A DNA stretch of 64,000 bases, taken from contig NZ_CP092713.1 of NCBI RefSeq assembly GCF_023983475.1, forward strand, positions 1 through 64,000, written 5' to 3'. Made by a program: the position numbers and the translations under genes. The notes beneath the pieces were generated by a model. The model was not told where the DNA came from, ran no database searches, and worked only from the letters and a program-made list of their open reading frames with translations. Of the stretch, positions 1-64,000 are shown one piece after another. Source of the DNA: Aliivibrio fischeri ATCC 7744 = JCM 18803 = DSM 507. Its GTDB lineage: Bacteria; Pseudomonadota; Gammaproteobacteria; Enterobacterales; Vibrionaceae. Every line of letters starts with the position of its first letter. Within the stretch, counting starts at the first letter, position 1.

Positions 1-377
1 AATAACTGAAAAATAGAAGTCGCAATACCAATTCCTGAATAGGAAAACGCAGCAATAATACAGCCTACAACCATGACCCATTTACGACCAAATTTATCAG
101 ATAGCCAACCTGAATATAGTCCCGTAAATGAACCGACTACTGCCGAGCCAGCTAAAATTGCCCCTACCGTTACTGCGCTGGCATTAAAATCTTGATATAA
201 GATAACAATGAGAAATGGCCAAGCCATAAAATAAGTAGTTCGGGCAAGGAGAGTTCCAACCAATACTGTCCAGATAATATGATTAAAACGAGAAAGACGG
301 CCCCATTGCAGTACACTGCTATTTTCTTCTGCTTTTTCTATTCCGCTATTTCCATCTGCTGTTTTTGTCTCTTCCAT
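1..377 (-). CDS. MFS transporter, N-terminal part (cut by window edge)
   Basis: The minus-strand reading frame opens with ATG at 377 behind a strong GGGAGGG ribosome-binding site and runs off the left edge. About 125 residues are visible: a polar N-terminus of roughly 35 residues, then hydrophobic segments. A GWLSDKFGRK sequence matches the motif A loop between helices 2 and 3 of the major facilitator superfamily, so this is an inner-membrane secondary transporter. The substrate cannot be told from this part. It is divergent from the YeiH-type gene at 646. Family assignment is confident; specificity is unknown. Confidence 0.8.
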   Translation of the reverse strand, partial: MEETKTADGNSGIEKAEENSSVLQWGRLSRFNHIIWTVLVGTLLARTTYFMAWPFLIVILYQDFNASAVTVGAILAGSAVVGSFTGLYSGWLSDKFGRKWVMVVGCIIAAFSYSGIGIATSIFQL

Positions 378-645
378 ACACCCTCCCTGGGATCTGCTAC
401 CTAGCCATTTTTATTATTTTTCTTTGTTTAAAAAGTATACCGATTAAGAGAAAATTTATAAGAGTATAAATATCTTAAGTTTATTGAATTTTTTGACAAA
501 TCCAGAGTAATTAACTTAAATAGAAACGTTTAGTAAAACCCACACTATCGTTAAGGATTTTTTAACTTAACATACGGATTAATTAAACTTACTAAGTAAA
601 TAAAAAGTGATATCTTGCAGCAATCTATGTCTAAAGATAAATCGT

Positions 646-1584
646 ATGACTTTTAATAAACAACACTTATTACACTACTCTCCTTTTTATATCGCAGCAC
701 TACTTACTCTTACGCCATGGATTAGCTCTCCTACCGCGTTAGTTATGGGCTTTGCTCTTGCCAGTTTCGGATTCGTTCCAACCAATTTTGCTCTTGGCAA
801 AGTCACAAAAAAACTATTGGCTTACTCTATCGTTGGGCTCGGGTTTGGCATTCAACTTAATGAAGCGATTGAAGCAACATCAAATGGCATCGGTATTATT
901 TTAGCCACTATTACAGGTACTCTAATTTTAGGTTGGCTGTTAGCAAAACAGATGAAATTAGATAAAGTCACAGGACACCTAATTGCTTCAGGCACAGCGA
1001 TTTGTGGCGGAAGTGCGATTGCCGCTGTCGCTCCAGCAATTAATGCAGATGAAGAGTCTACAGGGCTTGCTCTTGCTACGGTATTTGTTCTTAATTCTAT
1101 TGCACTCTTCATCTTTCCTGTCATTGGTCATGCTTTAGAGTTAAGCCAGCATACCTTCGGAACATGGGCGGCAATCGCTATTCATGACACCTCTTCTGTT
1201 GTAGGAGCGGCGTCTGCTTATGGCGAAGAAGCACTTAAAACAGCCACCACATTAAAATTGGCTCGTGCTTTATGGATTGTACCTGTTGCTCTAATCAGTG
1301 CATTATTATTTAGAAGCAATAGCAAGAAGATCACTATTCCTTATTTCATTGTTTTTTATTGTTTAGCCATACTGATAAGCGATAACCTGCCGCAATTTGA
1401 TTTAATTTATCATGGTATTTTTGATGTATCGAAAAAACTGTTGGTTTTATGTTTATTCTTTATTGGATGTGGCATATCAATCGAAAAAATTAAAGCTGCT
1501 GGCGCAAAACCACTTATTTTTGGTGTGGCACTTTGGGTGATAATTTCAACCACCTCATTGTTTTATATTATGAATTACGCTTAA
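646..1584 (+). CDS. YeiH-family putative sulfate/anion exporter (UPF0324)
   Basis: This 312-residue polytopic inner-membrane protein has the YeiH/UPF0324 pattern: about ten hydrophobic helices, a conserved [15 protein letters not shown] stretch in the middle and an [12 protein letters not shown] segment after it. Proteins of this family are annotated as putative sulfate or small-anion exporters, with limited experimental support. A longer frame begins with GTG at 607, but ATG at 646 gives the usual family N-terminus and length. It stands alone, divergent from the MFS gene. No regulator of the usual LysR type is adjacent. Family sure, function inferred. Confidence 0.8.
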
Positions 1585-1702
1585 TTACCCATATAAGGTA
1601 TAGCAGCCCGTCGTTATGGAATCCTATTTTTTATAAATAGCTACATATCTACGCCTTATAGCCTCTTATACTAACAAACCGTTCGTTATTTGAGAGGCTG
1701 TT

Positions 1703-2341
1703 ATGCTTTTTTCCTACTCAAAGTCCAAAGAGATCAAAATGATCCAAAGAGGACTGCTTCAATTCTTCATTCAATGCGTTGTTGTCGCCATTGCCTATCT
1801 TGTTATTCGTACTGACATTATCACATTAAAAGATGGGGTAAGTGAGCAGTCACTGACTGAATATTACCAACAATTTTTACTTTTAATTGTTATCTTATCA
1901 TTCAGTTACATAGCAAAAATAAACCCTAAGGCACGTTCATTTGCTATCTTAGTCGTCGGCTTTTTTAGTTGTATGTTTATTAGAGAATGCGATGGTGTCC
2001 TTGATAAGGTTTATCATGGATTTTGGCTTGTGCCAGCACTTGTCGTCACCTTCGTATGTATTTTCTTTGCTCTAAAAGATAAACAAGGCTTACTTTCCAC
2101 CTCTGCAAAATTCTTCGATAGCCGTTACTTCTACACTATGAGTTGTGCGTTAGTTGTGGTTCTGGTTTTTTCTCGCTTAGTTGGTATGAATCACTTATGG
2201 CAAACCCTGCTACAAGGGCAGTACATTCGAACAGTTAAAAATCTTGCAGAGGAAGGGACGGAATTACTCGGATATTCTTTATTAGCATACAGCGCATTAG
2301 GTTTTGGATATCAAGTGCGAAAAATACAAGTATCAGAATAA
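1703..2341 (+). CDS. hypothetical six-helix membrane protein
   Basis: A 212-residue protein with about six hydrophobic segments (near residues 17-35, 52-68, 79-92, 106-125, 145-163 and 190-205) separated by short polar loops, so probably an inner-membrane protein. The ATG is preceded by GAGAGG at a good distance and the gene ends at a clear hairpin terminator, supporting a real single-gene unit. I recognise no catalytic motif or named family. The neighbours (YeiH-type exporter, small hypothetical gene) give no functional hint. Confidence 0.65.
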   Translation: MLFSYSKSKEIKMIQRGLLQFFIQCVVVAIAYLVIRTDIITLKDGVSEQSLTEYYQQFLLLIVILSFSYIAKINPKARSFAILVVGFFSCMFIRECDGVLDKVYHGFWLVPALVVTFVCIFFALKDKQGLLSTSAKFFDSRYFYTMSCALVVVLVFSRLVGMNHLWQTLLQGQYIRTVKNLAEEGTELLGYSLLAYSALGFGYQVRKIQVSE

Positions 2342-2342
2342 T

Positions 2343-2386
2343 AAAAAAAAGCTAATTGATAGGGGGAGGTTCAATTAGCTTTTACT
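2343..2386. terminator. bidirectional intrinsic terminator
   Basis: AGCTAATTGA and TCAATTAGCT form a 10-bp stem around a purine-rich AGGGGGAGGT loop. A-rich sequence lies on the left and T-rich sequence on the right, so it can serve both the plus-strand membrane protein gene and the converging small gene. Confidence 0.75.
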
Positions 2387-2392
2387 TAAAAT

Positions 2393-2542
2393 TTATTCAC
2401 TCAAGGCTTCTGTTTTTTTAATAAAATAACTCAACATACGTATGATATCAGCCTTGCTAATATCTTTGGCTACCAATGCTAATTCAAGGTCTTTTTTCAT
2501 CACTTTCACTAGCACTTGCTTTTCTAAGTCATATTTATTCAT
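2393..2542 (-). CDS. small hypothetical protein, 49 residues
   Basis: A complete short reading frame starting MNKYDLEKQVLVKVMKKDLE and ending EALSE. The ATG is preceded by a TGAGGCA ribosome-binding site, and the stop lies next to the shared terminator at 2343-2386. The sequence is charged and predicted helical, with no signal peptide or membrane segment. Codon choice looks like that of the neighbours. I do not recognise the family. It is likely a real small gene because start, ribosome site and terminator all fit. Confidence 0.55.
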   Translation of the reverse strand: MNKYDLEKQVLVKVMKKDLELALVAKDISKADIIRMLSYFIKKTEALSE

Positions 2543-2737
2543 CAATTACTGCCTCAAAATTGGTTTAGAACAATTATAAATACCAACTAGAATTGGGGGG
2601 ATAGCATCTGAAATTTAGTTCATATCCTATATGCCTAATACCCTTCAATTTATAGAACAAACACTTAGTTTGATTATCTCTACCATTTCTTATGAATAAC
2701 TAACCACTTCAAAATAAACGTAAAGCGAATGACATAA

Positions 2738-2848
2738 AAACGACATAAATTTGAAATACTATATACATTACTAATTGCTCTTGAAGATACTCTTAACATT
2801 ATTCATCAAGGTGCAGCGTTAATTAAAGATGTAGTAGAAAAGTCATGA
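2738..2848 (+). pseudogene. possible remnant or non-ATG small ORF upstream of the CBS gene
   Basis: A frame without stops runs 36 codons from just after a TAA at 2735-2737 and ends in a TGA that overlaps the CBS gene start as ATGA. The peptide (HKFEILYTLLIALEDTLNII, then a helix ending VVEKS) looks protein-like. An in-frame ATG at 2729 is followed two codons later by the TAA, so either one substitution has broken a translationally coupled small gene or a non-ATG start is used. Coincidence is possible. Confidence 0.25.
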
Positions 2849-3246
2849 ATAGAATGAAAGTCGAAAACGTTATGTCCAATACTTACGTTGTGGTTGATGG
2901 ACTAATGACAGTCGCCGAAGGGATCTTATTAGCTAAACAGAAACAAGTAAAAGAACTCATTATAAAAAAACGACATGATGATGATGAGTACGGAATTGTA
3001 TTATTAAGTGATATTGCCAAAAAAGTGCTCATGCAAAACCGCTCAGCAGAGAGAACCAATATTTATGAAATCATGACAAAACCCGTGCTTTCTGTCTCAC
3101 CCGATATGAACATAAAATATTGTGCTCGCCTATTTGAGCGCTTTGGAATCAGTCGTGCCCCTGTGATAAGACACGGAGAAATAATTGGAATGGTAAGTTA
3201 CAACAATATTGTTCTTAATGGGTGGCAGGGTTTGGATATTAAATAA
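2845..3246 (+). CDS. CBS-domain-pair protein
   Basis: A 133-residue cytoplasmic protein consisting almost entirely of two CBS motifs. The first is about residues 5-65 (KVENVMSNTYVVVDGLMTV to the GIVLLSDIAKKVL segment); the second is about 70-130 (IYEIMTKPVLSVSPDMNIKY to GMVSYNNIVLNG). Stand-alone CBS pairs bind adenine nucleotides or regulate partner proteins; the partner here is unknown. ATG at 2845 has a weak ribosome site and an alternative ATG lies at 2854. The start overlaps the stop of a protein-like frame (2738-2848), hinting at former translational coupling. Confidence 0.8.
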   Translation: MNRMKVENVMSNTYVVVDGLMTVAEGILLAKQKQVKELIIKKRHDDDEYGIVLLSDIAKKVLMQNRSAERTNIYEIMTKPVLSVSPDMNIKYCARLFERFGISRAPVIRHGEIIGMVSYNNIVLNGWQGLDIK

Positions 3247-3283
3247 GTGACTTAAAGAACTGAGCCTTTAAGTCACTCTTATT
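3246..3283. terminator. intrinsic terminator between convergent genes
   Basis: AGTGACTTAAAG and CTTTAAGTCACT form a 12-bp perfect stem with an 8-base loop, followed by CTTATT. It sits directly after the CBS gene and before the end of the converging secreted protein gene. Confidence 0.75.
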
Positions 3284-3294
3284 AAAGTAAGATA

Positions 3295-4431
3295 CTATTG
3301 AGTTTTTTGAATAATTAACGGTGCGAAATCTGCAGTTGCGTTGTTTCCAGCGCCTGAGTGTTCCGTGTATTCAGTGTCTTTCATTATGGTGTAAAACACA
3401 TCAACAAAATCGTCATCGTTAACGAATAAATCATCAGGAAGTAACGCTATAATTGCACTCGTCATTTGAGGAATAATCAAATACGCTTGCGCTTCCTTAT
3501 CAGGAATTGTAGCTAAGAAATCACTTGCTGCTTTTAAGATAGTTTGCGCTAACTGCTTATAATCCGTTTTATCATCTTGTTCCATTAGAATAATATCGGC
3601 AGCCCCCCAACGATAGCGATCCCAAAAAACCATGATCTGATTAGCAGGATATGATTGCTCTGCGTAATCTAAGTATGGCATTTCAATCACATCAATTGTT
3701 GGCTCGTCTCTTGAAGGGCTGACGCCAGATACGATTGCGTATATTTCAGCCTTACCAGAGATCCAAGGTTCATGATCATCTTTTAACTGAATTTTTTTTA
3801 AGATAGTAGTATTAATTTCAGTTTGTTCCGTAGCAGACCTTAACATCGCATAAGGGGCAGGCTTCACCTTTTCACTTGGTTCACTAGATTGCAGTGCTTT
3901 AAACTCATCACGCATTAACGCTAAACCAGCTTTTAGTTCTTCACGGTTATTAGTATCAACCACTAATACTGGACGCTCTGGAACATCGTAAACATCTAAA
4001 TAATGAAGATTGCCATCAATATCATAAGCCTCAATATATTGCCATTCGCTCTCAGCCCCTTCTGGTTCAAAGGCAAATAATGGACTTTGACCTGCTTGCC
4101 AGCGAGCTAACATACTTGGGTCAGCTAAGCGCAATTCAAGCAATTCATCGGTATATTTTTCTAAGCCACGAGCTTGGATCTCAGTTTTATTTGCTGTTGT
4201 CATTGCAGCCATAAAAGTGCGAACTTGTGGTTGAGGTTTAGTTTGAGTTGATAAATCAGATAATGAAGCACTCATTTGATACTGATTAATGGTACTTTTT
4301 AAATTGTTTTCTAATTGTGGAAAAGCACGGCTTAACTCTTGTGCCAAAGCACGCTTAGACACATCATCTTGTGCCGCAGCCATAGCAGGAGTCATCAAGC
4401 AAAATACGAGTAGCGCTGTTAATTTGTTCAT
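3295..4431 (-). CDS. secreted protein of unknown function, DUF3103-like
   Basis: A 378-residue protein with a typical signal peptide (MNKLTALLVFCL core, cleavage likely after AMA near residue 19). The ATG at 4431 has an AAGGAA ribosome site; a longer frame upstream lacks one. The mature part has no membrane helix. It contains a central YDIDGNLHYLDVYDVPERPV segment and an acidic C-terminal half. It resembles Vibrio DUF3103 proteins, which are exported and uncharacterised; this assignment is from memory and should be checked. It stands alone between convergent and divergent genes. Confidence 0.6.
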   Translation of the reverse strand: MNKLTALLVFCLMTPAMAAAQDDVSKRALAQELSRAFPQLENNLKSTINQYQMSASLSDLSTQTKPQPQVRTFMAAMTTANKTEIQARGLEKYTDELLELRLADPSMLARWQAGQSPLFAFEPEGAESEWQYIEAYDIDGNLHYLDVYDVPERPVLVVDTNNREELKAGLALMRDEFKALQSSEPSEKVKPAPYAMLRSATEQTEINTTILKKIQLKDDHEPWISGKAEIYAIVSGVSPSRDEPTIDVIEMPYLDYAEQSYPANQIMVFWDRYRWGAADIILMEQDDKTDYKQLAQTILKAASDFLATIPDKEAQAYLIIPQMTSAIIALLPDDLFVNDDDFVDVFYTIMKDTEYTEHSGAGNNATADFAPLIIQKTQ

Positions 4432-4681
4432 ACAGCATTCCTTATTTATAGTTATTGTATTGATTTTGAATCCATTCAAATTTGTCCTTACCCCAACCAT
4501 ACCAAAAATGAGAAAAAATTAAAGTCAATACTCTAATTTATCTTTCGAATATCAAGAATCAAAAATGAGACAGTGTTTTTCGATGAGATGAACTGTTATT
4601 TACTACGATTGATATTAACTTGGCAATTTGTACAAAAGTAGACCAGACTATTTTGTAGGTGCAGATAAATGAGGCGATATA

Positions 4682-5161
4682 ATGACATTAACTTCGTGGC
4701 TAGCTTCAATTTCAGACTGGTATCAAGAAAAGCACGATAGGCCGCTTGATTCACTTGAACAATTGGTTTATTCAGCGCCAACATCCATTTGGGGACCAGA
4801 ATTAACCGATAATCAAAGTAAAGCGATTGCTTGCTGGCTAGATGGATGCCTACGAGTTTTTGAGCACGCTAAGTATCATAATATTGCAAAAGCATTTCAA
4901 ACATTACAATACATCAGCTCAAAGTTAGAAATGGCCGCCTTTAACTCTGCAGCAGATATTGAGATCAAAGATTGGTGTATTAAACGACTACAGCACATTA
5001 CTGTATTAAGTTTAGAGTTCTGTAACCAACAACATGATCAACCCACATGGAATAATGAAGCTAATACATTAATTGAAAATCACGTTAAATTAATGGCAAG
5101 TGTGGCTTGGAATGAAAAACAGACACCTTCAAATATTCACACTTCAAACTCACTTCATTAA
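4682..5161 (+). CDS. hypothetical cytoplasmic protein
   Basis: A 159-residue soluble, mostly helical protein with several Trp and Cys residues and no signal peptide or recognised motif. The ATG follows TGAGGCG at a suitable distance and a strong terminator lies just after the stop, so it is likely a real single-gene unit. It converges on the TonB2 operon. I do not recognise its family. Confidence 0.55.
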   Translation: MTLTSWLASISDWYQEKHDRPLDSLEQLVYSAPTSIWGPELTDNQSKAIACWLDGCLRVFEHAKYHNIAKAFQTLQYISSKLEMAAFNSAADIEIKDWCIKRLQHITVLSLEFCNQQHDQPTWNNEANTLIENHVKLMASVAWNEKQTPSNIHTSNSLH

Positions 5162-5170
5162 TAGTAACAA

Positions 5171-5201
5171 TAAAATGCAGCGTTGATCGCTGCTTTTTTA
5201 T
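5171..5201. terminator. intrinsic terminator between convergent units
   Basis: GCAGCG and CGCTGC pair around a TTGAT loop, extended by flanking A/T pairs, followed by a run of six T on the plus strand and preceded by AAAA. It separates the hypothetical gene from the end of the TonB2 operon. Confidence 0.7.
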
Positions 5202-5209
5202 TAACTGTA

Positions 5210-6391
5210 TTAACCCTTAATCTGCCTCATTTGAGACAAATATTGTATCCACCCTTTTGCTTCATTAGATGGCTTAAACTCATTAGCTCTTTTAGCATTA
5301 ACAAGCGCTAATTCCAGTTGATTTAACTTATAGTAAGCGCGAGTTTTAGCTAATGCTACATCATCGGTTTTATTGTAATCCTTTACTTTATCAAGACTTT
5401 TTAGCCCTTGTTGATAATACCCTTCTTGAATCTGAAGCTGAGCAACTTGCCAATAATATTGACCATCAAACTGCGCGGCTTTTTGCCAAACTGCAATCGC
5501 TTTATCCCACTCTTTTGCGGCCTGCCAGTAACTTGCTTGCGTAATTATTATTTCTTTATCTGTTTCATAATCCGCTAATTGCGCCATCACTTGCGCCGCT
5601 TTTTCAGGAATGCCACGTTGTGCATATAACTGCGCTAATATTTTCAATTCAGATTGGCTTAACACAATACCTTGACGTTGTGCTAACACCAAGGTATCTA
5701 GCGCATTACCTGGTTGATTCAATTGCAACTGAATACTTGATAATTGCTGCCACCACCCAGCCTGCTCAGGCTCTAATTCAATCAAAGCAGTTAATGTTGG
5801 TATCGCTGACTTCCAATATTTACGTTGTAATTGTGCACCAAGCTTTAAAACTAACAATTGTCGTTTGTCTTGTTTTTTATGAATTTTCGCTACTTTTTGA
5901 TGCTTATTTAATGCAAATAGCACCTTATCCCACTCTGAGGTTTGATAATGTGTTTGAGCAATCCGAAACCATAAGTCCCCTACTTTTTGATTTTCGGGTA
6001 CTGTTTTCGTTAATTGGTAGTAATGAGGTAATGCCTCTTTAAATCGTTGTTCTGTTAATAGTAAATCCGCCAACATGCGCTGTGTTACCCACGCTTGTTC
6101 ATCAACTAATTGCTGGCTGTTAACAGCGGTTGAAAGGTATTTTACCGCCGCTTTACTGTTCCCATTTTGCCAATGAAAAACACCTAACATTCGCTGTACA
6201 TAGGCTTTATCATAAGCCTGTGATGGCGTTAGTTTAGACAGAAGATCAATAGCATCCACTATTTTATCTTGTTGCTGCAATTGAATTGCACGCTGTACTT
6301 TTGCCGCATTATATTGGGTTAGTTGCTGCGCTTGAGCAAATCCACTGAACATCAAAACAATGCTAAAGAGAGGGGCGATAAATTTCATCAT
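5210..6391 (-). CDS. TPR-repeat protein of the TonB2 cluster
   Basis: A 393-residue exported protein: signal peptide at residues 1-21 (IVLMFSGFAQAQ), then tandem helical repeats of about 34 residues throughout, with TPR-type Ala/Gly/Leu spacing (for example MLGVFHWQNGNSKAAVKYLS). It is the last gene of the minus-strand TonB2 operon; its start overlaps the tonB2 stop by 4 bases (ATGA). The same gene order is known from Vibrio TonB2 clusters, where a TPR protein is the distal member. A periplasmic helper role is likely but not shown by sequence. Confidence 0.75.
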   Translation of the reverse strand: MMKFIAPLFSIVLMFSGFAQAQQLTQYNAAKVQRAIQLQQQDKIVDAIDLLSKLTPSQAYDKAYVQRMLGVFHWQNGNSKAAVKYLSTAVNSQQLVDEQAWVTQRMLADLLLTEQRFKEALPHYYQLTKTVPENQKVGDLWFRIAQTHYQTSEWDKVLFALNKHQKVAKIHKKQDKRQLLVLKLGAQLQRKYWKSAIPTLTALIELEPEQAGWWQQLSSIQLQLNQPGNALDTLVLAQRQGIVLSQSELKILAQLYAQRGIPEKAAQVMAQLADYETDKEIIITQASYWQAAKEWDKAIAVWQKAAQFDGQYYWQVAQLQIQEGYYQQGLKSLDKVKDYNKTDDVALAKTRAYYKLNQLELALVNAKRANEFKPSNEAKGWIQYLSQMRQIKG

Positions 6392-7008
6392 TTTGCTAAT
6401 GTAAACTCCAATTTCACGGTTTGTCCAACTTGAGCAATGGTTTTTCCATCAATCACTTTTGGTTGATATTTCCATTTTTTCAACGCTTTAACCGCTTCTC
6501 TCTCGAACATTCTACGAGGTTTTGCATCAGTTACTTTTACGTCAGTAGGACGACCTTGTTCATCAATCGTAAACGACATAACAACAAAACCCTCAGCCCC
6601 TCTTTTCATCGCTTTAGAAGGATAACGAGGTTCAACACGATACAATGGCATTGCTTGCTGATTACCCGAAAAGTCCGCAAAGTTTGGCGCACTAATGGCT
6701 AAACCAGAAATACTTGAGTCTAACCCAATCAGTGGCATTGGACTCTGTGGTGTCGCCACTGACGTTTGAGTTTGAGCTGCCATAGGGGTAGCTTGTGGCG
6801 GAGGCTCCGGTGTATCTGGCTTTTCAGGCACACGGCGTTGGCGGTGCTGCACATCTTGATCTTGTTCTGCCATCACCATATCAAAACGAACCGTTTCACT
6901 GCTTTCAGGTTTATCTTGAATGCCGTTATCTACCATCCAAGCCATAAATGTAAATATGCCAAACGTCATGGATATTGCGATTGGTAAAGCTAAAAATAAA
7001 CGCCACAT
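6388..7008 (-). CDS. tonB2: TonB2 energy-transducing protein
   Basis: A 206-residue TonB-family protein. One N-terminal membrane anchor (about residues 5-27) is followed by a short proline-rich periplasmic spacer (PEKPDTPEPPPQATP near 63-77). The C-terminal TonB domain (about 120-206) contains the YPSKAMKRGAEGFVVMSFTI pattern and the terminal KLEFTL strand. TonB couples the inner-membrane proton gradient, through ExbB/ExbD, to outer-membrane receptors. It abuts exbD2 and overlaps the TPR gene. The short spacer and gene order fit Vibrio TonB2 rather than TonB1. Confidence 0.92.
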   Translation of the reverse strand: MWRLFLALPIAISMTFGIFTFMAWMVDNGIQDKPESSETVRFDMVMAEQDQDVQHRQRRVPEKPDTPEPPPQATPMAAQTQTSVATPQSPMPLIGLDSSISGLAISAPNFADFSGNQQAMPLYRVEPRYPSKAMKRGAEGFVVMSFTIDEQGRPTDVKVTDAKPRRMFEREAVKALKKWKYQPKVIDGKTIAQVGQTVKLEFTLAK

Positions 7009-7412
7009 TAGCCTTTCTCCGCAGCTAAAGCGATACCTTTAACACCAGCACCTTTCGCTGCATCCATCACTTTAATAACCGTACCGTTATACGCATGTTC
7101 ATCCGCTTGAATAACTAATGATGCTTCTGGCTGTTCAAGTAATAAATGCTCTAAGGTTGCTTGCACCCGTTCTGCATCTACCATGCGTTTATCAATAAAA
7201 ATATCGTTTGATGCAGTGATAGCCACAAATATACCCGCGTCTTTTTGGCTTGATACATTGCTAGCTTGAGGACGATTAACTTCTACGCCAGATTCACGTA
7301 CAAATGAACTCGTAACAATAAAAAAGATCAACATAATAAAGACGATATCTAACATTGACGTTAAATCGATTTGTGCTTCTTCTTGATGTGAAGAACGACG
7401 GCCAAGTCTCAT
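7008..7412 (-). CDS. exbD2: ExbD2 biopolymer transport protein
   Basis: A 134-residue ExbD/TolR protein with a single membrane helix near residues 21-40 containing the conserved Asp (SMLDIVFIMLIFFIVTSSFV), the proton-pathway residue of the family, followed by a periplasmic domain. It works with ExbB2 and TonB2 in the inner membrane. Its start overlaps the exbB2 stop by 4 bases, indicating translational coupling. Confidence 0.92.
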   Translation of the reverse strand: MRLGRRSSHQEEAQIDLTSMLDIVFIMLIFFIVTSSFVRESGVEVNRPQASNVSSQKDAGIFVAITASNDIFIDKRMVDAERVQATLEHLLLEQPEASLVIQADEHAYNGTVIKVMDAAKGAGVKGIALAAEKG

Positions 7413-7918
7413 GACTGACTCCTTAATGCTTTTTCTAATTGGTGCTCTTTACGACGACAAATTTTAGCGAGACGAGCATGAACAAACATCCCCGCCAAGG
7501 CTGCAACCATTCCCGCCATCGTTGGCAATGTCGCTAATGAAATACCTGATGCCATTAATTTAGGTTGGCTACTTCCTTGATTTGCCATGACGTCAAACAC
7601 AGAGATCATTCCAGTAACCGTACCTAACAAACCTAACATAGGGCATATTGCCACTAACACCTTAATGAAGTTCAAATATTGATTTAGTTGCAGATGAGCT
7701 TCGCTGATCCACCCATCTCTAATGGTCTTGGCATACCAAGATTCATGATCATTACGCTGCTGCCATTGCTCAACCCATAGTTTTCGTTGTATTGGAAAAC
7801 TAAACGATATGAAAAAAATTCGCTCGATAACCAATAACCAACACAATGCAACCACTGCGGCCAACCACCATAAAATGGGGCCGCCTTGAGCCATAAAATG
7901 TGAAAGAAAAGCCGTCAT
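7409..7918 (-). CDS. exbB2: ExbB2 proton-channel protein
   Basis: A 169-residue MotA/TolQ/ExbB-family protein, short for ExbB and therefore of the ExbB2 type. It has an N-terminal helix (about 13-33) and a conserved C-terminal pair of helices with the CPMLGLLGTVTGMISVFDVM motif and SLATLPTMAGMVAALAGMFV. It forms the inner-membrane pentamer that houses ExbD. Its start touches the ttpC stop, so the operon is tightly packed. Confidence 0.92.
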   Translation of the reverse strand: MTAFLSHFMAQGGPILWWLAAVVALCWLLVIERIFFISFSFPIQRKLWVEQWQQRNDHESWYAKTIRDGWISEAHLQLNQYLNFIKVLVAICPMLGLLGTVTGMISVFDVMANQGSSQPKLMASGISLATLPTMAGMVAALAGMFVHARLAKICRRKEHQLEKALRSQS

Positions 7919-9273
7919 TACGCTGCCATATCCATTGCATTAGGCTGCACTGCTTTTTCAGCTTGTTCTGCAACTAGCCCTAGACCTTGTTTTTCAAGAA
8001 TAGTGCGAATGCTTTCAGCTTGTGAGCTTAAAATATTATGCGTAAGTAATAGTGGCATTGCCGCAACTAAACCTAAAACCGTAGTAACTAGCGCCATCGA
8101 AATACCACCCGCCATCACTTTTGGATCACCATTACCAAACTGTGTAATCACTTGGAATGTTTCGATCATGCCAGTAACTGTACCTAAAAGTCCTAACATT
8201 GGAGCCAAAGCAGCTAATAGTTTAAGCATAGACAACCCTTTTTCTAGCCCTTGCTGCTCATCAACGATGGTTTCTAATAGACGTAATTCTAATGCTTCAA
8301 CTGAACGTTGTTTTTCTGCATCGTAAACGGCAAGCACACGACCTAATGGGTTCTGACCAAGCTCTTGTGGCTGTTTTAATTGCTTTCTAATTTGTTGGCG
8401 AATAACAAACAATCTCACGCCATTAAATAATGAAATAATCAATCCAATCAGCAATAAGCCAATAATGATTTTACCAACCACGCCACCCGCTTGAAGACGC
8501 TCTTTCATTGTTGGCGTATTCGCTAATTGTTCTAGCATGATACCGCGTGAAGGATCACTTGCCATCATGATGACATGTTTGCTTGGCATCTCAGATAAGA
8601 TCGTCGTTGTCGGTGTCAGTTTTGGCTGTTGAGCGTAATAAGTCGCAACTTGCTTTTTATTGTCCCACTGCAAAAAACCACCTTCACCAACCAGTGCCAT
8701 ATTACCTAAGCGATAAGCATTGATAGATTGACGATGGCCAGAACCATTAATCATGGTTACGGTCGTTAATTCTAACTTTGAGCTCGCATTCACTTGCTGA
8801 GCCATAGTTTGCCATAACCCCGTTAATTGCGTCATAGATGGCAAAGATTTCGCTGCAACGATATCAGCAATTAACTGACGATGTTCTACATTCGTCGTTC
8901 CTGAAACCGAGCTTTTTAACTCCGAATCTAAATCTTTTGCTGTCTGTCTTACCACACCAAACAGCTCACCTAAGCTGCCTGTTTCTAAATGCAGCTGCTG
9001 CTCTAATGTTGCGAGTGTTTTTTCATTTTTGCTGAAAGTAGCACTTAATTGATCGCTTTCTTTTTGCAGCTTTTTACGCTCCGCAATCAAGGCGTTTCTT
9101 TGTGCTTTTAAAGTTTGTTCTGTTTGTTTAAAACCAGACTCTCGTTGTGCATCATGTTGCTTTTGTACATGACTTGCTTGTTTTGTCTCTTTCAACAATT
9201 CAGTGTTTGCTGTCGCTGTATTAATCGAAAGACCAAGCAGTGAAATAGCTAAAATCAGTGGCTTAATTGTCAT
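7918..9273 (-). CDS. ttpC: TtpC, TonB2-associated MotA/TolQ/ExbB-family protein
   Basis: A 451-residue protein: signal peptide at residues 1-22; a long coiled-coil periplasmic region (about 25-110) rich in Lys, Glu and Gln; a middle domain; then an ExbB-like membrane part from about residue 265, with APMLGLLGTVTGMIETFQVI repeating the exbB2 motif. In Vibrio, TtpC is required for TonB2-dependent siderophore uptake. The GAGGTGA ribosome site supports the start. Gene order (DUF3450, ttpC, exbB2, exbD2, tonB2, TPR) is the canonical Vibrio TonB2 arrangement. Confidence 0.9.
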   Translation of the reverse strand: MTIKPLILAISLLGLSINTATANTELLKETKQASHVQKQHDAQRESGFKQTEQTLKAQRNALIAERKKLQKESDQLSATFSKNEKTLATLEQQLHLETGSLGELFGVVRQTAKDLDSELKSSVSGTTNVEHRQLIADIVAAKSLPSMTQLTGLWQTMAQQVNASSKLELTTVTMINGSGHRQSINAYRLGNMALVGEGGFLQWDNKKQVATYYAQQPKLTPTTTILSEMPSKHVIMMASDPSRGIMLEQLANTPTMKERLQAGGVVGKIIIGLLLIGLIISLFNGVRLFVIRQQIRKQLKQPQELGQNPLGRVLAVYDAEKQRSVEALELRLLETIVDEQQGLEKGLSMLKLLAALAPMLGLLGTVTGMIETFQVITQFGNGDPKVMAGGISMALVTTVLGLVAAMPLLLTHNILSSQAESIRTILEKQGLGLVAEQAEKAVQPNAMDMAA

Positions 9274-9274
9274 G

Positions 9275-10042
9275 TTATTTCACCTCTTTTAGTGATAAAG
9301 ATACAGGTAGAATCAATAAACTTGGGGCAACTTGTTTATAAGCAACTGAATAGGCTTTTGCTAAATCATCATTAAATTCAGAGTCCAGCGCCTCCCATTG
9401 GTTGGTGTACGTATTCCAACTCCAATATTGAGAAGCATCAAGGCGACGAGCAAGTAAAGATACGCGTCCTAAATGCAGCATATCGGCATCAATTTGTTCA
9501 TTATCTTCAACAATGATCTGCGTTTGGTATGTACCTAGCTTTGTGCCGTAATCCATTTCGATCTGGTAAGCTTCAAGAAGTCGGCGATATTTTTCTGCAT
9601 CACTCACATCCGCTCTTGTCATCATATGTTCAAGCTTTGCAATACGATGTAAACGCTCTTCCGTTTTAATTGGCTTATCTTGTTCAACTAATGTCGTTAA
9701 ACCAGATAACATCTTATACATTAAAGGAACAACACCTTGTCTGGTCTCTTTAATGGTATCAATTTGGTCATTTAAACTTACCATCTCTTGCTGCTGACTA
9801 TTCACTAAACCCGTTAAATGATCACGATACACAGCCAAGTTTTTCACTTCTTCTTGAAGCTGCTCAATTTCAGCTTTATAAGCTAATGTCGCTTCTGCAC
9901 TTTTATCGATTTTTTGCTGGCTTATCGCTGAAGAAGTATTTGATTTATTTTCAATTACTCGTGCTTGATCAAGTGCAGTAGCCTGAGCGGTTGTGATCAC
10001 GGTTGCTAATGCAATACCGATACTGGTTTTTAGAATATTCAT
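9275..10042 (-). CDS. DUF3450 family periplasmic protein of the TonB2 cluster
   Basis: A 255-residue exported protein (signal peptide about residues 1-22, ending TAQATA) followed by a long coiled coil (about 40-115), consistent with DUF3450. I chose ATG at 10042; the frame extends three codons to a TTG without better signals. Its stop is one base from the ttpC start. Members of this family sit beside ttpC/exbB pairs, and a structural role next to TtpC is inferred. It is separated from the upstream receptor by about 110 bases containing a hairpin. Confidence 0.8.
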   Translation of the reverse strand: MNILKTSIGIALATVITTAQATALDQARVIENKSNTSSAISQQKIDKSAEATLAYKAEIEQLQEEVKNLAVYRDHLTGLVNSQQQEMVSLNDQIDTIKETRQGVVPLMYKMLSGLTTLVEQDKPIKTEERLHRIAKLEHMMTRADVSDAEKYRRLLEAYQIEMDYGTKLGTYQTQIIVEDNEQIDADMLHLGRVSLLARRLDASQYWSWNTYTNQWEALDSEFNDDLAKAYSVAYKQVAPSLLILPVSLSLKEVK

Positions 10043-10112
10043 ATTTATCAATTTCTTAACTGTTTGTTTTTAAGAACAATCTCTTAAAAATTTGTATTCA
10101 AATAAACGCACT

Positions 10113-10140
10113 AAAGGGAGACCGAGGCCTCCCTTATTTT
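10113..10140 (-). terminator. hairpin between receptor gene and TonB2 operon, weak on the minus strand
   Basis: AAGGGAG and CTCCCTT pair around an ACCGAGGC loop. On the minus strand, in the direction of transcription, the stem is followed by TTTAGTGCG rather than a real T tract. It may therefore only attenuate receptor transcription and let some transcripts enter the TonB2 operon. The better T tract lies on the plus strand. Confidence 0.45.
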
Positions 10141-10152
10141 TATTACAATAAA

Positions 10153-12255
10153 TTAGTATTTAACTTGCAGTGTCGCCATGTAGTTTCGGCCTTCACCAAT
10201 AACAACATTCGATGCCCCATCGGTTGCGTAACCATTCTTACCAGTTGAACCACCACCTGCTAAGTAGTCAGTATCAAACAAGTTTTCAATATTAAAGCGA
10301 GCGACAAAGGTTAAGTCTTGGTCATACTTAATTGTATGAGATAACCCTAGATCGAAACGTGCATAACCATCTTTTTTAAAGGTATTCGCTGCATCACCGT
10401 AACGCTCACCAACATAGATAGCGCCTAAGTTTGCATCGGTACTATTAGTAAATGCATAGCGAGTCCATACACTTGCAGTATATTCAGGCACATCCGCAGG
10501 ACGGTTACCTTCATACTTCTCATCTTTCGCATATTCAGCATCTAGGTATGTTGCTGAACCGCTCATCGATAACTGCTCAGTAATAAAGCCTTGCATCGCT
10601 AACTCGACACCACGGTGAACACGTTCACCTGACTGTGTTTTTTCTTTCTTACCACCACCTAAATCAACATCAATCGTTGAATTTTCTTGGGTAATATCAA
10701 ATACAGCACCAGATACAAACAGCTGGTTATCCATTAATTCCCATTTAGTACCTAGCTCATACAACTTGCCACGTAGAGGATCCAGCTTTTGACCATCATT
10801 CACGTATTCGCTACCTGATACTTCACCTTGCATTTCAAAGCTTTCAGAATACGTTGCATAGATAGAACCAATGTCCATCGGATGGTAAATAACCGCAAGC
10901 TTAGGTGATACTGCTTCTTCTGCTAGGCCTTCTTCAACTTGACGGTCTAAACGAACACCAACTAATGCTTGCCATTGCTCATTAAATGTAATCATATCCT
11001 GAGCATAGAAACCCCATGTATCGTACTTAGATGTAGTATCTCTAGGATCTTTATTTGGATTACGTTCTGGAGCAGGAGCAGGCTCACCAACTTGACCTAC
11101 AGAGCTATTAAATGAGTACTCTAAACGGTCATAACGATAACCTAACCAGTTACTACCAAATAGCATTTGGTGGCTTACGCCTAACGCATCAAATTCACCG
11201 ATTAAATCAATACTTGCTGTTTTAAATACCCAGTTATCTTTACGATCACTACCACCTTGAACGTATTCACCCGTTGCTGGATTATAAGTTTCTTCTTTAG
11301 GGAAGCTTTCTACGTCATGGCGATTAAAATCTTGATGATTAAAGCTTGCGTTAATGCGCCATACATCAGTTAAGTTTGCAGTAACATCAACACCGATGTT
11401 TTCCACATCATTTTCGATTTTTGACCATTGTGCATCCCAAATGTATTTATCATTTACTACTGTTTTGCCATCTTTGATGTAAGCACCTGAATCGACACTA
11501 CCTTCATCAATTGTACGGTCATAATGAAATGACACGGTGATGTCATCATTAATGTCATAATCTAAGAATAAACCACCAACAAAGCGCTCTGTAGATGGAA
11601 CGGTTCCATCACTGTATTGACGCCATGAGTTGTAAGTTTGCTTTGAGACAATGGCACGACCACGTAATGTTTGGTCATCATTCAATGCACCACTGACATC
11701 CGCAGTTGTTCGAGAGTCATTATTTGAGCCTAGATCTTGGCTCACACTCACTTGAGTTTCATAGGTCGGTTTCTTCGCAACCATATTAACCAAGCCACCC
11801 GGAGCTGACTGGCCATATAACAGACCCGAAGGACCTTTTAATATCTCAACACGCTCTAATAATTCAATTGGTTGACGATAATGAGACCAATGTTGTTTTC
11901 CATCACGTAAGAAACCAGAGCTACTGCTTAGTGAAAAGCCACGTAATGTAAACTGCTCACGGTTACGTGTAGTTGCGCCGGCACCGATACTTGCATCATT
12001 TTTTAGAACTTCACCAAGCGTACTTGCACGTTGTTCATCAATCAGTTGCTCATCAATAACACTCACTTGTCCTGGAGTTTCTAATTGAGTTGCCTCCATT
12101 CGCATTGAGCTTGAATTTGTATCTGCTTTGTAACCATAGTCACGACCAGTAACAACCATGTGCTCATCAGTTGTTGATGCATCTGTTTCAGCGCAAGCAA
12201 AAGGCGTTGATAAAACGGCGCTAATAACAAGAGCTAACTGACTTTTAGAAAACAT
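10153..12255 (-). CDS. TonB-dependent ferric-siderophore receptor
   Basis: A 700-residue outer-membrane receptor: signal peptide 1-22; a TonB-box-like DEHMVVTG near residues 30-37; plug domain to about 165 with the QFTLRGFSLSSSSGFLRDG and VEILKGPSGLLYGQSAPGGL motifs; a 22-strand barrel ending in an aromatic-free YMATLQVKY strand. The plug is closest in style to hydroxamate-type receptors such as FhuE, and there is no N-terminal sigma-signalling domain. The ligand is not determinable. It lies immediately upstream of the TonB2 operon and carries a Fur-like box in its leader. Confidence 0.88.
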   Translation of the reverse strand: MFSKSQLALVISAVLSTPFACAETDASTTDEHMVVTGRDYGYKADTNSSSMRMEATQLETPGQVSVIDEQLIDEQRASTLGEVLKNDASIGAGATTRNREQFTLRGFSLSSSSGFLRDGKQHWSHYRQPIELLERVEILKGPSGLLYGQSAPGGLVNMVAKKPTYETQVSVSQDLGSNNDSRTTADVSGALNDDQTLRGRAIVSKQTYNSWRQYSDGTVPSTERFVGGLFLDYDINDDITVSFHYDRTIDEGSVDSGAYIKDGKTVVNDKYIWDAQWSKIENDVENIGVDVTANLTDVWRINASFNHQDFNRHDVESFPKEETYNPATGEYVQGGSDRKDNWVFKTASIDLIGEFDALGVSHQMLFGSNWLGYRYDRLEYSFNSSVGQVGEPAPAPERNPNKDPRDTTSKYDTWGFYAQDMITFNEQWQALVGVRLDRQVEEGLAEEAVSPKLAVIYHPMDIGSIYATYSESFEMQGEVSGSEYVNDGQKLDPLRGKLYELGTKWELMDNQLFVSGAVFDITQENSTIDVDLGGGKKEKTQSGERVHRGVELAMQGFITEQLSMSGSATYLDAEYAKDEKYEGNRPADVPEYTASVWTRYAFTNSTDANLGAIYVGERYGDAANTFKKDGYARFDLGLSHTIKYDQDLTFVARFNIENLFDTDYLAGGGSTGKNGYATDGASNVVIGEGRNYMATLQVKY

Positions 12256-12310
12256 ATTCCATTATCTCCAAACATTTATTTAAGGGTGATAAAAATCTGA
12301 GATGGAATAT

Positions 12311-12331
12311 AAATGATAATTGTTACCATTT
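12311..12331. promoter_or_regulatory. Fur box upstream of the siderophore receptor
   Basis: AAATGATAATTGTTACCATT resembles the 19-bp Fur consensus (GATAATGATAATCATTATC) and lies about 55 bases upstream of the receptor start codon. Iron-dependent repression is expected from this match and from the gene type. Confidence 0.65.
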
Positions 12332-12373
12332 GCATTAAATTTACATTCTTTGCATTCGTAAAGAAAGATAAAG

Positions 12374-12481
12374 ATGGCGTTACGCATGAAAAATACTTTT
12401 CAACAAAATCAAACTGAAGGTTCAACAATTAATGAACAGACTTTCATCAATACGGCAATGAAATATAAAACAGCTTATTAA
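12374..12481 (+). CDS. possible 35-residue peptide in the receptor/torC gap
   Basis: A short frame (ATG at 12374 or 12386) encodes a polar peptide ending NTAMKYKTAY. It is preceded by an A/G-rich AAAGATAAAG that could act as a weak ribosome site. It lies divergent from the siderophore receptor and close to its Fur box. No family recognised; could be chance. The rest of the gap at 12256-12614 holds the Fur box and presumably the torC promoter. Confidence 0.2.
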   Translation: MALRMKNTFQQNQTEGSTINEQTFINTAMKYKTAY

Positions 12482-12614
12482 TAGAACTCTCATTTTTGAG
12501 CATTAGATTACACTTTTTGAAATATTTTATTTTTTACTTATATACCGTTAACCCCAAAGTGGTAATATTGCGATTGACCACACATAGAATGTGGCTAAAT
12601 TAAGGATCATTATT

Positions 12615-13706
12615 ATGAACAAACGCTATATCGCTTTAATCGCTGCTGTAGGTATTGCCATTGGTTGGTTAACCTTTGGCGGTACGCAAGCAGTTCTCCA
12701 CGCCACTTCTAGTACTGAGTTTTGTGTTTCATGCCATACGATGGAAAAACCACTGCATGAATATCAAGGTTCCGTTCATTTTAGTAACCAAAAAGGCATT
12801 CGTGCTGAATGTGCAGACTGTCACATTCCTCAAGAACCAATTGATTACTTAATTACTAAAATCCGTGCCTCTAAAGACATCTATCATGAATTCGTTACTG
12901 GTAAAATTGATACGGATGAAAAATACGAAGAGCATCGTTTAGCTATGGCTGAAACAGTGTGGGAACAAATGCGTGAAAATGATTCAGCGACATGTCGTTC
13001 TTGTCATAGTTTTGATGCAATGGAAACCTATGACCAATCAGTAAGCGCACAAAAAATGCATGCTTATGGACAAGAAAACAACCAAACCTGTATTGACTGT
13101 CACAAAGGTGTTGCTCACTTTGCACCTCAAGCTAAGCTAGATACGTCTGCATTCGATCATTTATTTGATATGGCGAAAAACACCAAGCTTGATGCTGAAA
13201 AAGTTTACCCTATTGAAAATATTAAGATGTCTGATCTTGCCATCATCAACCCAACGGTTGAACTTACAACAGTGAGTGCAAAAGATGAAACTCGTACGGT
13301 AACGGTTTCAGGCTTCCAAATGAAAGGGGCTGAATCAGTTATTTACATGGGTGAAGGCCAACGTTCAATCATCGCGACACTAACAGAAAAAGGCATTAAA
13401 GCATTAACTCTGGGTGAAGCAACTACCGATGCTTACGGCAATGAATGGCGCAGCGCCGAGTTAACAGGCACAATCGATGCTCCTGTTCTAGCTTCAAACC
13501 AACCTTTATGGGACTACGCTGAAGAGCTTGATAATGTGTACTGTTCAACATGTCATGCCAAAATTCCAGCAAATCACTTCACAGTGAACTCTTGGGGTCC
13601 TGTAGCTAAAAGCATGGGTGCACGTACTGATATTTCAGCACTAAACCTAGAAATCCTAACTAAATTCTTCCAAAACCACGCTAAAGACGTGGCTAATCAC
13701 AAATAA
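12615..13706 (+). CDS. torC: TorC-type pentaheme c-type cytochrome
   Basis: A 363-residue NapC/NirT-family cytochrome anchored by one N-terminal helix (about residues 5-25). Five CxxCH heme sites are visible: CVSCH, CADCH, CRSCH, CIDCH and, in the C-terminal TorC-specific domain, CSTCH. TorC passes electrons from menaquinol to the periplasmic reductase. I chose ATG at 12615 behind AAGGA; a GTG-initiated frame eight codons longer lacks a ribosome site. torA follows 12 bases downstream, so the two form an operon. Confidence 0.88.
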   Translation: MNKRYIALIAAVGIAIGWLTFGGTQAVLHATSSTEFCVSCHTMEKPLHEYQGSVHFSNQKGIRAECADCHIPQEPIDYLITKIRASKDIYHEFVTGKIDTDEKYEEHRLAMAETVWEQMRENDSATCRSCHSFDAMETYDQSVSAQKMHAYGQENNQTCIDCHKGVAHFAPQAKLDTSAFDHLFDMAKNTKLDAEKVYPIENIKMSDLAIINPTVELTTVSAKDETRTVTVSGFQMKGAESVIYMGEGQRSIIATLTEKGIKALTLGEATTDAYGNEWRSAELTGTIDAPVLASNQPLWDYAEELDNVYCSTCHAKIPANHFTVNSWGPVAKSMGARTDISALNLEILTKFFQNHAKDVANHK

Positions 13707-13718
13707 GAGAGAGTGACT

Positions 13719-16172
13719 ATGACTAACATTTCTCGTCGCGGCTTTTTAAAAGGCGCAGGTGCATCAGCTGGTGCACTAGCGATTACGTCTATCGCTCCTT
13801 TATCTGTTAATGCCGCTACTGCTGGTCGCACAGATTCATTGGTTTTAACTGCTGGTCGTATGGGCCCATTACTTTGTGAAGTAAAAGATGGCGAACTGCT
13901 ATCAACCAAAAGTGGTTTAGCTCAAACCGTACCTAATAGCTTACAACAAACGGGGCCATCGCAAGTTTATACAAAAGCTCGTGTAAAATACCCAATGGTT
14001 CGAAAAGGTTACTTAGAAAACCCAAGCAACCCTCAAGGTGTTCGTGGTAGTGATGAGTTTGTACGTGTTTCATGGGATGAGGCATACAAACTAATTCACG
14101 AACAACATATGCGTATTCGTAAAGAAAACGGGCCTGAGTCTATTTTTGCCGGCTCTTATGGTTGGCGTTCAAGTGGTGTGTTACATAAAGCACAAACCCT
14201 ACTGCAACGTTACATGAGTATGTCTGGTGGTTATGCTGGCCACTTAGGCGATTACTCAACAGGTGCAGCTCAAGTTATCATGCCGCACGTTGTTGGCTCT
14301 ATCGAAGTGTATGAACAACAAACAACTTATCCTGTTATTTTAGAAAACAGTGAAGTGGTTGTGCTATGGGGTCTTAACCCATTAAACACACTAAAAATTG
14401 CATGGTCTTCAACAGACGGACAAGGTCTTGAGTTTTTCCATCAACTGAAAAAATCAGGCAAAACCATCATCATTATTGACCCAATGCGTTCAGAAACCGC
14501 TGAATTCTTTGGTGATAATGCACAATGGATTGCACCAAACCCACAATCAGATGTGGCAATGATGATGGGTATTGCTCATCAATTAGTTAAAACACAGCAG
14601 CACGATACTGAGTTCCTTTCTAAATACACAGTCGGCTTCGATCAATTTGAAGCGTACTTAATGGGTAAAGAAGACGGTATTGAGAAATCACCACAATGGG
14701 CAGAAGCGATTTGTGGTGTACCAGCAAAACAGATGGAGCTGCTGGCTAAAATCTTCAAAGAAAACCGCACAATGCTTATGGCTGGTTGGGGTATGCAACG
14801 TCAACAACATGGTGAACAGCGCCACTGGATGTTAACCGTTCTTGCTTCTATGCTTGGTCAAGTTGGCCTACCGGGCGGTGGTTTTGGTTACTCATACCAC
14901 TACTCTAATGGCGGTAACCCAACACGTGATGCAGGTGTATTACCAGCTATGTCAGCATCATTAGGCGGTGGTTCATCGGCAGGTAACGACTGGGCAGTTC
15001 AAGGTTCAGTAACGGCTTTCCCTGTTGCTCGTATTGTTGAATGTTTAGAAAAACCAGGCTCTCAATTTCAACACAATGGTCATACATTAACCTTCCCTGA
15101 GTTAAAAATGATTTGGTGGGCAGGCGGTGCAAACTTTACACACCACCAAGATACCAACCGTTTGATTAAAGCGTGGCAAAAACCTGAGCTGATCGTTATT
15201 TCAGAACCATATTGGACTGCTGCTGCTAAACATGCAGATATCGTTTTACCAATTACTACCTCATTCGAGCGTAATGACATGACGATGACTGGTGATTACT
15301 CTAACCAACACCTTGTTCCAATGAAGCAAGTTGTTGAACCACAGCATGAAGCACGTAACGATTTAGATGTTTTCGCAGATATGGCTGAACATCTAAAACC
15401 AGGAGGCCGTAATGTGTACATGGAAAATAAAACGGAGATGGAATGGCTTCGTGATTTCTATAAAACAGCACAACAAGGCGGTCGTAACGCACGTATTCCT
15501 ATGATGAATTTCTCTAAGTTCTGGGAAGCGAACCAACTTATCGAAATGAAATGGAATGCGAAGAATGCCGAGTTTGTTCGTTTTGGTGACTTCCGTAAAG
15601 ATCCAATCATGAACCCACTAGGCACACCAAGTGGTAAGATTGAAATCTTCTCAAAAACCATCGAAGGCTTTAAGTTAGATGATTGTCCTCCACACCCTGT
15701 ATGGATGGAGCCAACAGAGTGGATGTTCAACTACACAGATGGCGAACTTCAATTAATGACGTCGCACTCTGCACACCGCTTACATAGTCAATTTAACTAT
15801 GCTGATCTTCGTAAAGAGTATGCAATCCAAGATCGTGAGCCAATTACGATTCACCCAGAAGATGCTAAAGCTCGTGGTATTAAAGATGGCGACTTAGTTC
15901 GCGCTTACAACCAACGTGGTCAAGTTTTGGTTGGTGCTCATGTTTCTGATGGCATCAAAAAAGGCAGTGTATGTATCCATGAAGGTGCATGGCCTGACTT
16001 AGATCCTAAAACTGGTATGTGTAAAAACGGTGGTCCAAACGTATTAACTATGGATATACCAACATCACGTTTGGGTAATGGTAACTGCGGTAACTCTGGT
16101 GTTGTGAAAATTGAAAAATTCACAGGTGTTGCACCAACATTAACGGCATTTACTCCACCAATGAATGGGTAA
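13719..16172 (+). CDS. torA: TorA-family molybdopterin TMAO/S- or N-oxide reductase
   Basis: An 817-residue periplasmic molybdoenzyme of the DMSO/TMAO reductase family. The N-terminus has a twin-arginine signal ([18 protein letters not shown]). The [20 protein letters not shown] segment supplies the expected serine ligand to molybdenum at about residue 180. No N-terminal Fe-S cysteine cluster is present, as for TorA. It receives electrons from TorC encoded just upstream. ATG at 13719 is preferred over GTG at 13713. TMAO is likely but a biotin- or methionine-sulfoxide preference cannot be excluded. No torD chaperone is adjacent. Confidence 0.85.
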
Positions 16173-16198
16173 TCCTTAATAAATAAGCCTTAATAAAT

Positions 16199-16236
16199 AA
16201 AAAACCCGAGTACATTCGCACTCGGGTTTCTTTTTA
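16199..16236. terminator. bidirectional terminator after torA
   Basis: AAACCCGAGT and ACTCGGGTTT form a 10-bp stem with an 8-base loop, T-rich on the right and A-rich on the left. It ends torCA and also the converging histidine kinase gene. Confidence 0.85.
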
Positions 16237-16255
16237 TCTAATCTGTAAAACAATA

Positions 16256-17644
16256 CTAAACAGGAAACAACAACGATACTCTTAAACCGCCTTCTTTACG
16301 GTTTTCCGCAACAACTCGGCCTTTCATTACGGACATCGATTCTTTTACAATAGCCAAGCCGAGCCCATAACCGCCTGATTGCTTATCTCTTGCCGACTCT
16401 AAACGTGTGAAGGGTGAGAATATATTTAAGAGCTGATCTTCTGGTATGCCCGGACCATTATCTTCAACAATAATTGCCACATGGTTTTTCTCACGGCTTC
16501 GATACTCTGTGATAACCACTTGAATATATGCATTATCGCCAGCGTACTTAATCGCATTGGTTATTAAGTTTTTAACCATTCTAGTTACTAAGCGAGGCTC
16601 AGCATGAACAACTGGAGCTTCTTTAGAGCAGATAAAATCCAAACATTGTGCAGATTTTAAATCCATACGGCTTTGAATCACTTGTGCGGAAATACAGCTT
16701 TCAAGCAATACAGGCTCTAGTTTAGTGTTATAGCGAGAATTCTCTAATCGACTAAATTCTAAGATTTCTCCAACTAAATCATTCATCTCATTAGACTCAT
16801 TTTCCAAACGGTTAACTAAATGAATATAATCAGGATCAACCTTCTTTTTTAATAAATGAAGTGCAAGATTATGTCTAGCCAATGGGGTTCTTAATTCATG
16901 TGAAACATCACGAATAAGTCGCTGCTGTTTTTCTGCTAACGAGTGAATTTCATGTGTCATGTTATCAAAATCATGAGCTAATTCACTGAACTCTCGAACC
17001 GAATTTCCAATTTCGTGACTCACCTTTACGTCAAAATCACCTTGAGCAAGCTTATGACTAACCTCTCTCAACTTATCTAAAGGTCGCTGTAAATATCGTG
17101 CAATAACCCAAGAGAACAACCCTAATATCAATACTGAAATAACTAATTTAATAATCCCAAAATAAAGAGGGAAATTTTTAGCTGGGTGATATTGATACGG
17201 CATTTGAATCACAATAGTTAACCCTTTTTCTAATGGAATACCAATAATGGGTTGATTAACTTCATTATCCAATTGCGTATTTAAAGGACGTAAAAATTTC
17301 AGTTTAAACTCAAAGTGAGGGTGCATATCACGGTGAGTAATTGGACGATTATTTTGGTCCAAAACAAATAAATAATACTCTTGCGCGCTCGCCCAATCCG
17401 CTAACTCATCCATATCTCCTTCTTCTATTAAAATGTTAGCTTGATCAGCTAAGTCCAACATTTTAGTCTGAATAGAGCTAGGAATACGGAGCATGGATTT
17501 CATCAACGCAATTTCGGCCAAGCTCTGCAAAGAGATAATTAAAAATAAACTCACAGCAAAAGCACTAAATAAACGGAATGCTAGGCCATTTTTATATTTA
17601 CAAATAAAAGAGGGACACGACTCAAACCATCGAAGCAACGTCAT
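16256..17644 (-). CDS. sensor histidine kinase, CpxA-like
   Basis: A 462-residue inner-membrane kinase: helix 1 at about 21-41, a periplasmic domain of some 120 residues, helix 2 at about 162-182, HAMP to about 235. The phospho-acceptor H249 is in RDVSHELRTPLARHN. The ATPase domain has the N box NLITNAIKYA, G1 VEDNGPGIPE and G2 GGYGLGLAIVK. It is encoded 5 bases after its response regulator gene. Overall organisation resembles CpxA, but the sensed signal is unknown. It converges on torA, and nothing in the sequence ties it to TMAO control. Confidence 0.82.
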   Translation of the reverse strand: MTLLRWFESCPSFICKYKNGLAFRLFSAFAVSLFLIISLQSLAEIALMKSMLRIPSSIQTKMLDLADQANILIEEGDMDELADWASAQEYYLFVLDQNNRPITHRDMHPHFEFKLKFLRPLNTQLDNEVNQPIIGIPLEKGLTIVIQMPYQYHPAKNFPLYFGIIKLVISVLILGLFSWVIARYLQRPLDKLREVSHKLAQGDFDVKVSHEIGNSVREFSELAHDFDNMTHEIHSLAEKQQRLIRDVSHELRTPLARHNLALHLLKKKVDPDYIHLVNRLENESNEMNDLVGEILEFSRLENSRYNTKLEPVLLESCISAQVIQSRMDLKSAQCLDFICSKEAPVVHAEPRLVTRMVKNLITNAIKYAGDNAYIQVVITEYRSREKNHVAIIVEDNGPGIPEDQLLNIFSPFTRLESARDKQSGGYGLGLAIVKESMSVMKGRVVAENRKEGGLRVSLLFPV

Positions 17645-17649
17645 TCCCC

Positions 17650-18315
17650 CTACCCATTAACCACTTTAATAAAACTATAACCACGCCCACGAACCGTTTT
17701 TATATGCTGTTTCGATAAGCCTGATTGCAATAATTTACGGCGGATATTGCTGATATGCATATCCAAATTACGATCAAATGGGCATAACTCTTTTTTCAAA
17801 ATATTGGTTTGTAAATCGGCTTTAGATACAACAACATCCGTATTTTTAATTAAGTATTGCAGTAACTCTGATTCCGTTTCAGTTAAAGGTAGACGTAAGA
17901 ATTGTTCCGCTAAATCTTCTGTTGCACCTACATAGCTTTGACGCTGACGTTCAAGTCCTACACGACGTAAAATCGCTGTGATCCTTGCAAGCAACTCTGG
18001 CACATTAAAAGGTTTTGCAATGAAATGATCCGCCCCCGCTTGTAATCCATCAAGCATAGACGCTTCATCGCCTAATGCCGTAAGCATAAGAATTGGGGTA
18101 GCAAAACGCTGACATATACGACGAGCCACTTGGTAACCATCTAGCTTTGGTAACATTACATCAAGCAAAACAAGATCAATCGAGTGCGTTTGAATAAATT
18201 CAAGAGCACTTTCACCACAATGTACGCAATCGATATCATAGCCTTCATCTTGTAATACTTCTTGCAATAAATTGCATAACTCAATGTCGTCATCAACAAC
18301 TAAAATACGGGACAC
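17650..18315 (-). CDS. OmpR/CpxR-type response regulator
   Basis: A 221-residue regulator: receiver domain 1-120 with acidic pocket D8-D10, phospho-acceptor D52 (LLDVMLPKLDG) and K101; winged-helix DNA-binding domain about 130-221 (DMHISNIRRKL, TVRGRGYSFI). It precedes and probably shares an operon with the kinase at 16256. A 16-bp palindrome lies about 100 bases upstream, in the divergent region with the small secreted protein gene, and could be its own or another regulator's operator. Confidence 0.85.
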   Translation of the reverse strand: MSRILVVDDDIELCNLLQEVLQDEGYDIDCVHCGESALEFIQTHSIDLVLLDVMLPKLDGYQVARRICQRFATPILMLTALGDEASMLDGLQAGADHFIAKPFNVPELLARITAILRRVGLERQRQSYVGATEDLAEQFLRLPLTETESELLQYLIKNTDVVVSKADLQTNILKKELCPFDRNLDMHISNIRRKLLQSGLSKQHIKTVRGRGYSFIKVVNG

Positions 18316-18415
18316 GTTTACTTACCATTCAAATGAAAATCGTTCGCATTCTAATCTTGAGTAATTAAGAGTGCAACCGTGAATTCAATTCAATGATAAA
18401 AACACAAAAATAAAG

Positions 18416-18431
18416 ATGACAAAAATGTCAT
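18416..18431. promoter_or_regulatory. palindromic operator candidate (ATGACA-N4-TGTCAT)
   Basis: A perfect 6+6 inverted repeat with a 4-base A spacer lies between the divergent response regulator gene and the small secreted protein gene, 80 bases upstream of the latter. Symmetry and placement suggest a dimeric regulator's site; which protein binds is unknown. Confidence 0.4.
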
Positions 18432-18510
18432 TCAATAGCCCCTTTGTTGTCACCATCACTTGATTATGATGAACCTACTTAAACAAGAAAAGCTCATTAA
18501 GGAGTCTATT

Positions 18511-18891
18511 ATGAAATCATTCAAATCACTTGCTTTAACTACTCTAATTATTGTTGCAAGCTCAAGCGCAATGGCGAATCCAGTAATCACAAGCGGTAAT
18601 TACATTAGCAAAAGTAACAGTACTGTAATTCACACTGATAACCTATCAACAAAACAAGCGGCTTATAATCAAGCGTTAACAAAATTAAATCAATTAGATA
18701 AAAGTACACCAAAAGAACTGAAAAAAGCCCTAAAAGTCGCATCATTTGAATCAACAACAACACAAAGCATTGGCTTAGATGATGATAGCTATATTACCGT
18801 TCAAGAAACAATGAATATGCAAGGGGAAATACAATACACCGGATTAATTCATGCGAATTATCATTATCTAGAACGCAACTCAAATGACTAA
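18511..18891 (+). CDS. small secreted protein, DUF3316-like
   Basis: A 126-residue exported protein with a signal peptide (about 1-21, ending SSAMA). The mature part is about 105 residues and includes an Ala/Gln/Leu helix (KQAAYNQALTKLNQL) and a terminal beta-like segment (YTGLIHANYHYLE). It resembles DUF3316 proteins, common in Vibrio beside or under two-component systems; I state this from memory. ATG at 18511 has a consensus TAAGGAG ribosome site. It sits between two response regulator genes, so it may be an output of either. Function unknown. Confidence 0.65.
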   Translation: MKSFKSLALTTLIIVASSSAMANPVITSGNYISKSNSTVIHTDNLSTKQAAYNQALTKLNQLDKSTPKELKKALKVASFESTTTQSIGLDDDSYITVQETMNMQGEIQYTGLIHANYHYLERNSND

Positions 18892-18996
18892 TTTTTTTAT
18901 GTTATTTTATTTAAATCAACGTGTCATCTAAGAACGATACGTCTATATTGTATTGATAACCATTGATTATTCTCCACGCATTAAAGAAGTAAGAAT

Positions 18997-19677
18997 ATGA
19001 AACTACTTATTATTGAAGATGAAACTAAAACAGGAGAATACCTAAAAAAGGGGTTAACAGAATCTGGCTATACTGTTGACCTATCACAAGATGGTGCTGA
19101 CGGTTTATATAACGCAACCACCAATCAATACGACTTAATCATCTTAGATGTCATGTTACCTAAGCTAAATGGTTGGCAAATTCTACAAACACTACGCAAT
19201 TGTGAAAATGATACGCCAATCATTATGCTCACCGCCAAAGATCAAATTGACGATAGAGTTAAAGGGTTTGAGTTAGGAGCAAATGATTACCTAATTAAAC
19301 CTTTTGCTTTTGCTGAACTAAAAGCTCGTGTTGAAAATGCGCTCAGAGCAAAATCAGTGATTTCGCAACCATCATCAAATGAGTTAGTTTTGCATGATTT
19401 AAAACTGGATCTATTAAAACGAACCGCAACAAGAAACCAAGATAATATTACCCTTACAGCAAAAGAATTTTCATTACTTGAGTTATTTATGCGTAAACAA
19501 GGGGAAGTATTATCAAGAACAACAATCGCCTCCCTGATTTGGGACATGAACTTTGATAGTGATACCAATGTCATTGATGTCGCGGTAAAACGACTCCGTT
19601 CTAAAATAGATAAACCCTACGACACCCCGCTGATTCATACCGTTCGTGGCATGGGTTATAAAATGGACGAATGCTAA
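18997..19677 (+). CDS. heavy-metal-type response regulator (CusR/CopR-like)
   Basis: A 226-residue OmpR-family regulator: receiver domain with E7/D8, phospho-acceptor D51 (IILDVMLPKLNGW) and K101; winged helix about 125-226 with the LLELFMRKQGEVLSRTTIAS and HTVRGMGYKM elements. The sequence style (KLLIIEDETKTGEYLKKGL) is that of CusR/CopR/PcoR regulators. The partner kinase follows 4 bases downstream. No copper or silver efflux gene is nearby, so the metal link is only a family inference. Confidence 0.82.
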   Translation: MKLLIIEDETKTGEYLKKGLTESGYTVDLSQDGADGLYNATTNQYDLIILDVMLPKLNGWQILQTLRNCENDTPIIMLTAKDQIDDRVKGFELGANDYLIKPFAFAELKARVENALRAKSVISQPSSNELVLHDLKLDLLKRTATRNQDNITLTAKEFSLLELFMRKQGEVLSRTTIASLIWDMNFDSDTNVIDVAVKRLRSKIDKPYDTPLIHTVRGMGYKMDEC

Positions 19678-19681
19678 TTAT

Positions 19682-21022
19682 ATGAAAAAACATTACTTAT
19701 CAATGAAACTAAAACTGACATTAATGTTTTTCTCTACTTCAGTATTTGTCTTTATTGGCTTAGGCTTTGCCATTCAATACCTTGTCCAATCTCATTTTTA
19801 TGAAGAAGACCTTCGTTTAATTAACGCCAATCGCACTTCCATTTTTGTTTTACTAGAAAATGAAGGTATAACCAGCAGTGAAATTTTTGCTTCCTTAAAA
19901 AGTCGTGGTATTAACATTTGGATTGCCAATGATAATGGCACCTTGACCCAAAATACCAATGTGATCCCAAATGACAGCGCCTTTAAACAATCAAAGAAAA
20001 TCAACGAATGGACTTATGCAGGAAGTACATTTCGAACACTCTACTACCCACTAGAAAACGAGAATAATTATACCGGACTGCTTATTGGTATTAATATTGA
20101 TCATCACATCGAGTTCAATAAGAGACTAAAAGGCATTTTAATATGGTCAATTAGTATCGCGAGCCTACTCTCTTTCATTTACAGCTTTATCATCGTAAAT
20201 ATGGGGTTTAAACCTCTGCAATATTTGCAAGAACGCATCAAACAAGTTCAGCCAAATAAGCTAAGTATTCGATTATCTGATGAACACTTACCCAACGAGT
20301 TGGTTGAGCTTGCAAAAATACAAAACCAGATGCTTGATAGATTAGAACTTGGGTTTGAACGACTCAGTGATTTTTCATCTGATATCGCTCATGAATTAAA
20401 AACGCCACTCTCAAATATTATGACTCAGACTCATGTCACCTTATCGCAGCCAAGAACACCTCATGAATATCAAGAGATCTTATCTTCAAACTTAGAAGAG
20501 TTAGAACGCATTAACAAAACAATTAACGATACCTTGTATCTTGCTAAATCTGAAAATGACTTACTATTAAAAGACAACATGCAATTAGATTTAGGACAAC
20601 TCTTCGCTCCTATTATTGAGTATTACAGCATTGTATCTGAAGAGACAGGAGTAACGATTCATCTCTCAGGGAATGGATCTCTTTGGGGTGATAAATCCAT
20701 GATTCAACGCGTAGCAAATAACCTACTCTCTAACGCTATACGTCACTCTGCACCCGATAGCGATATTCAAATTAAGATTGAGGAAAACCAAAGTAACATC
20801 ATGTTATCTATCTCAAATATAGGTGATGAGATTCCTGATAAAGATTTACCTTTTATTTTTGAACGCTTTTATCGAGCAGATAAATCCAGACAACATTCAA
20901 GTAGCACAGGAGCAGGCTTAGGCTTAACTATTGTGCGTTCAATTGTGAACCTACATAACGGCAATATTTCCGTCCAATCGGAAGGAAAGAAAACCACTTT
21001 TTTGCTTATCTTTCCTTTATAG
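19682..21022 (+). CDS. heavy-metal-type sensor histidine kinase (CusS-like)
   Basis: A 446-residue kinase from ATG at 19682 (an upstream in-frame start overlaps the regulator and is unlikely). Helix 1 is about residues 11-36, then a periplasmic domain of about 110 residues, helix 2 at about 151-173, and HAMP. H237 lies in FSSDIAHELKTPLSN; the ATPase has NLLSNAIRHS and GAGLGLTIV. The ALERISDFSSDIAHELKTPLSN style is characteristic of CusS/PcoS-type kinases (here ERLSDFSSDIAHELKTPL). The signal is unknown. Confidence 0.82.
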   Translation: MKKHYLSMKLKLTLMFFSTSVFVFIGLGFAIQYLVQSHFYEEDLRLINANRTSIFVLLENEGITSSEIFASLKSRGINIWIANDNGTLTQNTNVIPNDSAFKQSKKINEWTYAGSTFRTLYYPLENENNYTGLLIGINIDHHIEFNKRLKGILIWSISIASLLSFIYSFIIVNMGFKPLQYLQERIKQVQPNKLSIRLSDEHLPNELVELAKIQNQMLDRLELGFERLSDFSSDIAHELKTPLSNIMTQTHVTLSQPRTPHEYQEILSSNLEELERINKTINDTLYLAKSENDLLLKDNMQLDLGQLFAPIIEYYSIVSEETGVTIHLSGNGSLWGDKSMIQRVANNLLSNAIRHSAPDSDIQIKIEENQSNIMLSISNIGDEIPDKDLPFIFERFYRADKSRQHSSSTGAGLGLTIVRSIVNLHNGNISVQSEGKKTTFLLIFPL

Positions 21023-21039
21023 TTCTTAAATCAATGTGT

Positions 21040-21513
21040 CTATTTATTTGATTCTAATGCCAATAATTTTTCTTTAATATCAACACCACCAGCATATCCA
21101 GTGAGGCTACCATTTTTGCCAATCACTCGGTGGCAAGGAACGATAATAGAGATAGGGTTTTTGCCATTAGCTCCACCCACAGCTTGAGATGCTTTGGGAT
21201 TGCCGACTGCAATAGCAAGATCTTTGTAGCACCATGTTTCACCATATGGAATGGTTGTTAATGCTTTCCATACTTTATTTTGAAATTCAGTTCCTTTAGC
21301 CGCTAATGGAATAGAAAAATCACGACGCTCACCTCGAAAATACTCTTCTAACTGGATTACCGTTAATTTTAAAATTGGATGATCATCTGCTCGCGTTCCA
21401 AAATCACTTAATTCCATTTTATGGCTTTCAAACCAAACACCAAGTAAGCCATCATCATTCGCGTTAGCAGTCACAAGACCTAATGGACTTTCAAATTGAG
21501 TATAAACATTCAT
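21040..21513 (-). CDS. ogt: methylated-DNA--protein-cysteine methyltransferase
   Basis: A 157-residue Ogt/AdaC-type suicide repair protein. The active-site motif IVPCHRVIG places the acceptor at C127; the RAVG-like helix (SQAVGGANGKNP) and the C-terminal GYAGGVDIKEKLL are present. It transfers alkyl groups from O6-alkylguanine to itself in the cytoplasm. The length fits the single-domain form without an Ada regulatory domain. It lies 23 bases downstream of the arsR-type gene on the same strand, so the two are probably co-transcribed. Confidence 0.9.
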   Translation of the reverse strand: MNVYTQFESPLGLVTANANDDGLLGVWFESHKMELSDFGTRADDHPILKLTVIQLEEYFRGERRDFSIPLAAKGTEFQNKVWKALTTIPYGETWCYKDLAIAVGNPKASQAVGGANGKNPISIIVPCHRVIGKNGSLTGYAGGVDIKEKLLALESNK

Positions 21514-21536
21514 TTAATTATTCCTTTTTGTATTAA

Positions 21537-21848
21537 CTACTTATCCGCATTAGCTTCACTAGCTTCATCAAAACAGCATTCATCTTGCAAGAAATCAATC
21601 ACCGACGTGAGTTTTTCATACTCAGCAACACAAAATAAAGTACGCCCTTCCCGACGCTGTGTAATTAAGCCTGCAGAGACTAATCCTGATACATGATGTG
21701 ACAATGTAGAACCTGGAATATTCAATTTTTCTTGTAATCCACCCACTGCAATTCCTTGATAACCCGCACGTACAACCCCTTTATAAATAGCCAAACGTGT
21801 CGGATGTCCTAATTCTTTCAATGCTTTAGCAATAATTTCGATATCCAT
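21537..21848 (-). CDS. ArsR-family metalloid-type repressor
   Basis: A 103-residue winged-helix repressor (HPTRLAIYKGVVRAG, then the recognition helix GSTLSHHVSGLVSAGLI). It lacks the ELCVCDL metal site of classical ArsR but has C73 in the wing (LFCVAEY) and a C91-C92 pair near the C-terminus (DECCFDE), a possible trivalent-arsenical site. It is divergent from the ArsP-like permease and precedes ogt. Two identical-format palindromes lie between the divergent starts, so autoregulation and control of the permease are expected. Confidence 0.85.
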   Translation of the reverse strand: MDIEIIAKALKELGHPTRLAIYKGVVRAGYQGIAVGGLQEKLNIPGSTLSHHVSGLVSAGLITQRREGRTLFCVAEYEKLTSVIDFLQDECCFDEASEANADK

Positions 21849-21869
21849 TATTTATTCCTCATTAAATTT

Positions 21870-21893
21870 ATATTTCGATATTACTAGAAATAT
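21870..21893. promoter_or_regulatory. ArsR-type operator 1 (ATATTTC-N10-GAAATAT)
   Basis: A 7+7 perfect inverted repeat spaced by 10 bases, 22 bases upstream of the arsR-type start codon. The same arrangement recurs at 21919-21942, with centres 49 bases apart. It is the likely binding site for the repressor on its own promoter. Confidence 0.7.
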
Positions 21894-21918
21894 GTTGATC
21901 ATGCTAATTGAAAAGCGT

Positions 21919-21942
21919 ATATTTCGATTATTCCAGAAATAT
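21919..21942. promoter_or_regulatory. ArsR-type operator 2 (ATATTTC-N10-GAAATAT)
   Basis: A second copy of the 24-bp palindrome with identical arms, 15 bases upstream of the permease start codon, where a bound repressor would block transcription initiation or early elongation. Confidence 0.7.
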
Positions 21943-21956
21943 AGAGATTTAGAGTT

Positions 21957-22877
21957 ATGTTCACAATTACACAAGACATGGTGATGGACACCCTTAATAT
22001 GTTTGCATTTTTAGCCGCAGAGCTAACCGTGCTTTTCCTTTTAATTAGTTATCTAGTTGGCGTTTTGCAGGAGTATATTCCACCTTCAAAAATCCAAAGT
22101 ATCTTGAGTGGAAAAAATGGCAGAGGGTATTTTGTTGCGGGTTTATTAGGTGCTATTACTCCATTCTGCTCATGCTCAACGATCCCTTTTTTAAAAGGGT
22201 TACTTAGAGCAAAAGCGGGGTTTGGTACCATGATGGTATTCTTATTTGCAAGTCCACTACTTAACCCTATTATTATTGGGTTATTCGCGGTTACCTTCGG
22301 TATTAAAGTGACCGTTTTCTACTTTGCGATTGCAATGGGTGTATCGGTTATTGCTGGTTACTTATTAGAAAAACTCGGTTTTGAAGAATACGTAAAAGAA
22401 AGTGCTTACCTTGCACCCGAACCAAAATGCTGTGGTTCTACTTGTGGCGGAGAGAAAAAAGCACCTCAAAGCAAATGGATGAAAATTTGGAACAGCACGT
22501 GGAGTGATTTCAAAAAAGTATTACCTTACTTAATCGGCGGTATTGCTCTTGGTTCGATGATCTACGGTTTTATGCCAACAGAATTTGTCGCTAAAGTGGC
22601 AAGTGAAAATAACCCATTTGCTATTCCTGTAGCTGCAGTTATTGGTATTCCACTGTACATTCGAGCTGAAGCGGTTATCCCTCTGAGTGCGGCATTAGCA
22701 GCAAAAGGAATGAGTCTAGGGGCAGTTATGGCATTAATTATTGGCAGTGCTGGTGCAAGTTTAACTGAAGTAATTTTATTGAAATCTATCTTCAAAAACC
22801 AAATGATTATTGCCTTTCTAACTGTGATTTTAGGTATGGCAATGGGAGCCGGTTTCTTATACCAGTTTATCTTTTAA
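21957..22877 (+). CDS. arsP: ArsP-type permease (organoarsenical efflux candidate)
   Basis: A 306-residue membrane protein of the ArsP/DUF318 permease family with about eight helices. The hallmark TPFCSCSTIP motif supplies C71 and C73 near the start of a helix, and the cytoplasmic loop carries a second cysteine group (PKCCGSTCGG, C156, C157, C161). ArsP members export trivalent organoarsenicals using such cysteines; other members of the superfamily have unknown substrates. The divergent ArsR-type gene with shared operators supports a metalloid role. A terminator follows. Confidence 0.78.
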   Translation: MFTITQDMVMDTLNMFAFLAAELTVLFLLISYLVGVLQEYIPPSKIQSILSGKNGRGYFVAGLLGAITPFCSCSTIPFLKGLLRAKAGFGTMMVFLFASPLLNPIIIGLFAVTFGIKVTVFYFAIAMGVSVIAGYLLEKLGFEEYVKESAYLAPEPKCCGSTCGGEKKAPQSKWMKIWNSTWSDFKKVLPYLIGGIALGSMIYGFMPTEFVAKVASENNPFAIPVAAVIGIPLYIRAEAVIPLSAALAAKGMSLGAVMALIIGSAGASLTEVILLKSIFKNQMIIAFLTVILGMAMGAGFLYQFIF

Positions 22878-22915
22878 GATACTCTGGCATTAAAAGACAT
22901 TACATAATAAAAATC

Positions 22916-22948
22916 AGCCATATCAGATCCTCTTGATATGGCTTTTTA
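22916..22948 (+). terminator. terminator of the arsP-like gene
   Basis: AGCCATATCA and TGATATGGCT form a 10-bp stem with an 8-base loop, followed by TTTTT. Confidence 0.85.
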
Positions 22949-23093
22949 CCTTTGATTACCATTCAATAGAACGTATTGGCCTTTCATAACTAATTTTTTG
23001 ATAACACTAACGGTTACTCTTTCTTAATTCCAATTCCACTTATTTCCGCGCTACACTTATTAATAAGCATAAGTCCATTAAGAGAGATCGGAT

Positions 23094-23618
23094 ATGAAAA
23101 TTCAAAATATAGATAAAGATACTTACCGAAAGAAAACCAATCTTGTAATGGTGTCTTTTGTTGCTTTACTTGCAGCTCTTGCTATTTTATTTGGATCCAT
23201 TCTGATTGCATTTTTGGGTTTTGAAGGTGTGACAGAATCAGGATCTACAGGTAACTTTCACCTCAATGTTTTAGGCGTCATCTTAAGTCTCATCGCCACT
23301 TCTTTCATTATGAATAAAGTTAAAACTTACCCATACTTCGATGACATTATGTATGTTTGGAAACTAAAACAGCTCCATCATCGTATTTACCGAAAACTTG
23401 CAGCGATAAAGACAAAAGCAGAGCAAAATGACCATGATTCACTATTAATACTTGCCTTCTATTATACAACTCAAAAGCAAGTATTCATTTTGGATAACAA
23501 TACACTTACGATTACTTCAGTTCAGAAAAGCATAAATGAACTATATGAAAAAGCAGCTGAAATTAATTTTGGTATTGATCTGAACGATTTCAATATCGAC
23601 TTATTGAATAAGTATTAA
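23094..23618 (+). CDS. DUF3087-like membrane protein
   Basis: A 174-residue protein beginning MKIQNIDKDTYRKKTNLVMV, with two membrane helices (about 18-42 and 56-74) and a soluble helical C-terminal domain of about 100 residues. The IDKDTYRKKTN opening matches what I recall of DUF3087 proteins of marine gammaproteobacteria. GAGAGATCGG provides the ribosome site. It stands alone. Function unknown. Confidence 0.65.
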   Translation: MKIQNIDKDTYRKKTNLVMVSFVALLAALAILFGSILIAFLGFEGVTESGSTGNFHLNVLGVILSLIATSFIMNKVKTYPYFDDIMYVWKLKQLHHRIYRKLAAIKTKAEQNDHDSLLILAFYYTTQKQVFILDNNTLTITSVQKSINELYEKAAEINFGIDLNDFNIDLLNKY

Positions 23619-23768
23619 CCTCGATAAAAACATGGTTAATATTCAGATATCAAACTGTTACAAGATATGTTTTAATTCTCATGAGTCCTATAAACAAGCT
23701 ATTAATCATATAAATACTTAGAAAGTAGATTAAACGGCTATCACATTACAACATAAATAAGGAACGAC

Positions 23769-24647
23769 ATGGAAATCACTAATGTTAGCTTTATCGGTTT
23801 AGGCGTTATGGGCTACCCAATGGCTCGTCACCTTCAAAATGCAGGTTATTCTACAACGGTTTATAATCGTACCGAAGCGAAAGCAAAGCTGTGGGCAGAA
23901 GAATATAAAGGACAGTCCGCTTCGACGCCACGTGAAGCCTCTGAAGGCTCAGATATCGTATTCGTTTGTGTTGGAAATGATGACGATGTCCGTAGCGTGA
24001 TTTATGGCGACGATGGCATTCTTGCAGGATTAAAACCTGGTGCTATATTAGTGGATAACACCACAACATCAGCGACACTAGCAATCGAATTAGCAAAAGC
24101 CTGTGAAGATCAAGGTAATCACTTTATTGATGCTCCTGTCTCTGGAGGACAAGCTGGTGCTGAAAATGGTGTATTAACCGTAATGTGCGGTGGTAATGAA
24201 GCGGCTTTCAATATCGCAAAACCAGTTATTCAAAGTTTTGCAAAAGCCATTACACTTCTTGGTGAAAACGGCCAAGGGCAACGCTGTAAAATGGCAAACC
24301 AGATCTGTATTGCTGGTGTATTAAAAGGATTAAGTGAAGCATTGATCCTTGCTGAAAAATCCAACCTAGATATTGACCTTGTCGTTGAAACATTAAAACA
24401 CGGAGCAGCAGGCTCATGGCAAATGGAAAACCGCGCAAGCACCATGGCTCAGAATAAATTCGATTTTGGTTTTGCAATCGACTGGATGAGAAAAGATCTT
24501 GGTATTTGCCTAGATGAAGCGAAAGCTAATGGTATTTCACTTCCATTAACAGAAGAAGTAGATAAAGAGTATCAAAGTTTACAAGAACAAGGCTTAGGCA
24601 GAATGGATACATCTGTCTTGATTAAAGCCGTTAAAAATAAAATTTAA
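23769..24647 (+). CDS. NAD(P)-dependent beta-hydroxyacid dehydrogenase (HIBADH/GarR family)
   Basis: A 292-residue cytosolic oxidoreductase. The N-terminal Rossmann domain has GLGVMGYPMARHL at 10-22. The substrate-binding signature DAPVSGGQAGAENGVLTVMCGG lies near 122-143, and the catalytic lysine is in the GQRCKMANQI motif. The family includes 3-hydroxyisobutyrate dehydrogenase, tartronate semialdehyde reductase and succinic semialdehyde reductase; the substrate here is unknown. AAGGAACGAC precedes the start. Single gene, ending near a palindromic terminator. Confidence 0.85.
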   Translation: MEITNVSFIGLGVMGYPMARHLQNAGYSTTVYNRTEAKAKLWAEEYKGQSASTPREASEGSDIVFVCVGNDDDVRSVIYGDDGILAGLKPGAILVDNTTTSATLAIELAKACEDQGNHFIDAPVSGGQAGAENGVLTVMCGGNEAAFNIAKPVIQSFAKAITLLGENGQGQRCKMANQICIAGVLKGLSEALILAEKSNLDIDLVVETLKHGAAGSWQMENRASTMAQNKFDFGFAIDWMRKDLGICLDEAKANGISLPLTEEVDKEYQSLQEQGLGRMDTSVLIKAVKNKI

Positions 24648-24680
24648 GTTTATATCAACCCATATAAACATGAAGACATA

Positions 24681-24707
24681 AAAAAAGGAGATCATATGAT
24701 CTCCTTT
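24681..24707 (-). terminator. perfect-palindrome terminator, minus-oriented
   Basis: A 24-bp perfect palindrome (AAAGGAGATCAT and its complement, 24684-24707) is preceded by A6 on the plus strand, so the T tract is on the minus strand. It serves the chemoreceptor operon coming from the right and may also stop the dehydrogenase transcript. Confidence 0.7.
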
Positions 24708-24753
24708 CTAGTTTCTAGTTTCTAGTTTCTAGTTTCTAGTTTCTAGTTTCTAG
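24705..24753. repeat. seven perfect copies of the heptamer TTTCTAG
   Basis: Forty-nine bases consist of seven uninterrupted TTTCTAG units, overlapping the right arm of the terminator palindrome and lying 33 bases beyond the chemoreceptor stop codon. CTAG is normally scarce in enteric-type genomes. Perfect repetition suggests a recent slippage-prone tract whose copy number may differ among strains. Confidence 0.95.
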
Positions 24754-24785
24754 TACACACTAGTTCAATTCAATGACTCGTCAAA

Positions 24786-26411
24786 TTACACTTTAAAGCG
24801 TGATAGAGACTGCTGAAGAGTAGAAGCCAATTGCGCTAACTCAACACTTGATTGAGCCGTTTGCTCTGCGCCTAGTGCAACTTCGCTTGCCGATAGGCTC
24901 ATGCTTTGAATGTTGCGACCAAGTTCTTCTGTTACTGAGTCTTGTTGGCTACATGCACTTGCAATTTGAATGCTCGTATCCGTTACTTTCATCATGGTTT
25001 CTTCAATCATTTGAATTGAGTTACCCGTTTGAACACTTTGCTCTACACAAACACGGATCTTAGAGCAACTTTGATCTGTCGCTGATTTAGCATGTGCAGC
25101 ACTTGCTTGTAACTTCTCAATAATTTCAACGATTTCACTTGTTGATGATTGAGTACGACCAGCAAGAGAGCGAACTTCATCAGCAACAACCGCAAAACCA
25201 CGACCTTGCTCACCAGCACGTGCCGCTTCAATCGCTGCATTCAATGCTAATAGGTTTGTTTGATCTGCGATACCACGAATAACTTCAACAACTACGCTGA
25301 TGTTATTTGATTCGCGCTCTAATTCTTCAACCAACTCACCTGCTTGCTCGATATCACGAGAAACAATCTGAATTTGCTCAATGTTAGATTGAACGTCTTG
25401 GTTACCTTGCTTGGCTTCTTCTGACGCTTCTAGGGCAGACGTTGAGGCTGTTTCAGTGTTGTTTGCCACTTCTGCAACCGTTGCCTTCATCTCTTCCATT
25501 GCAGCGGCAACCATTGTGATGTCTGATTGCTGTTGTTGCATTCCACGTGAAGATTGCTCTGAAATCGCACTCATCTCTTCAACCGCTGCTGAAAGTTGAG
25601 TAACAGCAGAAATCGTATCTTCAATCAAAATACGTAATTGATGCTGCATTTCAATGTTAGTATCCGCTAACGCACCTAACTCATCATTACCAATTTCACT
25701 ACGACGAAGTTCAAACGTTAAATCACCCGCAGCAATAGCTTTAGACTGTTCAACCACTAAGTTTAATGGACGACAAATTTGACGAGCTAAGAAGAAAGTA
25801 ATAAAGATCATAAATGCGATTAATGCACTAAAAGATACTTTAGTCGCCAACGTTACACTATTAACGCTACTCATGATTGATTGGCGATTATTACTAACAA
25901 AACTAAGGTTTTTTTGAACTAACCCATCCATTGCTGCGCCAACTTCTTCAAATTGAGAGAAAGAATCCAACAATTCCTGTTGGGCTAACTTAAGATCTTT
26001 ATTCGCAACTAAGCCGTTAAATTCTTTTAGTTCAGTTAAATACTTATTCCAACCATTTGCAACACGATCAAAAACACGACGCTCATCAGCACTTGCAACC
26101 GTTGCTTCATATGCATCAAGGTCAGATTGAATTTGTGTTTTTTGTTTCGACAAGGTTGATAATAAAGTTGGTAAATCTTTTTCTTGATATGTTAATGCTG
26201 CGTATTGGTTACGACGGTACGCATTCATTTCATAATATACGTCTTCAACCGATAACACACTTGGAACAGTAGAATCAGTAAAGTTAATAACTTCTGACTC
26301 TACTTTATTTAATTCTTGTAATAGGAAAAAAGCAAACGCAATCATCACCAAACCAATGGCAGAAAAGACAACTGCAATTTTCTTTTGCACTGCTAAATTT
26401 TTGTAACTCAT
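24786..26411 (-). CDS. methyl-accepting chemotaxis protein, paralogue 1
   Basis: A 541-residue chemoreceptor: helix 1 about 10-32, periplasmic four-helix-bundle-type ligand domain about 33-188, helix 2 about 189-211, HAMP about 212-265, then the cytoplasmic signalling hairpin. Its tip is intact ([30 protein letters not shown]). It signals through CheW/CheA. No C-terminal pentapeptide tether is present. From the second helix on it is almost identical to the neighbour at 26873, while the ligand domains differ, implying different ligands. A terminator palindrome follows the repeat tract. Confidence 0.92.
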
Positions 26412-26689
26412 GATGTTTTACAACCTTATAAATTATTCTTCTCACTCGTTCCATGAGCATTACTATTTTGAACTAATAAATTAGCTCATCTGCGAACGTT
26501 ATCGGCAGATAGGCGAGAAAATAAAATAAAATACGTAAAAAGTCACACGGTTTTATAATTGCAATAAAAGTTAAAAAAATTAAAGAGTTATTAAATTTTG
26601 CAACAGGCAAACCATTGCATTTTTGAAATGATAAAAAAGGTAAGTAAGGTGTTATTTATAAAGGTAACAATTTACCCAAATTCAATACA

Positions 26690-26750
26690 AAAATGTGAAA
26701 TGACTTTCACTCTAGCTCAAAAGTCAAAATTATACCGCCAACAAACAAGA
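26690..26750 (-). pseudogene. fossil of the nfeD 3' end upstream of paralogue 1
   Basis: The intergenic DNA between chemoreceptors 1 and 2 (26412-26872) contains, on the minus strand, GGCGGTATAATTTTGAC followed by an AGTCATTTCAC stretch. This aligns with the last codons of nfeD at 30306-30350 and what follows them (GATGGTATTATTTTGAC...). It has no reading frame of its own. The rest of the gap is AT-rich promoter-type DNA. Confidence 0.55.
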
Positions 26751-26820
26751 CGCTAATGTTTTTTTTGAAAAAAATTTTTTATTCATTCCTTCTATTATTA
26801 TTGATTTCCTATGGACTCAT

Positions 26821-26852
26821 AAAAAAAGTGATGACATTTGCCATCACTTTGC
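26821..26852 (-). terminator. terminator of chemoreceptor 2
   Basis: AAAGTGATG and CATCACTTT form a 9-bp stem with an 8-base loop, and A7 on the plus strand gives a T7 tract on the minus strand right after the stem. Confidence 0.85.
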
Positions 26853-26872
26853 TCTTTAAACTCAATCAAAAA

Positions 26873-28498
26873 TTAAACTTTAAAGTACGATAAAGAAGTT
26901 TGTAATTTATTTGCTAACTGCGCTAATTCAACACTTGATTGAGCCGTTTGCTCTGCGCCTAGTGCAACTTCACTTGCCGATAGGCTCATGCTTTGAATGT
27001 TGCGACCAAGTTCTTCTGTTACTGAGTCTTGTTGGCTACATGCACTTGCAATTTGAATACTCGTGTCCGTTACTTTCATCATGGTTTCTTCAATCATTTG
27101 AATTGAGTTACCCGTTTGAACACTTTGCTCTACACACACACGGATCTTAGAACAACTTTGATCTGTCGCTGATTTAGCGTGTGCAGCACTTGCTTGTAAC
27201 TTCTCAATGATTTCAACGATTTCACTTGTTGATGATTGAGTACGACCAGCAAGAGAGCGAACTTCATCGGCAACAACCGCGAAACCACGACCTTGCTCAC
27301 CAGCACGTGCCGCTTCAATCGCTGCATTCAATGCTAATAGGTTTGTTTGGTCTGCAATGCCACGAATAACTTCAACAACTACGCTGATGTTATTTGATTC
27401 GCGCTCTAACTCTTCAACCAATTCACCTGCTTGCTCAATATCACGAGAAACAATCTGAATTTGCTCAATGTTAGATTGAACGTCTTGGTTACCTTGCTTC
27501 GCTTCTTCTGACGCTTCTAGAGCAGACGTTGATGCTGTTTCAGTGTTGTTTGCTACATCAGCAACTGTTGCCTTCATTTCTTCCATTGCAGCGGCAACCA
27601 TAGTGATATCTGATTGCTGTTGTTGCATGCCACGTGAAGATTGCTCAGAGATCGCACTCATTTCTTCAACCGCAGCTGAAAGTTGAGTTACCGCAGAAAT
27701 CGTATCTTCAATTAAAATACGTAATTGGTTCTGCATCTCAATATTAGTATCAGCCAATGCACCTAATTCATCATTACCAATTTCTTCACGATTAAGTTTA
27801 AACGTTAAATCACCCGATGCTATGGCTTTAGATTGCTCAACAACTAAGTTCAATGGGCGACAAATTTGGCGAGCTAAAAAGAAAGTAACAAAGATCATAA
27901 ATGCTATTAATGCACTGAATGAGACTTTTGTTGCCATCGTTACACTATCAACACTACGCATAATTGAGGTACGGTTGTTCGCAACAAAACCTAAATTAGT
28001 TTCAACCAAAGCATCCATCGCATCACCTAATTCAAGAAACTGTGTAATAGATTTAGAAAGCTCTAATTGTGCTTGCTCAATATCTCTATTTTGAATCAAC
28101 ACTGGGAAGTTTTTTAAAAGATCTTCATACTTTCTCCAATGTGTTAAAACGCGATCAAAGACACGACGTTCATTATCACTACTTACCGTACTTTCATATT
28201 TTGCTAACTCAGCATTTATCATACTTTCCTGAGATGCCAATGTCGCAATCAAGTTTGGTAAATCTTCTTGCTTAAGTGTTAACCCGGCATATTGATTACG
28301 TCGATGCGTATTCATATCAAAATACAAATTCTCAACAGAAATAACACTAGGGACCGTTGAATCAGCAAAGTTAATAACCCTCTCTTCAACTTTATTTAAT
28401 TCCTGCAATAAAAAAGTAGCAAATGCTACAATTACTAATGCAATAACTAAAAATACAGCGGCAATTTTATTGCGAACCGCTAAATTCTTATAACTCAT
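26873..28498 (-). CDS. methyl-accepting chemotaxis protein, paralogue 2
   Basis: A 541-residue chemoreceptor with the same architecture as the gene at 24786: helix, ligand domain about 33-188, helix, HAMP, intact signalling hairpin. From about residue 190 onward the two proteins differ at only a handful of positions (for example KLNREE against ELRRSE in HAMP), but the ligand domains are clearly diverged ([20 protein letters not shown] here). This pattern points to duplication with later conversion of the signalling half. It has its own terminator and its own upstream region with an nfeD fossil. Confidence 0.92.
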
Positions 28499-28744
28499 AA
28501 TTCACGACCTTTGGATTAATTTATATTTTTATTGTCATTATTTTTATTAGGTATCTGACAAGGGCGCGGAAGGTATACGAAATGATCATAAAAGTACATC
28601 AAATTATAAATATGATAAATATCAATAATTACAGCAAATTAGGGGTGGATATTAATCCAGTTAAGGCATTGAGGCAGGCTTGTAAAAAATGTGAACAATT
28701 TATCATATCGAATATAATAAATTATCCACTTTAGATAATATAAT

Positions 28745-28800
28745 TGTGAAATTACTTTTTTTAAAGCTCAAAAGTCAAAATAATAACGTCAAATAAAATT
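28745..28800 (-). pseudogene. fossil of the nfeD 3' end upstream of paralogue 2
   Basis: Minus-strand sequence GACGTTATTATTTTGAC continues into TTAAAAAAAGTAATTTCAC and an AAAGTGGATAATTTATTATA block. It matches, in order, the terminal codons of nfeD (GATGGTATTATTTTGAC), its AAAAAAATAATTTAAC tail and the AAAGTGGATAATTTGTTGTA block downstream of nfeD. The gap 28499-28818 otherwise holds only AT-rich DNA. Confidence 0.6.
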
Positions 28801-28818
28801 ATATCCATTATTATATAG

Positions 28819-30069
28819 TTACACTTTAAAATAAGATAAAAATGTTTGTAGTGTATTTGCTAATTGAGATAATTTTATTCTCGATTGCTCTATGTTTTTA
28901 TACGTCATATTTTCTTGCAATGATTCTATAAACGTCACTGCTTTTTTCGTTGATAGTTGAGTATGACTAGCAAGAGCATGGGCTTCAGTAACCATCACCT
29001 CAAAACGAGCATTTTGTTTATCCAAAACAGCTGCTTCACTCGCAACATTAGTAGCAAATGTATGAGTTTCTTCAGCAATATTACTCATGATTTCAATGAT
29101 ACTATTTAATTTAATTGACTCTTTTTTAGGTTCATCAATAGCTGTTTTTATATCGTCAATTGCAGCGGCAACAACCGTAATATCTGACATTGCTGTCGTA
29201 TTATCGAACGATTTTTCCGAACTATCATTCATTTCTTTCACTTCGACTGAAAGTTGAGTTACCGCTGAAATTGTATTTTCAATTAAAGTTCGCAGTTGAT
29301 GCTGCATTTCAATATTCGTATCTGCTAATGCACCTAATTCGTCATTACCAATTTCTTCACGACGAAGTTCAAAAGTTAAATCTCCCGCAGCGATCGCTTT
29401 AGATTGCTCAACAACCAAATGTAATGGACGGCAAATTTGACGAGCTAAAAAGAAGGTTACAAAAATCATAAATGCAATTAATGCACTAAATGATACTTTT
29501 GTTGCAGTGGTTACATTATCAACACTATGCATGATGGCTGTGCGGTTATTCGCAACAAATCCTATATTGATTTGTATTAACCCATCTAATGCTGCCCCTA
29601 CATTTTCAAATAAAATGAATGTATTCACTAACTCTTTCTGTGCTTGTTTGATTTCTTGGTTACTAACTAAGCTATTAAAACCTTTAAGTTGAGTCGTATA
29701 GGTTTGCCAACTATTTTTAACGCGATTAAAGATACGGCGTTCATGCTCAGTAATTACCGTCGCTTCATACGCAGCAAGTTCAGCTTTTATGTCATTTTCT
29801 TGCTTCGACAGAATAGTTAAAAAGCCTAATGCATCTTTCGTTTCATAATTTAATGCCGCATATTGATTTCGACGATATGCATTCATTTCAAAATATAATT
29901 CTTCTGCAGACAACACACTCGGTACTGTGGAGTCAGTAAAGTTAATTACTTCTGCTTCTACTTTATTTAATTCTTGTAAAAGGAATAGAGCAAATGCCAC
30001 CATTACCAAACCAATAACAGAAAAAACAGTAGCAATTTTCTTTTGCACCGTTAGGTTTTTATAATCCAT
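28819..30069 (-). CDS. degenerate methyl-accepting chemotaxis protein, paralogue 3
   Basis: A 416-residue chemoreceptor relative from ATG at 30069 (MDYKNLTVQKKIA, aligning with its paralogues; the longer frame is unsupported). Membrane helices, ligand domain and HAMP are normal through about residue 290. The signalling part is some 125 residues shorter, and the tip that binds CheW/CheA has become EIMSNIAEETHTFATNVASEA, losing the family's most conserved residues. The terminal segment (LSQLANTLQTFLSYFKV) is retained. The frame is open, so it is either a decaying gene or a receptor with altered output. Confidence 0.8.
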   Translation of the reverse strand: MDYKNLTVQKKIATVFSVIGLVMVAFALFLLQELNKVEAEVINFTDSTVPSVLSAEELYFEMNAYRRNQYAALNYETKDALGFLTILSKQENDIKAELAAYEATVITEHERRIFNRVKNSWQTYTTQLKGFNSLVSNQEIKQAQKELVNTFILFENVGAALDGLIQINIGFVANNRTAIMHSVDNVTTATKVSFSALIAFMIFVTFFLARQICRPLHLVVEQSKAIAAGDLTFELRREEIGNDELGALADTNIEMQHQLRTLIENTISAVTQLSVEVKEMNDSSEKSFDNTTAMSDITVVAAAIDDIKTAIDEPKKESIKLNSIIEIMSNIAEETHTFATNVASEAAVLDKQNARFEVMVTEAHALASHTQLSTKKAVTFIESLQENMTYKNIEQSRIKLSQLANTLQTFLSYFKV

Positions 30070-30305
30070 AATTTTTGTCCATTGAATTAACTTATAATTA
30101 TTTTTATCGCCATAGCTATATTCTTTGGCTAGGATGCAAAAAGTAAAATAAAAAGGCACAAAAGTACATTAATTTATGAATATATGAATGCAAGATAATT
30201 ATATTTGAAACAAAGAAATATCTTTCACAAAGAATATGTGAAAAAAGTGAATAATTCATTGCGGTTAAATACAACAAATTATCCACTTTAAATGAAAATG
30301 TTAAA

Positions 30306-30758
30306 TTATTTTTTTACTGGTTCAATTGTCAAAATAATACCATCAACAGAAACTACTCGAACTAGCTTTCCTTTTTCTATATCAACGGCACTTTTAGCAG
30401 ACCATGTGGTATCACCTAATACAATTCGACAAGAACCTGCATGAACATCTTCTTCCAAACGAGATGTTTGACCAATCAGTTGCTTATCTTTTTGATTAAG
30501 CGCTCTTTTTGCATCAGAACTCATGTCTTTTTTATGCTGATAGCGCCACCATAACCAAGTCGTAAAGAGTGAAAAAACAGCAAAACTGATCCACTGCATT
30601 TGCCAACTAAGTGGTATCACGGCATATAACGCTCCAACAGCCACCGCTGATAGCCCTATCCACAAAAAATAGCCCGCCGTTCCTAATAATTCACCAGCAA
30701 GTAGTAACAACCCTAAAGTCAACCAGTGCCAATGATTCATCTGTTCAAAAAACTCCAT
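30306..30758 (-). CDS. NfeD-family membrane protein (YbbJ-like)
   Basis: A 150-residue NfeD/YbbJ protein: two or three N-terminal helices (about 12-32, 33-50, 53-72) and a C-terminal OB-fold domain (about 90-150; LNQKDKQLIGQTSRLEEDV, GDTTWSAKS). NfeD proteins pair with SPFH-domain proteins, and here the qmcA-type gene lies 9 bases upstream, indicating an operon. Copies of its last codons occur as fossils between the chemoreceptor genes. Confidence 0.85.
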   Translation of the reverse strand: MEFFEQMNHWHWLTLGLLLLAGELLGTAGYFLWIGLSAVAVGALYAVIPLSWQMQWISFAVFSLFTTWLWWRYQHKKDMSSDAKRALNQKDKQLIGQTSRLEEDVHAGSCRIVLGDTTWSAKSAVDIEKGKLVRVVSVDGIILTIEPVKK

Positions 30759-30767
30759 GGTGAACTC

Positions 30768-31691
30768 CTATTTTTGGACCTCTTTATCTGCTTTGAACAT
30801 CTCAGCAATGCCAGCAACAGAGCCCATTAAACCTGTTGCCTCTAATGGTAGCATAATAATTTTGCCATTCTCTGCTTGGCCAATCGATTTAATTGCCTCA
30901 GTATAACCTTGAGCGATAAAGTAATTAACGGCTTGAACATCACCTTGAGCAATCGCTTCTGATACCATTCGGGTTGCGTTAGCCTCTGCTTCAGCCGCAC
31001 GTTCACGAGCTTCTGCTTGCAAGATTGCAGCTTGCTTATCACCCTCAGCTTTAAGAATTTCAGCTTGCTTATGACCTTCTGCTTTTAGGATCTCAGCTTG
31101 ACGTACCCCTTCCGCTTCTAGTACATCTGCTCGTTTATTACGTTCAGCTTTCATTTGAGCATTCATTGCAGCAGTTAGATCTGCTGGTGGTTGCACGTCT
31201 TTAATCTCAATACGAGTGACCTTTACACCCCATGGATTGGTTGCAGCATCGACAATCGCTAACAGTTTTACGTTAATCATATCTCGCTGGCTTAGCATTT
31301 CATCTAGTTCCATCGAGCCTAAAACGGTACGCATGTTCGTTAATGTAAGATTACGAATAGCATGTTGAAGGTCACTGACTTCATAAGCGGCTTTTGCTGC
31401 ATCAACAACTTGAACAAAACAAACCGCATCAATCGTTACATTGGCATTATCTTTGGAAATCACTTCTTGCGCTGGAATATCAAGAACCTGTTCCATCATA
31501 TTGATTTTCTGTCCGATACCATCAATAAATGGAATAATAATATTCAAACCAGGTTGCAATGTTTGGGTATATCGTCCAAAACGTTCTACGGTCCAATTAT
31601 AGCCTTGAGGTACCATTTTAACCCCTAGAGCAATAAGAACTAAGACCAAGAAAACCAAAACGCCGATGGTAATTAATGTGTCATATGTCAT
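30768..31691 (-). CDS. qmcA: SPFH/band-7 membrane protein QmcA-like
   Basis: A 307-residue protein with one N-terminal helix (about 7-26), an SPFH/band-7 domain (about 27-185; [21 protein letters not shown]) and a long Ala/Glu/Lys coiled coil (about 185-250) with repeats of [11 protein letters not shown]. The length and sequence fit QmcA (YbbK), a stomatin-like inner-membrane scaffold associated with quality control by FtsH. It is the first gene of the qmcA-nfeD operon. The upstream 170 bases to the IS hold a terminator but no further gene. Confidence 0.85.
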
Positions 31692-31818
31692 TCGCTGTCA
31701 TCCTTTTCTAATTTATAAATAGCTAAACTTTTTACACCTTATAAATAAAATGCTTATATTTCAATCATACCGAATTATTACCATCAATACATGGACACAC
31801 TCGGCAGTTATTAATAAA

Positions 31819-31852
31819 AATAAGGCTACCTCATAAAGATAGCCTTATTGAT
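31819..31852 (-). terminator. iutA-side terminator, now displaced by the IS
   Basis: AATAAGGCTA and TAGCCTTATT form a 10-bp stem with an 11-base loop. TTTTTATTAA follows on the minus strand and GATTTTATTTA on the plus strand. In the uninterrupted locus it would lie a few dozen bases after the iutA stop; a 1310-bp IS now separates the two. Confidence 0.75.
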
Positions 31853-31867
31853 TTTATTTACTGTCTC

Positions 31868-31896
31868 GTCCTGAAATGTGTTTACACATTTAGGAC
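31868..31896 (+). promoter_or_regulatory. fold-back hairpin over the IS left end and orfA ribosome site
   Basis: GTCCT-G-AAATGTG pairs with CACATTT-AGGAC around a TTTA loop: 12 pairs with one bulged G. The 3' arm contains the AGGA ribosome-binding site of orfA (ATG at 31903). The 5' arm overlaps the terminal inverted repeat, so only transcripts entering from outside can fold it. The same hairpin exists in copy 2 at 48725-48753. Confidence 0.65.
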
Positions 31897-31902
31897 TTTT
31901 AT

Positions 31903-32301
31903 ATGACAAATCAAGAAAAAACAAAGAATAAGCGAACTCAACGCGATTATTCATTAGGCTTTAAATTGCAGCTTGTTGCCGCTATAGAAAAAGGCGATAT
32001 GACCTATAAGCAAGCTCAAAACATTTATGGCATTCAAGGTCGATCTACCGTACTTACTTGGTTAAGAAAACACGGTAAGATGGACTGGTCTCAATCACCT
32101 AAGATTATTATGCCTAAATCCCCGAAAGCGAAAGAATCGCCTGCACAAAAAATTAAACGTTTAGAGCGAGAGCTTGATGATGAAAGAATGCGTAATTTAT
32201 TACTTAATGAAGTAGTGAATATCATGGACGCAGAACATGGTGCAGGCCTTAGAAAAAAGTATATTGCCAAGGAGCAAGAAGTCTTCAAAAGCAGAAAATG
32301 A
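31903..32301 (+). CDS. IS3-family OrfA (helix-turn-helix subunit), copy 1
   Basis: A 132-residue basic protein with an N-terminal helix-turn-helix of the transposase_8 type (YSLGFKLQLVAAIEKGDMTY, then a recognition segment GRSTVLTWLRKHG). A leucine-zipper-like coiled coil near residues 80-105 (IKRLERELDDERMRNLLLNE) is used for multimerisation with OrfAB. AGGA precedes its ATG. Its stop overlaps the orfB start in ATGA. Confidence 0.92.
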   Translation: MTNQEKTKNKRTQRDYSLGFKLQLVAAIEKGDMTYKQAQNIYGIQGRSTVLTWLRKHGKMDWSQSPKIIMPKSPKAKESPAQKIKRLERELDDERMRNLLLNEVVNIMDAEHGAGLRKKYIAKEQEVFKSRK

Positions 32302-33131
32302 TCAGCTTAGAGCGAGCTAGTCAGCTACTTGGCATTACAAGACAATGTATATACCAACAAGAACGTAGAGCTCTGAAACGTGCCGTTGAACTTTCACCGG
32401 TTAAAAATATGGTGCAAGAAATTCGTCGATATATGCCTCGTATTGGAGGTAAAAAATTATATTTTTTACTTAAGCCCAAATTCATCACTCATGGCATAAA
32501 GTTAGGCAGAGATAACTTTTTTTCCTATTTAAGAAATGAGTGCTTATTAGTAAAACCTAAACGAAGTTATACAAAAACTACCTATAGTAAGCATTGGATG
32601 AAAAAACATCCTAATTTACTTAAAGAAGTAACACCTCAAGCATCTGAAGAGGTTTTTGTTAGTGATATCACTTACGTTCAATCACAAAAAGGTATTCATT
32701 ATTTATCTTTAGTAACAGATGCTTATAGTCGAAAGATAATGGGATATGAATTAAGTGATGAAATGAAAGCTACTGATGTAGTCAAAGCTCTTGATATGGC
32801 GATAGATAGCCGTCAATATCAAAGGAGTACGATTCATCATTCAGACCGAGGATTACAGTATTGTTCAAAGGTTTATCAGGAAAAATTGAATAAAAATGAT
32901 ATTAAGCCATCAATGACGGATGGTTATGATTGCTATCAAAATGCATTAGCAGAGCGAATAAATGGGATACTTAAACAAGAGTTTCTTTTGTATGACTGTA
33001 AAGATTTAGAGGAGTTAAGGCATTTAGTTGAAGAATCTATTTTTATTTATAATGAAATGCGGCCACATTTAAGCTTGGGAATGAGTACACCAAATCAAGT
33101 ACACAAAAAAGCCAAGTGCGTACGCACTTAG
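32298..33131 (+). CDS. IS3-family OrfB (DDE transposase), copy 1
   Basis: A 277-residue integrase-core protein. The DDE triad is visible: D in VFVSDITYV, D in IHHSDRGLQY and E in NALAERINGILKQE, the last about 35 residues after the second Asp. It lies in the -1 frame relative to orfA and starts with the ATG of an ATGA overlap. It could therefore be made by reinitiation, by a -1 slip at the AAAA just before the stop to give an OrfAB fusion, or both. The frame is intact, so this copy is potentially active. Confidence 0.93.
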   Translation: MISLERASQLLGITRQCIYQQERRALKRAVELSPVKNMVQEIRRYMPRIGGKKLYFLLKPKFITHGIKLGRDNFFSYLRNECLLVKPKRSYTKTTYSKHWMKKHPNLLKEVTPQASEEVFVSDITYVQSQKGIHYLSLVTDAYSRKIMGYELSDEMKATDVVKALDMAIDSRQYQRSTIHHSDRGLQYCSKVYQEKLNKNDIKPSMTDGYDCYQNALAERINGILKQEFLLYDCKDLEELRHLVEESIFIYNEMRPHLSLGMSTPNQVHKKAKCVRT

Positions 33132-33185
33132 CTTTCAATTAAAAATCGTCAACGTATTTTAGGACGAGACATACAAAAGAATCAG

Positions 33186-35360
33186 TTAGTAAGTCACTTG
33201 GTAGTTAAGAGTGTAGGTGCGGCCACGACCTTTATAATCATATGCAGCTGCATCATAATGGCTAGAATATAAGATCTGAGCTCGTTGTCCCCAAGCCGTT
33301 GTATAATCTTTATTAAACAAGTTTTGAATACCAAAACCTAAACTTCCTACTGGCAATTCATAACTACCCATTAAGTCAAACACGGTATAACCAGATAATT
33401 CATTATCACTTGAATCTTTATAATCGAACATAGTTTGGCTTTGAACTTTTAGCGCCAAATCAGATTCATACCAACCAACCCAGGAGTTTGCTTTAGATGT
33501 ACTTGCCTCACCCGCACTTAAATCGTCCCATTTCCCATCCGTTTGTAATTCTGAAATAACATAATGACCAGAAGCCCCTACTTGAAGGTTATCCATCACC
33601 CAATACGATACTAATGCTTCAGCACCGTAAACTCGTTTTTCATTATCTACATCTTCAATTAACAACGTTTTCTTATTGTATTTAACTGAATTATCCGATT
33701 GAGAAAAGTACGCCGCAGTTTGAAAACTCAAAGCACTTTGATCAGTTCTAAAACCAACTTCATAGCTGTTTGTTTTTATTCCTGACATTTTAGAACCAGC
33801 AACATTAATGCTATTTTGAAGCGTATAATGACCATTTGCATCCGCTGCAGAATACGAACCTTGTCCATAATATTTAGCAGGGTCAGCCAAATCAAAACCT
33901 TGAGAGAAATTCGCCCATATTTGTGATTCTGGAGTCAATTTATATATCGTGCCAAGGTTAAATAAACCAACGGTATAATCTGTCTCACCTCCAGGGACGG
34001 CATCAGCTGAAACACCATTTCCCGCAGCAATTTTCTTTTGAATCTTATAATCGACAAAATCATCGATCTTATTATTCATATATTGATAACGATAACCGCC
34101 CTCAATAGACCAATCATCAGTGATATTAATATCGGCTTGAATAAAACCAGCAACAGAGCCAACTTCTACGCCTGGATAGCGCCCAACTTTTGCATACGTT
34201 TTATTAACCAAATTTCCAGAGTTATTGGCAATTGTTGGATCAAATAAAGCCTGATTACTATCAAACTTATCCATGTACGCATCAACACCATAAACCAAAT
34301 TCACTTTTCCAAATGATTTCGCAAGTGCTGTTTTTAAAGAGATAACATCCGTCGTTTGCTGAGAGGCACTTTGATAATATGGCGTATAAGTTTGATCTTC
34401 TTTACGATAAGACGCCTCTACAACTAACTGGTGACCTAACACTTCTGAATCACTATAAGCAGCACTTAACATAATACGTTCAGTACCATGTTGGCGATCC
34501 GACTCAAACCCTTTTCTTACATCAATAAACTTATAATTTTTAATGTAAAGACCGTAAGGGGAGTCTTGTTGGCTATCATAATATTGAGCTAAAAAATTGA
34601 TGTTCTTCGTATCAGAGATAGCGACATCTACCGTACTTTGTAAGTCAATTGTCTCATTATATTGTAATGAACCTTGAGAAATATCAGGCGTAACAATATC
34701 ACCATTGGCATCATAATATCCCTGAGTTTCAGTATATACAGCAGACACTCTCGCTTTTACTTTCTCTGTACCACCAGATATGGATTGTGCAAGTTTATAA
34801 TCGAAATCATCTCCGCTATTAAAGCCCGAACTGCCACTCACATAACTTTCAAATTGCAATTCATCACTGTCTGCTTTTTTTGTAATGATGTTAATTACAC
34901 CGCCAGTAGCACCCGCACCATAAATCGAAGTTGCGCCAGAGAGTACTTCAATTCGCTCAATATTAAATGGGTCAATCGCATCAAGCTGACGACTGATTGG
35001 GCGAGAAGATTGCAACGAAACACCATCAATCATCACAAGCATTGCACGGCCACGTAAATTTTGACCGTAATTGGTTCTTGCACCACTACTTACATCTAAG
35101 GATGGAATCGTCGTTGCCAAAATCTCACCCAGTGTTTTACCACCACGGTATTCTTGTTCAATTTGCTCCGAATCAACAAACCATACTGTTCCTGGAATTT
35201 CACTGATAGCTTTAGGTGTCCGGCTTGAAACAACCACCATGGTTTCTTCAGTTGTCGATGTATATTCCTCTGCCTGAACTGACATAGCAGCACTCGTCGT
35301 TGCAACAGCGACTGCCATTGCAACTAAAGTTAACGGATAATTCCCTTTTTTAACGTTCAT
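33186..35360 (-). CDS. iutA: ferric aerobactin TonB-dependent receptor
   Basis: A 724-residue outer-membrane receptor: signal peptide about 1-30, TonB-box-like ETMVVVSS, plug to about 165 with TNYGQNLRGRAMLVMIDGV, SRQLDAIDPFNIERIEVLSG and GATGGVINIITKK, then the barrel ending in a terminal YTLNYQVTY strand. The plug segments follow E. coli IutA closely. It lies last in the iucABCD-iutA order, 93 bases after iucD. IS copy 1 begins 14 bases after the stop codon, between the gene and its probable terminator. Confidence 0.93.
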   Translation of the reverse strand: MNVKKGNYPLTLVAMAVAVATTSAAMSVQAEEYTSTTEETMVVVSSRTPKAISEIPGTVWFVDSEQIEQEYRGGKTLGEILATTIPSLDVSSGARTNYGQNLRGRAMLVMIDGVSLQSSRPISRQLDAIDPFNIERIEVLSGATSIYGAGATGGVINIITKKADSDELQFESYVSGSSGFNSGDDFDYKLAQSISGGTEKVKARVSAVYTETQGYYDANGDIVTPDISQGSLQYNETIDLQSTVDVAISDTKNINFLAQYYDSQQDSPYGLYIKNYKFIDVRKGFESDRQHGTERIMLSAAYSDSEVLGHQLVVEASYRKEDQTYTPYYQSASQQTTDVISLKTALAKSFGKVNLVYGVDAYMDKFDSNQALFDPTIANNSGNLVNKTYAKVGRYPGVEVGSVAGFIQADINITDDWSIEGGYRYQYMNNKIDDFVDYKIQKKIAAGNGVSADAVPGGETDYTVGLFNLGTIYKLTPESQIWANFSQGFDLADPAKYYGQGSYSAADANGHYTLQNSINVAGSKMSGIKTNSYEVGFRTDQSALSFQTAAYFSQSDNSVKYNKKTLLIEDVDNEKRVYGAEALVSYWVMDNLQVGASGHYVISELQTDGKWDDLSAGEASTSKANSWVGWYESDLALKVQSQTMFDYKDSSDNELSGYTVFDLMGSYELPVGSLGFGIQNLFNKDYTTAWGQRAQILYSSHYDAAAYDYKGRGRTYTLNYQVTY

Positions 35361-35394
35361 CTACTTTCTCTTTTTATATTATTATCACAACAAA

Positions 35395-35423
35395 TGAATA
35401 CGAATGATAAAAATCCGTATTCA
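35395..35423. promoter_or_regulatory. inverted repeat between iucD and iutA (Fur-like core)
   Basis: TGAATACG and CGTATTCA are perfect 8-bp arms around a 13-base AATGATAAAAATC centre that resembles part of a Fur box. It lies 35 bases upstream of iutA. It could be an iron-responsive operator giving iutA its own promoter, or an mRNA hairpin in the intercistronic leader. Tentative. Confidence 0.35.
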
Positions 35424-35453
35424 ACTATTTTTATAAAACCAAACTATAAAGAT

Positions 35454-36752
35454 CTACACAGTTGAGGGTTCGCACACCTTAGGTTCTGAGATCCAATCAA
35501 TCATTCCAGGGTTAGATGCAATGTCATATACCACAGTGCCTGTTAACTGATTAATAATACGAGCACTACGCCATGCCATTAGGCTCAGCTGGGGCTCTGC
35601 AATACCATGACTATGCATACCAGCATTAACAGCAAATATCTTGTTGTTCTTGCTGCCTTTCCATTTCAATTCAAATTCAGGCGTTAATTGATATCGACCT
35701 TGATCATCAAGATCCAACAAAGGAAGGATGGAGTTTAAACAAGCCGGATAAGGAGACTTAAAACCAGTCGCTAAAATGACAATGTCCGCTTGATGTATTT
35801 CTAACTGCTGGCTTAATGCATTATGAATACCTAGCGAAAATTCAAACTCATTAATATTCAATGAATTCATCGTTCTATGTGGTAATAAACGAACCCATTT
35901 ATCTTCTTTTAGTACATCAAAACGATGGTATAACTCTCGATATATGTCTAATAGTGCAAGTTGAGTTATGCCGTCTGAAGTGAGTTTTTGTGCCTCAATT
36001 TCTGATTGTTTAACATTAGGAGCCAAGTTAACAAACGCATTCACATAATCAGGAGTAAAAAATTCATTAGTAAATGATGCTTCGTCTAATGGTTGAAAAT
36101 TAGAGCGTCGTGAAACCCAATCTAATGAAGCAGGTTTACCCCATTTTTCTCGCAGTACATTTATAAATATATCTGCACCACTTTGGCCACCACCCACAAT
36201 CACAACACGCTTATTCGTAAAATCACGCGAACGTAATCCCATTTCCGCGGCATGAAAAACACTTGGACCTATATGTGGAACGGCACACTCAGGAATAAAA
36301 GGAACCTTACCAGTACCAATGCATAAGTTTTTCGCCTCATACACTCCATTAGTCGTTTGGATTTCAAACGAATCACCGTTAAATTCTACATTCTCAACAT
36401 GGGTTGAGAATTTCACGTTACTTAATTGCTGAGAAACCCATGCCAAATAATCTGAAAACTCATGACGACTAATACAACTTAATTCTGCGGATAAAAACCG
36501 ATAGAATTTCTTATTCTTCACTAAATAAGATAAAAAAGAGTAAGGACTTTCAGGATACACCGCACTAACTAAGTCTTTTAAAAACATCGTCTGCATATTG
36601 GTGTTATCAAGTAACAAGCCGGGGTGCCAAGCAAAAGACTCTCGACTTTCAAAAAAGGTCGCATTAATGTGTTTTTGAGGCTCCAAAAGCGACGCTATGC
36701 TTAAGTTAAAGGGACCAACACCGATCCCTGCCAAATCCAATCTGACTGTCAT
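35454..36752 (-). CDS. iucD: L-lysine N6-monooxygenase of aerobactin synthesis
   Basis: A 432-residue flavin monooxygenase that hydroxylates lysine to N6-hydroxylysine, the first step to aerobactin. The FAD motif (GIGVGPFNLSIASLL, residues 10-24), SFAWHPGLLLDNTNMQTMFL, the NADPH motif VVIVGGGQSGADIF (near 183-196) and the ATGFKSP motif near the C-terminus are all present. It lies 28 bases after iucC in the biosynthetic operon. Length matches IucD. Confidence 0.94.
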   Translation of the reverse strand: MTVRLDLAGIGVGPFNLSIASLLEPQKHINATFFESRESFAWHPGLLLDNTNMQTMFLKDLVSAVYPESPYSFLSYLVKNKKFYRFLSAELSCISRHEFSDYLAWVSQQLSNVKFSTHVENVEFNGDSFEIQTTNGVYEAKNLCIGTGKVPFIPECAVPHIGPSVFHAAEMGLRSRDFTNKRVVIVGGGQSGADIFINVLREKWGKPASLDWVSRRSNFQPLDEASFTNEFFTPDYVNAFVNLAPNVKQSEIEAQKLTSDGITQLALLDIYRELYHRFDVLKEDKWVRLLPHRTMNSLNINEFEFSLGIHNALSQQLEIHQADIVILATGFKSPYPACLNSILPLLDLDDQGRYQLTPEFELKWKGSKNNKIFAVNAGMHSHGIAEPQLSLMAWRSARIINQLTGTVVYDIASNPGMIDWISEPKVCEPSTV

Positions 36753-36780
36753 GTTATTATTTCTCCATTTAATATTATTG

Positions 36781-38547
36781 TTATTGATTTAAAGCGATGT
36801 ACAGTGGGTTATCTACCTTATCGTCCATATCTGGAAGCATACGAGAAGCACTCGAATCCGTACTATGTCGAAACTTAGCTAAATTAAGCCCTATACGTAA
36901 TATTCTGGGTTTAAACAGATCTAAACGTTCAAATCTGTCTTTATATTCAGGAGTCATAGCCATATAAGTGTGAACTCGTTGAGCAAGTACCTTATAAAAC
37001 TCGATTTCAGGCAACCCTAAAGTTTCGACAAGTGGCGAGATAAAGCGAAGAACCGTAACGAAATGACCTGTTTGCAAATCATGAATAATTAACTCTTCAG
37101 GTAATTTAACTGTCACTTCTTTAACTAAAGGAGCAAGGGTTTCTTGCTCTGGAATATCTCGCTCAACAAGGCGCATATCTCCCTGAAAATCCTTCAATAA
37201 AATGCGCTGTGGTATCCCATCTTCCATAACTAACGTTACGTTTTGCCCGTGCGCAATGAGGGATACACCATATTTACAGAGTAAGTGATAAAAAGGGATC
37301 ACAACGGCATCAAACAGCTTATCTAACCACGCTTCTATTGATAATCCAGAGGCTTGAATATACTCAGAAATCAGAGGCACACCAGATTCATCAGACTCCA
37401 TCAGTGCGGCCATTAATATCGCACTCTCATTTTCACCAAGTTTAGATTGCGCTGATTCTCTCCATATCACACCAAGCAATTCATGATAACGATAAGGGGC
37501 ATCTGTCAATAGCTTATAGTCAGCCTGAGCAACGAACCCTGCTGCTGGCTCTTGTAACACTTCGGCTTTTTTATCAACGAATAAAGGATCCGATTTAAAA
37601 ATAGAATCCAACCAATCGGATGCTATTGGCCCCGCAAGAATATAACGACCCGGAATACCACGATAACAAGAAGTATTCATGATTGTTAAAGGCAGTTTAA
37701 TATCATAGCTCTCTGGACGCGTTACATTACTCAACGTTCTAATTGATAATTGAGGTAAAAATTCATCTCCAAATTTCCCCAAGTAAACCAACGTTTTCTC
37801 AGCCATTTCTCTAGAAAATAGAATTGATAATTTTTGCTCCCACTGCCAAGGGTGCACAGGTACAAAAGTATATTCGCTACTATCAACATTAAATGACGAA
37901 AGCTGTGAATTCATAACATGAAATTCAGCATTACTCACCGCAGAAAGTACCAAGCATTTCCAGTCCACTTTGCTATTGGTCGCTTTCTCTAAAATGGATT
38001 CATGTACCGCAACCCAAGCTAACTGAAATGCTCGCTCAGCCTCTGGGGCGTATAATGAAAGATCTTGTGTTCCCCACCCTCTACGTCCCTTATTAAAAGC
38101 AAACTTAGGATGACCATTAAACAGAAGCTGCTGTTGTTCACATGATAAAAAAGCCAGCCCATTTGCAGAGATATTCATTTTACGCTGTGCAAGCTTGCAA
38201 TCACCTAACAAGGTGGCATTCAAATCTTCAAAATGTTCAGCTAACGATTCATCACCAATGTTAATAACACGCTGAACATCCATCATAAATTGCGTTGCTA
38301 ATACATCAGAATTCAGACTTTTCTGTTTACGAATTAACGAAGTCGGTTCGATAACTATTTGCCCCCAAATATTAGTTTTACCTAAGAATTGGTAACAAAC
38401 ACCATCATCCAGCCTCAATACATAGCCTTGGTTATTTTGCTCTATTTTAAACGCTTGTTCATAAGCTAACTCACTGATTAATTTAGCCACCATTTTACGG
38501 TTTGCCGCTGGCCAGTGAGTATGTAACGCAATTTGCTCCATCACCAC
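36781..38547 (-). CDS. iucC: aerobactin synthase IucC (NIS synthetase)
   Basis: A 588-residue NRPS-independent siderophore synthetase that condenses the second N6-acetyl-N6-hydroxylysine onto citryl-hydroxylysine to complete aerobactin. Family motifs are visible: a VHPWQWEQ sequence near 230, TSCYRGIPGRYI near 290 and the C-terminal FhuF-like half (LIAHGQNVTLVMEDGIPQRILLKDFQGDMR) with HGQN. The start overlaps the iucB stop by 7 bases. Assignment as IucC rather than IucA rests on gene order and sequence style. Confidence 0.92.
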   Translation of the reverse strand: MVMEQIALHTHWPAANRKMVAKLISELAYEQAFKIEQNNQGYVLRLDDGVCYQFLGKTNIWGQIVIEPTSLIRKQKSLNSDVLATQFMMDVQRVINIGDESLAEHFEDLNATLLGDCKLAQRKMNISANGLAFLSCEQQQLLFNGHPKFAFNKGRRGWGTQDLSLYAPEAERAFQLAWVAVHESILEKATNSKVDWKCLVLSAVSNAEFHVMNSQLSSFNVDSSEYTFVPVHPWQWEQKLSILFSREMAEKTLVYLGKFGDEFLPQLSIRTLSNVTRPESYDIKLPLTIMNTSCYRGIPGRYILAGPIASDWLDSIFKSDPLFVDKKAEVLQEPAAGFVAQADYKLLTDAPYRYHELLGVIWRESAQSKLGENESAILMAALMESDESGVPLISEYIQASGLSIEAWLDKLFDAVVIPFYHLLCKYGVSLIAHGQNVTLVMEDGIPQRILLKDFQGDMRLVERDIPEQETLAPLVKEVTVKLPEELIIHDLQTGHFVTVLRFISPLVETLGLPEIEFYKVLAQRVHTYMAMTPEYKDRFERLDLFKPRILRIGLNLAKFRHSTDSSASRMLPDMDDKVDNPLYIALNQ

Positions 38548-39452
38548 TGCTCCAAAAAGAATGCCTGTCTTTTAATCATCATTAATGCTGAGCGTTTATG
38601 AGGGAAATTAAATTCAAAACATTTTTTGTATCCAACTTCTTGTATGCGATTGAATAAACGGTGATTGTCCGCTCTTGGCTCCAATACAATTCGCTGAGTT
38701 CTCGCCTCATCAATAAAGAGGTAATGACTGATCGCTCGCATCCAACAATTAAAATACTCTGGTCCTCTAAATGCTTGCTCCCCCACCAAAAGATGAATCC
38801 CACGATCATAAGGTTGAACATCGTAATACGGACTTAATCTGTCTTCACTTACCCAATATGCTTCAACATAACCAAATGGTTCACCATTAAACTCACCAAT
38901 AAGAGGAATAATATGTGAGTCATCCAACCGCTCTTTAATGAATTCAGCCAACTTTTCATAACTCCATGCTTGCTCCCAGAAATTAGCAACTCGAGGATCA
39001 TTCATCCATGCAGTAAATCGCTCTAAATCCTTTTCAAGATCAAACACTCTAAAACTAATTTCTGCATCAATATTATGATCATAGCGTTGATACACTTTTC
39101 CTTTTGGCATTTCAGGGCGCAACGGATGAGGGCGGTACTGTAATAGTGTCTGAACTTCTCTCCAAGGAAACAGGGTAGAGGGTGAATGCAAATGCCATGG
39201 TTCAACTTGTTGATAAAACCCTTCTCTTGATAACCTATTTTGATAAAGGCTAGGAAGTGATTGAACCAATAGACTTGGTATCTCGGATCCAAAATAAATT
39301 TCAGAGATAATTGAGTTGGTACTAAAAATATGATCAATTTCTTGTAAAGACTTCTTGATAAGCTGAATGTCTTCAAGATCCTGATTTGAAACCGTAAAAG
39401 TGATTGTGGGGCTTGGCTCTACATTAAAAATGAGCGTTGTATATTTACACAT
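38541..39452 (-). CDS. iucB: N6-hydroxylysine O-acetyltransferase
   Basis: A 303-residue GNAT-like acyltransferase that acetylates N6-hydroxylysine with acetyl-CoA to form the hydroxamate. The C-terminal half has the family signature: WMNDPRVANFWEQAWSYEKL, GYVEAYWVSEDRLSPYYDVQ and GIHLLVGEQAFRGPEYFNCW, then VLEPRADNHRLFNRIQEVGY. The length is close to E. coli IucB (about 315). It overlaps both neighbours by 7-8 bases, indicating tight translational coupling from iucA to iucC. Confidence 0.93.
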   Translation of the reverse strand: MCKYTTLIFNVEPSPTITFTVSNQDLEDIQLIKKSLQEIDHIFSTNSIISEIYFGSEIPSLLVQSLPSLYQNRLSREGFYQQVEPWHLHSPSTLFPWREVQTLLQYRPHPLRPEMPKGKVYQRYDHNIDAEISFRVFDLEKDLERFTAWMNDPRVANFWEQAWSYEKLAEFIKERLDDSHIIPLIGEFNGEPFGYVEAYWVSEDRLSPYYDVQPYDRGIHLLVGEQAFRGPEYFNCWMRAISHYLFIDEARTQRIVLEPRADNHRLFNRIQEVGYKKCFEFNFPHKRSALMMIKRQAFFLEQW

Positions 39453-41220
39453 TCATCGCATCCTTTATATGAACTAGTGGATTAGGTAAATCAAAATAAA
39501 TAACTGATGGATCAGGAATTGAGTTCTCATTCATGTTTTGCAAATAACAATAAAAATTACCTTTGCAGCACAACGCTTCACTCTCTAATACATAATCTAA
39601 ACAACGAGGATCCTTTACGCCTTTTGCTTTTAATACCTCAAGTTGTTTGCGCAACTCTTGTAATAAAGTTTGCTCACTCACGCCACAATAAGCTGAGATA
39701 GATGCAATGACATTAAACGTAGAGTTGATAATTAAATAATAAGCAAAATAGCGCCTTACCTTGTCATAATTCCAATAGTTTTCAATATCTTGCTTAGTCT
39801 GTTTTAAAGCTTCAGGAAAACGCTCAAACGCTAAGTCCGTGTATCCCGTTCCTTGACAATCACGATAATACATACCGATAGGAAACCCTGATTTCATCTG
39901 CATAACAATATTCTGCTGATGAGCTAAAAAAACTAAGCCATAATTAGCCTGAAGGTTAAATAAAGGAATAACCGTATACTGACAATAAGCACTAAACCAT
40001 TGCTCTGCGACTTGAGATAACGACAACTGAGACAAATTTGCATAATGCTTGATTCTTTTCGCTAATAAGCTTTCACCACCATAAGGATTTTGTTGTGTTA
40101 ATGTAGCAAGAACAACGGCTTCTTCTTCCGGTTTTGAGCTTAATGGGTTATCACGAAACGCCACAAGACTCTCGTCTATCTCTTCACCCATTTTGTTGGT
40201 TAATCCCAAATAACTGGGTTCTTGCATAACTTGAAACCCTTGTTCTTGTCCCAATTCATTATTTAACTCAGTATCATGAAATAATTGGTTTAATCGGGTT
40301 CCGCGTATCACTTCTTTTAAAGATAAATTACGAATGGAATTGGTTAACTTCACACTTAATGAAAACTTCAGCATATACGGTAAAGTTGGTGAATACAGTG
40401 AACGAGTTGATGAGGTTGGATACCATGTTGAACCGATCTCACCAAGCTCTCTAATTAACCCAGACTGAATATAAGATTGAATATCTTCATGCTCTTGTAA
40501 GGTCGTCCACTGCCAAGGATGAACGGGAAAAAGGTGTTCCCCTTCTTGAATAACACCACTCAAGGCTAAAGATAAAAGGTGATCTTGAGAAACCAGTTGC
40601 TCTAATCGCTCTTTCGCATTGTACTGGCCAGAAGAACCAGAAATAAGAATTGATGAATCAACAGCTAACCAACATAAAGCAAACTCACCACCTAGCTCAG
40701 GAGAATACTTTCTCGCATCTTCTTCACTGAATTGCTCACGACTTTTAGGGGCAGGATGGAAAGAGTGTCCAATCAGTAAACCTTGTTCTGCTTGTTGAAA
40801 ATTTAATGCTTCAGAGAATAGAATCGGTGAATATGGGTTATTTCTGACGCCAATATACGTATTACTGTAACTTTCATTTACTCGCTCTAGAAACGTTTCT
40901 TTCTGCTCTTTCGTTATAAGCCCTACCAAGGCTGGTTGTTCTAATATTTTCTCTACGACCTCTTCAAAGCCGATGGCTCTGGACTTCTCTGCATACAATA
41001 CAGCAGGGAAGCAATACTCATGTAAGCCAACTGATGAAACGTAATTTAATGGAATTTGAATCTCATCAGAGCCACCTAAAGGGATTCGATAATAAGCTTC
41101 ATATTGATTTTTCACTATTTGAATTGCAGCACATTCTCTAGCCAAAGAATTAAGGAAACAGGCAGCAGGAACATCATTTCCTCCCCTTATTGCGTAGTCA
41201 AACTCATCATTAGTTTTCAT
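39445..41220 (-). CDS. iucA: citrate:hydroxylysine ligase IucA (NIS synthetase)
   Basis: A 591-residue NIS synthetase that joins the first N6-acetyl-N6-hydroxylysine to citrate. Visible motifs: HSFHPAPKSREQFSEEDARKYS near 155-177, FPVHPWQWTTLQ near 220, STRSLYSPTLPYMLKFSLSV and the C-terminal LAHQQNIVMQMKSGFPIGMY with YRDCQGTGY. It is the first gene of the iuc operon; its leader carries a Fur box. The CGGAAAT sequence is a modest ribosome site. Confidence 0.92.
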   Translation of the reverse strand: MKTNDEFDYAIRGGNDVPAACFLNSLARECAAIQIVKNQYEAYYRIPLGGSDEIQIPLNYVSSVGLHEYCFPAVLYAEKSRAIGFEEVVEKILEQPALVGLITKEQKETFLERVNESYSNTYIGVRNNPYSPILFSEALNFQQAEQGLLIGHSFHPAPKSREQFSEEDARKYSPELGGEFALCWLAVDSSILISGSSGQYNAKERLEQLVSQDHLLSLALSGVIQEGEHLFPVHPWQWTTLQEHEDIQSYIQSGLIRELGEIGSTWYPTSSTRSLYSPTLPYMLKFSLSVKLTNSIRNLSLKEVIRGTRLNQLFHDTELNNELGQEQGFQVMQEPSYLGLTNKMGEEIDESLVAFRDNPLSSKPEEEAVVLATLTQQNPYGGESLLAKRIKHYANLSQLSLSQVAEQWFSAYCQYTVIPLFNLQANYGLVFLAHQQNIVMQMKSGFPIGMYYRDCQGTGYTDLAFERFPEALKQTKQDIENYWNYDKVRRYFAYYLIINSTFNVIASISAYCGVSEQTLLQELRKQLEVLKAKGVKDPRCLDYVLESEALCCKGNFYCYLQNMNENSIPDPSVIYFDLPNPLVHIKDAMNV

Positions 41221-41252
41221 AACATTTCCGTTGTTTTTAATTAACGAATGCG

Positions 41253-41273
41253 AATGCTAATGATTCTCATTAA
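41253..41273. promoter_or_regulatory. Fur box upstream of iucA
   Basis: AATGCTAATGATTCTCATTA resembles the Fur consensus and lies about 33 bases before the iucA start codon, as expected for an iron-repressed aerobactin operon. The whole 41221-41368 gap is otherwise AT-rich. Confidence 0.7.
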
Positions 41274-41368
41274 AATGATCAACTGTTTTTTAACGAATTT
41301 ATAAAATAATTTGGATTTTGTGCTACACCATAAAAATATGTTTAATATCAATAATTAAAACAAGGATA

Positions 41369-43372
41369 TTACTTTCGCATTAAATATAAGAAGTAAATAC
41401 CACCAATTAATGATGCTAATAATCCTGCTGGGAATTGCCATGGAAACCACATCACTCGGCCTATCCAATCCGCTAAAATCATTAAACAACCGCCTAACAA
41501 ACTCGCAGCAATGAGTTGATGTGAAGCTTGATATTGATGAAGAGAGCGTGCCATGTGGGGAGCTAATAAGCCAATAAAACTAAGAGGCCCAATAATAATC
41601 GTACATAGCGTGGTTAAGGCGGCGACAAACAACAATAAAAACAATCGAACTCGGCGACAACATAAACCAACACTACTCGCTACTGTGTCTCCTAATCCCA
41701 TTAAATCTAGCCATCGATGAGATTTCATCGCGAAAATAAAAAACAACAACACCCCTATCGCAAGTAAATACACATCACTCATCGAGACTAAATAAGTTGA
41801 ACCTGACAACCAGGTTAATAGCGCTTTAACGTTATCTTGCCCTGATGATAAGGCAATTCGTAAAAACGCATCTAACCCTGCGCTTAAGGCTATTCCTGTT
41901 AGTAGCATTTGAGTTGGAGCAAAATGATGTTTTCTTCCCATAATCCAAATAACAAACGTGACGATTAATGCCCCTAAAGTACCCAGTAACATCTGTTCAT
42001 GCCTATCTATTGCAATACCAGAAACTGCGCCTAAAACTAATGCCAGTGCCGCACCAGAGCTAATTCCTAAAATCTCAGGGCTTGCCATTGGGTTCATTGA
42101 GACTCTTTGGATCACGGTCCCAGCAATGGCTAACCCAACCCCGGCTAAGAACGCAACAAATACCCGTGGTATTCTTAACTCGATAATGGATATGTCAAAG
42201 GCTACCGCCCAGCCAAGTTGCCCTTTTCCAAGTAGTACTGCTGCGATAAACAAAACAACAATCAAAAAAGACAATGGAACAACAACATGTCTAAGGCTTC
42301 TTACTCGATATACAATTTGCGAGGTTTCTCTCACCTTCATGTCTGACTGTAATTGTTGGCGATTTAATAACCATAATAAAAAAGGAGCACCAAGTAATGC
42401 TGTCATGGCTCCCGTAGGCAATAGCTCACCACCCACACCTGAAAATGGTTGTATAATTAAATCAGCAAATAAAAGCATTGCACTGCCAATAATGCCACTC
42501 ATTAAAATTTGATTAGGTAATCCTCTTGCACCGCACATTCGAGCTATTGCTGGAGCAACGATCCCGACAAAACCAATCAAACCAACTTCACTTACCACTG
42601 CTGCGGTAATAAATATAGCTAAGGTCAACGATATAACTTTAATCTGCTTTATATTAATGCCGATAGAGGAAGCTACATGATCACCTAATTGAAGTGCGGA
42701 CAAGGGGCGAGCAAGTAACAAGATCGTGATAACAGGAAAGGTAATCAATGGAATAAGCCTTGATACACTACTCCAATCATTTTGATTTAATGTACCCGCC
42801 CCCCATACAAATACACTAGTTAATTGTTGCTCATTAAGTAACAACAACATGGTATTTAAAGACCCAAAAAAAAGGCTAACAACCATTCCAGCTAGCACCA
42901 TATGAACTGGTGAAAAACCACGTTTTACCGACAATAAAAACACTAACCCGGTGGCAAATGCTCCGCCTAAAAATGCAGGAATAAAACCACTAATAGAACT
43001 ACTAACAGGTAAAAACAAAATACCAAGAACCATCCCCAATTCAGCTCCAGCAGCAACCCCTAACGTCGTTGGTGAAGCGATAGGGTTACGTAATACAAAC
43101 TGCATAACACAACCAGCAATTGCCAAACCAAAACCTGATAGCACAGCAATGGATAAACGAGGAAGATAAGTTAAATACGTAATTAATTGTTGATAATCAG
43201 ATGAATCATAATGAAATACGGTTTTCCATAATAAATCGATGCCTTGAGAATAAGGAGCCGTCCATTGCAATAAACTCAATAAAACAATACACATCAAGAC
43301 AATAATGCCAATATTTAGCCCTATTCTACTGCTACCTATTTTAGGCTTACCTAGTACTCTTGATACACGCAT
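41369..43372 (-). CDS. fhuB: FhuB-type double-length siderophore ABC permease
   Basis: A 667-residue inner-membrane permease made of two tandem FecCD-type halves, each about 330 residues. GFGLAIAGCVMQFVLRNPIASPTTLGVAAGAELG near residue 80 and GVGLAIAGTVIQRVSMNPMASPEILGISSGAAL in the second half are the repeated motif, as in FhuB. About 18-20 helices. It imports ferric hydroxamates with FhuC and FhuD. It lies 12 bases after fhuD and last in the fhuC-D-B operon, pointing the same way as the iuc operon. Confidence 0.93.
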   Translation of the reverse strand: MRVSRVLGKPKIGSSRIGLNIGIIVLMCIVLLSLLQWTAPYSQGIDLLWKTVFHYDSSDYQQLITYLTYLPRLSIAVLSGFGLAIAGCVMQFVLRNPIASPTTLGVAAGAELGMVLGILFLPVSSSISGFIPAFLGGAFATGLVFLLSVKRGFSPVHMVLAGMVVSLFFGSLNTMLLLLNEQQLTSVFVWGAGTLNQNDWSSVSRLIPLITFPVITILLLARPLSALQLGDHVASSIGINIKQIKVISLTLAIFITAAVVSEVGLIGFVGIVAPAIARMCGARGLPNQILMSGIIGSAMLLFADLIIQPFSGVGGELLPTGAMTALLGAPFLLWLLNRQQLQSDMKVRETSQIVYRVRSLRHVVVPLSFLIVVLFIAAVLLGKGQLGWAVAFDISIIELRIPRVFVAFLAGVGLAIAGTVIQRVSMNPMASPEILGISSGAALALVLGAVSGIAIDRHEQMLLGTLGALIVTFVIWIMGRKHHFAPTQMLLTGIALSAGLDAFLRIALSSGQDNVKALLTWLSGSTYLVSMSDVYLLAIGVLLFFIFAMKSHRWLDLMGLGDTVASSVGLCCRRVRLFLLLFVAALTTLCTIIIGPLSFIGLLAPHMARSLHQYQASHQLIAASLLGGCLMILADWIGRVMWFPWQFPAGLLASLIGGIYFLYLMRK

Positions 43373-43384
43373 TCGTTTTATCCG

Positions 43385-44278
43385 TTATTGAGTCAATTGT
43401 TGAGTTATATGATCACTGAAACGTTGTGCCGAAATTAACCCACCAAAAGTCCAAATAGCAGGAAGTTCATAAACTGAACCGGTACGTGTAAATGCCATCG
43501 CTTGCCACAAGGCGGATTGAGTCAGTTTTACTTTCTCTTCTTCCTTTAATGGACCAAAGATAAGCACATTCGCTTGTTGATATTGCGCGAGTTTCTCAAT
43601 ACCTGCGGTCGTGAATCCCCATAAATTTGTCGGTTCATGCCAAGCGTTTGTTAACCCCATAGCATTGATTGTCGATTGTGCTAATGATCCCTCACTATGA
43701 ATACGAACGGTTTTGTCATTAATAAAACGAACAAAAAGCAGCGGCTTTTCTTGTTGTTGCAAGTGTCGTATTTTGTCGCCATTCTCAATCAGTTTTTTTT
43801 CCGTTTGGTCGATCAATTGTAACGCTTGCTGTTCTTTATCCAACAAACGGCCTAACTGAATAGTTATGTCTTTCGCAGCAATTAATGGCGATTTTTTATT
43901 GCTATAGACGGTATAAACCAAAGTGGGAGCAATCGTGCTTAATTTCTCATACATCGCACTCATGTGCTGACTAATCAAAATAACATCAGGGTTCAACTCT
44001 GTAAGCAACTCTAAATTTGGCTCTCGTCGTGAACCTACATCCAATACGTTCGAAGGTAACTTAGGAGCCATCACCCACGCTTGATATCCTTTCGCATCCG
44101 CAACGCCCAATGGTTCCACTCCCAAACTTAAAACGGTTTCGGCTAACACCCAATCTAACGCTACAATTTTTTGTGGCGTAACCTCAACCTCTGTAGAGCC
44201 TAATTCGTGCTTAATCTCAATCGCTTGTGAAGACATAGCATATAGAGCCAACATAATCAGGCTAATCACTTTATGCAT
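43385..44278 (-). CDS. fhuD: FhuD-type periplasmic siderophore-binding protein
   Basis: A 297-residue class III substrate-binding protein: signal peptide about 1-19 (ending SSQA), two lobes joined by a helix, with PQKIVALDWVLAETVLSLGV, GSRREPNLELLTELNPDVILIS and the C-terminal VYELPAIWTFGGLISAQRFSD segment typical of FhuD. It delivers ferric hydroxamates, expectedly ferric aerobactin here, to FhuB/FhuC. AAGGAAA precedes the start. Confidence 0.9.
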   Translation of the reverse strand: MHKVISLIMLALYAMSSQAIEIKHELGSTEVEVTPQKIVALDWVLAETVLSLGVEPLGVADAKGYQAWVMAPKLPSNVLDVGSRREPNLELLTELNPDVILISQHMSAMYEKLSTIAPTLVYTVYSNKKSPLIAAKDITIQLGRLLDKEQQALQLIDQTEKKLIENGDKIRHLQQQEKPLLFVRFINDKTVRIHSEGSLAQSTINAMGLTNAWHEPTNLWGFTTAGIEKLAQYQQANVLIFGPLKEEEKVKLTQSALWQAMAFTRTGSVYELPAIWTFGGLISAQRFSDHITQQLTQ

Positions 44279-44316
44279 GTTTTGTTTTCCTTTTCTGATT
44301 ATCTTATTTCCATCAA

Positions 44317-45132
44317 TTAAGGGATGTAACTGATCACTTTCCCTGTATCAGGATGAGAAAATAACGCTAAATCCATACCGTAAATTTGCTTTAACGTTTG
44401 AGTATTCATCACACTCTCTGGCGATCCTTGCGCAATAACACATCCAGAATACAGAGCAATCAAATGATCGCTAAATTTCGCAGCCATATTGATATCATGT
44501 AATACCATAATGACGGTTAGATTTAGGGTTTGATTTAACTCTCTTATCAAGGCCAATAATTCATATTGGTGTGCAATATCTAATGCTGATGTGGGTTCAT
44601 CCAATAAAATACACTGACTTTGTTGAGCCAATAACATTGCAACCCAAGCCCTCTGCCTCTCACCACCAGATAATGTCGCGACAAAACGATCTCGAAATGG
44701 CGTCAACCCCACCTTTTCAATTGCCTCATCGACCAATTGATTGTCTTTTTTACTATAGCGTCCAAATGCTCCTTTCCATGGATAACGTCCAAAATAAACC
44801 AATTCACGAACCGTCACCCCATCAGTAATCGGAGGGTGTTGAGGTAAATAAGCAACCTGCAATGCAAAATCTTGCTGTGAAAGTTGGTTAATTGATTTGT
44901 CATCAAATAGCACATGACCTGATGACGGTGTATTTTGACGACTAAGTAATTTCATTAGTGTAGATTTGCCGCACCCATTGTGTCCTAAGAGCGTGGTAAC
45001 TTTATTGGTAGGAAAAGATAAACATGTAGGAGATAAAATTGTTTTTCCGTCGATTTCAAACGACGCATCGACAAGCTGATACATGAGGGTAATAAAATAA
45101 TCTGTCCATGAATGATGAGCAGACCTTAACAT
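44317..45132 (-). CDS. fhuC: FhuC-type siderophore ABC ATPase
   Basis: A 271-residue ABC ATPase: Walker A GHNGCGKSTL, Q-loop AYLPQHPP, signature LSGGERQRAW, Walker B CILLDEPTSALD and the switch His in VMVLHDIN. It powers FhuB. The frame opens at 45132 only 9 bases from a Fur box. ATG at 45084 (MYQLVDASFEIDG), where family similarity begins, may be the real start; neither has a good ribosome site. First gene of fhuC-D-B, divergent from the MFS gene. Confidence 0.9.
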   Translation of the reverse strand: MLRSAHHSWTDYFITLMYQLVDASFEIDGKTILSPTCLSFPTNKVTTLLGHNGCGKSTLMKLLSRQNTPSSGHVLFDDKSINQLSQQDFALQVAYLPQHPPITDGVTVRELVYFGRYPWKGAFGRYSKKDNQLVDEAIEKVGLTPFRDRFVATLSGGERQRAWVAMLLAQQSQCILLDEPTSALDIAHQYELLALIRELNQTLNLTVIMVLHDINMAAKFSDHLIALYSGCVIAQGSPESVMNTQTLKQIYGMDLALFSHPDTGKVISYIP

Positions 45133-45140
45133 AAAGAAAT

Positions 45141-45161
45141 GTTAATGATAATTATTTTTAT
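45141..45161. promoter_or_regulatory. Fur box in the fhuC / exporter divergent region
   Basis: GTTAATGATAATTATTTTTA is a good match to the Fur consensus. It lies in the 86-base gap between the divergent fhuC and MFS genes, so one site could repress both import and probable export. Confidence 0.7.
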
Positions 45162-45218
45162 TCACATATTTTAAAAAGTAAGATATAAAGAGCGAGACAT
45201 TTAAAACAGGAAGTTCTA

Positions 45219-46424
45219 ATGCCCTCTTTTTTCGACAAAAATACCTATGCATCAATTCAACTCATCATTATTGGGTTAATAGCCGCGCTAATGGGAATTG
45301 GGCAAAACGGCTTACTTGTCTCACTTCCATTTTTAGTCACTCATTCAGCTTTTGCACTACCGACGTGGTCAATTGTAATTGCAGTTGGTAGCTTTCTCTT
45401 TCTACCCTCAGCACCATTTTGGGGAAAGTACAGCGATAAAAAAGGCCCTAAATTTGTAGTATTACAAGCTCTATTTGGAATGAGCTTCAGTTTCTTACTT
45501 CTACTTACTTTTACATTTTTCAGTAATGATCATCCCAATTACGCTGGTTTTTGTTTGATCGGGTTGATTGTTGCGCGAGTAATCTACGGCTGCACCGTTT
45601 CTGGAATGGTTCCAGCTAGCCAGCATTGGGCCATTCTTCTATGTGGTGAGAATAATCGATTACAAGCCATTACATCCGTTAGCATTGGATTAAGTTTAGG
45701 CCGCCTTCTTGGGCCAATATTATCTATTCTACTATTAAAATCGGGGCCCTATTCACCACTAATTATGATGATTTGCTTCCCCCTTCTCGCTCTATTCGCC
45801 GCTTTTATGTTGCCAAGCCCATCGAAAATAAATAAACACAATAAATCGTCTCACCAAGTAAGTTCTTTTATTCCAAATGTAAGATTAATGCCCTACCTAC
45901 TCACAGGGCTATTCTTGTGCTTAACCATTGCGCTATTGCAATACAGTTTCTCGCCGTTAATTGAAGACATTACCCATTGGTCCACCAATAAAATCAGTGA
46001 TGTGATTGGAATACTATTAACCATTAGTGCAGCAGTGACCTTAATCACCCAAGTCTTCGTCATCAAAAAGAAAAAAATACAAATCACTACCATGTATTAC
46101 TTAGGAGCAATCTGCTTGCTACTGGGCTATCTAATATTCACTCTACATTCAATATGGCTATTAGGAATTGGAATGGCAATAACCGCCTGTGGAGCGGCCT
46201 TATTAGTGCCTGCCTATACAACAAAGGCCACCTCTATAGATAAAGATAATCCTGGTTCTGTGGCTGGCTATATATCCATGTCACACACTCTTGGTTACGG
46301 CATTGCTTCATTATTTGCTTATACTGCAACCATTTCACCGATTTACCCTATCTACCTTTGTATTCTATTTTCTGTAGGCATTTTAATCATTGCTTTCATG
46401 AAGCCTCAAATAAACAAGACATAG
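45219..46424 (+). CDS. MFS transporter, probable aerobactin exporter
   Basis: A 401-residue protein of the major facilitator superfamily with about 12 helices and a motif A version GKYSDKKGPKFVVLQ near residues 68-82. Its position inside an aerobactin locus, divergent from fhuC across a Fur box, suggests export of newly made aerobactin, as proposed for ShiF-type MFS proteins beside iucA in enterics. The export role is inference from context. ACAGGAAG precedes the ATG. It converges on fhuF with 15 bases between stops. Confidence 0.78.
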   Translation: MPSFFDKNTYASIQLIIIGLIAALMGIGQNGLLVSLPFLVTHSAFALPTWSIVIAVGSFLFLPSAPFWGKYSDKKGPKFVVLQALFGMSFSFLLLLTFTFFSNDHPNYAGFCLIGLIVARVIYGCTVSGMVPASQHWAILLCGENNRLQAITSVSIGLSLGRLLGPILSILLLKSGPYSPLIMMICFPLLALFAAFMLPSPSKINKHNKSSHQVSSFIPNVRLMPYLLTGLFLCLTIALLQYSFSPLIEDITHWSTNKISDVIGILLTISAAVTLITQVFVIKKKKIQITTMYYLGAICLLLGYLIFTLHSIWLLGIGMAITACGAALLVPAYTTKATSIDKDNPGSVAGYISMSHTLGYGIASLFAYTATISPIYPIYLCILFSVGILIIAFMKPQINKT

Positions 46425-46439
46425 CAAGGAGTACTGCAG

Positions 46440-47171
46440 TTAACGTTTATTATCCGGATGGCGAGGGCAATCTAGACATAATTTACGACCATCACATTTA
46501 TACACTAAACAACAACTGGTACGAACCAATCGAAGTTGCTCCGTGTTCGTATCAATCTGCAAGCTCAATAAATGCTTATTAGGTAATGAAAATGCCTCTA
46601 ACCAAAGCTTAGCCTGTTCAAGTAAATATTCGTTAGATAATGTAGGCAAGTAAGTTTGCAATTTTACAATGCAATTAAGCAAACCATCAGCCAATAAGTG
46701 ATTAGTAAAACCCGGTCTAATCCGAGTCCATTGAGATATATCTTCTCGATATGAAGAAAAAAGCTCACTCAATTGCTGAGCAACAGATGAAATCAAATCT
46801 TCATTAGTTCCAAACGTTAAATCTGAATGATGAAACGTATAACCCGCTACAAAATCACTCTTAATCTCTTGGCTCATTTCTTTAATATTAGGAAGCGCTC
46901 TAAGCTGATAAATGGATATAAATGCAATATACACAGGCTGCCAACACAATAAGTCCCATGTTCTGGTTAACCAATATGCACTACCAGCCTCAGGAGAAGT
47001 CTGAGATAAGCGTTCATAAAGTGCTTTTATTTGTTCGCCATTGTTTTTCGATATATGGAGGTGTGGATCTGCGTTATAGCACTCGGCTTGATGAGCTAAA
47101 TGCCCACTCAGATAAGGCGTAACCTCTCTTGAGGAGTGAAAAAGTAATTCAAAATATTCACTATTTTGCAT
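46440..47171 (-). CDS. fhuF: FhuF-type ferric-siderophore reductase
   Basis: A 243-residue protein with the FhuF C-terminal 2Fe-2S signature CC-x10-C-x2-C (C220, C221, C232, C235; SCCLVYKCDGRKLCLDC). FhuF reduces hydroxamate-bound ferric iron in the cytoplasm so that it is released from the siderophore. No signal peptide. It completes the aerobactin use pathway beside fhuCDB. A Fur-like box lies upstream. It points toward the MFS gene and has no partner on its own strand. Confidence 0.85.
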   Translation of the reverse strand: MQNSEYFELLFHSSREVTPYLSGHLAHQAECYNADPHLHISKNNGEQIKALYERLSQTSPEAGSAYWLTRTWDLLCWQPVYIAFISIYQLRALPNIKEMSQEIKSDFVAGYTFHHSDLTFGTNEDLISSVAQQLSELFSSYREDISQWTRIRPGFTNHLLADGLLNCIVKLQTYLPTLSNEYLLEQAKLWLEAFSLPNKHLLSLQIDTNTEQLRLVRTSCCLVYKCDGRKLCLDCPRHPDNKR

Positions 47172-47232
47172 ATGAAAAGTACAACACCAACAAATAAAGC
47201 AGAGGCGTTAGAATAATCATCAAACAGCAATA

Positions 47233-47251
47233 ATGCAAATAATTATCAATT
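47233..47251. promoter_or_regulatory. Fur-like box upstream of fhuF
   Basis: ATGCAAATAATTATCAATT matches the Fur pattern moderately and sits about 60 bases before the fhuF start, touching the end of the diguanylate cyclase gene. Confidence 0.5.
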
Positions 47252-48698
47252 ACAATTCAAACCTAACACAGTTACGGCCTGCTTCTTTTGCTTTATACAG
47301 TTGAGTATCTGCAATATTCAATAATTCATGAAGACTAGTAGTTAACTCACTCACTGTTGCAACTCCCATACTGCATGTCATTGATAATTCTTGACCATCA
47401 ACCAAAACAGAAAGAGCTCTAATCACATTTTGTAGACTTTCAGCAACCATCACGGCCTGCTCTTTATCTTTATGATGAAGAAGAACAATAAATTCATCAC
47501 CACCCAGTCGAGCGACGATATCCTCTTGATTAATTTGTGCTGAACACGCCTCAGAAAATGCAGTGATCATTTGGTCACCAACATCATGTCCAAATTTATC
47601 GTTATATTCTTTAAAATTATCAATATCGCACATGACCAACGAGAAAGTTTGCTTATCATATTGATACGTTTTAAATACTTTACTTGCCTGTTCTTCAAAG
47701 GCTCGGCGATTATTCACACCAGTAAGGTAATCATTATAAGCCAACTCGGTATACTTATCTTTTTGTGCGCTAGTTTTCTTTAAATAATTAAGATTAAACA
47801 ACAATAATCCGATAATTACAGTGAAACACCCAATAACAAGCATTAATGAGAGCGAAAATTTAGTTTGCCAATAATTTTGCTCTTTTGTTACCACCACAAT
47901 AAAAGGTAAGTCTTTAACCTTACGAGCATAAATCGTATCAAGTGTGCCATTCTCATAGATATCAGAAGACATAATCACTTCATTATCACGATAAAATCGC
48001 TCTAAAACACTCGGTTCAACCAACGATAAATCAATGCCTTTCCCTAACGGTAAATTACCTTTTGGTATCGCCGAAAGAAGTTTCATATTGGTGCTTAAAA
48101 TCGCGATACCCATTGAAGATGGAAGTTGTAAATGGCTTAGTGTTAAGCTAAAAAAATTTAAATTAGTAGAAAGACAAACAATGCCTTTTAGCTTTCCTTC
48201 ATCATCAATGATCTTTTTCCCATGAACGACAACATTTCGTCCAGCCAGATCGATAAAAGGCAAAGTTATTATGCTTTGTCGAGCATTGTTATTAAGTAAA
48301 GATTTACAATACTCACGCTCTGAAAGATCGATATTACGAAGTGTTTCGCTATGAGTTAACGCGCAAGATTCATCAACAACAAACGCCAATGTAGCATTAG
48401 GTAAGGCATCTTCTTTTTCTTTTAAATAAAACTGCTCAAGCTGATGTGTGATTGGATCATCTTCAATACGACTAGGACCAGATTCTGCCAAGTCATGTGC
48501 CATATCATTTAGCACTGCATCAGAATCTGAAAACGACTTAATTAACCATAGCTCAACAAAGCTCGCATTAAATTTTAAGCGTTCAACAACACGAGAGCTA
48601 TCTGTTTGATAAGAAGTGAAAAGATAAAATAAAGATAAGAAGAGAAGTAAGATCCCAATCGTCATTGAACTATAAAAAAAAGCACTTCGATTTTTCAT
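47250..48698 (-). CDS. membrane diguanylate cyclase with IS in its promoter
   Basis: A 482-residue GGDEF protein: helix 1 about 9-28, extracytoplasmic Cache-like sensor about 30-275, helix 2 about 281-303, GGDEF domain about 320-482 with RLGGDEFIVLL. The residues at the usual RxxD inhibitory site are NQED, so the product-inhibition site is absent. The native start is ATG at 48698 behind AAGGG; a longer frame begins inside the IS and is artificial. IS copy 2 lies 20 bases upstream of the ATG. A paralogue is at 53227. Confidence 0.88.
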   Translation of the reverse strand: MKNRSAFFYSSMTIGILLLFLSLFYLFTSYQTDSSRVVERLKFNASFVELWLIKSFSDSDAVLNDMAHDLAESGPSRIEDDPITHQLEQFYLKEKEDALPNATLAFVVDESCALTHSETLRNIDLSEREYCKSLLNNNARQSIITLPFIDLAGRNVVVHGKKIIDDEGKLKGIVCLSTNLNFFSLTLSHLQLPSSMGIAILSTNMKLLSAIPKGNLPLGKGIDLSLVEPSVLERFYRDNEVIMSSDIYENGTLDTIYARKVKDLPFIVVVTKEQNYWQTKFSLSLMLVIGCFTVIIGLLLFNLNYLKKTSAQKDKYTELAYNDYLTGVNNRRAFEEQASKVFKTYQYDKQTFSLVMCDIDNFKEYNDKFGHDVGDQMITAFSEACSAQINQEDIVARLGGDEFIVLLHHKDKEQAVMVAESLQNVIRALSVLVDGQELSMTCSMGVATVSELTTSLHELLNIADTQLYKAKEAGRNCVRFEL

Positions 48699-48759
48699 CT
48701 GACCCTTATTTGACGCTTTGTCTCGTCCTGAAATGTGTTTACACATTTAGGACTTTTAT

Positions 48760-49158
48760 ATGACAAATCAAGAAAAAACAAAGAATAAGCGAACTCAACG
48801 CGATTATTCATTAGGCTTTAAATTGCAGCTTGTTGCCGCTATAGAAAAAGGCGATATGACCTATAAGCAAGCTCAAAACATTTATGGCATTCAAGGTCGA
48901 TCTACCGTACTTACTTGGTTAAGAAAACACGGTAAGATGGACTGGTCTCAATCACCTAAGATTATTATGCCTAAATCCCCGAAAGCGAAAGAATCGCCTG
49001 CACAAAAAATTAAACGTTTAGAGCGAGAGCTTGATGATGAAAGAATGCGTAATTTATTACTTAATGAAGTAGTGAATATCATGGACGCAGAACATGGTGC
49101 AGGCCTTAGAAAAAAGTATATTGCCAAGGAGCAAGAAGTCTTCAAAAGCAGAAAATGA
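48760..49158 (+). CDS. IS3-family OrfA, copy 2
   Basis: The protein is identical to that of copy 1: 132 residues, N-terminal helix-turn-helix and a leucine-rich coiled coil. The ribosome site is in the arm of the fold-back hairpin at 48725-48753. The stop overlaps orfB in ATGA. Confidence 0.92.
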   Translation: MTNQEKTKNKRTQRDYSLGFKLQLVAAIEKGDMTYKQAQNIYGIQGRSTVLTWLRKHGKMDWSQSPKIIMPKSPKAKESPAQKIKRLERELDDERMRNLLLNEVVNIMDAEHGAGLRKKYIAKEQEVFKSRK

Positions 49159-49988
49159 TCAGCTTAGAGCGAGCTAGTCAGCTACTTGGCATTACAAGAC
49201 AATGTATATACCAACAAGAACGTAGAGCTCTGAAACGTGCCGTTGAACTTTCACCGGTTAAAAATATGGTGCAAGAAATTCGTCGATATATGCCTCGTAT
49301 TGGAGGTAAAAAATTATATTTTTTACTTAAGCCCAAATTCATCACTCATGGCATAAAGTTAGGCAGAGATAACTTTTTTTCCTATTTAAGAAATGAGTGC
49401 TTATTAGTAAAACCTAAACGAAGTTATACAAAAACTACCTATAGTAAGCATTGGATGAAAAAACATCCTAATTTACTTAAAGAAGTAACACCTCAAGCAT
49501 CTGAAGAGGTTTTTGTTAGTGATATCACTTACGTTCAATCACAAAAAGGTATTCATTATTTATCTTTAGTAACAGATGCTTATAGTCGAAAGATAATGGG
49601 ATATGAATTAAGTGATGAAATGAAAGCTACTGATGTAGTCAAAGCTCTTGATATGGCGATAGATAGCCGTCAATATCAAAGGAGTACGATTCATCATTCA
49701 GACCGAGGATTACAGTATTGTTCAAAGGTTTATCAGGAAAAATTGAATAAAAATGATATTAAGCCATCAATGACGGATGGTTATGATTGCTATCAAAATG
49801 CATTAGCAGAGCGAATAAATGGGATACTTAAACAAGAGTTTCTTTTGTATGACTGTAAAGATTTAGAGGAGTTAAGGCATTTAGTTGAAGAATCTATTTT
49901 TATTTATAATGAAATGCGGCCACATTTAAGCTTGGGAATGAGTACACCAAATCAAGTACACAAAAAAGCCAAGTGCGTACGCACTTAG
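49155..49988 (+). CDS. IS3-family OrfB (DDE transposase), copy 2
   Basis: The 277-residue protein is identical to that of copy 1, with the three catalytic acidic residues (in VSDITY, HSDRGL and LAERIN) intact. Absence of any difference suggests that the two copies are recent or kept identical by recombination. Confidence 0.93.
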   Translation: MISLERASQLLGITRQCIYQQERRALKRAVELSPVKNMVQEIRRYMPRIGGKKLYFLLKPKFITHGIKLGRDNFFSYLRNECLLVKPKRSYTKTTYSKHWMKKHPNLLKEVTPQASEEVFVSDITYVQSQKGIHYLSLVTDAYSRKIMGYELSDEMKATDVVKALDMAIDSRQYQRSTIHHSDRGLQYCSKVYQEKLNKNDIKPSMTDGYDCYQNALAERINGILKQEFLLYDCKDLEELRHLVEESIFIYNEMRPHLSLGMSTPNQVHKKAKCVRT

Positions 49989-50031
49989 CTTTCAATTAAA
50001 AATCGTCAACGTATTTTAGGACGAGACACTT

Positions 50032-50037
50032 ATTATA
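50032..50037 (-). promoter_or_regulatory. possible native -10 box of the cyclase gene, cut off by the IS
   Basis: TATAAT on the minus strand would lie 20 bases before the cyclase ATG if the IS and one target copy were removed. It sits between two TTATTTGACGC direct repeats (48706-48716 and 50039-50049), which would be 20 bases apart in the empty site. No good -35 match is seen. The remaining gap 50038-50280 must hold the dbpA promoter. Confidence 0.4.
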
Positions 50038-50280
50038 ATTATTTGACGCCGAAATATAACACAAAATATAAATTTATAAAAATTATAAGTAGATCACTTT
50101 TTCACACTATTTTATGCCTTTATTTACGTTAATATCTTGATACATTCCACATCGTCTAAATAGTGATGATTTTATATACAGAAAAACTGTGATCTCCCTT
50201 GCTTTTTTAGCCTCTTATCTTTACTCTGCCATCCATTGGACAATTATCACTTTGTCACTACTTGTTTAAAGGAAATCACC

Positions 50281-51669
50281 TTGAGTCAAACATCTTTCTC
50301 ATCATTAGATCTGCATCCGTCACTTTTACAAAACCTAGAAACATTAGGTTATAACGAAATGACACCAATCCAAGCACAAAGCTTACCTTTCATGCTAAAA
50401 GGGAAAGATGTTATTGCCCAAGGGAAAACGGGCTCAGGTAAAACGGCGGCATTTGGTTTAGGTTTATTAGCTAACTTAAATGTAAAACGCTTTCGTGTTC
50501 AATCTTTGGTTTTATGCCCAACACGTGAACTGGCTGATCAAGTAGCAAAAGAAATTCGTAAACTTGCTCGTGCAATTCATAACATTAAAGTACTAACTTT
50601 ATGCGGCGGTGTTCCTTTTGGCCCACAAATAGGTTCATTAGAACACGGTGCTCACATTATCGTTGGTACTCCAGGTCGTGTTGAAGAACACCTTCGTAAA
50701 GGTTACTTAAACTTAGATAACCTAAATACATTTGTTCTTGATGAAGCAGACCGTATGTTAGAAATGGGCTTCCAAGATGCAATTGATGCGGTATTAGATC
50801 ACGCACCAGTTAAACGTCAAAATCTTCTGTTTAGTGCGACTTTCCCACCGCAAATCAAGTCCATTGCAGATCGTATCATGAACGATCCAATCATGACTAA
50901 AGCAGAAGAAACAGTAGAAAACACATCAATTAACCAACACTTCTTTAAAGTGGGTGATTTTGAAGATCGTCTAGAAGCACTGCAAATCCTATTGCTTAAG
51001 CACCAACCTGAATCAACAGTTATCTTCTGTAATACAAAACGTGTAACCCAAGAAGTGGCAGATGAACTTCGTCATTACGATTTCAGCGTAACTGCACTTC
51101 ACGGTGATTTAGAACAACGTGATCGTGATAAAGCGTTAGTACGTTTTGCCAATAAGAGTACGTCGATTCTTGTTGCAACCGACGTTGCTGCACGTGGTTT
51201 AGATATCGAATCACTTGATGCTGTGGTTAACTTTGAATTATCTCGTGATCCTGAAGTGCACGTTCACCGTATTGGTCGTACAGGTCGCGCAGGAAATAAA
51301 GGTATTGCTCTAAGCCTTTTCAATGAAAAAGAAATGCACAACATTGCTCAAATCGAAGAATACATGAACATTGATATTCGTGATGAAGCGTTACCAAGTG
51401 CTGATTACCTAAAAGAGCCTGCTTACTACGCTGAAATGGTTACTTTATGGATTGATGGTGGTAAGAAAAACAAACTACGTCCGGGTGACATTTTAGGTGC
51501 GCTTACTGGTAAAGACGGTATCGAAGGTAAAATGGTTGGTAAGATCAACGTGTTTGATTTCCATGCTTATGTTGCTGTTCATAATACCGTTGCAAAAGCA
51601 GCGCTTAAGAAACTAGAAAGCGGCAAAATGAAAGGCCGTAGCTTCCGCGTAAGCCGTATGCGTGGCTAA
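50281..51669 (+). CDS. dbpA: ATP-dependent RNA helicase DbpA
   Basis: A 462-residue DEAD-box helicase that acts on 23S rRNA during large-subunit assembly. Motifs: Q motif (GYNEMTPIQAQSLP), [47 protein letters not shown] and [10 protein letters not shown]. The C-terminal DbpA RNA-binding domain is present (KNKLRPGDILGALTGKDGI, ending FRVSRMRG). The start is TTG at 50281 with AAAGGAA 6 bases upstream; a frame from TTG at 50236 lacks a ribosome site. Single gene with its own terminator. Confidence 0.93.
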   Translation: MSQTSFSSLDLHPSLLQNLETLGYNEMTPIQAQSLPFMLKGKDVIAQGKTGSGKTAAFGLGLLANLNVKRFRVQSLVLCPTRELADQVAKEIRKLARAIHNIKVLTLCGGVPFGPQIGSLEHGAHIIVGTPGRVEEHLRKGYLNLDNLNTFVLDEADRMLEMGFQDAIDAVLDHAPVKRQNLLFSATFPPQIKSIADRIMNDPIMTKAEETVENTSINQHFFKVGDFEDRLEALQILLLKHQPESTVIFCNTKRVTQEVADELRHYDFSVTALHGDLEQRDRDKALVRFANKSTSILVATDVAARGLDIESLDAVVNFELSRDPEVHVHRIGRTGRAGNKGIALSLFNEKEMHNIAQIEEYMNIDIRDEALPSADYLKEPAYYAEMVTLWIDGGKKNKLRPGDILGALTGKDGIEGKMVGKINVFDFHAYVAVHNTVAKAALKKLESGKMKGRSFRVSRMRG

Positions 51670-51708
51670 ACCAAATTCATATCAAGTAATGACCATTTCA
51701 TTATAAGT

Positions 51709-51750
51709 AAAAAGGCCGAATAGAAATTATCTACTCGGCCTTTCTTTTTA
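51709..51750. terminator. terminator between dbpA and emrD
   Basis: AAAGGCCGA and TCGGCCTTT form the stem, with T-rich sequence on the plus side and A-rich on the other, serving both convergent genes. Confidence 0.85.
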
Positions 51751-51775
51751 TCAAATATTTATGTGGATTGTATAT

Positions 51776-52978
51776 CTAAACCGCTAATGGCATTTCGCTT
51801 GATGGCGGAATTGAATGCACTTTACGCAAACCGTATACCGCAAGTAACGCCATTAAAAACATGATCAAACCTACTGGCATTTGGCTATCAGCCGGAATGA
51901 ACGATGCTACCATTGTTGCTAAACCTGCACCCAAGTTCTGCATACCACCTAATAAGGCACCTGCTGTACCTGCATGATATGGAAATGGTGATAAAGCACC
52001 CGTCGTTGCAGCAGGAAACAAAATGCCTGCGCCTAAGAAGTACAACACCGCACCACCGATCAATGTTAATGCTGTGGTTAATCCCATCAAACCTGGAATT
52101 AATACAATTGCAGCGCCTAACACAATTGAAACTAGACCAACATCAAGTGACTTCTTCTCAGACCAATGTTTAGCTATCACACTTGATAACGCCGCCCCCG
52201 CTAAGTAGCCAGGAATAGGCAGAATAAACAAAATACTTACCGTTGTTGCTGGCAGTTTTAATTTACCACCAAGTAATACACCAGCAGCCGCTTCAAAAAC
52301 AGCAACGCCTGCGAAAGTTGCAACAAGACAAATTAGATAGCCTTGAAAACGGTGCTCAGACAGTACATGGCGGTAGCTTTTCCATACCGCATCTTTACGA
52401 CGAACTTCTAAAGGAAGCGTTTCCTTCATTGAAGTCACCATAATGATCATAACCGCGATACTGAACAGAGCTAAAAATAGGTAGCTTGAACGCCAACCAA
52501 ATGCTTCAGTTAAATAGCCACCTAACACTGGAGCCAAAAGTGGTGAAAACATCATGCACATACTGATAATACTATTGGTTTTATGTAGCTCATCACCAGA
52601 ATAGCAATCACGCGGAACTGTACGGCACATTACACCAGCAGCACCAATACCTAAGCCTTGAACAAAGCAGCCAGCTAAAAACAGAGCATACTCATGAGCA
52701 AATAACGCAACTAAGGTACCCGCAATATATAATGCCAAGCCAGATAAGATCACAACACGACGGCCAACACGATCAGAGATCGGGCCATAGAAAAATTGTG
52801 ATAGACCATAAGGGATCAGATATACAGCCATTACCGCCTGTAAAGATGCAGGGCTAACCTTGAATTCACTTGCCATGTAACCAATTGATGGCACATACAT
52901 AGTTTGGCTCATTTGACCAACAGCAACTAAAATAACGATCAAAAAACTGAACGTCGCAAGTGAATACGACTTTTGCAT
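51776..52978 (-). CDS. emrD: EmrD-type multidrug MFS efflux pump
   Basis: A 400-residue, 12-helix MFS drug:H+ antiporter. The opening VAVGQMSQTMYVPSIGYMA, motif A FYGPISDRVGRRVVIL and VSILFILPIPGYLAGA follow E. coli EmrD closely. EmrD exports amphipathic toxic compounds and uncouplers. I chose ATG at 52978 behind GGAGAG; a longer frame adds five residues without a ribosome site. It stands alone, convergent with dbpA. The 52979-53226 gap holds only the cyclase terminator and presumably the emrD promoter. Confidence 0.88.
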   Translation of the reverse strand: MQKSYSLATFSFLIVILVAVGQMSQTMYVPSIGYMASEFKVSPASLQAVMAVYLIPYGLSQFFYGPISDRVGRRVVILSGLALYIAGTLVALFAHEYALFLAGCFVQGLGIGAAGVMCRTVPRDCYSGDELHKTNSIISMCMMFSPLLAPVLGGYLTEAFGWRSSYLFLALFSIAVMIIMVTSMKETLPLEVRRKDAVWKSYRHVLSEHRFQGYLICLVATFAGVAVFEAAAGVLLGGKLKLPATTVSILFILPIPGYLAGAALSSVIAKHWSEKKSLDVGLVSIVLGAAIVLIPGLMGLTTALTLIGGAVLYFLGAGILFPAATTGALSPFPYHAGTAGALLGGMQNLGAGLATMVASFIPADSQMPVGLIMFLMALLAVYGLRKVHSIPPSSEMPLAV

Positions 52979-53181
52979 GACTGCTCTCCACAAAAACAGT
53001 AATTATTAATAAAAAATAATAAGGTGTGATAATTAATAAAAGAAAGGCCAGAAATAATAGTCGAATTATCCTCTAACCTTATGGCGCGAGATGATAAGGC
53101 GTATAGAGGAAAGTGGCAATCAAATTACCTTATATTTCACAAGAGATTTTTTGTGGATTTTGGATTAGTTTTTCTAATGAA

Positions 53182-53211
53182 AAATCCAGCAAGATAACTC
53201 ACTGGATTTAA
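53182..53211 (-). terminator. terminator of the second diguanylate cyclase gene
   Basis: AAATCCAG and CTGGATTT pair with a 12-base loop; on the minus strand the stem runs into ATTTTTC. Confidence 0.65.
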
Positions 53212-53226
53212 TAGGGGGAGGAAATA

Positions 53227-54678
53227 TTAAACTGATATAAAAACTTGGTTTCGCCCTAAACGCTTTGCTTCATAAAGCGCTTCATCGGCACGGCTTAATA
53301 GTTTGCAGGCATCGAAAACATCATCATGCATTTCACTTACACCGATGCTGCTCGTTAGTTGTACCAATTGACCATTAATTCTTATTTCTATATTGCGTAT
53401 TGAACAAAGCAGTTCATTAAGTATCACTTCCGCCTCATCCCTGCTTTTATTACTTAACAACATGACAAACTCATCGCCACCTAAACGAGCAAAATGATCA
53501 TCAGTGTCACAGATATTTTCACAAGCACGACTAAATAAACGCAACACCTCATCACCAACTTCATGACCATAGGTATCATTTATTTGTTTAAAATAATCAA
53601 TATCAAACAGTGCAACAGAAAATGTCTGGTTTTTAGAGTGATAGTTTTGAATAAAGCCTAACACTTTTGCTTCAAAGCAACGTCGATTACATGCTCCTGT
53701 CAAATCATCAAACAAGGCAAGTTTAGAGTAATGCTCAGCTTCACTACTGAGTTTTCCAAAATAATAAGCGTTTTTAACAAGGAAAATGGCAAATATAAGT
53801 AATAAAGCAAAAACAGTGGAAATGGCAATATAAAGGGGAGTTACCCAATGAGATTTAGCCTTAGTTACTAATACAATAAATGGAAGATCCGATACTTTTT
53901 TTACATACCCCCCCTGATAGGCACCGTTATACCTTTCATTTGATTCAAACATTAACTCTTGATTGTACTTTAAACCGCTAATTTCTTTTTTAGGAATATA
54001 ATCAAAATCCAGTTTTTTCCCAATTGGCAAGAATTTAGGCACCGTAGAAGCTAATACAGTAAAATCACTACTTAATACTGAAATAGAGCTAATGTTCGTT
54101 AAGTTTACACTTCTTAAGGCTTTAGAAAAAAATGAAAAATCAGTAATGATACCTACAATTCCTGCAAAGTTTCCGTACTCATCATTAACCGTTACACTTT
54201 GAGAGATCACATTTCGGTTTAAAATGTCTTTAAAAGGAGTAGTAATAACCGAGTTTATTTCTTGATCACTTTTCTTTAGTTTTTGACAGTACTCTCTAGA
54301 AGAGAGATCAACGCCACCAATTGTCTTGGTGTTTAATAATACGCAATCTTTATCGACAGCAAAAACATGAATGGCATTCATCAATGTCTGATAATGAATT
54401 TCAAATAACTCGCCATAATCTTCATCATAAGCCTCATTAAAAGATAAAGAAGCGAAGTTCTCTTCAGTTAATGAATCTGAAAGTTCATGTAATACATTAT
54501 TGGAATGGTAAAAAGCCGTCTGAATCCAAGAAGACACATAATTCGCATTAAACTTTAACTCGTTCTCAATCAATCGACTTTGTTTGTTATAGCTCTTTGT
54601 CACATAAAAAATAGCACAAGTCATTGCGATACTTAACAGCAGCAAAGACCCAACAGCAACGATATTTTTTACCCTCAT
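53227..54678 (-). CDS. membrane diguanylate cyclase, paralogue of the gene at 47250
   Basis: A 483-residue GGDEF protein: helix 1 about 6-28, extracytoplasmic Cache-like sensor about 29-275 (SREYCQKL, VSDLPFIVLVTK shared with its paralogue), helix 2 about 282-304, GGDEF domain about 320-483 with RLGGDEFVMLL. The inhibitory RxxD position reads DTDD, so the I-site is missing here too. TGAGGAAT precedes the start. The sensor parts are diverged from the other copy, so ligands probably differ. Single gene with terminator. Confidence 0.88.
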   Translation of the reverse strand: MRVKNIVAVGSLLLLSIAMTCAIFYVTKSYNKQSRLIENELKFNANYVSSWIQTAFYHSNNVLHELSDSLTEENFASLSFNEAYDEDYGELFEIHYQTLMNAIHVFAVDKDCVLLNTKTIGGVDLSSREYCQKLKKSDQEINSVITTPFKDILNRNVISQSVTVNDEYGNFAGIVGIITDFSFFSKALRSVNLTNISSISVLSSDFTVLASTVPKFLPIGKKLDFDYIPKKEISGLKYNQELMFESNERYNGAYQGGYVKKVSDLPFIVLVTKAKSHWVTPLYIAISTVFALLLIFAIFLVKNAYYFGKLSSEAEHYSKLALFDDLTGACNRRCFEAKVLGFIQNYHSKNQTFSVALFDIDYFKQINDTYGHEVGDEVLRLFSRACENICDTDDHFARLGGDEFVMLLSNKSRDEAEVILNELLCSIRNIEIRINGQLVQLTSSIGVSEMHDDVFDACKLLSRADEALYEAKRLGRNQVFISV

Positions 54679-54857
54679 TATTCCTCAAAGCATTCATCTG
54701 ACTAATTTATACTCACAAAGGTACACCAAGTTTATTAACAGACACATGGTTTCATAATGCTTTTGATAACTGTATCAATAAAAAGGCACCATCTCATGTT
54801 CAAGACAGCTCACATCTAACAACTAATACCCTCCCAAGTAAGGAGATATATAGCTTA

Positions 54858-54890
54858 TAAAAAAACCGGCGAAAATTGCCGGTTTTATTA
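54858..54890 (-). terminator. terminator of rhlE
   Basis: AAAACCGGC and GCCGGTTTT form a 9-bp stem with a 7-base loop; the minus strand continues with seven T. Confidence 0.88.
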
Positions 54891-54914
54891 CTTTTTTACA
54901 TAAGAAAAAAAAGA

Positions 54915-56417
54915 TCAGTTTGCTTTTGGTTTACGTGCTGGTCGTGGACCTTGACGACGTGGTTTTACATCCGATTTTGGAGTAGATTTTGATTTACCAA
55001 AGTTACTGCCATTACCGCGATTTTCGCCAGTTCCTTTAGTTTTAGGTTTACCAGAAAATGGACGCTTTTTCTTATCCGAACCCGTACCTTCTTTTTTACC
55101 TGATGGATTATTTGTAGGAGTACGTTTTGTCGCTGGCTTTTGACCTTGTTTTGCGCCTTGTTTATTGCCATTACGATTTTCACCTGAACGCTGACCATCT
55201 TTATGTTCAACTCTTGGTGCTTTTGGCTTCTTAGGTTTTTTCGGTTTGATCGGGCGAGTATCCAGTTTTGATTCTGGTACTTTGTTAACTGGCTCAAAAC
55301 CTTCTAACACATGGCGAGGCAATACTTTTTGAATCAAACGCTCAATAGCAAACAATTCTTTCGCTTCATCTTCGCTCACAAAAGAAATGGCTTTACCTGT
55401 TGCACCAGCACGACCTGTACGACCAATACGGTGAACATAATCTTCAGGTACTTTTGGTAAATCAACGTTAATAACTTGAGGTAATTGCTCGATATCCAAG
55501 CCACGCGCTGCAATATCCGTCGCTACAAGTACTCGTACTTGACCACTCTTAAAGTTTGCTAATGCTTTAGTACGCGCACCTTGGCTCTTATTACCATGAA
55601 TTGCTGCAGCACTTACGCCCTTCTCTTCTAGTGTTTTTGCAAGACGGTTTGCACCATGCTTGGTTTTACTAAAGACTAAAACTTGCTTCCAATCATTATC
55701 TTTAATCAGTTTAGTAAGTACTTTAGGTTTACGGCCTTTATCCATTACATAAACTGATTGCTCTACTGTTTCAGCCGTTGTGTTACGTTTAGCTACTGAA
55801 ATCTCAACAGGATCTTTCACTAGCCCTTTTGCTAATTGACGGATCTCATCTGAAAACGTTGCAGAAAAAAGCAAATTTTGACGGTTTTTAGGAAGCTTAG
55901 CTAAGATTTTTTTAATATCATGAATAAAGCCCATATCTAACATACGGTCAGCTTCATCCAAAACAAGAATTTCTAATTGATCAAACTTAATCGCATTTTG
56001 ATTAGCAAGATCCAGTAAACGACCTGGTGTTGCTACCAAAACGTCCACACCACGACGCAAACGCTGCATTTGTGGATTCACTTTTACGCCACCAAAAACC
56101 ACATCAGAAGTCAGTGGTAGGTTCTTACTATACTTCTCAACACTTTCGTGTACTTGCGCGGCTAACTCACGTGTAGGCGTTAATACTAACGCACGAACTT
56201 GATTAAACTTACGCTTTGGACCGTTCGACAAACGCTCCAATAGAGGTAATGTGAAGCCTGCTGTTTTACCTGTCCCTGTCTGTGCAGCCGCCATAACATC
56301 CTTGCCTTCAATTACTGCTGGAATTGCTTGTAATTGAATTGGTGAAGGCGTGCTATAACCTTGTTCTTCTACAGCTTTTAAAATAGGGGCAGATAAGCCC
56401 AGAGAGGTAAAACCCAT
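54915..56417 (-). CDS. rhlE: DEAD-box RNA helicase RhlE
   Basis: A 500-residue helicase with all DEAD-box motifs ([71 protein letters not shown]) to about residue 370. A long basic, low-complexity tail rich in Lys, Arg, Pro, Gly and Asn follows, which probably binds RNA non-specifically. RhlE acts in ribosome maturation and RNA decay. The opening [19 protein letters not shown] is RhlE-like. The ribosome site is weak (GAGATAATG). Confidence 0.9.
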
Positions 56418-56516
56418 ACAATCATTATCTCTATATAAATATTATGCGCAAAACTGCGAGCGCTGTAGGATACAGTAAGTTAGAGATTACTCAATCCTAA
56501 AGCCATTATTAAAAAG

Positions 56517-56548
56517 AAAAAGCCGAGCAACATAGGCTCGGCTTTTAT
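56517..56548 (-). terminator. terminator of the YebC-family gene
   Basis: AAAAGCCGAG and CTCGGCTTTT form a 10-bp stem with a CAACATAGG-type loop; the minus strand continues TTTTCTTTTT. Confidence 0.85.
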
Positions 56549-56571
56549 CATTTTGAAAATTAAAGGACTGA

Positions 56572-57294
56572 TTAGTCTTCTAATTCTGCGTTGTGATAAA
56601 CCTGTTGAACATCATCACAATCGTCTAGCATGTCTAAGAATTTTTGGAATTTCTCAGCATCTTCACCAGTTACTGGTGTGTGGTTTTGAGGAACAAAAGT
56701 GATCTCTTCAACATCTAGAACTAAGTCTGGGTATTCTGCAGCTAAAGCAGTTTTTACTTTAAAGAACTCAGTGTTTGGTGCAAATACTGTGATTACGCCA
56801 TCTTCAAGTTCAATGTCAGTAACGTCAGCATCTTGCATCATTAGTGCTTCAAGTACTGCTTCCTCGTCGTCGCCTTTAAACTGGAATACAGCTTGGTGAT
56901 CGAACATGTGAGCACTTGTGCCTGGGCTACCAATTTTAGCGCCAGTTTTAACGAAACATTGGCGAACGTCTTGGAAAGTACGGTTACCATTGTCAGTTAG
57001 ACAGTCAACGATTACGCTTGCGCCGCCTGGAGCAAAACCTTCGTAACGTGCGTGTTGGTAATCTTCACCACCACCGCCAGTTGCTTTATCAAGGGCTTTG
57101 TCAATTACGTGTGCAGGAACTTGGTCCTTTTTCGCTTTTGAAATAAGGTGTCTTAGAGACAAGTTCATGTCTGGATCTGCACCGCCATTCTTAGCACACA
57201 TGTAAATTTCTTTACCGTATTTAGAATAAACTTTGATTTTTGCGCCCTGTGTTTTAGCCATTGAGGCCTTGCGCACTTCAAAACTTCTTCCCAT
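56572..57294 (-). CDS. yeeN: YebC/PmpR-family protein, YeeN-type
   Basis: A 240-residue YebC/TACO1-family protein: [46 protein letters not shown] and the acidic C-terminus [17 protein letters not shown]. The SKYGKEIY opening resembles E. coli YeeN more than YebC (which begins MAGHSKW). Members act as transcription regulators or relieve ribosome stalling at certain motifs; this paralogue's role is unclear. AGAGAG precedes the ATG. Confidence 0.87.
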
Positions 57295-57384
57295 CGGGAT
57301 TCTCTCTTATGTTTGTTGACTTAAAATTATGGGCAGGATTCTACCAAAATACTCAGGGGATACGCTAGTAAAGATCAAGGAACC

Positions 57385-57591
57385 TTACGCTACGCCCATT
57401 TTTGTTTTATATTTTTCGATAGATTGCTGAAAAAACAGACGTTCTGTCTCATCTTCTAGCTTCTCTGCTTCTATAGTCCAGAGTTCAGGACCTGCTTTTG
57501 CATTTTTTACCTTCCAAACAAAGAACGCAGCTTGTTTATCGAGTTCGATTTTATTTTTTTCTTCAGGAGGTAATAGCGAAAGGTTATTCAT
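57385..57591 (-). CDS. small hypothetical protein, 68 residues
   Basis: A short soluble protein (MNNLSLLPPEEKNKIELDKQ, ending KTKMGVA), charged and helical, with three Trp/Phe-rich spots. GAGC upstream is a poor ribosome site. No family recognised. It lies 93 bases from the yeeN start on the same strand. The 388-base gap to the right (57592-57979) holds no gene I can support, only AT-rich DNA with an isolated TTGACA. Confidence 0.5.
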   Translation of the reverse strand: MNNLSLLPPEEKNKIELDKQAAFFVWKVKNAKAGPELWTIEAEKLEDETERLFFQQSIEKYKTKMGVA

Positions 57592-57979
57592 AACAAGCTC
57601 ATTTAATTAATCACCGCTAAATTCTAATGCTTCATCGCTAAATTTTCTAGCAATAAAAAATGAAGTCCCACAACCATTCACAATAACCACTCACAATTCA
57701 TATCGTTAACCGATGAATTTAAAGCATCATATTGAGCCAAGATCTAACTCTGGTATAGGTTCTCAGTATTAATTTGACATTGCGCCCATTTTTCTCAAAA
57801 GTGCTACATTGCTAATGTGTTAATTATCAATTATTACTATAGAATAGATCGATTCGCTTTTGTTTCTATGAAATACCATTTAGAAATGAGAGCTTGTTTT
57901 AAAGCTCCTTCGTGAAAATAGTCCGTTAAATAGTCAAAGCGGCACACCATGAAGTGTATGGTTCAGTGAGTAACTCAAA

Positions 57980-58366
57980 ATGAAAAGTAATAAAAAATTC
58001 CACCCAAAAGAGTTGATCGTTGCAGTCATGATTTTAGGTGCACTGGGTTTTGCAGCCAAACCTTTCTTCTCAAACATTGAAAGTAAAGCAAAACAAAGAG
58101 TATTAAGTAACATTAAAACTTCTGTTGAGCATGCTAACCAAATTGCAAGTGATGACCCACTTGATAGCAATTCAATAATTAGATTAATAAAACCTGAAGA
58201 TAATCTACTTGTTTCAATTCAAGAAGTGGATGGCCAACAGCAACTGTATATCGGATTTGCAGATTCAGCTGAGAACATTAAAAACGCGGATTGTTACTTT
58301 ATGTACAATCAAGCTAATCAATCTAATTCTGTATCAAGCAGTAAACTTGAAACGAGCGGTTGTTAA
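57980..58366 (+). CDS. type IV pilin-like protein with non-canonical leader
   Basis: A 128-residue protein starting MKSNKKFHPKELIVAVMILG. Residues 7-30 look like a type IV pilin N-terminal helix: F at +1, E at +5 (E11) and a hydrophobic run, then a polar amphipathic helix (SNIESKAKQRVLSNIK). The last 24 residues form a C105-C128 loop like the pilin D-region. However, the residue before F7 is Lys instead of the Gly needed by prepilin peptidase. No pilus genes are nearby. Orphan minor pilin, pseudopilin relative, or coincidence. Confidence 0.55.
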   Translation: MKSNKKFHPKELIVAVMILGALGFAAKPFFSNIESKAKQRVLSNIKTSVEHANQIASDDPLDSNSIIRLIKPEDNLLVSIQEVDGQQQLYIGFADSAENIKNADCYFMYNQANQSNSVSSSKLETSGC

Positions 58367-58372
58367 AAACAA

Positions 58373-58396
58373 GAATGCGCCGGTTCTGGCGCATCT
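58373..58396. terminator. hairpin between convergent small genes
   Basis: ATGCGCC and GGCGCAT form a 7-bp G/C-rich stem with a 6-base loop; on the minus strand TTCTTGTTTTT follows, on the plus strand the T tract is poor. Confidence 0.55.
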
Positions 58397-58432
58397 ATAA
58401 GTATCTAAAGGTATGAAGGTAGAAATCAAAAA

Positions 58433-58627
58433 CTAATGGATAAGACCTAATTCTTTTGCTTCTTCAAGCGTAAGTCCGCTTTCTCTAATCTCACGCATCG
58501 CTTCAATACGACGACGCGCCGCTGCTTTTTTCTGACACTCCGTAATGTTTGTTACCACTTCATCACTTACTTCGTACTTGCCTTTCATGTCGGTGATTTC
58601 ACCGTGATCAATTGAATTAATAGACAT
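58433..58627 (-). CDS. small helical protein, 64 residues
   Basis: A 64-residue cytoplasmic protein with a consensus TAGGAGGTT ribosome site 8 bases before ATG. The C-terminal half is a basic/acidic helix (KKAAARRRIEAMREIRESGL, then EEAKELGLIH). It faintly recalls PA3496-like small proteins, but I do not assign it. Very likely a real, well-translated gene. Function unknown. Confidence 0.6.
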   Translation of the reverse strand: MSINSIDHGEITDMKGKYEVSDEVVTNITECQKKAAARRRIEAMREIRESGLTLEEAKELGLIH

Positions 58628-58682
58628 AATAATAACCTCCTAAATCCATACCTTTCAGGTGTATGTTTAGCAAAGGAGATTA

Positions 58683-58760
58683 ATGATGTTAAACCTATTC
58701 ATTCGAGAATGTGAGCTGAGTAATATTTGTGATTTTTTTTCAAAAAAAGACTATCACTAA
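58683..58760 (+). CDS. possible 25-residue peptide with a strong ribosome site
   Basis: AAAGGAG stands 4-7 bases before two consecutive ATG codons, opening a 25-codon frame (MMLNLFIRECELSNICDFFS, ending KKDYH). It is divergent from the small gene at 58433. The strong ribosome site makes translation plausible, but such a short frame could be chance. The rest of the 58628-58930 gap has no supported gene. Confidence 0.3.
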   Translation: MMLNLFIRECELSNICDFFSKKDYH

Positions 58761-58930
58761 TATTGTCAATTGAACTACATTTAAGGTTCTACCCTACGCA
58801 AAGCCTCATTGACCCAGATCACGACTTAGCATCTCAGCGCATTCTATTTTTTAAATAAATTATCGAGTCTTTCTAAAAAGTAGCGTACCCTGCGTACATA
58901 CTGACAAAAAACGCATTAATAGGAACGCTA

Positions 58931-59248
58931 GTGAGCATTGATATCATAGAGCTGCCTTCTGACACACATAGTCCCTCTACCATTACCTGTTCTAATTGTC
59001 GTGCATGCTGTTGCCGCTTAGAAGTAATGCTCATCACAGATACGGGTGTACCAAAAGAACTCATTGAAAAAGATCAATGGGGTGGTGAAATAATGAAAAG
59101 ATTAGATGATGGCTGGTGTGCCGCCGTGGATCGCGACACCTTGATGTGCACCATCTATGAAAACCGTCCATGGATTTGCAGAGAATTTGAAATGGCTTCT
59201 TATGAATGTGAAACCGAGCGCAAAGATAACGGGATCGATCCTCGCTAA
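58931..59248 (+). CDS. YkgJ-family cysteine-cluster protein
   Basis: A 105-residue protein initiated by GTG, with the YkgJ-type metal-cluster pattern: C20-x2-C23-x2-C26-C27-C28 near the N-terminus, a CAAVDRDTLMCTIYENRPWICREF segment in the middle and a further Cys in YECE. The family is thought to bind zinc or an iron-sulfur cluster; the role is unknown. GGAACG precedes the start. Cytoplasmic, single gene. Confidence 0.75.
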   Translation: MSIDIIELPSDTHSPSTITCSNCRACCCRLEVMLITDTGVPKELIEKDQWGGEIMKRLDDGWCAAVDRDTLMCTIYENRPWICREFEMASYECETERKDNGIDPR

Positions 59249-59278
59249 ATATCAATTTCAAGTTTAGAGATTAAAAAA

Positions 59279-59770
59279 TCACACCGTTTCTAAATACGTT
59301 AGATACAAACGCGCATCAAATTCTAACTGGTGATACTCAGGTTCCATATGACAACAAAGAGCATAAAACGCCTTATTGTGCTCTTTCTCTTTAATATGAG
59401 CTAATTCATGCACTACGAGCATACGCAATAAGGGTTCTGGCGCTTTTCGAAACACACTTGAAATACGAATTTCATTTTTTGCTTTCAATTTATTGCCATG
59501 AATACGAGAAACAAAGGTATGTAGACCTAATGCATTATTGACGACATGGATTTTTGAGTCATATACCACTTTACTTAATGGCGATGACTTCTTTATGTAT
59601 TTGTTTTTCAATGCTTGAGTGTACTCGAACAACGCTTTTTCTGACGTAATATCATGCATAGTTGGGTACTTATTTTTTACCCACTCAGCTAACTTTCCAT
59701 TCTCAATCATTGGGGCTACTTGCGCCAAAATATGTTCAGGGTAGCCCTGAAGGTACTTTAATTTATTCAT
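59279..59770 (-). CDS. YgjP-like (DUF45) metallopeptidase
   Basis: A 163-residue protein with the zinc motif H121-E-L-A-H125 (VVHELAHIKEKEHNKAFY), the third ligand probably H131, and upstream RISSVFRKAPEPLLRMLVV, as in YgjP/DUF45 proteins. The N-terminal 55 residues form a helical extension. Substrate unknown. It converges on the YkgJ-type gene. The 59771-60094 gap to the right is strongly AT-rich and holds the promoter of the halovibrin-like gene, nothing else I can support. Confidence 0.75.
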   Translation of the reverse strand: MNKLKYLQGYPEHILAQVAPMIENGKLAEWVKNKYPTMHDITSEKALFEYTQALKNKYIKKSSPLSKVVYDSKIHVVNNALGLHTFVSRIHGNKLKAKNEIRISSVFRKAPEPLLRMLVVHELAHIKEKEHNKAFYALCCHMEPEYHQLEFDARLYLTYLETV

Positions 59771-60094
59771 TTTATGTAATATTCAACGCCATAATCATAA
59801 GACTATTGTACCTCTCTTTTACTTCTACTCAATCAATAACCCTGATTCATTACTCAATTTAATTAATTCTATATTCAGTAAAGTAATATTTTAATGCGAT
59901 AAACTTTATTTAATTTATTCTAATGAATTTATTTTATTTTTTAATTTACATTCTTCGCAGACTAGGTCAAAAAAACTAAATGTAGTAATTTTTATGCCGT
60001 AGTTTATATTCAAATAACAACTTAGAATTTATTTCGATTATTAAAAATAATCAATATTATTTTAATGATAAACAATTAAAAAAAGGAATGAATT

Positions 60095-61033
60095 ATGTTT
60101 AAGTTGGTATTAACGTTTTTTATAATAATAAGCAGTGCCAATGCCTTCGCTTTTGCTAAGCCACCACCTCCACAACCACCAACAAAGCCGCCAGGTTATT
60201 CCGTTGTCACACCTGAGTTGGGAAATAAAGTGGTTAAGAACCTAATGGAAAATTATTACGATACAAGAGCCAATTGCGGCGCTTCACATCGTTCTTCTTA
60301 TCTATGTAGTGGAGTCACATTACGAGGTACACAACCGGGTAATTATCACGTATGGGAGCCAAGCCCATCATCAGAGAAGAGTGGCGGTGTTTCTTTCTCA
60401 TACCTTCGTACTGATGCTAAGTTCTCACGCCTAGCTTATGGATACAAAAGTGGTTTTACTATTTACCCAACGTTTGAGTTAGTTGGTAGTGCCTTAGATC
60501 TTGAATATCTTTGCTTTTTCCCTGTAGATGCAGATACAAACCGACGTGATGATGCTGGTTGTGGAGCCCACACTTCATACCAATCAAACAGTGGTGAGTG
60601 TAATGCACAAGGTATTTATACTGAAGGCCAATGGGTAAACCACTACAATTCAACATCAAGTAATGGTGATAACCGCGATCATCATCAATGTGGTTTTAAC
60701 ATTCAATATTATTACCCTAATGCTACTGAGTTTGTTGCATCTAACTTTTATCAAGGACTACAAGCGATGCGTGATGTGAGTGGGCAAACTCATAACAAGC
60801 AAAATGAGATCCGCATTAAAACATGGGATAAAAGCTTAGGCCGTCAAACTCCAGTTCAAGCTTTCTTTTATATTGATATAACGGGTCAAGAAGGATTAAA
60901 TGAAGCGAGATCTTACCAACAAGATTTCTATAATATGTATGGTTTAATAAAACCAGTGGTTAAATTAGACTTGCCAGCAACTTGGGATGATGAAGCTAAA
61001 TTTACTTTCTCAATGGATGATCAAGCAATTTAA
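60095..61033 (+). CDS. halovibrin-family secreted protein
   Basis: A 312-residue exported protein: signal peptide about 1-20, a proline-rich KPPPPQPPTKPPG linker, then a domain with YYDTRANCGASHRSSYLCSG, SEKSGGVSFSYLRTDAKFSR, a CGAHTSYQS segment, HHQCGFNIQ and a C-terminal FFYIDITGQEGLN. These match my recollection of the halovibrin (Hvn) family, whose A. fischeri members are secreted NAD-glycohydrolases/ADP-ribosyltransferases. Six or more cysteines suggest disulfides. AAAAGGAATG gives a good ribosome site. Enzymatic activity is inferred. Confidence 0.72.
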   Translation: MFKLVLTFFIIISSANAFAFAKPPPPQPPTKPPGYSVVTPELGNKVVKNLMENYYDTRANCGASHRSSYLCSGVTLRGTQPGNYHVWEPSPSSEKSGGVSFSYLRTDAKFSRLAYGYKSGFTIYPTFELVGSALDLEYLCFFPVDADTNRRDDAGCGAHTSYQSNSGECNAQGIYTEGQWVNHYNSTSSNGDNRDHHQCGFNIQYYYPNATEFVASNFYQGLQAMRDVSGQTHNKQNEIRIKTWDKSLGRQTPVQAFFYIDITGQEGLNEARSYQQDFYNMYGLIKPVVKLDLPATWDDEAKFTFSMDDQAI

Positions 61034-61079
61034 TCTATAGATAAGATAAAACACATAAATAGTATTTAGCTTATAAATA

Positions 61080-61125
61080 AAAAGAGCCTTCATATTATAT
61101 ATTGAAGGCTCTCATATTATTTTTT
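61080..61125. terminator. bidirectional terminator between halovibrin-like gene and gbpA
   Basis: GAGCCTTCA and TGAAGGCTC form a 9-bp stem with an AT loop; T-rich ends on both strands (ATTATTTTTT to the right, AAAAAG on the left). Confidence 0.8.
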
Positions 61126-61149
61126 ATCGCTATAATCTAATAAACAATA

Positions 61150-62631
61150 TTAGTTTACTTTATCCCAAGCCATAGACCAATCAGAGCCAACACCTGGTGC
61201 AAAGTTAGTTGCTGTTTCAGTCCATTGCACACAGTAACCAGAGTATGGGAATTCTTTACATTGGTAAATGTAACCATCTTCTGCTAATACTTTCGTACCT
61301 GCTTGATAGCCCTTCACACCTTCTGGGAATACAAAGTCAAAATCACCTGATGGTGGAGGCGTTACCGCTTCTTCAACTAAGTGGAAATCAGACATATCTT
61401 GTTTGATTAACTCACCATCCATGTTTTTGATACGAGAAACCAACATGTGATGACCTTTCTCAGACTTAGATAGTGCCATTACTACTGATTTTGCTTCGCC
61501 ATCTTTTAGCGTTACATTCGTGTTTGCTAGCGCTTCTTTACCGTGGTTATAAACCGTTAGCTCAACATTCATGTCACCCGCAGCAGCATATAGACTTAAA
61601 TCTAATTCTGTCGCTGAATCACCAATTGTGTACTCAGACGCCAAACCTTCAATATCTAGATGATAAACAGGTTCAACCGTTTCTAATTGATAGCCAATTT
61701 CAACGCTCTTTAGACCACTTCCCGCTTTCAAGTAAACAGGGTTAGGACCGTATTGAGGTGAAAATTCACCCTTATCATTTAGTTGACCAGCACCAATATT
61801 TTGCTGCTCTTTATTGATCTTTGTTGCTAACGCATGTGTCCAGTTATTCGCTTGACCTTGCGTTTCATTCTCAATCACTAATTCAGTAGAAAGAGATGCA
61901 TTTTCGCCAGATGCATCAAACACACGAGTAAATACACGGTCACCCACGTTTAAATCACGAGTTGGGTTAATTTGACCACCTTGAGACCAAGTTGGATCAA
62001 CCACGCCACCATTACCGTCAAACTTAACGTCAATTACGTTATAGAATGCAGCTGCAGTATCACCCACATCCCAAACAGCAAGAATAACTTGGTAGCCTTC
62101 ACGCTCAGGAACAATACATTCGTGTGAGAACGTATTTGGGTATAGAGGCGGTTTTTCCATGTTGTATTCAAGTTCACAGAACGGAGTCAGATCAAATGAA
62201 TCACGTGTTAATACCGCATTTGGATTCCAGTTCTGTTTTGTCATGTAGTACTTCCACGTTCTTGTTACGTGGTTTGCTGTAAACGTCCATTCAAACGTTT
62301 GTGCACCAGCAGTAATTGGACGTTTAACCCAACGATCCGCTGTTTGTTCGTTTAATTCTGAAAACTGAACCAGACCAGCACCTGCGATTTGACCATCTGC
62401 AGGACCTTTCTCAGGGAAACCTTCAGGGCCTTCAACACTTTGTGGTTCCCATTGAACAGAACCACAATCACGGTTTTTTTCTTGAGTATCTGACGTTGGG
62501 AATTTACACAATGCAGCACGAGAGCCAGCAATACCATCATTAGTTTCAGATACATAACCATGTGCCGATACGCCTGAGCTTACCGCCATCATAGATAACG
62601 CAATCAGCGTTTTCGTTAAGCTTTTGTTCAT
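61150..62631 (-). CDS. gbpA: GlcNAc-binding protein A, AA10 chitin oxidase/adhesin
   Basis: A 493-residue secreted protein: signal peptide 1-23, then His24 (SAHGYVSE), which becomes the N-terminal copper-brace residue of an AA10 lytic polysaccharide monooxygenase (about 24-205). Two middle domains follow (about 215-410), then a C-terminal chitin-binding domain (about 440-493; [20 protein letters not shown] ... CVQW). GbpA binds chitin and mucin sugars and aids colonisation. Ribosome site AAAGGTAAAG. No c-di-GMP riboswitch is seen in the leader. Confidence 0.93.
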
Positions 62632-63158
62632 TACTTTACCTTTAATACAGTTATTATTATGTTTTTTTGTTCTGCACAGTCTTTCAATAAGTTTGGTCGC
62701 CTATTTTGATAATTTGACATGATTGGGCAGGCGCTGAAATGTAATGGAAAGAATTTATAAAAACGATTTTTACTGCATTAAAATGGAATTCAAATCACAC
62801 ATTATTATTTTTTGTAACTTATTGTAAATAAAGAAATAAATATAGATATCAGATTCCAGATGCCAAGCAAATACCCCCAATAAAAAACATTCGCAAAACA
62901 AATGCATTCAAACAATTAATCAACAGTGAAAATACAAAATTTAACTCACTAGACTAACGACAAAGAATATTAAAAACTTAATATATGCATAAAATACATT
63001 TAAAAAATGAAAAGCATTCATTTTACTCATACAGTTGATAGGAATAGTATCGTTCTAAAGGAAAACAGTTTGTGATTACGCATTATTGAACATCCAAATT
63101 CAAAAATACGACTCTACAAACTGATTGAAAAACAAATAATTAAAGATAGGTAAGCATT
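62632..63158. other. long AT-rich intergenic region
   Basis: This 527-base region separates the divergent gbpA and pflB genes and must hold both promoters. I see no reading frame with a ribosome site, no clear terminator and no convincing FNR or CRP palindrome. The AGGTAAGC ribosome site of pflB closes it. Confidence 0.5.
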
Positions 63159-64000
63159 ATGACTATTCCAACAACTGGTATGATAGAAGCATGGCGTGGC
63201 TTTACTAATGGCGAATGGCAAACGAGCGTAAACACTCGTGATTTTATTCAAACAAACTACACTCCGTATGAAGGAGATGAATCCTTTCTTGTAGAAGCAA
63301 CAGAATCAACCACTACATTATGGAATAGCGTATTAGAAGGCATCAAACAAGAGAGCCGAACTCACGCTCCTGTTGATTTTGATACCGACCTACCTTCAAC
63401 CATCATTTCCCATGACGCTGGTTACATCAATAAAAATCTCGAAACAATCGTTGGTCTACAAACAGACAAACCACTAAAACGCTCTATTATCGCTAACGGC
63501 GGTATTCGCATGGTGAAAAACTCATGTGAAGTGTATGGTCGTGAGTTAGATAAAAACGTTGAGAAGATATTCACCGAATACCGCAAAACACATAATAAAG
63601 CATGTTTTGATCTTTACACTAAAGAGATCCTTGCATGTCGTAAATCAGGCATCATCACGGGTCTTCCTGATGCTTATGGCCGTGGTCGTATCATTGGTGA
63701 CTATCGTCGTTTAGCGCTTTACGGTATTGATTTCTTAAAAGCCGATAAAAAAGAGCAATACAACTCAACTCAAGCTTTCCTTGAACAAGGCCAAGATCTT
63801 GAAAAAACCATGCGACTTCGTGAAGAGTTAGCAGACCAAGTTCAAGCGTTAGAAGACATTCGTCAAATGGGTCTAAAATACGGTATTGATATGTCTTTAC
63901 CGGCGAAAACTGCCCAAGAAGCCATTCAATTTACTTATTTTGGTTACCTTGCTGCGGTTAAATCTCAAAACGGTGCTGCAATGTCATTAGGCCGTACATC
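63159..64000 (+). CDS. pflB: pyruvate formate-lyase, N-terminal part (cut by window edge)
   Basis: The frame from ATG at 63159 (MTIPTTGMIEAWRGFTNGEW) stays open to the right edge, giving 280 codons. FDTDLPSTIISHDAGYINK, GGIRMVKNSCEVYGREL, TGLPDAYGRGRIIGDYRRL and QAIQFTYFGYLAAVKSQNG-type segments identify pyruvate formate-lyase (formate acetyltransferase), which splits pyruvate to acetyl-CoA and formate anaerobically. The active-site Cys pair and the glycyl-radical loop lie beyond the window, so TdcE-like or YfiD-like relatives cannot be fully excluded. Confidence 0.9.
   Translation, partial: MTIPTTGMIEAWRGFTNGEWQTSVNTRDFIQTNYTPYEGDESFLVEATESTTTLWNSVLEGIKQESRTHAPVDFDTDLPSTIISHDAGYINKNLETIVGLQTDKPLKRSIIANGGIRMVKNSCEVYGRELDKNVEKIFTEYRKTHNKACFDLYTKEILACRKSGIITGLPDAYGRGRIIGDYRRLALYGIDFLKADKKEQYNSTQAFLEQGQDLEKTMRLREELADQVQALEDIRQMGLKYGIDMSLPAKTAQEAIQFTYFGYLAAVKSQNGAAMSLGRT

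Follow-up and report, generated by a model that had tools for sequence, protein, structure and literature searches.

The window analysed here, a stretch of 64,000 nucleotides from the genome of Aliivibrio fischeri ATCC 7744, contains an aerobactin locus lying between two copies of the same insertion sequence (IS), the left one at positions 31862..33171 and the right one at 48719..50028, both on the plus strand, 1310 bp long and without a single base difference. The gene nearest to the left copy, at 33186..35360 on the minus strand, encodes an iutA-like TonB receptor whose stop codon occupies positions 33186-33188. It is followed on the same strand by iucD, iucC, iucB and iucA (35454..41220) and by fhuB, fhuD and fhuC (41369..45132), of which fhuB and fhuD were assigned by family search and fhuC owes its name to its translation and to the preliminary description of this DNA. 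The remaining genes code for an MFS transporter (45219..46424, plus strand), a fhuF-like siderophore ferric reductase (46440..47171, minus strand) and a GGDEF protein, or diguanylate cyclase (47250..48698, minus strand). All these genes do lie between the two IS copies, as the preliminary description had it, with one correction: the GGDEF reading frame had been listed with a start at 48746, from which it extends into the IS, and the start matching that of relatives is at 48698, with the right IS copy about 20 bp upstream of it. Elsewhere in the window, positions 24786-30159 hold three tandem chemoreceptor paralogues, one of which (28819-30159) appears by eye to be short of much of the signalling domain common to the other two.

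Several features place the element in the IS3 family. Its OrfB (32298..33131 in the left copy, plus strand) is a transposase with an integrase-like rve domain, scoring 255 bits against NF033516 (cut-off 160) and matching also PF00665, while OrfA (31903..32301, plus strand) scores 40.6 bits, below the cut-off. OrfB overlaps OrfA in the -1 frame, which is the layout of the family, the frameshifting itself being predicted. The termini of both window copies, TGTCTCGTCCT...AGGACGAGACA, form the inverted TG...CA ends that are expected, and a short duplication of 3 bp accompanies 30 of the 33 full copies found in the genome, the three without it being L002, L011 and L027. Elements of the IS3 family transpose by a copy-out/paste-in route through a circular intermediate.

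How did an aerobactin locus come to lie between two identical elements? A composite transposon that carried the locus in would produce just such an arrangement, with its cargo flanked by identical direct copies, but we regard this origin as next to incredible and have rejected it. Each window copy has its own target duplication, as the preliminary description had reported: TAC at 31859..31861 and 33172-33174 on the left, CTT at 48716..48718 and 50029-50031 on the right, with no duplication shared by the outer ends. Two relatives, G003 and G002, moreover carry the presumed cargo in this very place, between qmcA and dbpA, and have no IS there; other relatives lack it. When the sequences flanking the IS are joined, they align to single, unduplicated target sites in G003 for both copies and in G002 for the right one. 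The independent insertion of the two copies into a pre-existing locus, which had been proposed from the duplications, is thus supported also by the empty sites and by the IS-free syntenic locus of these relatives. The composite reading is further opposed by the abundance of the element, of which 31 copies of 1310 bp are 100% identical across the genome (the other two being one of 1311 bp and one with 97% identity). Because of this genomewide identity, the lack of differences between the window copies says only that the burst of the IS is recent. Nor does the bracket call for a special event: of 20,000 simulations with random placement of 33 copies, 85% contained one or more adjacent direct pairs no more than 16.9 kb apart, and two such pairs are observed. 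The bracketing of the aerobactin locus by an IS pair is ordinary.

The distribution of the locus in the genus was followed in 14 genomes, including that of the window. The iut, iuc and fhu genes occur together in six of these; in G005, G006 and G011 the gene order on the qmcA side is the same as here and again free of the IS, as far as the compared stretches reach. At the corresponding site qmcA adjoins dbpA in G001, G008, G009 and G010, 1.4 kb separates the two genes in G012, and the GGDEF gene stands alone in G013; no close iucC was found in G007 within this comparison. G004 has kept iutA and the iuc genes, and no fhu genes turned up within the 15 kb next to its locus. According to the portions of PMC5812596 that treat the subject, three siderophore systems of Vibrionaceae, one of them aerobactin, go back to an ancient insertion, after which vertical evolution with extensive loss prevailed and some horizontal transfer took place, a mixture of vertical and horizontal descent being stressed for aerobactin itself. 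As to the IS, the nearest relatives by the genes compared have either no match (G003) or a fragment of 477 bases (G002). Isolated fragments of its right end occur in relatives without full copies, namely G006 (C1:39420-39497 and 2157272-2157418), G009 (C88:186796-186858) and G004 (C3:1163332-1163421); they may be remnants or small non-autonomous derivatives.

The observation and the inference of the preliminary description consequently stand, but it missed that the element enters its targets in a fixed orientation and beside terminators. When all 33 sites of the genome are aligned in the orientation of the IS, a stem is followed by a T-rich stretch and then by the left end of the IS. To count such structures we applied a strict hairpin test, demanding a stem of 7-12 pairs with at most one non-pair and at least four G-C pairs, a loop of 3-14 nt and an end lying 7-16 nt before the IS. 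The left flank passes in 26 of the 33 copies and the right flank in one, L002, where both sides bear hairpins; in the background, the test is passed by 1.4% of the 121,904 window positions and, among 16,837 intergenic positions, by 2.0%. The distance from the G-C-closed stem to the IS is 14 nt in 13 of these 26 hairpins, 13 nt in five, 15 nt in two, 17 nt in five and 18 nt in one, and 15 of the 33 sites lie strictly between convergent reading frames (80 aa or longer, as called). The copy on the left of the window locus fits this rule: its left end faces, across 12 nt, a terminator-like hairpin at 31819..31849 on the minus strand; this hairpin, found by a terminator scan and present also at the empty site of G003, presumably served iutA before the insertion. 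The right window copy, which has no hairpin passing the test, is one of the seven exceptions.

As control we took nine sites of different IS3 elements in this genome (a tenth locus, L164, was not included): the strict hairpin is present on the left of one, L172, and on the right of none, and a left stem visible by eye at L169 is too distant to pass. Seven loci, L167-L173 on contig C1, are near-identical copies of another IS3-family element, whose right flanks carry tandem heptamers with a unit that varies by site, for example (CCTGAAA)n, (CCTAGAC)n or (CCTAGTC)n; elsewhere such arrays number two in 464 kb of other sequence of the genome, window included. The heptamers may be the mark of another targeting preference, or the element itself may have produced them.

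The same preference is found well beyond this genome. Eighty relatives of OrfB were collected from gamma- and alphaproteobacteria, Bacteroidota and one Desulfobulbaceae MAG, several being metagenome bins; two of their loci gave no ends and ten more had no readable left flank, leaving 68, of which 60 show the strict hairpin on the left. Where both flanks are readable, the left one passes in 50 of 57 loci and the right one in none; the right flanks of L081 and L118 do pass the test, their left flanks being unreadable and the two loci hence outside the 57. One Salinivibrio genome has 16 loci and all 16 pass, and the spacing of 14 nt recurs in 30 of 59 hairpins of the relatives. The eight failures, counted as misses throughout, include visibly imperfect or displaced stems. 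A further set of 28 loci from plasmids and viral contigs, chosen as mostly more distant, gives counts that weaken the hairpin rule: left flanks pass in 10 of 21 readable cases and right flanks in three of 21 (L237, L238 and L241, which look like one site). In phylogenetic terms, a main clade (62 rows, support 100/99) is separate from a sister clade resembling ISSen1 (17 rows, 100/99). Within the distant set, two of the four readable loci of the main clade pass, the stem of L226 being too A-T-rich for the test and L231 of V. harveyi being a true exception, while in the sister clade seven of 13 readable left flanks pass. Most of the failing sites of the sister clade show G/C followed by a T-tract, and one, L235, has neither stem nor T-tract. 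The targeting rule is thus common to a large subgroup of the IS3 family, and it accounts for the place of the left window copy and, in a weaker form, for that of the right copy.

What the element recognises at these sites can be approached by comparing its targets. Comparison shows that the left end of the element comes to lie opposite a terminator-like hairpin, with 14 nt past the G-C-closed stem as the commonest distance, where G/C gives way to a T-tract. The reading that we prefer is that the transposase complex would recognise terminator DNA, stem and T-tract together; a T-tract boundary alone would be a less favoured target, of which the right window copy is an example. A simpler possibility, which we consider rather unlikely, is that only the linear sequence matters, a run of G/C and then a T-tract being read in duplex DNA with no part played by the stem. 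Indeed, G/C is frequent at positions -17 to -15 and T from -14 onwards, both in the sites of this genome and in those of relatives, and several sites devoid of hairpin roughly keep this register, the right window copy among them and likewise several of the distant set. We have examined this point with a position matrix trained on the 68 sites of relatives and with intergenic positions from 461 kb of control DNA matched for linear score: among 33 such positions 13.1 hairpins are expected, against the 26 seen at the IS sites (P 9e-9). This excess supports, short of proof, a part for the stem, since the matrix was learned mostly from hairpin sites, its top bins are small and some of the IS sites are not intergenic. 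Two sites, L020 and L019, combine a good hairpin with a very poor linear score, which also speaks against the linear sequence being all.

Recognition of the hairpin in DNA has also to be weighed against a coupling with termination itself, by which the transposase would be drawn to terminating RNA polymerase, or to the RNA hairpin, instead of a DNA structure. The insertion point would fall shortly past the expected end of the RNA, which favours such coupling; yet at L020 the element is found on the T-tract-less side of its hairpin, a place at which no transcript is expected to end, and we judge the coupling improbable. Far less credible still is that purifying selection alone has shaped the pattern, with random insertion and survival of the harmless cases at gene ends. 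Twenty-five of the 33 sites do lie outside reading frames of at least 80 aa, as called by script, even if L008 is inside a gene; selection leaves unexplained, however, both the fixed orientation (26 hairpins on the left, one on the right) and the spacing of 14 nt that is common to relatives.

Besides facing a host hairpin on its left, the element brings a hairpin of its own near its right end, at 33108..33135 in the left copy and 49965..49992 in the right copy, both on the minus strand. In the left copy its stem of 13 pairs is followed by six T on the minus strand, and it is predicted to terminate transcripts that arrive from the right, here from iutA; a consensus terminator scan did not list 33108-33135, though it found 31819-31849. 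Since alignment of the right ends with MAFFT left the stems unaligned, we relied on a count of stems over 41 distinct right ends from this genome and from relatives. A stem of at least nine pairs is present in 38 of the 41; in 20 shuffles such a stem arose in 2.0 of 41 on average and in 8 at most, and seven other windows taken from these elements gave 0-4 of 41. The 38 stems have 30 different left arms, every one of the nine outer positions is occupied by two to four kinds of Watson-Crick pair, and A before the hairpin exceeds T after it in 37 of 38, the reverse never occurring. The hairpin of the window copies overlaps the end of OrfB, so that coding constrains it too. These features indicate that the structure is conserved and not its sequence, and the structure looks like a terminator for transcription coming from the right. 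The left IS copy ends 14 bp from the stop codon of iutA, the duplicated TAC included, and separates this gene from the hairpin at 31819-31849; the hairpin of the IS now starts about 50 nt past the stop codon and may replace the terminator that the insertion has split off. With its T-tract reading leftwards, it would end transcription from a rightward gene such as iutA and would also keep antisense transcription out of the transposase gene.

The explanation that we favour, and to which we assign a probability of about 0.78, is this: a recently expanded IS3-family element has inserted independently, twice, into an older aerobactin locus; it targets terminator-like hairpins; the hairpin that it carries would end the transcription of the gene on its right; and its copies then act as direct repeats between which recombination may occur. 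A more general proposal, for which we see the odds as evenly balanced, is that a widespread subgroup of IS3 elements uses intrinsic terminators as attachment sites and exchanges one terminator for another. The host hairpin would be read as a DNA structure, and the element would enter in a fixed orientation and at a favoured distance from it; the gene on the left would keep the host terminator, the gene on the right would receive a replacement, and the insertion would be nearly silent. Copies would then pile up at the ends of operons, where recombination between them would delete whole operons. If true, this proposal offers a testable model of a transposase that recognises structure rather than sequence, it explains how some IS gain a high copy number at low cost and it leads one to expect that genomes of this kind lose each operon as a whole.

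Known systems resemble this one in part. Bacterial class C (group IIC) introns are described in PMC3522654, with a citation of Robart et al. 2007, as inserting downstream of Rho-independent terminators, and terminator targeting as such is therefore known. The likeness lies in the place of entry just past intrinsic terminators, predicted ones in our case (26/33 copies here, 60/68 in relatives). Group IIC introns, however, are retroelements with a ribozyme, whereas this IS has an integrase-like transposase, 3-bp duplications and an opposing hairpin of its own; among the reading frames examined there were only those of the IS3 transposase and no reverse transcriptase. Within the IS3 family, IS1397, ISKpn1 and ISPsy8 have palindromic (REP) targets, a likeness to the present element that is apparent from the relevant part of PMC1525189. 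Their targets are repeats of a single sequence family, while here the stems differ, by inspection, from site to site and entry is beside the hairpin. The nearest element with an IS name in the plasmid search belongs to the ISSen1 group of the IS3 family, with about 49.5% identity in OrfB; its ends and right-end hairpin are similar and it forms the sister clade mentioned above, with target hairpins that are less regular. We found no report of terminator targeting by an insertion sequence of this kind in the open-licence library searched, a scope outside which subscription journals and ISfinder fall.

The copies of the IS may also have acted as direct repeats in this genome. Their start-to-start spacing in the window is 16,857 bp, and the preliminary description had predicted that recombination between them would delete this segment in one step. 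Such recombination could indeed remove the aerobactin locus, as it may have removed two other blocks, at L027 and L011, which serve as possible precedents; no case at the aerobactin locus itself was seen, and in the 14 genomes of the genus no full IS copy was found in the relatives without the locus. In G003 the sequences that flank L027 are separated by 10.9 kb, and a wide separation is seen in G002, G005, G006 and G011 too. For L011 (C2:94100) the separation is 12.2 kb in G003; G002 and G011 likewise have its flanks apart, and G005 and G006 match a single flank. No near copy of the DNA missing at the two sites exists elsewhere in this assembly. On the lost side of L011, G003 shows an adjacent hairpin with T-tract, as would be needed if a second copy had once been there, the first ten bases of that side being unaligned and the match starting from the 11th; the lost side of L027 shows a weak linear motif only. 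Recombination between IS repeats may thus have eliminated two blocks of 11-12 kb, judging from genome comparison, and the gaps could also come from assembly collapse across the repeats. L027 may have an older history, because the stretch of G003 just past its kept site, on the left flank, resembles by eye the right end of the IS. At L002, the third copy lacking a full duplication, a rearrangement was considered and rejected, the flanks being only about 90 bp apart in G003.

The block missing at L027 (G000, C1:712675) holds in G003 a reading frame that by eye is like purL (1303 aa). Its absence implies either that the strain needs purines, a predicted auxotrophy, or that the assembly has collapsed between repeats.

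The preliminary description had also seen in the deletion of the aerobactin locus a route to siderophore non-producers. The loss of the whole system would have this effect, but iutA and fhuBDC would be removed as well, and the products would therefore be non-users rather than cheaters that keep the receptor. A different situation is visible in G004, where iucC is interrupted (L057, 10772-11810) by an element with two reading frames that by eye is like the IS630 family, while iutA is still of full length: an interrupted iucC with intact iutA represents a route to non-producers that retain the receptor.
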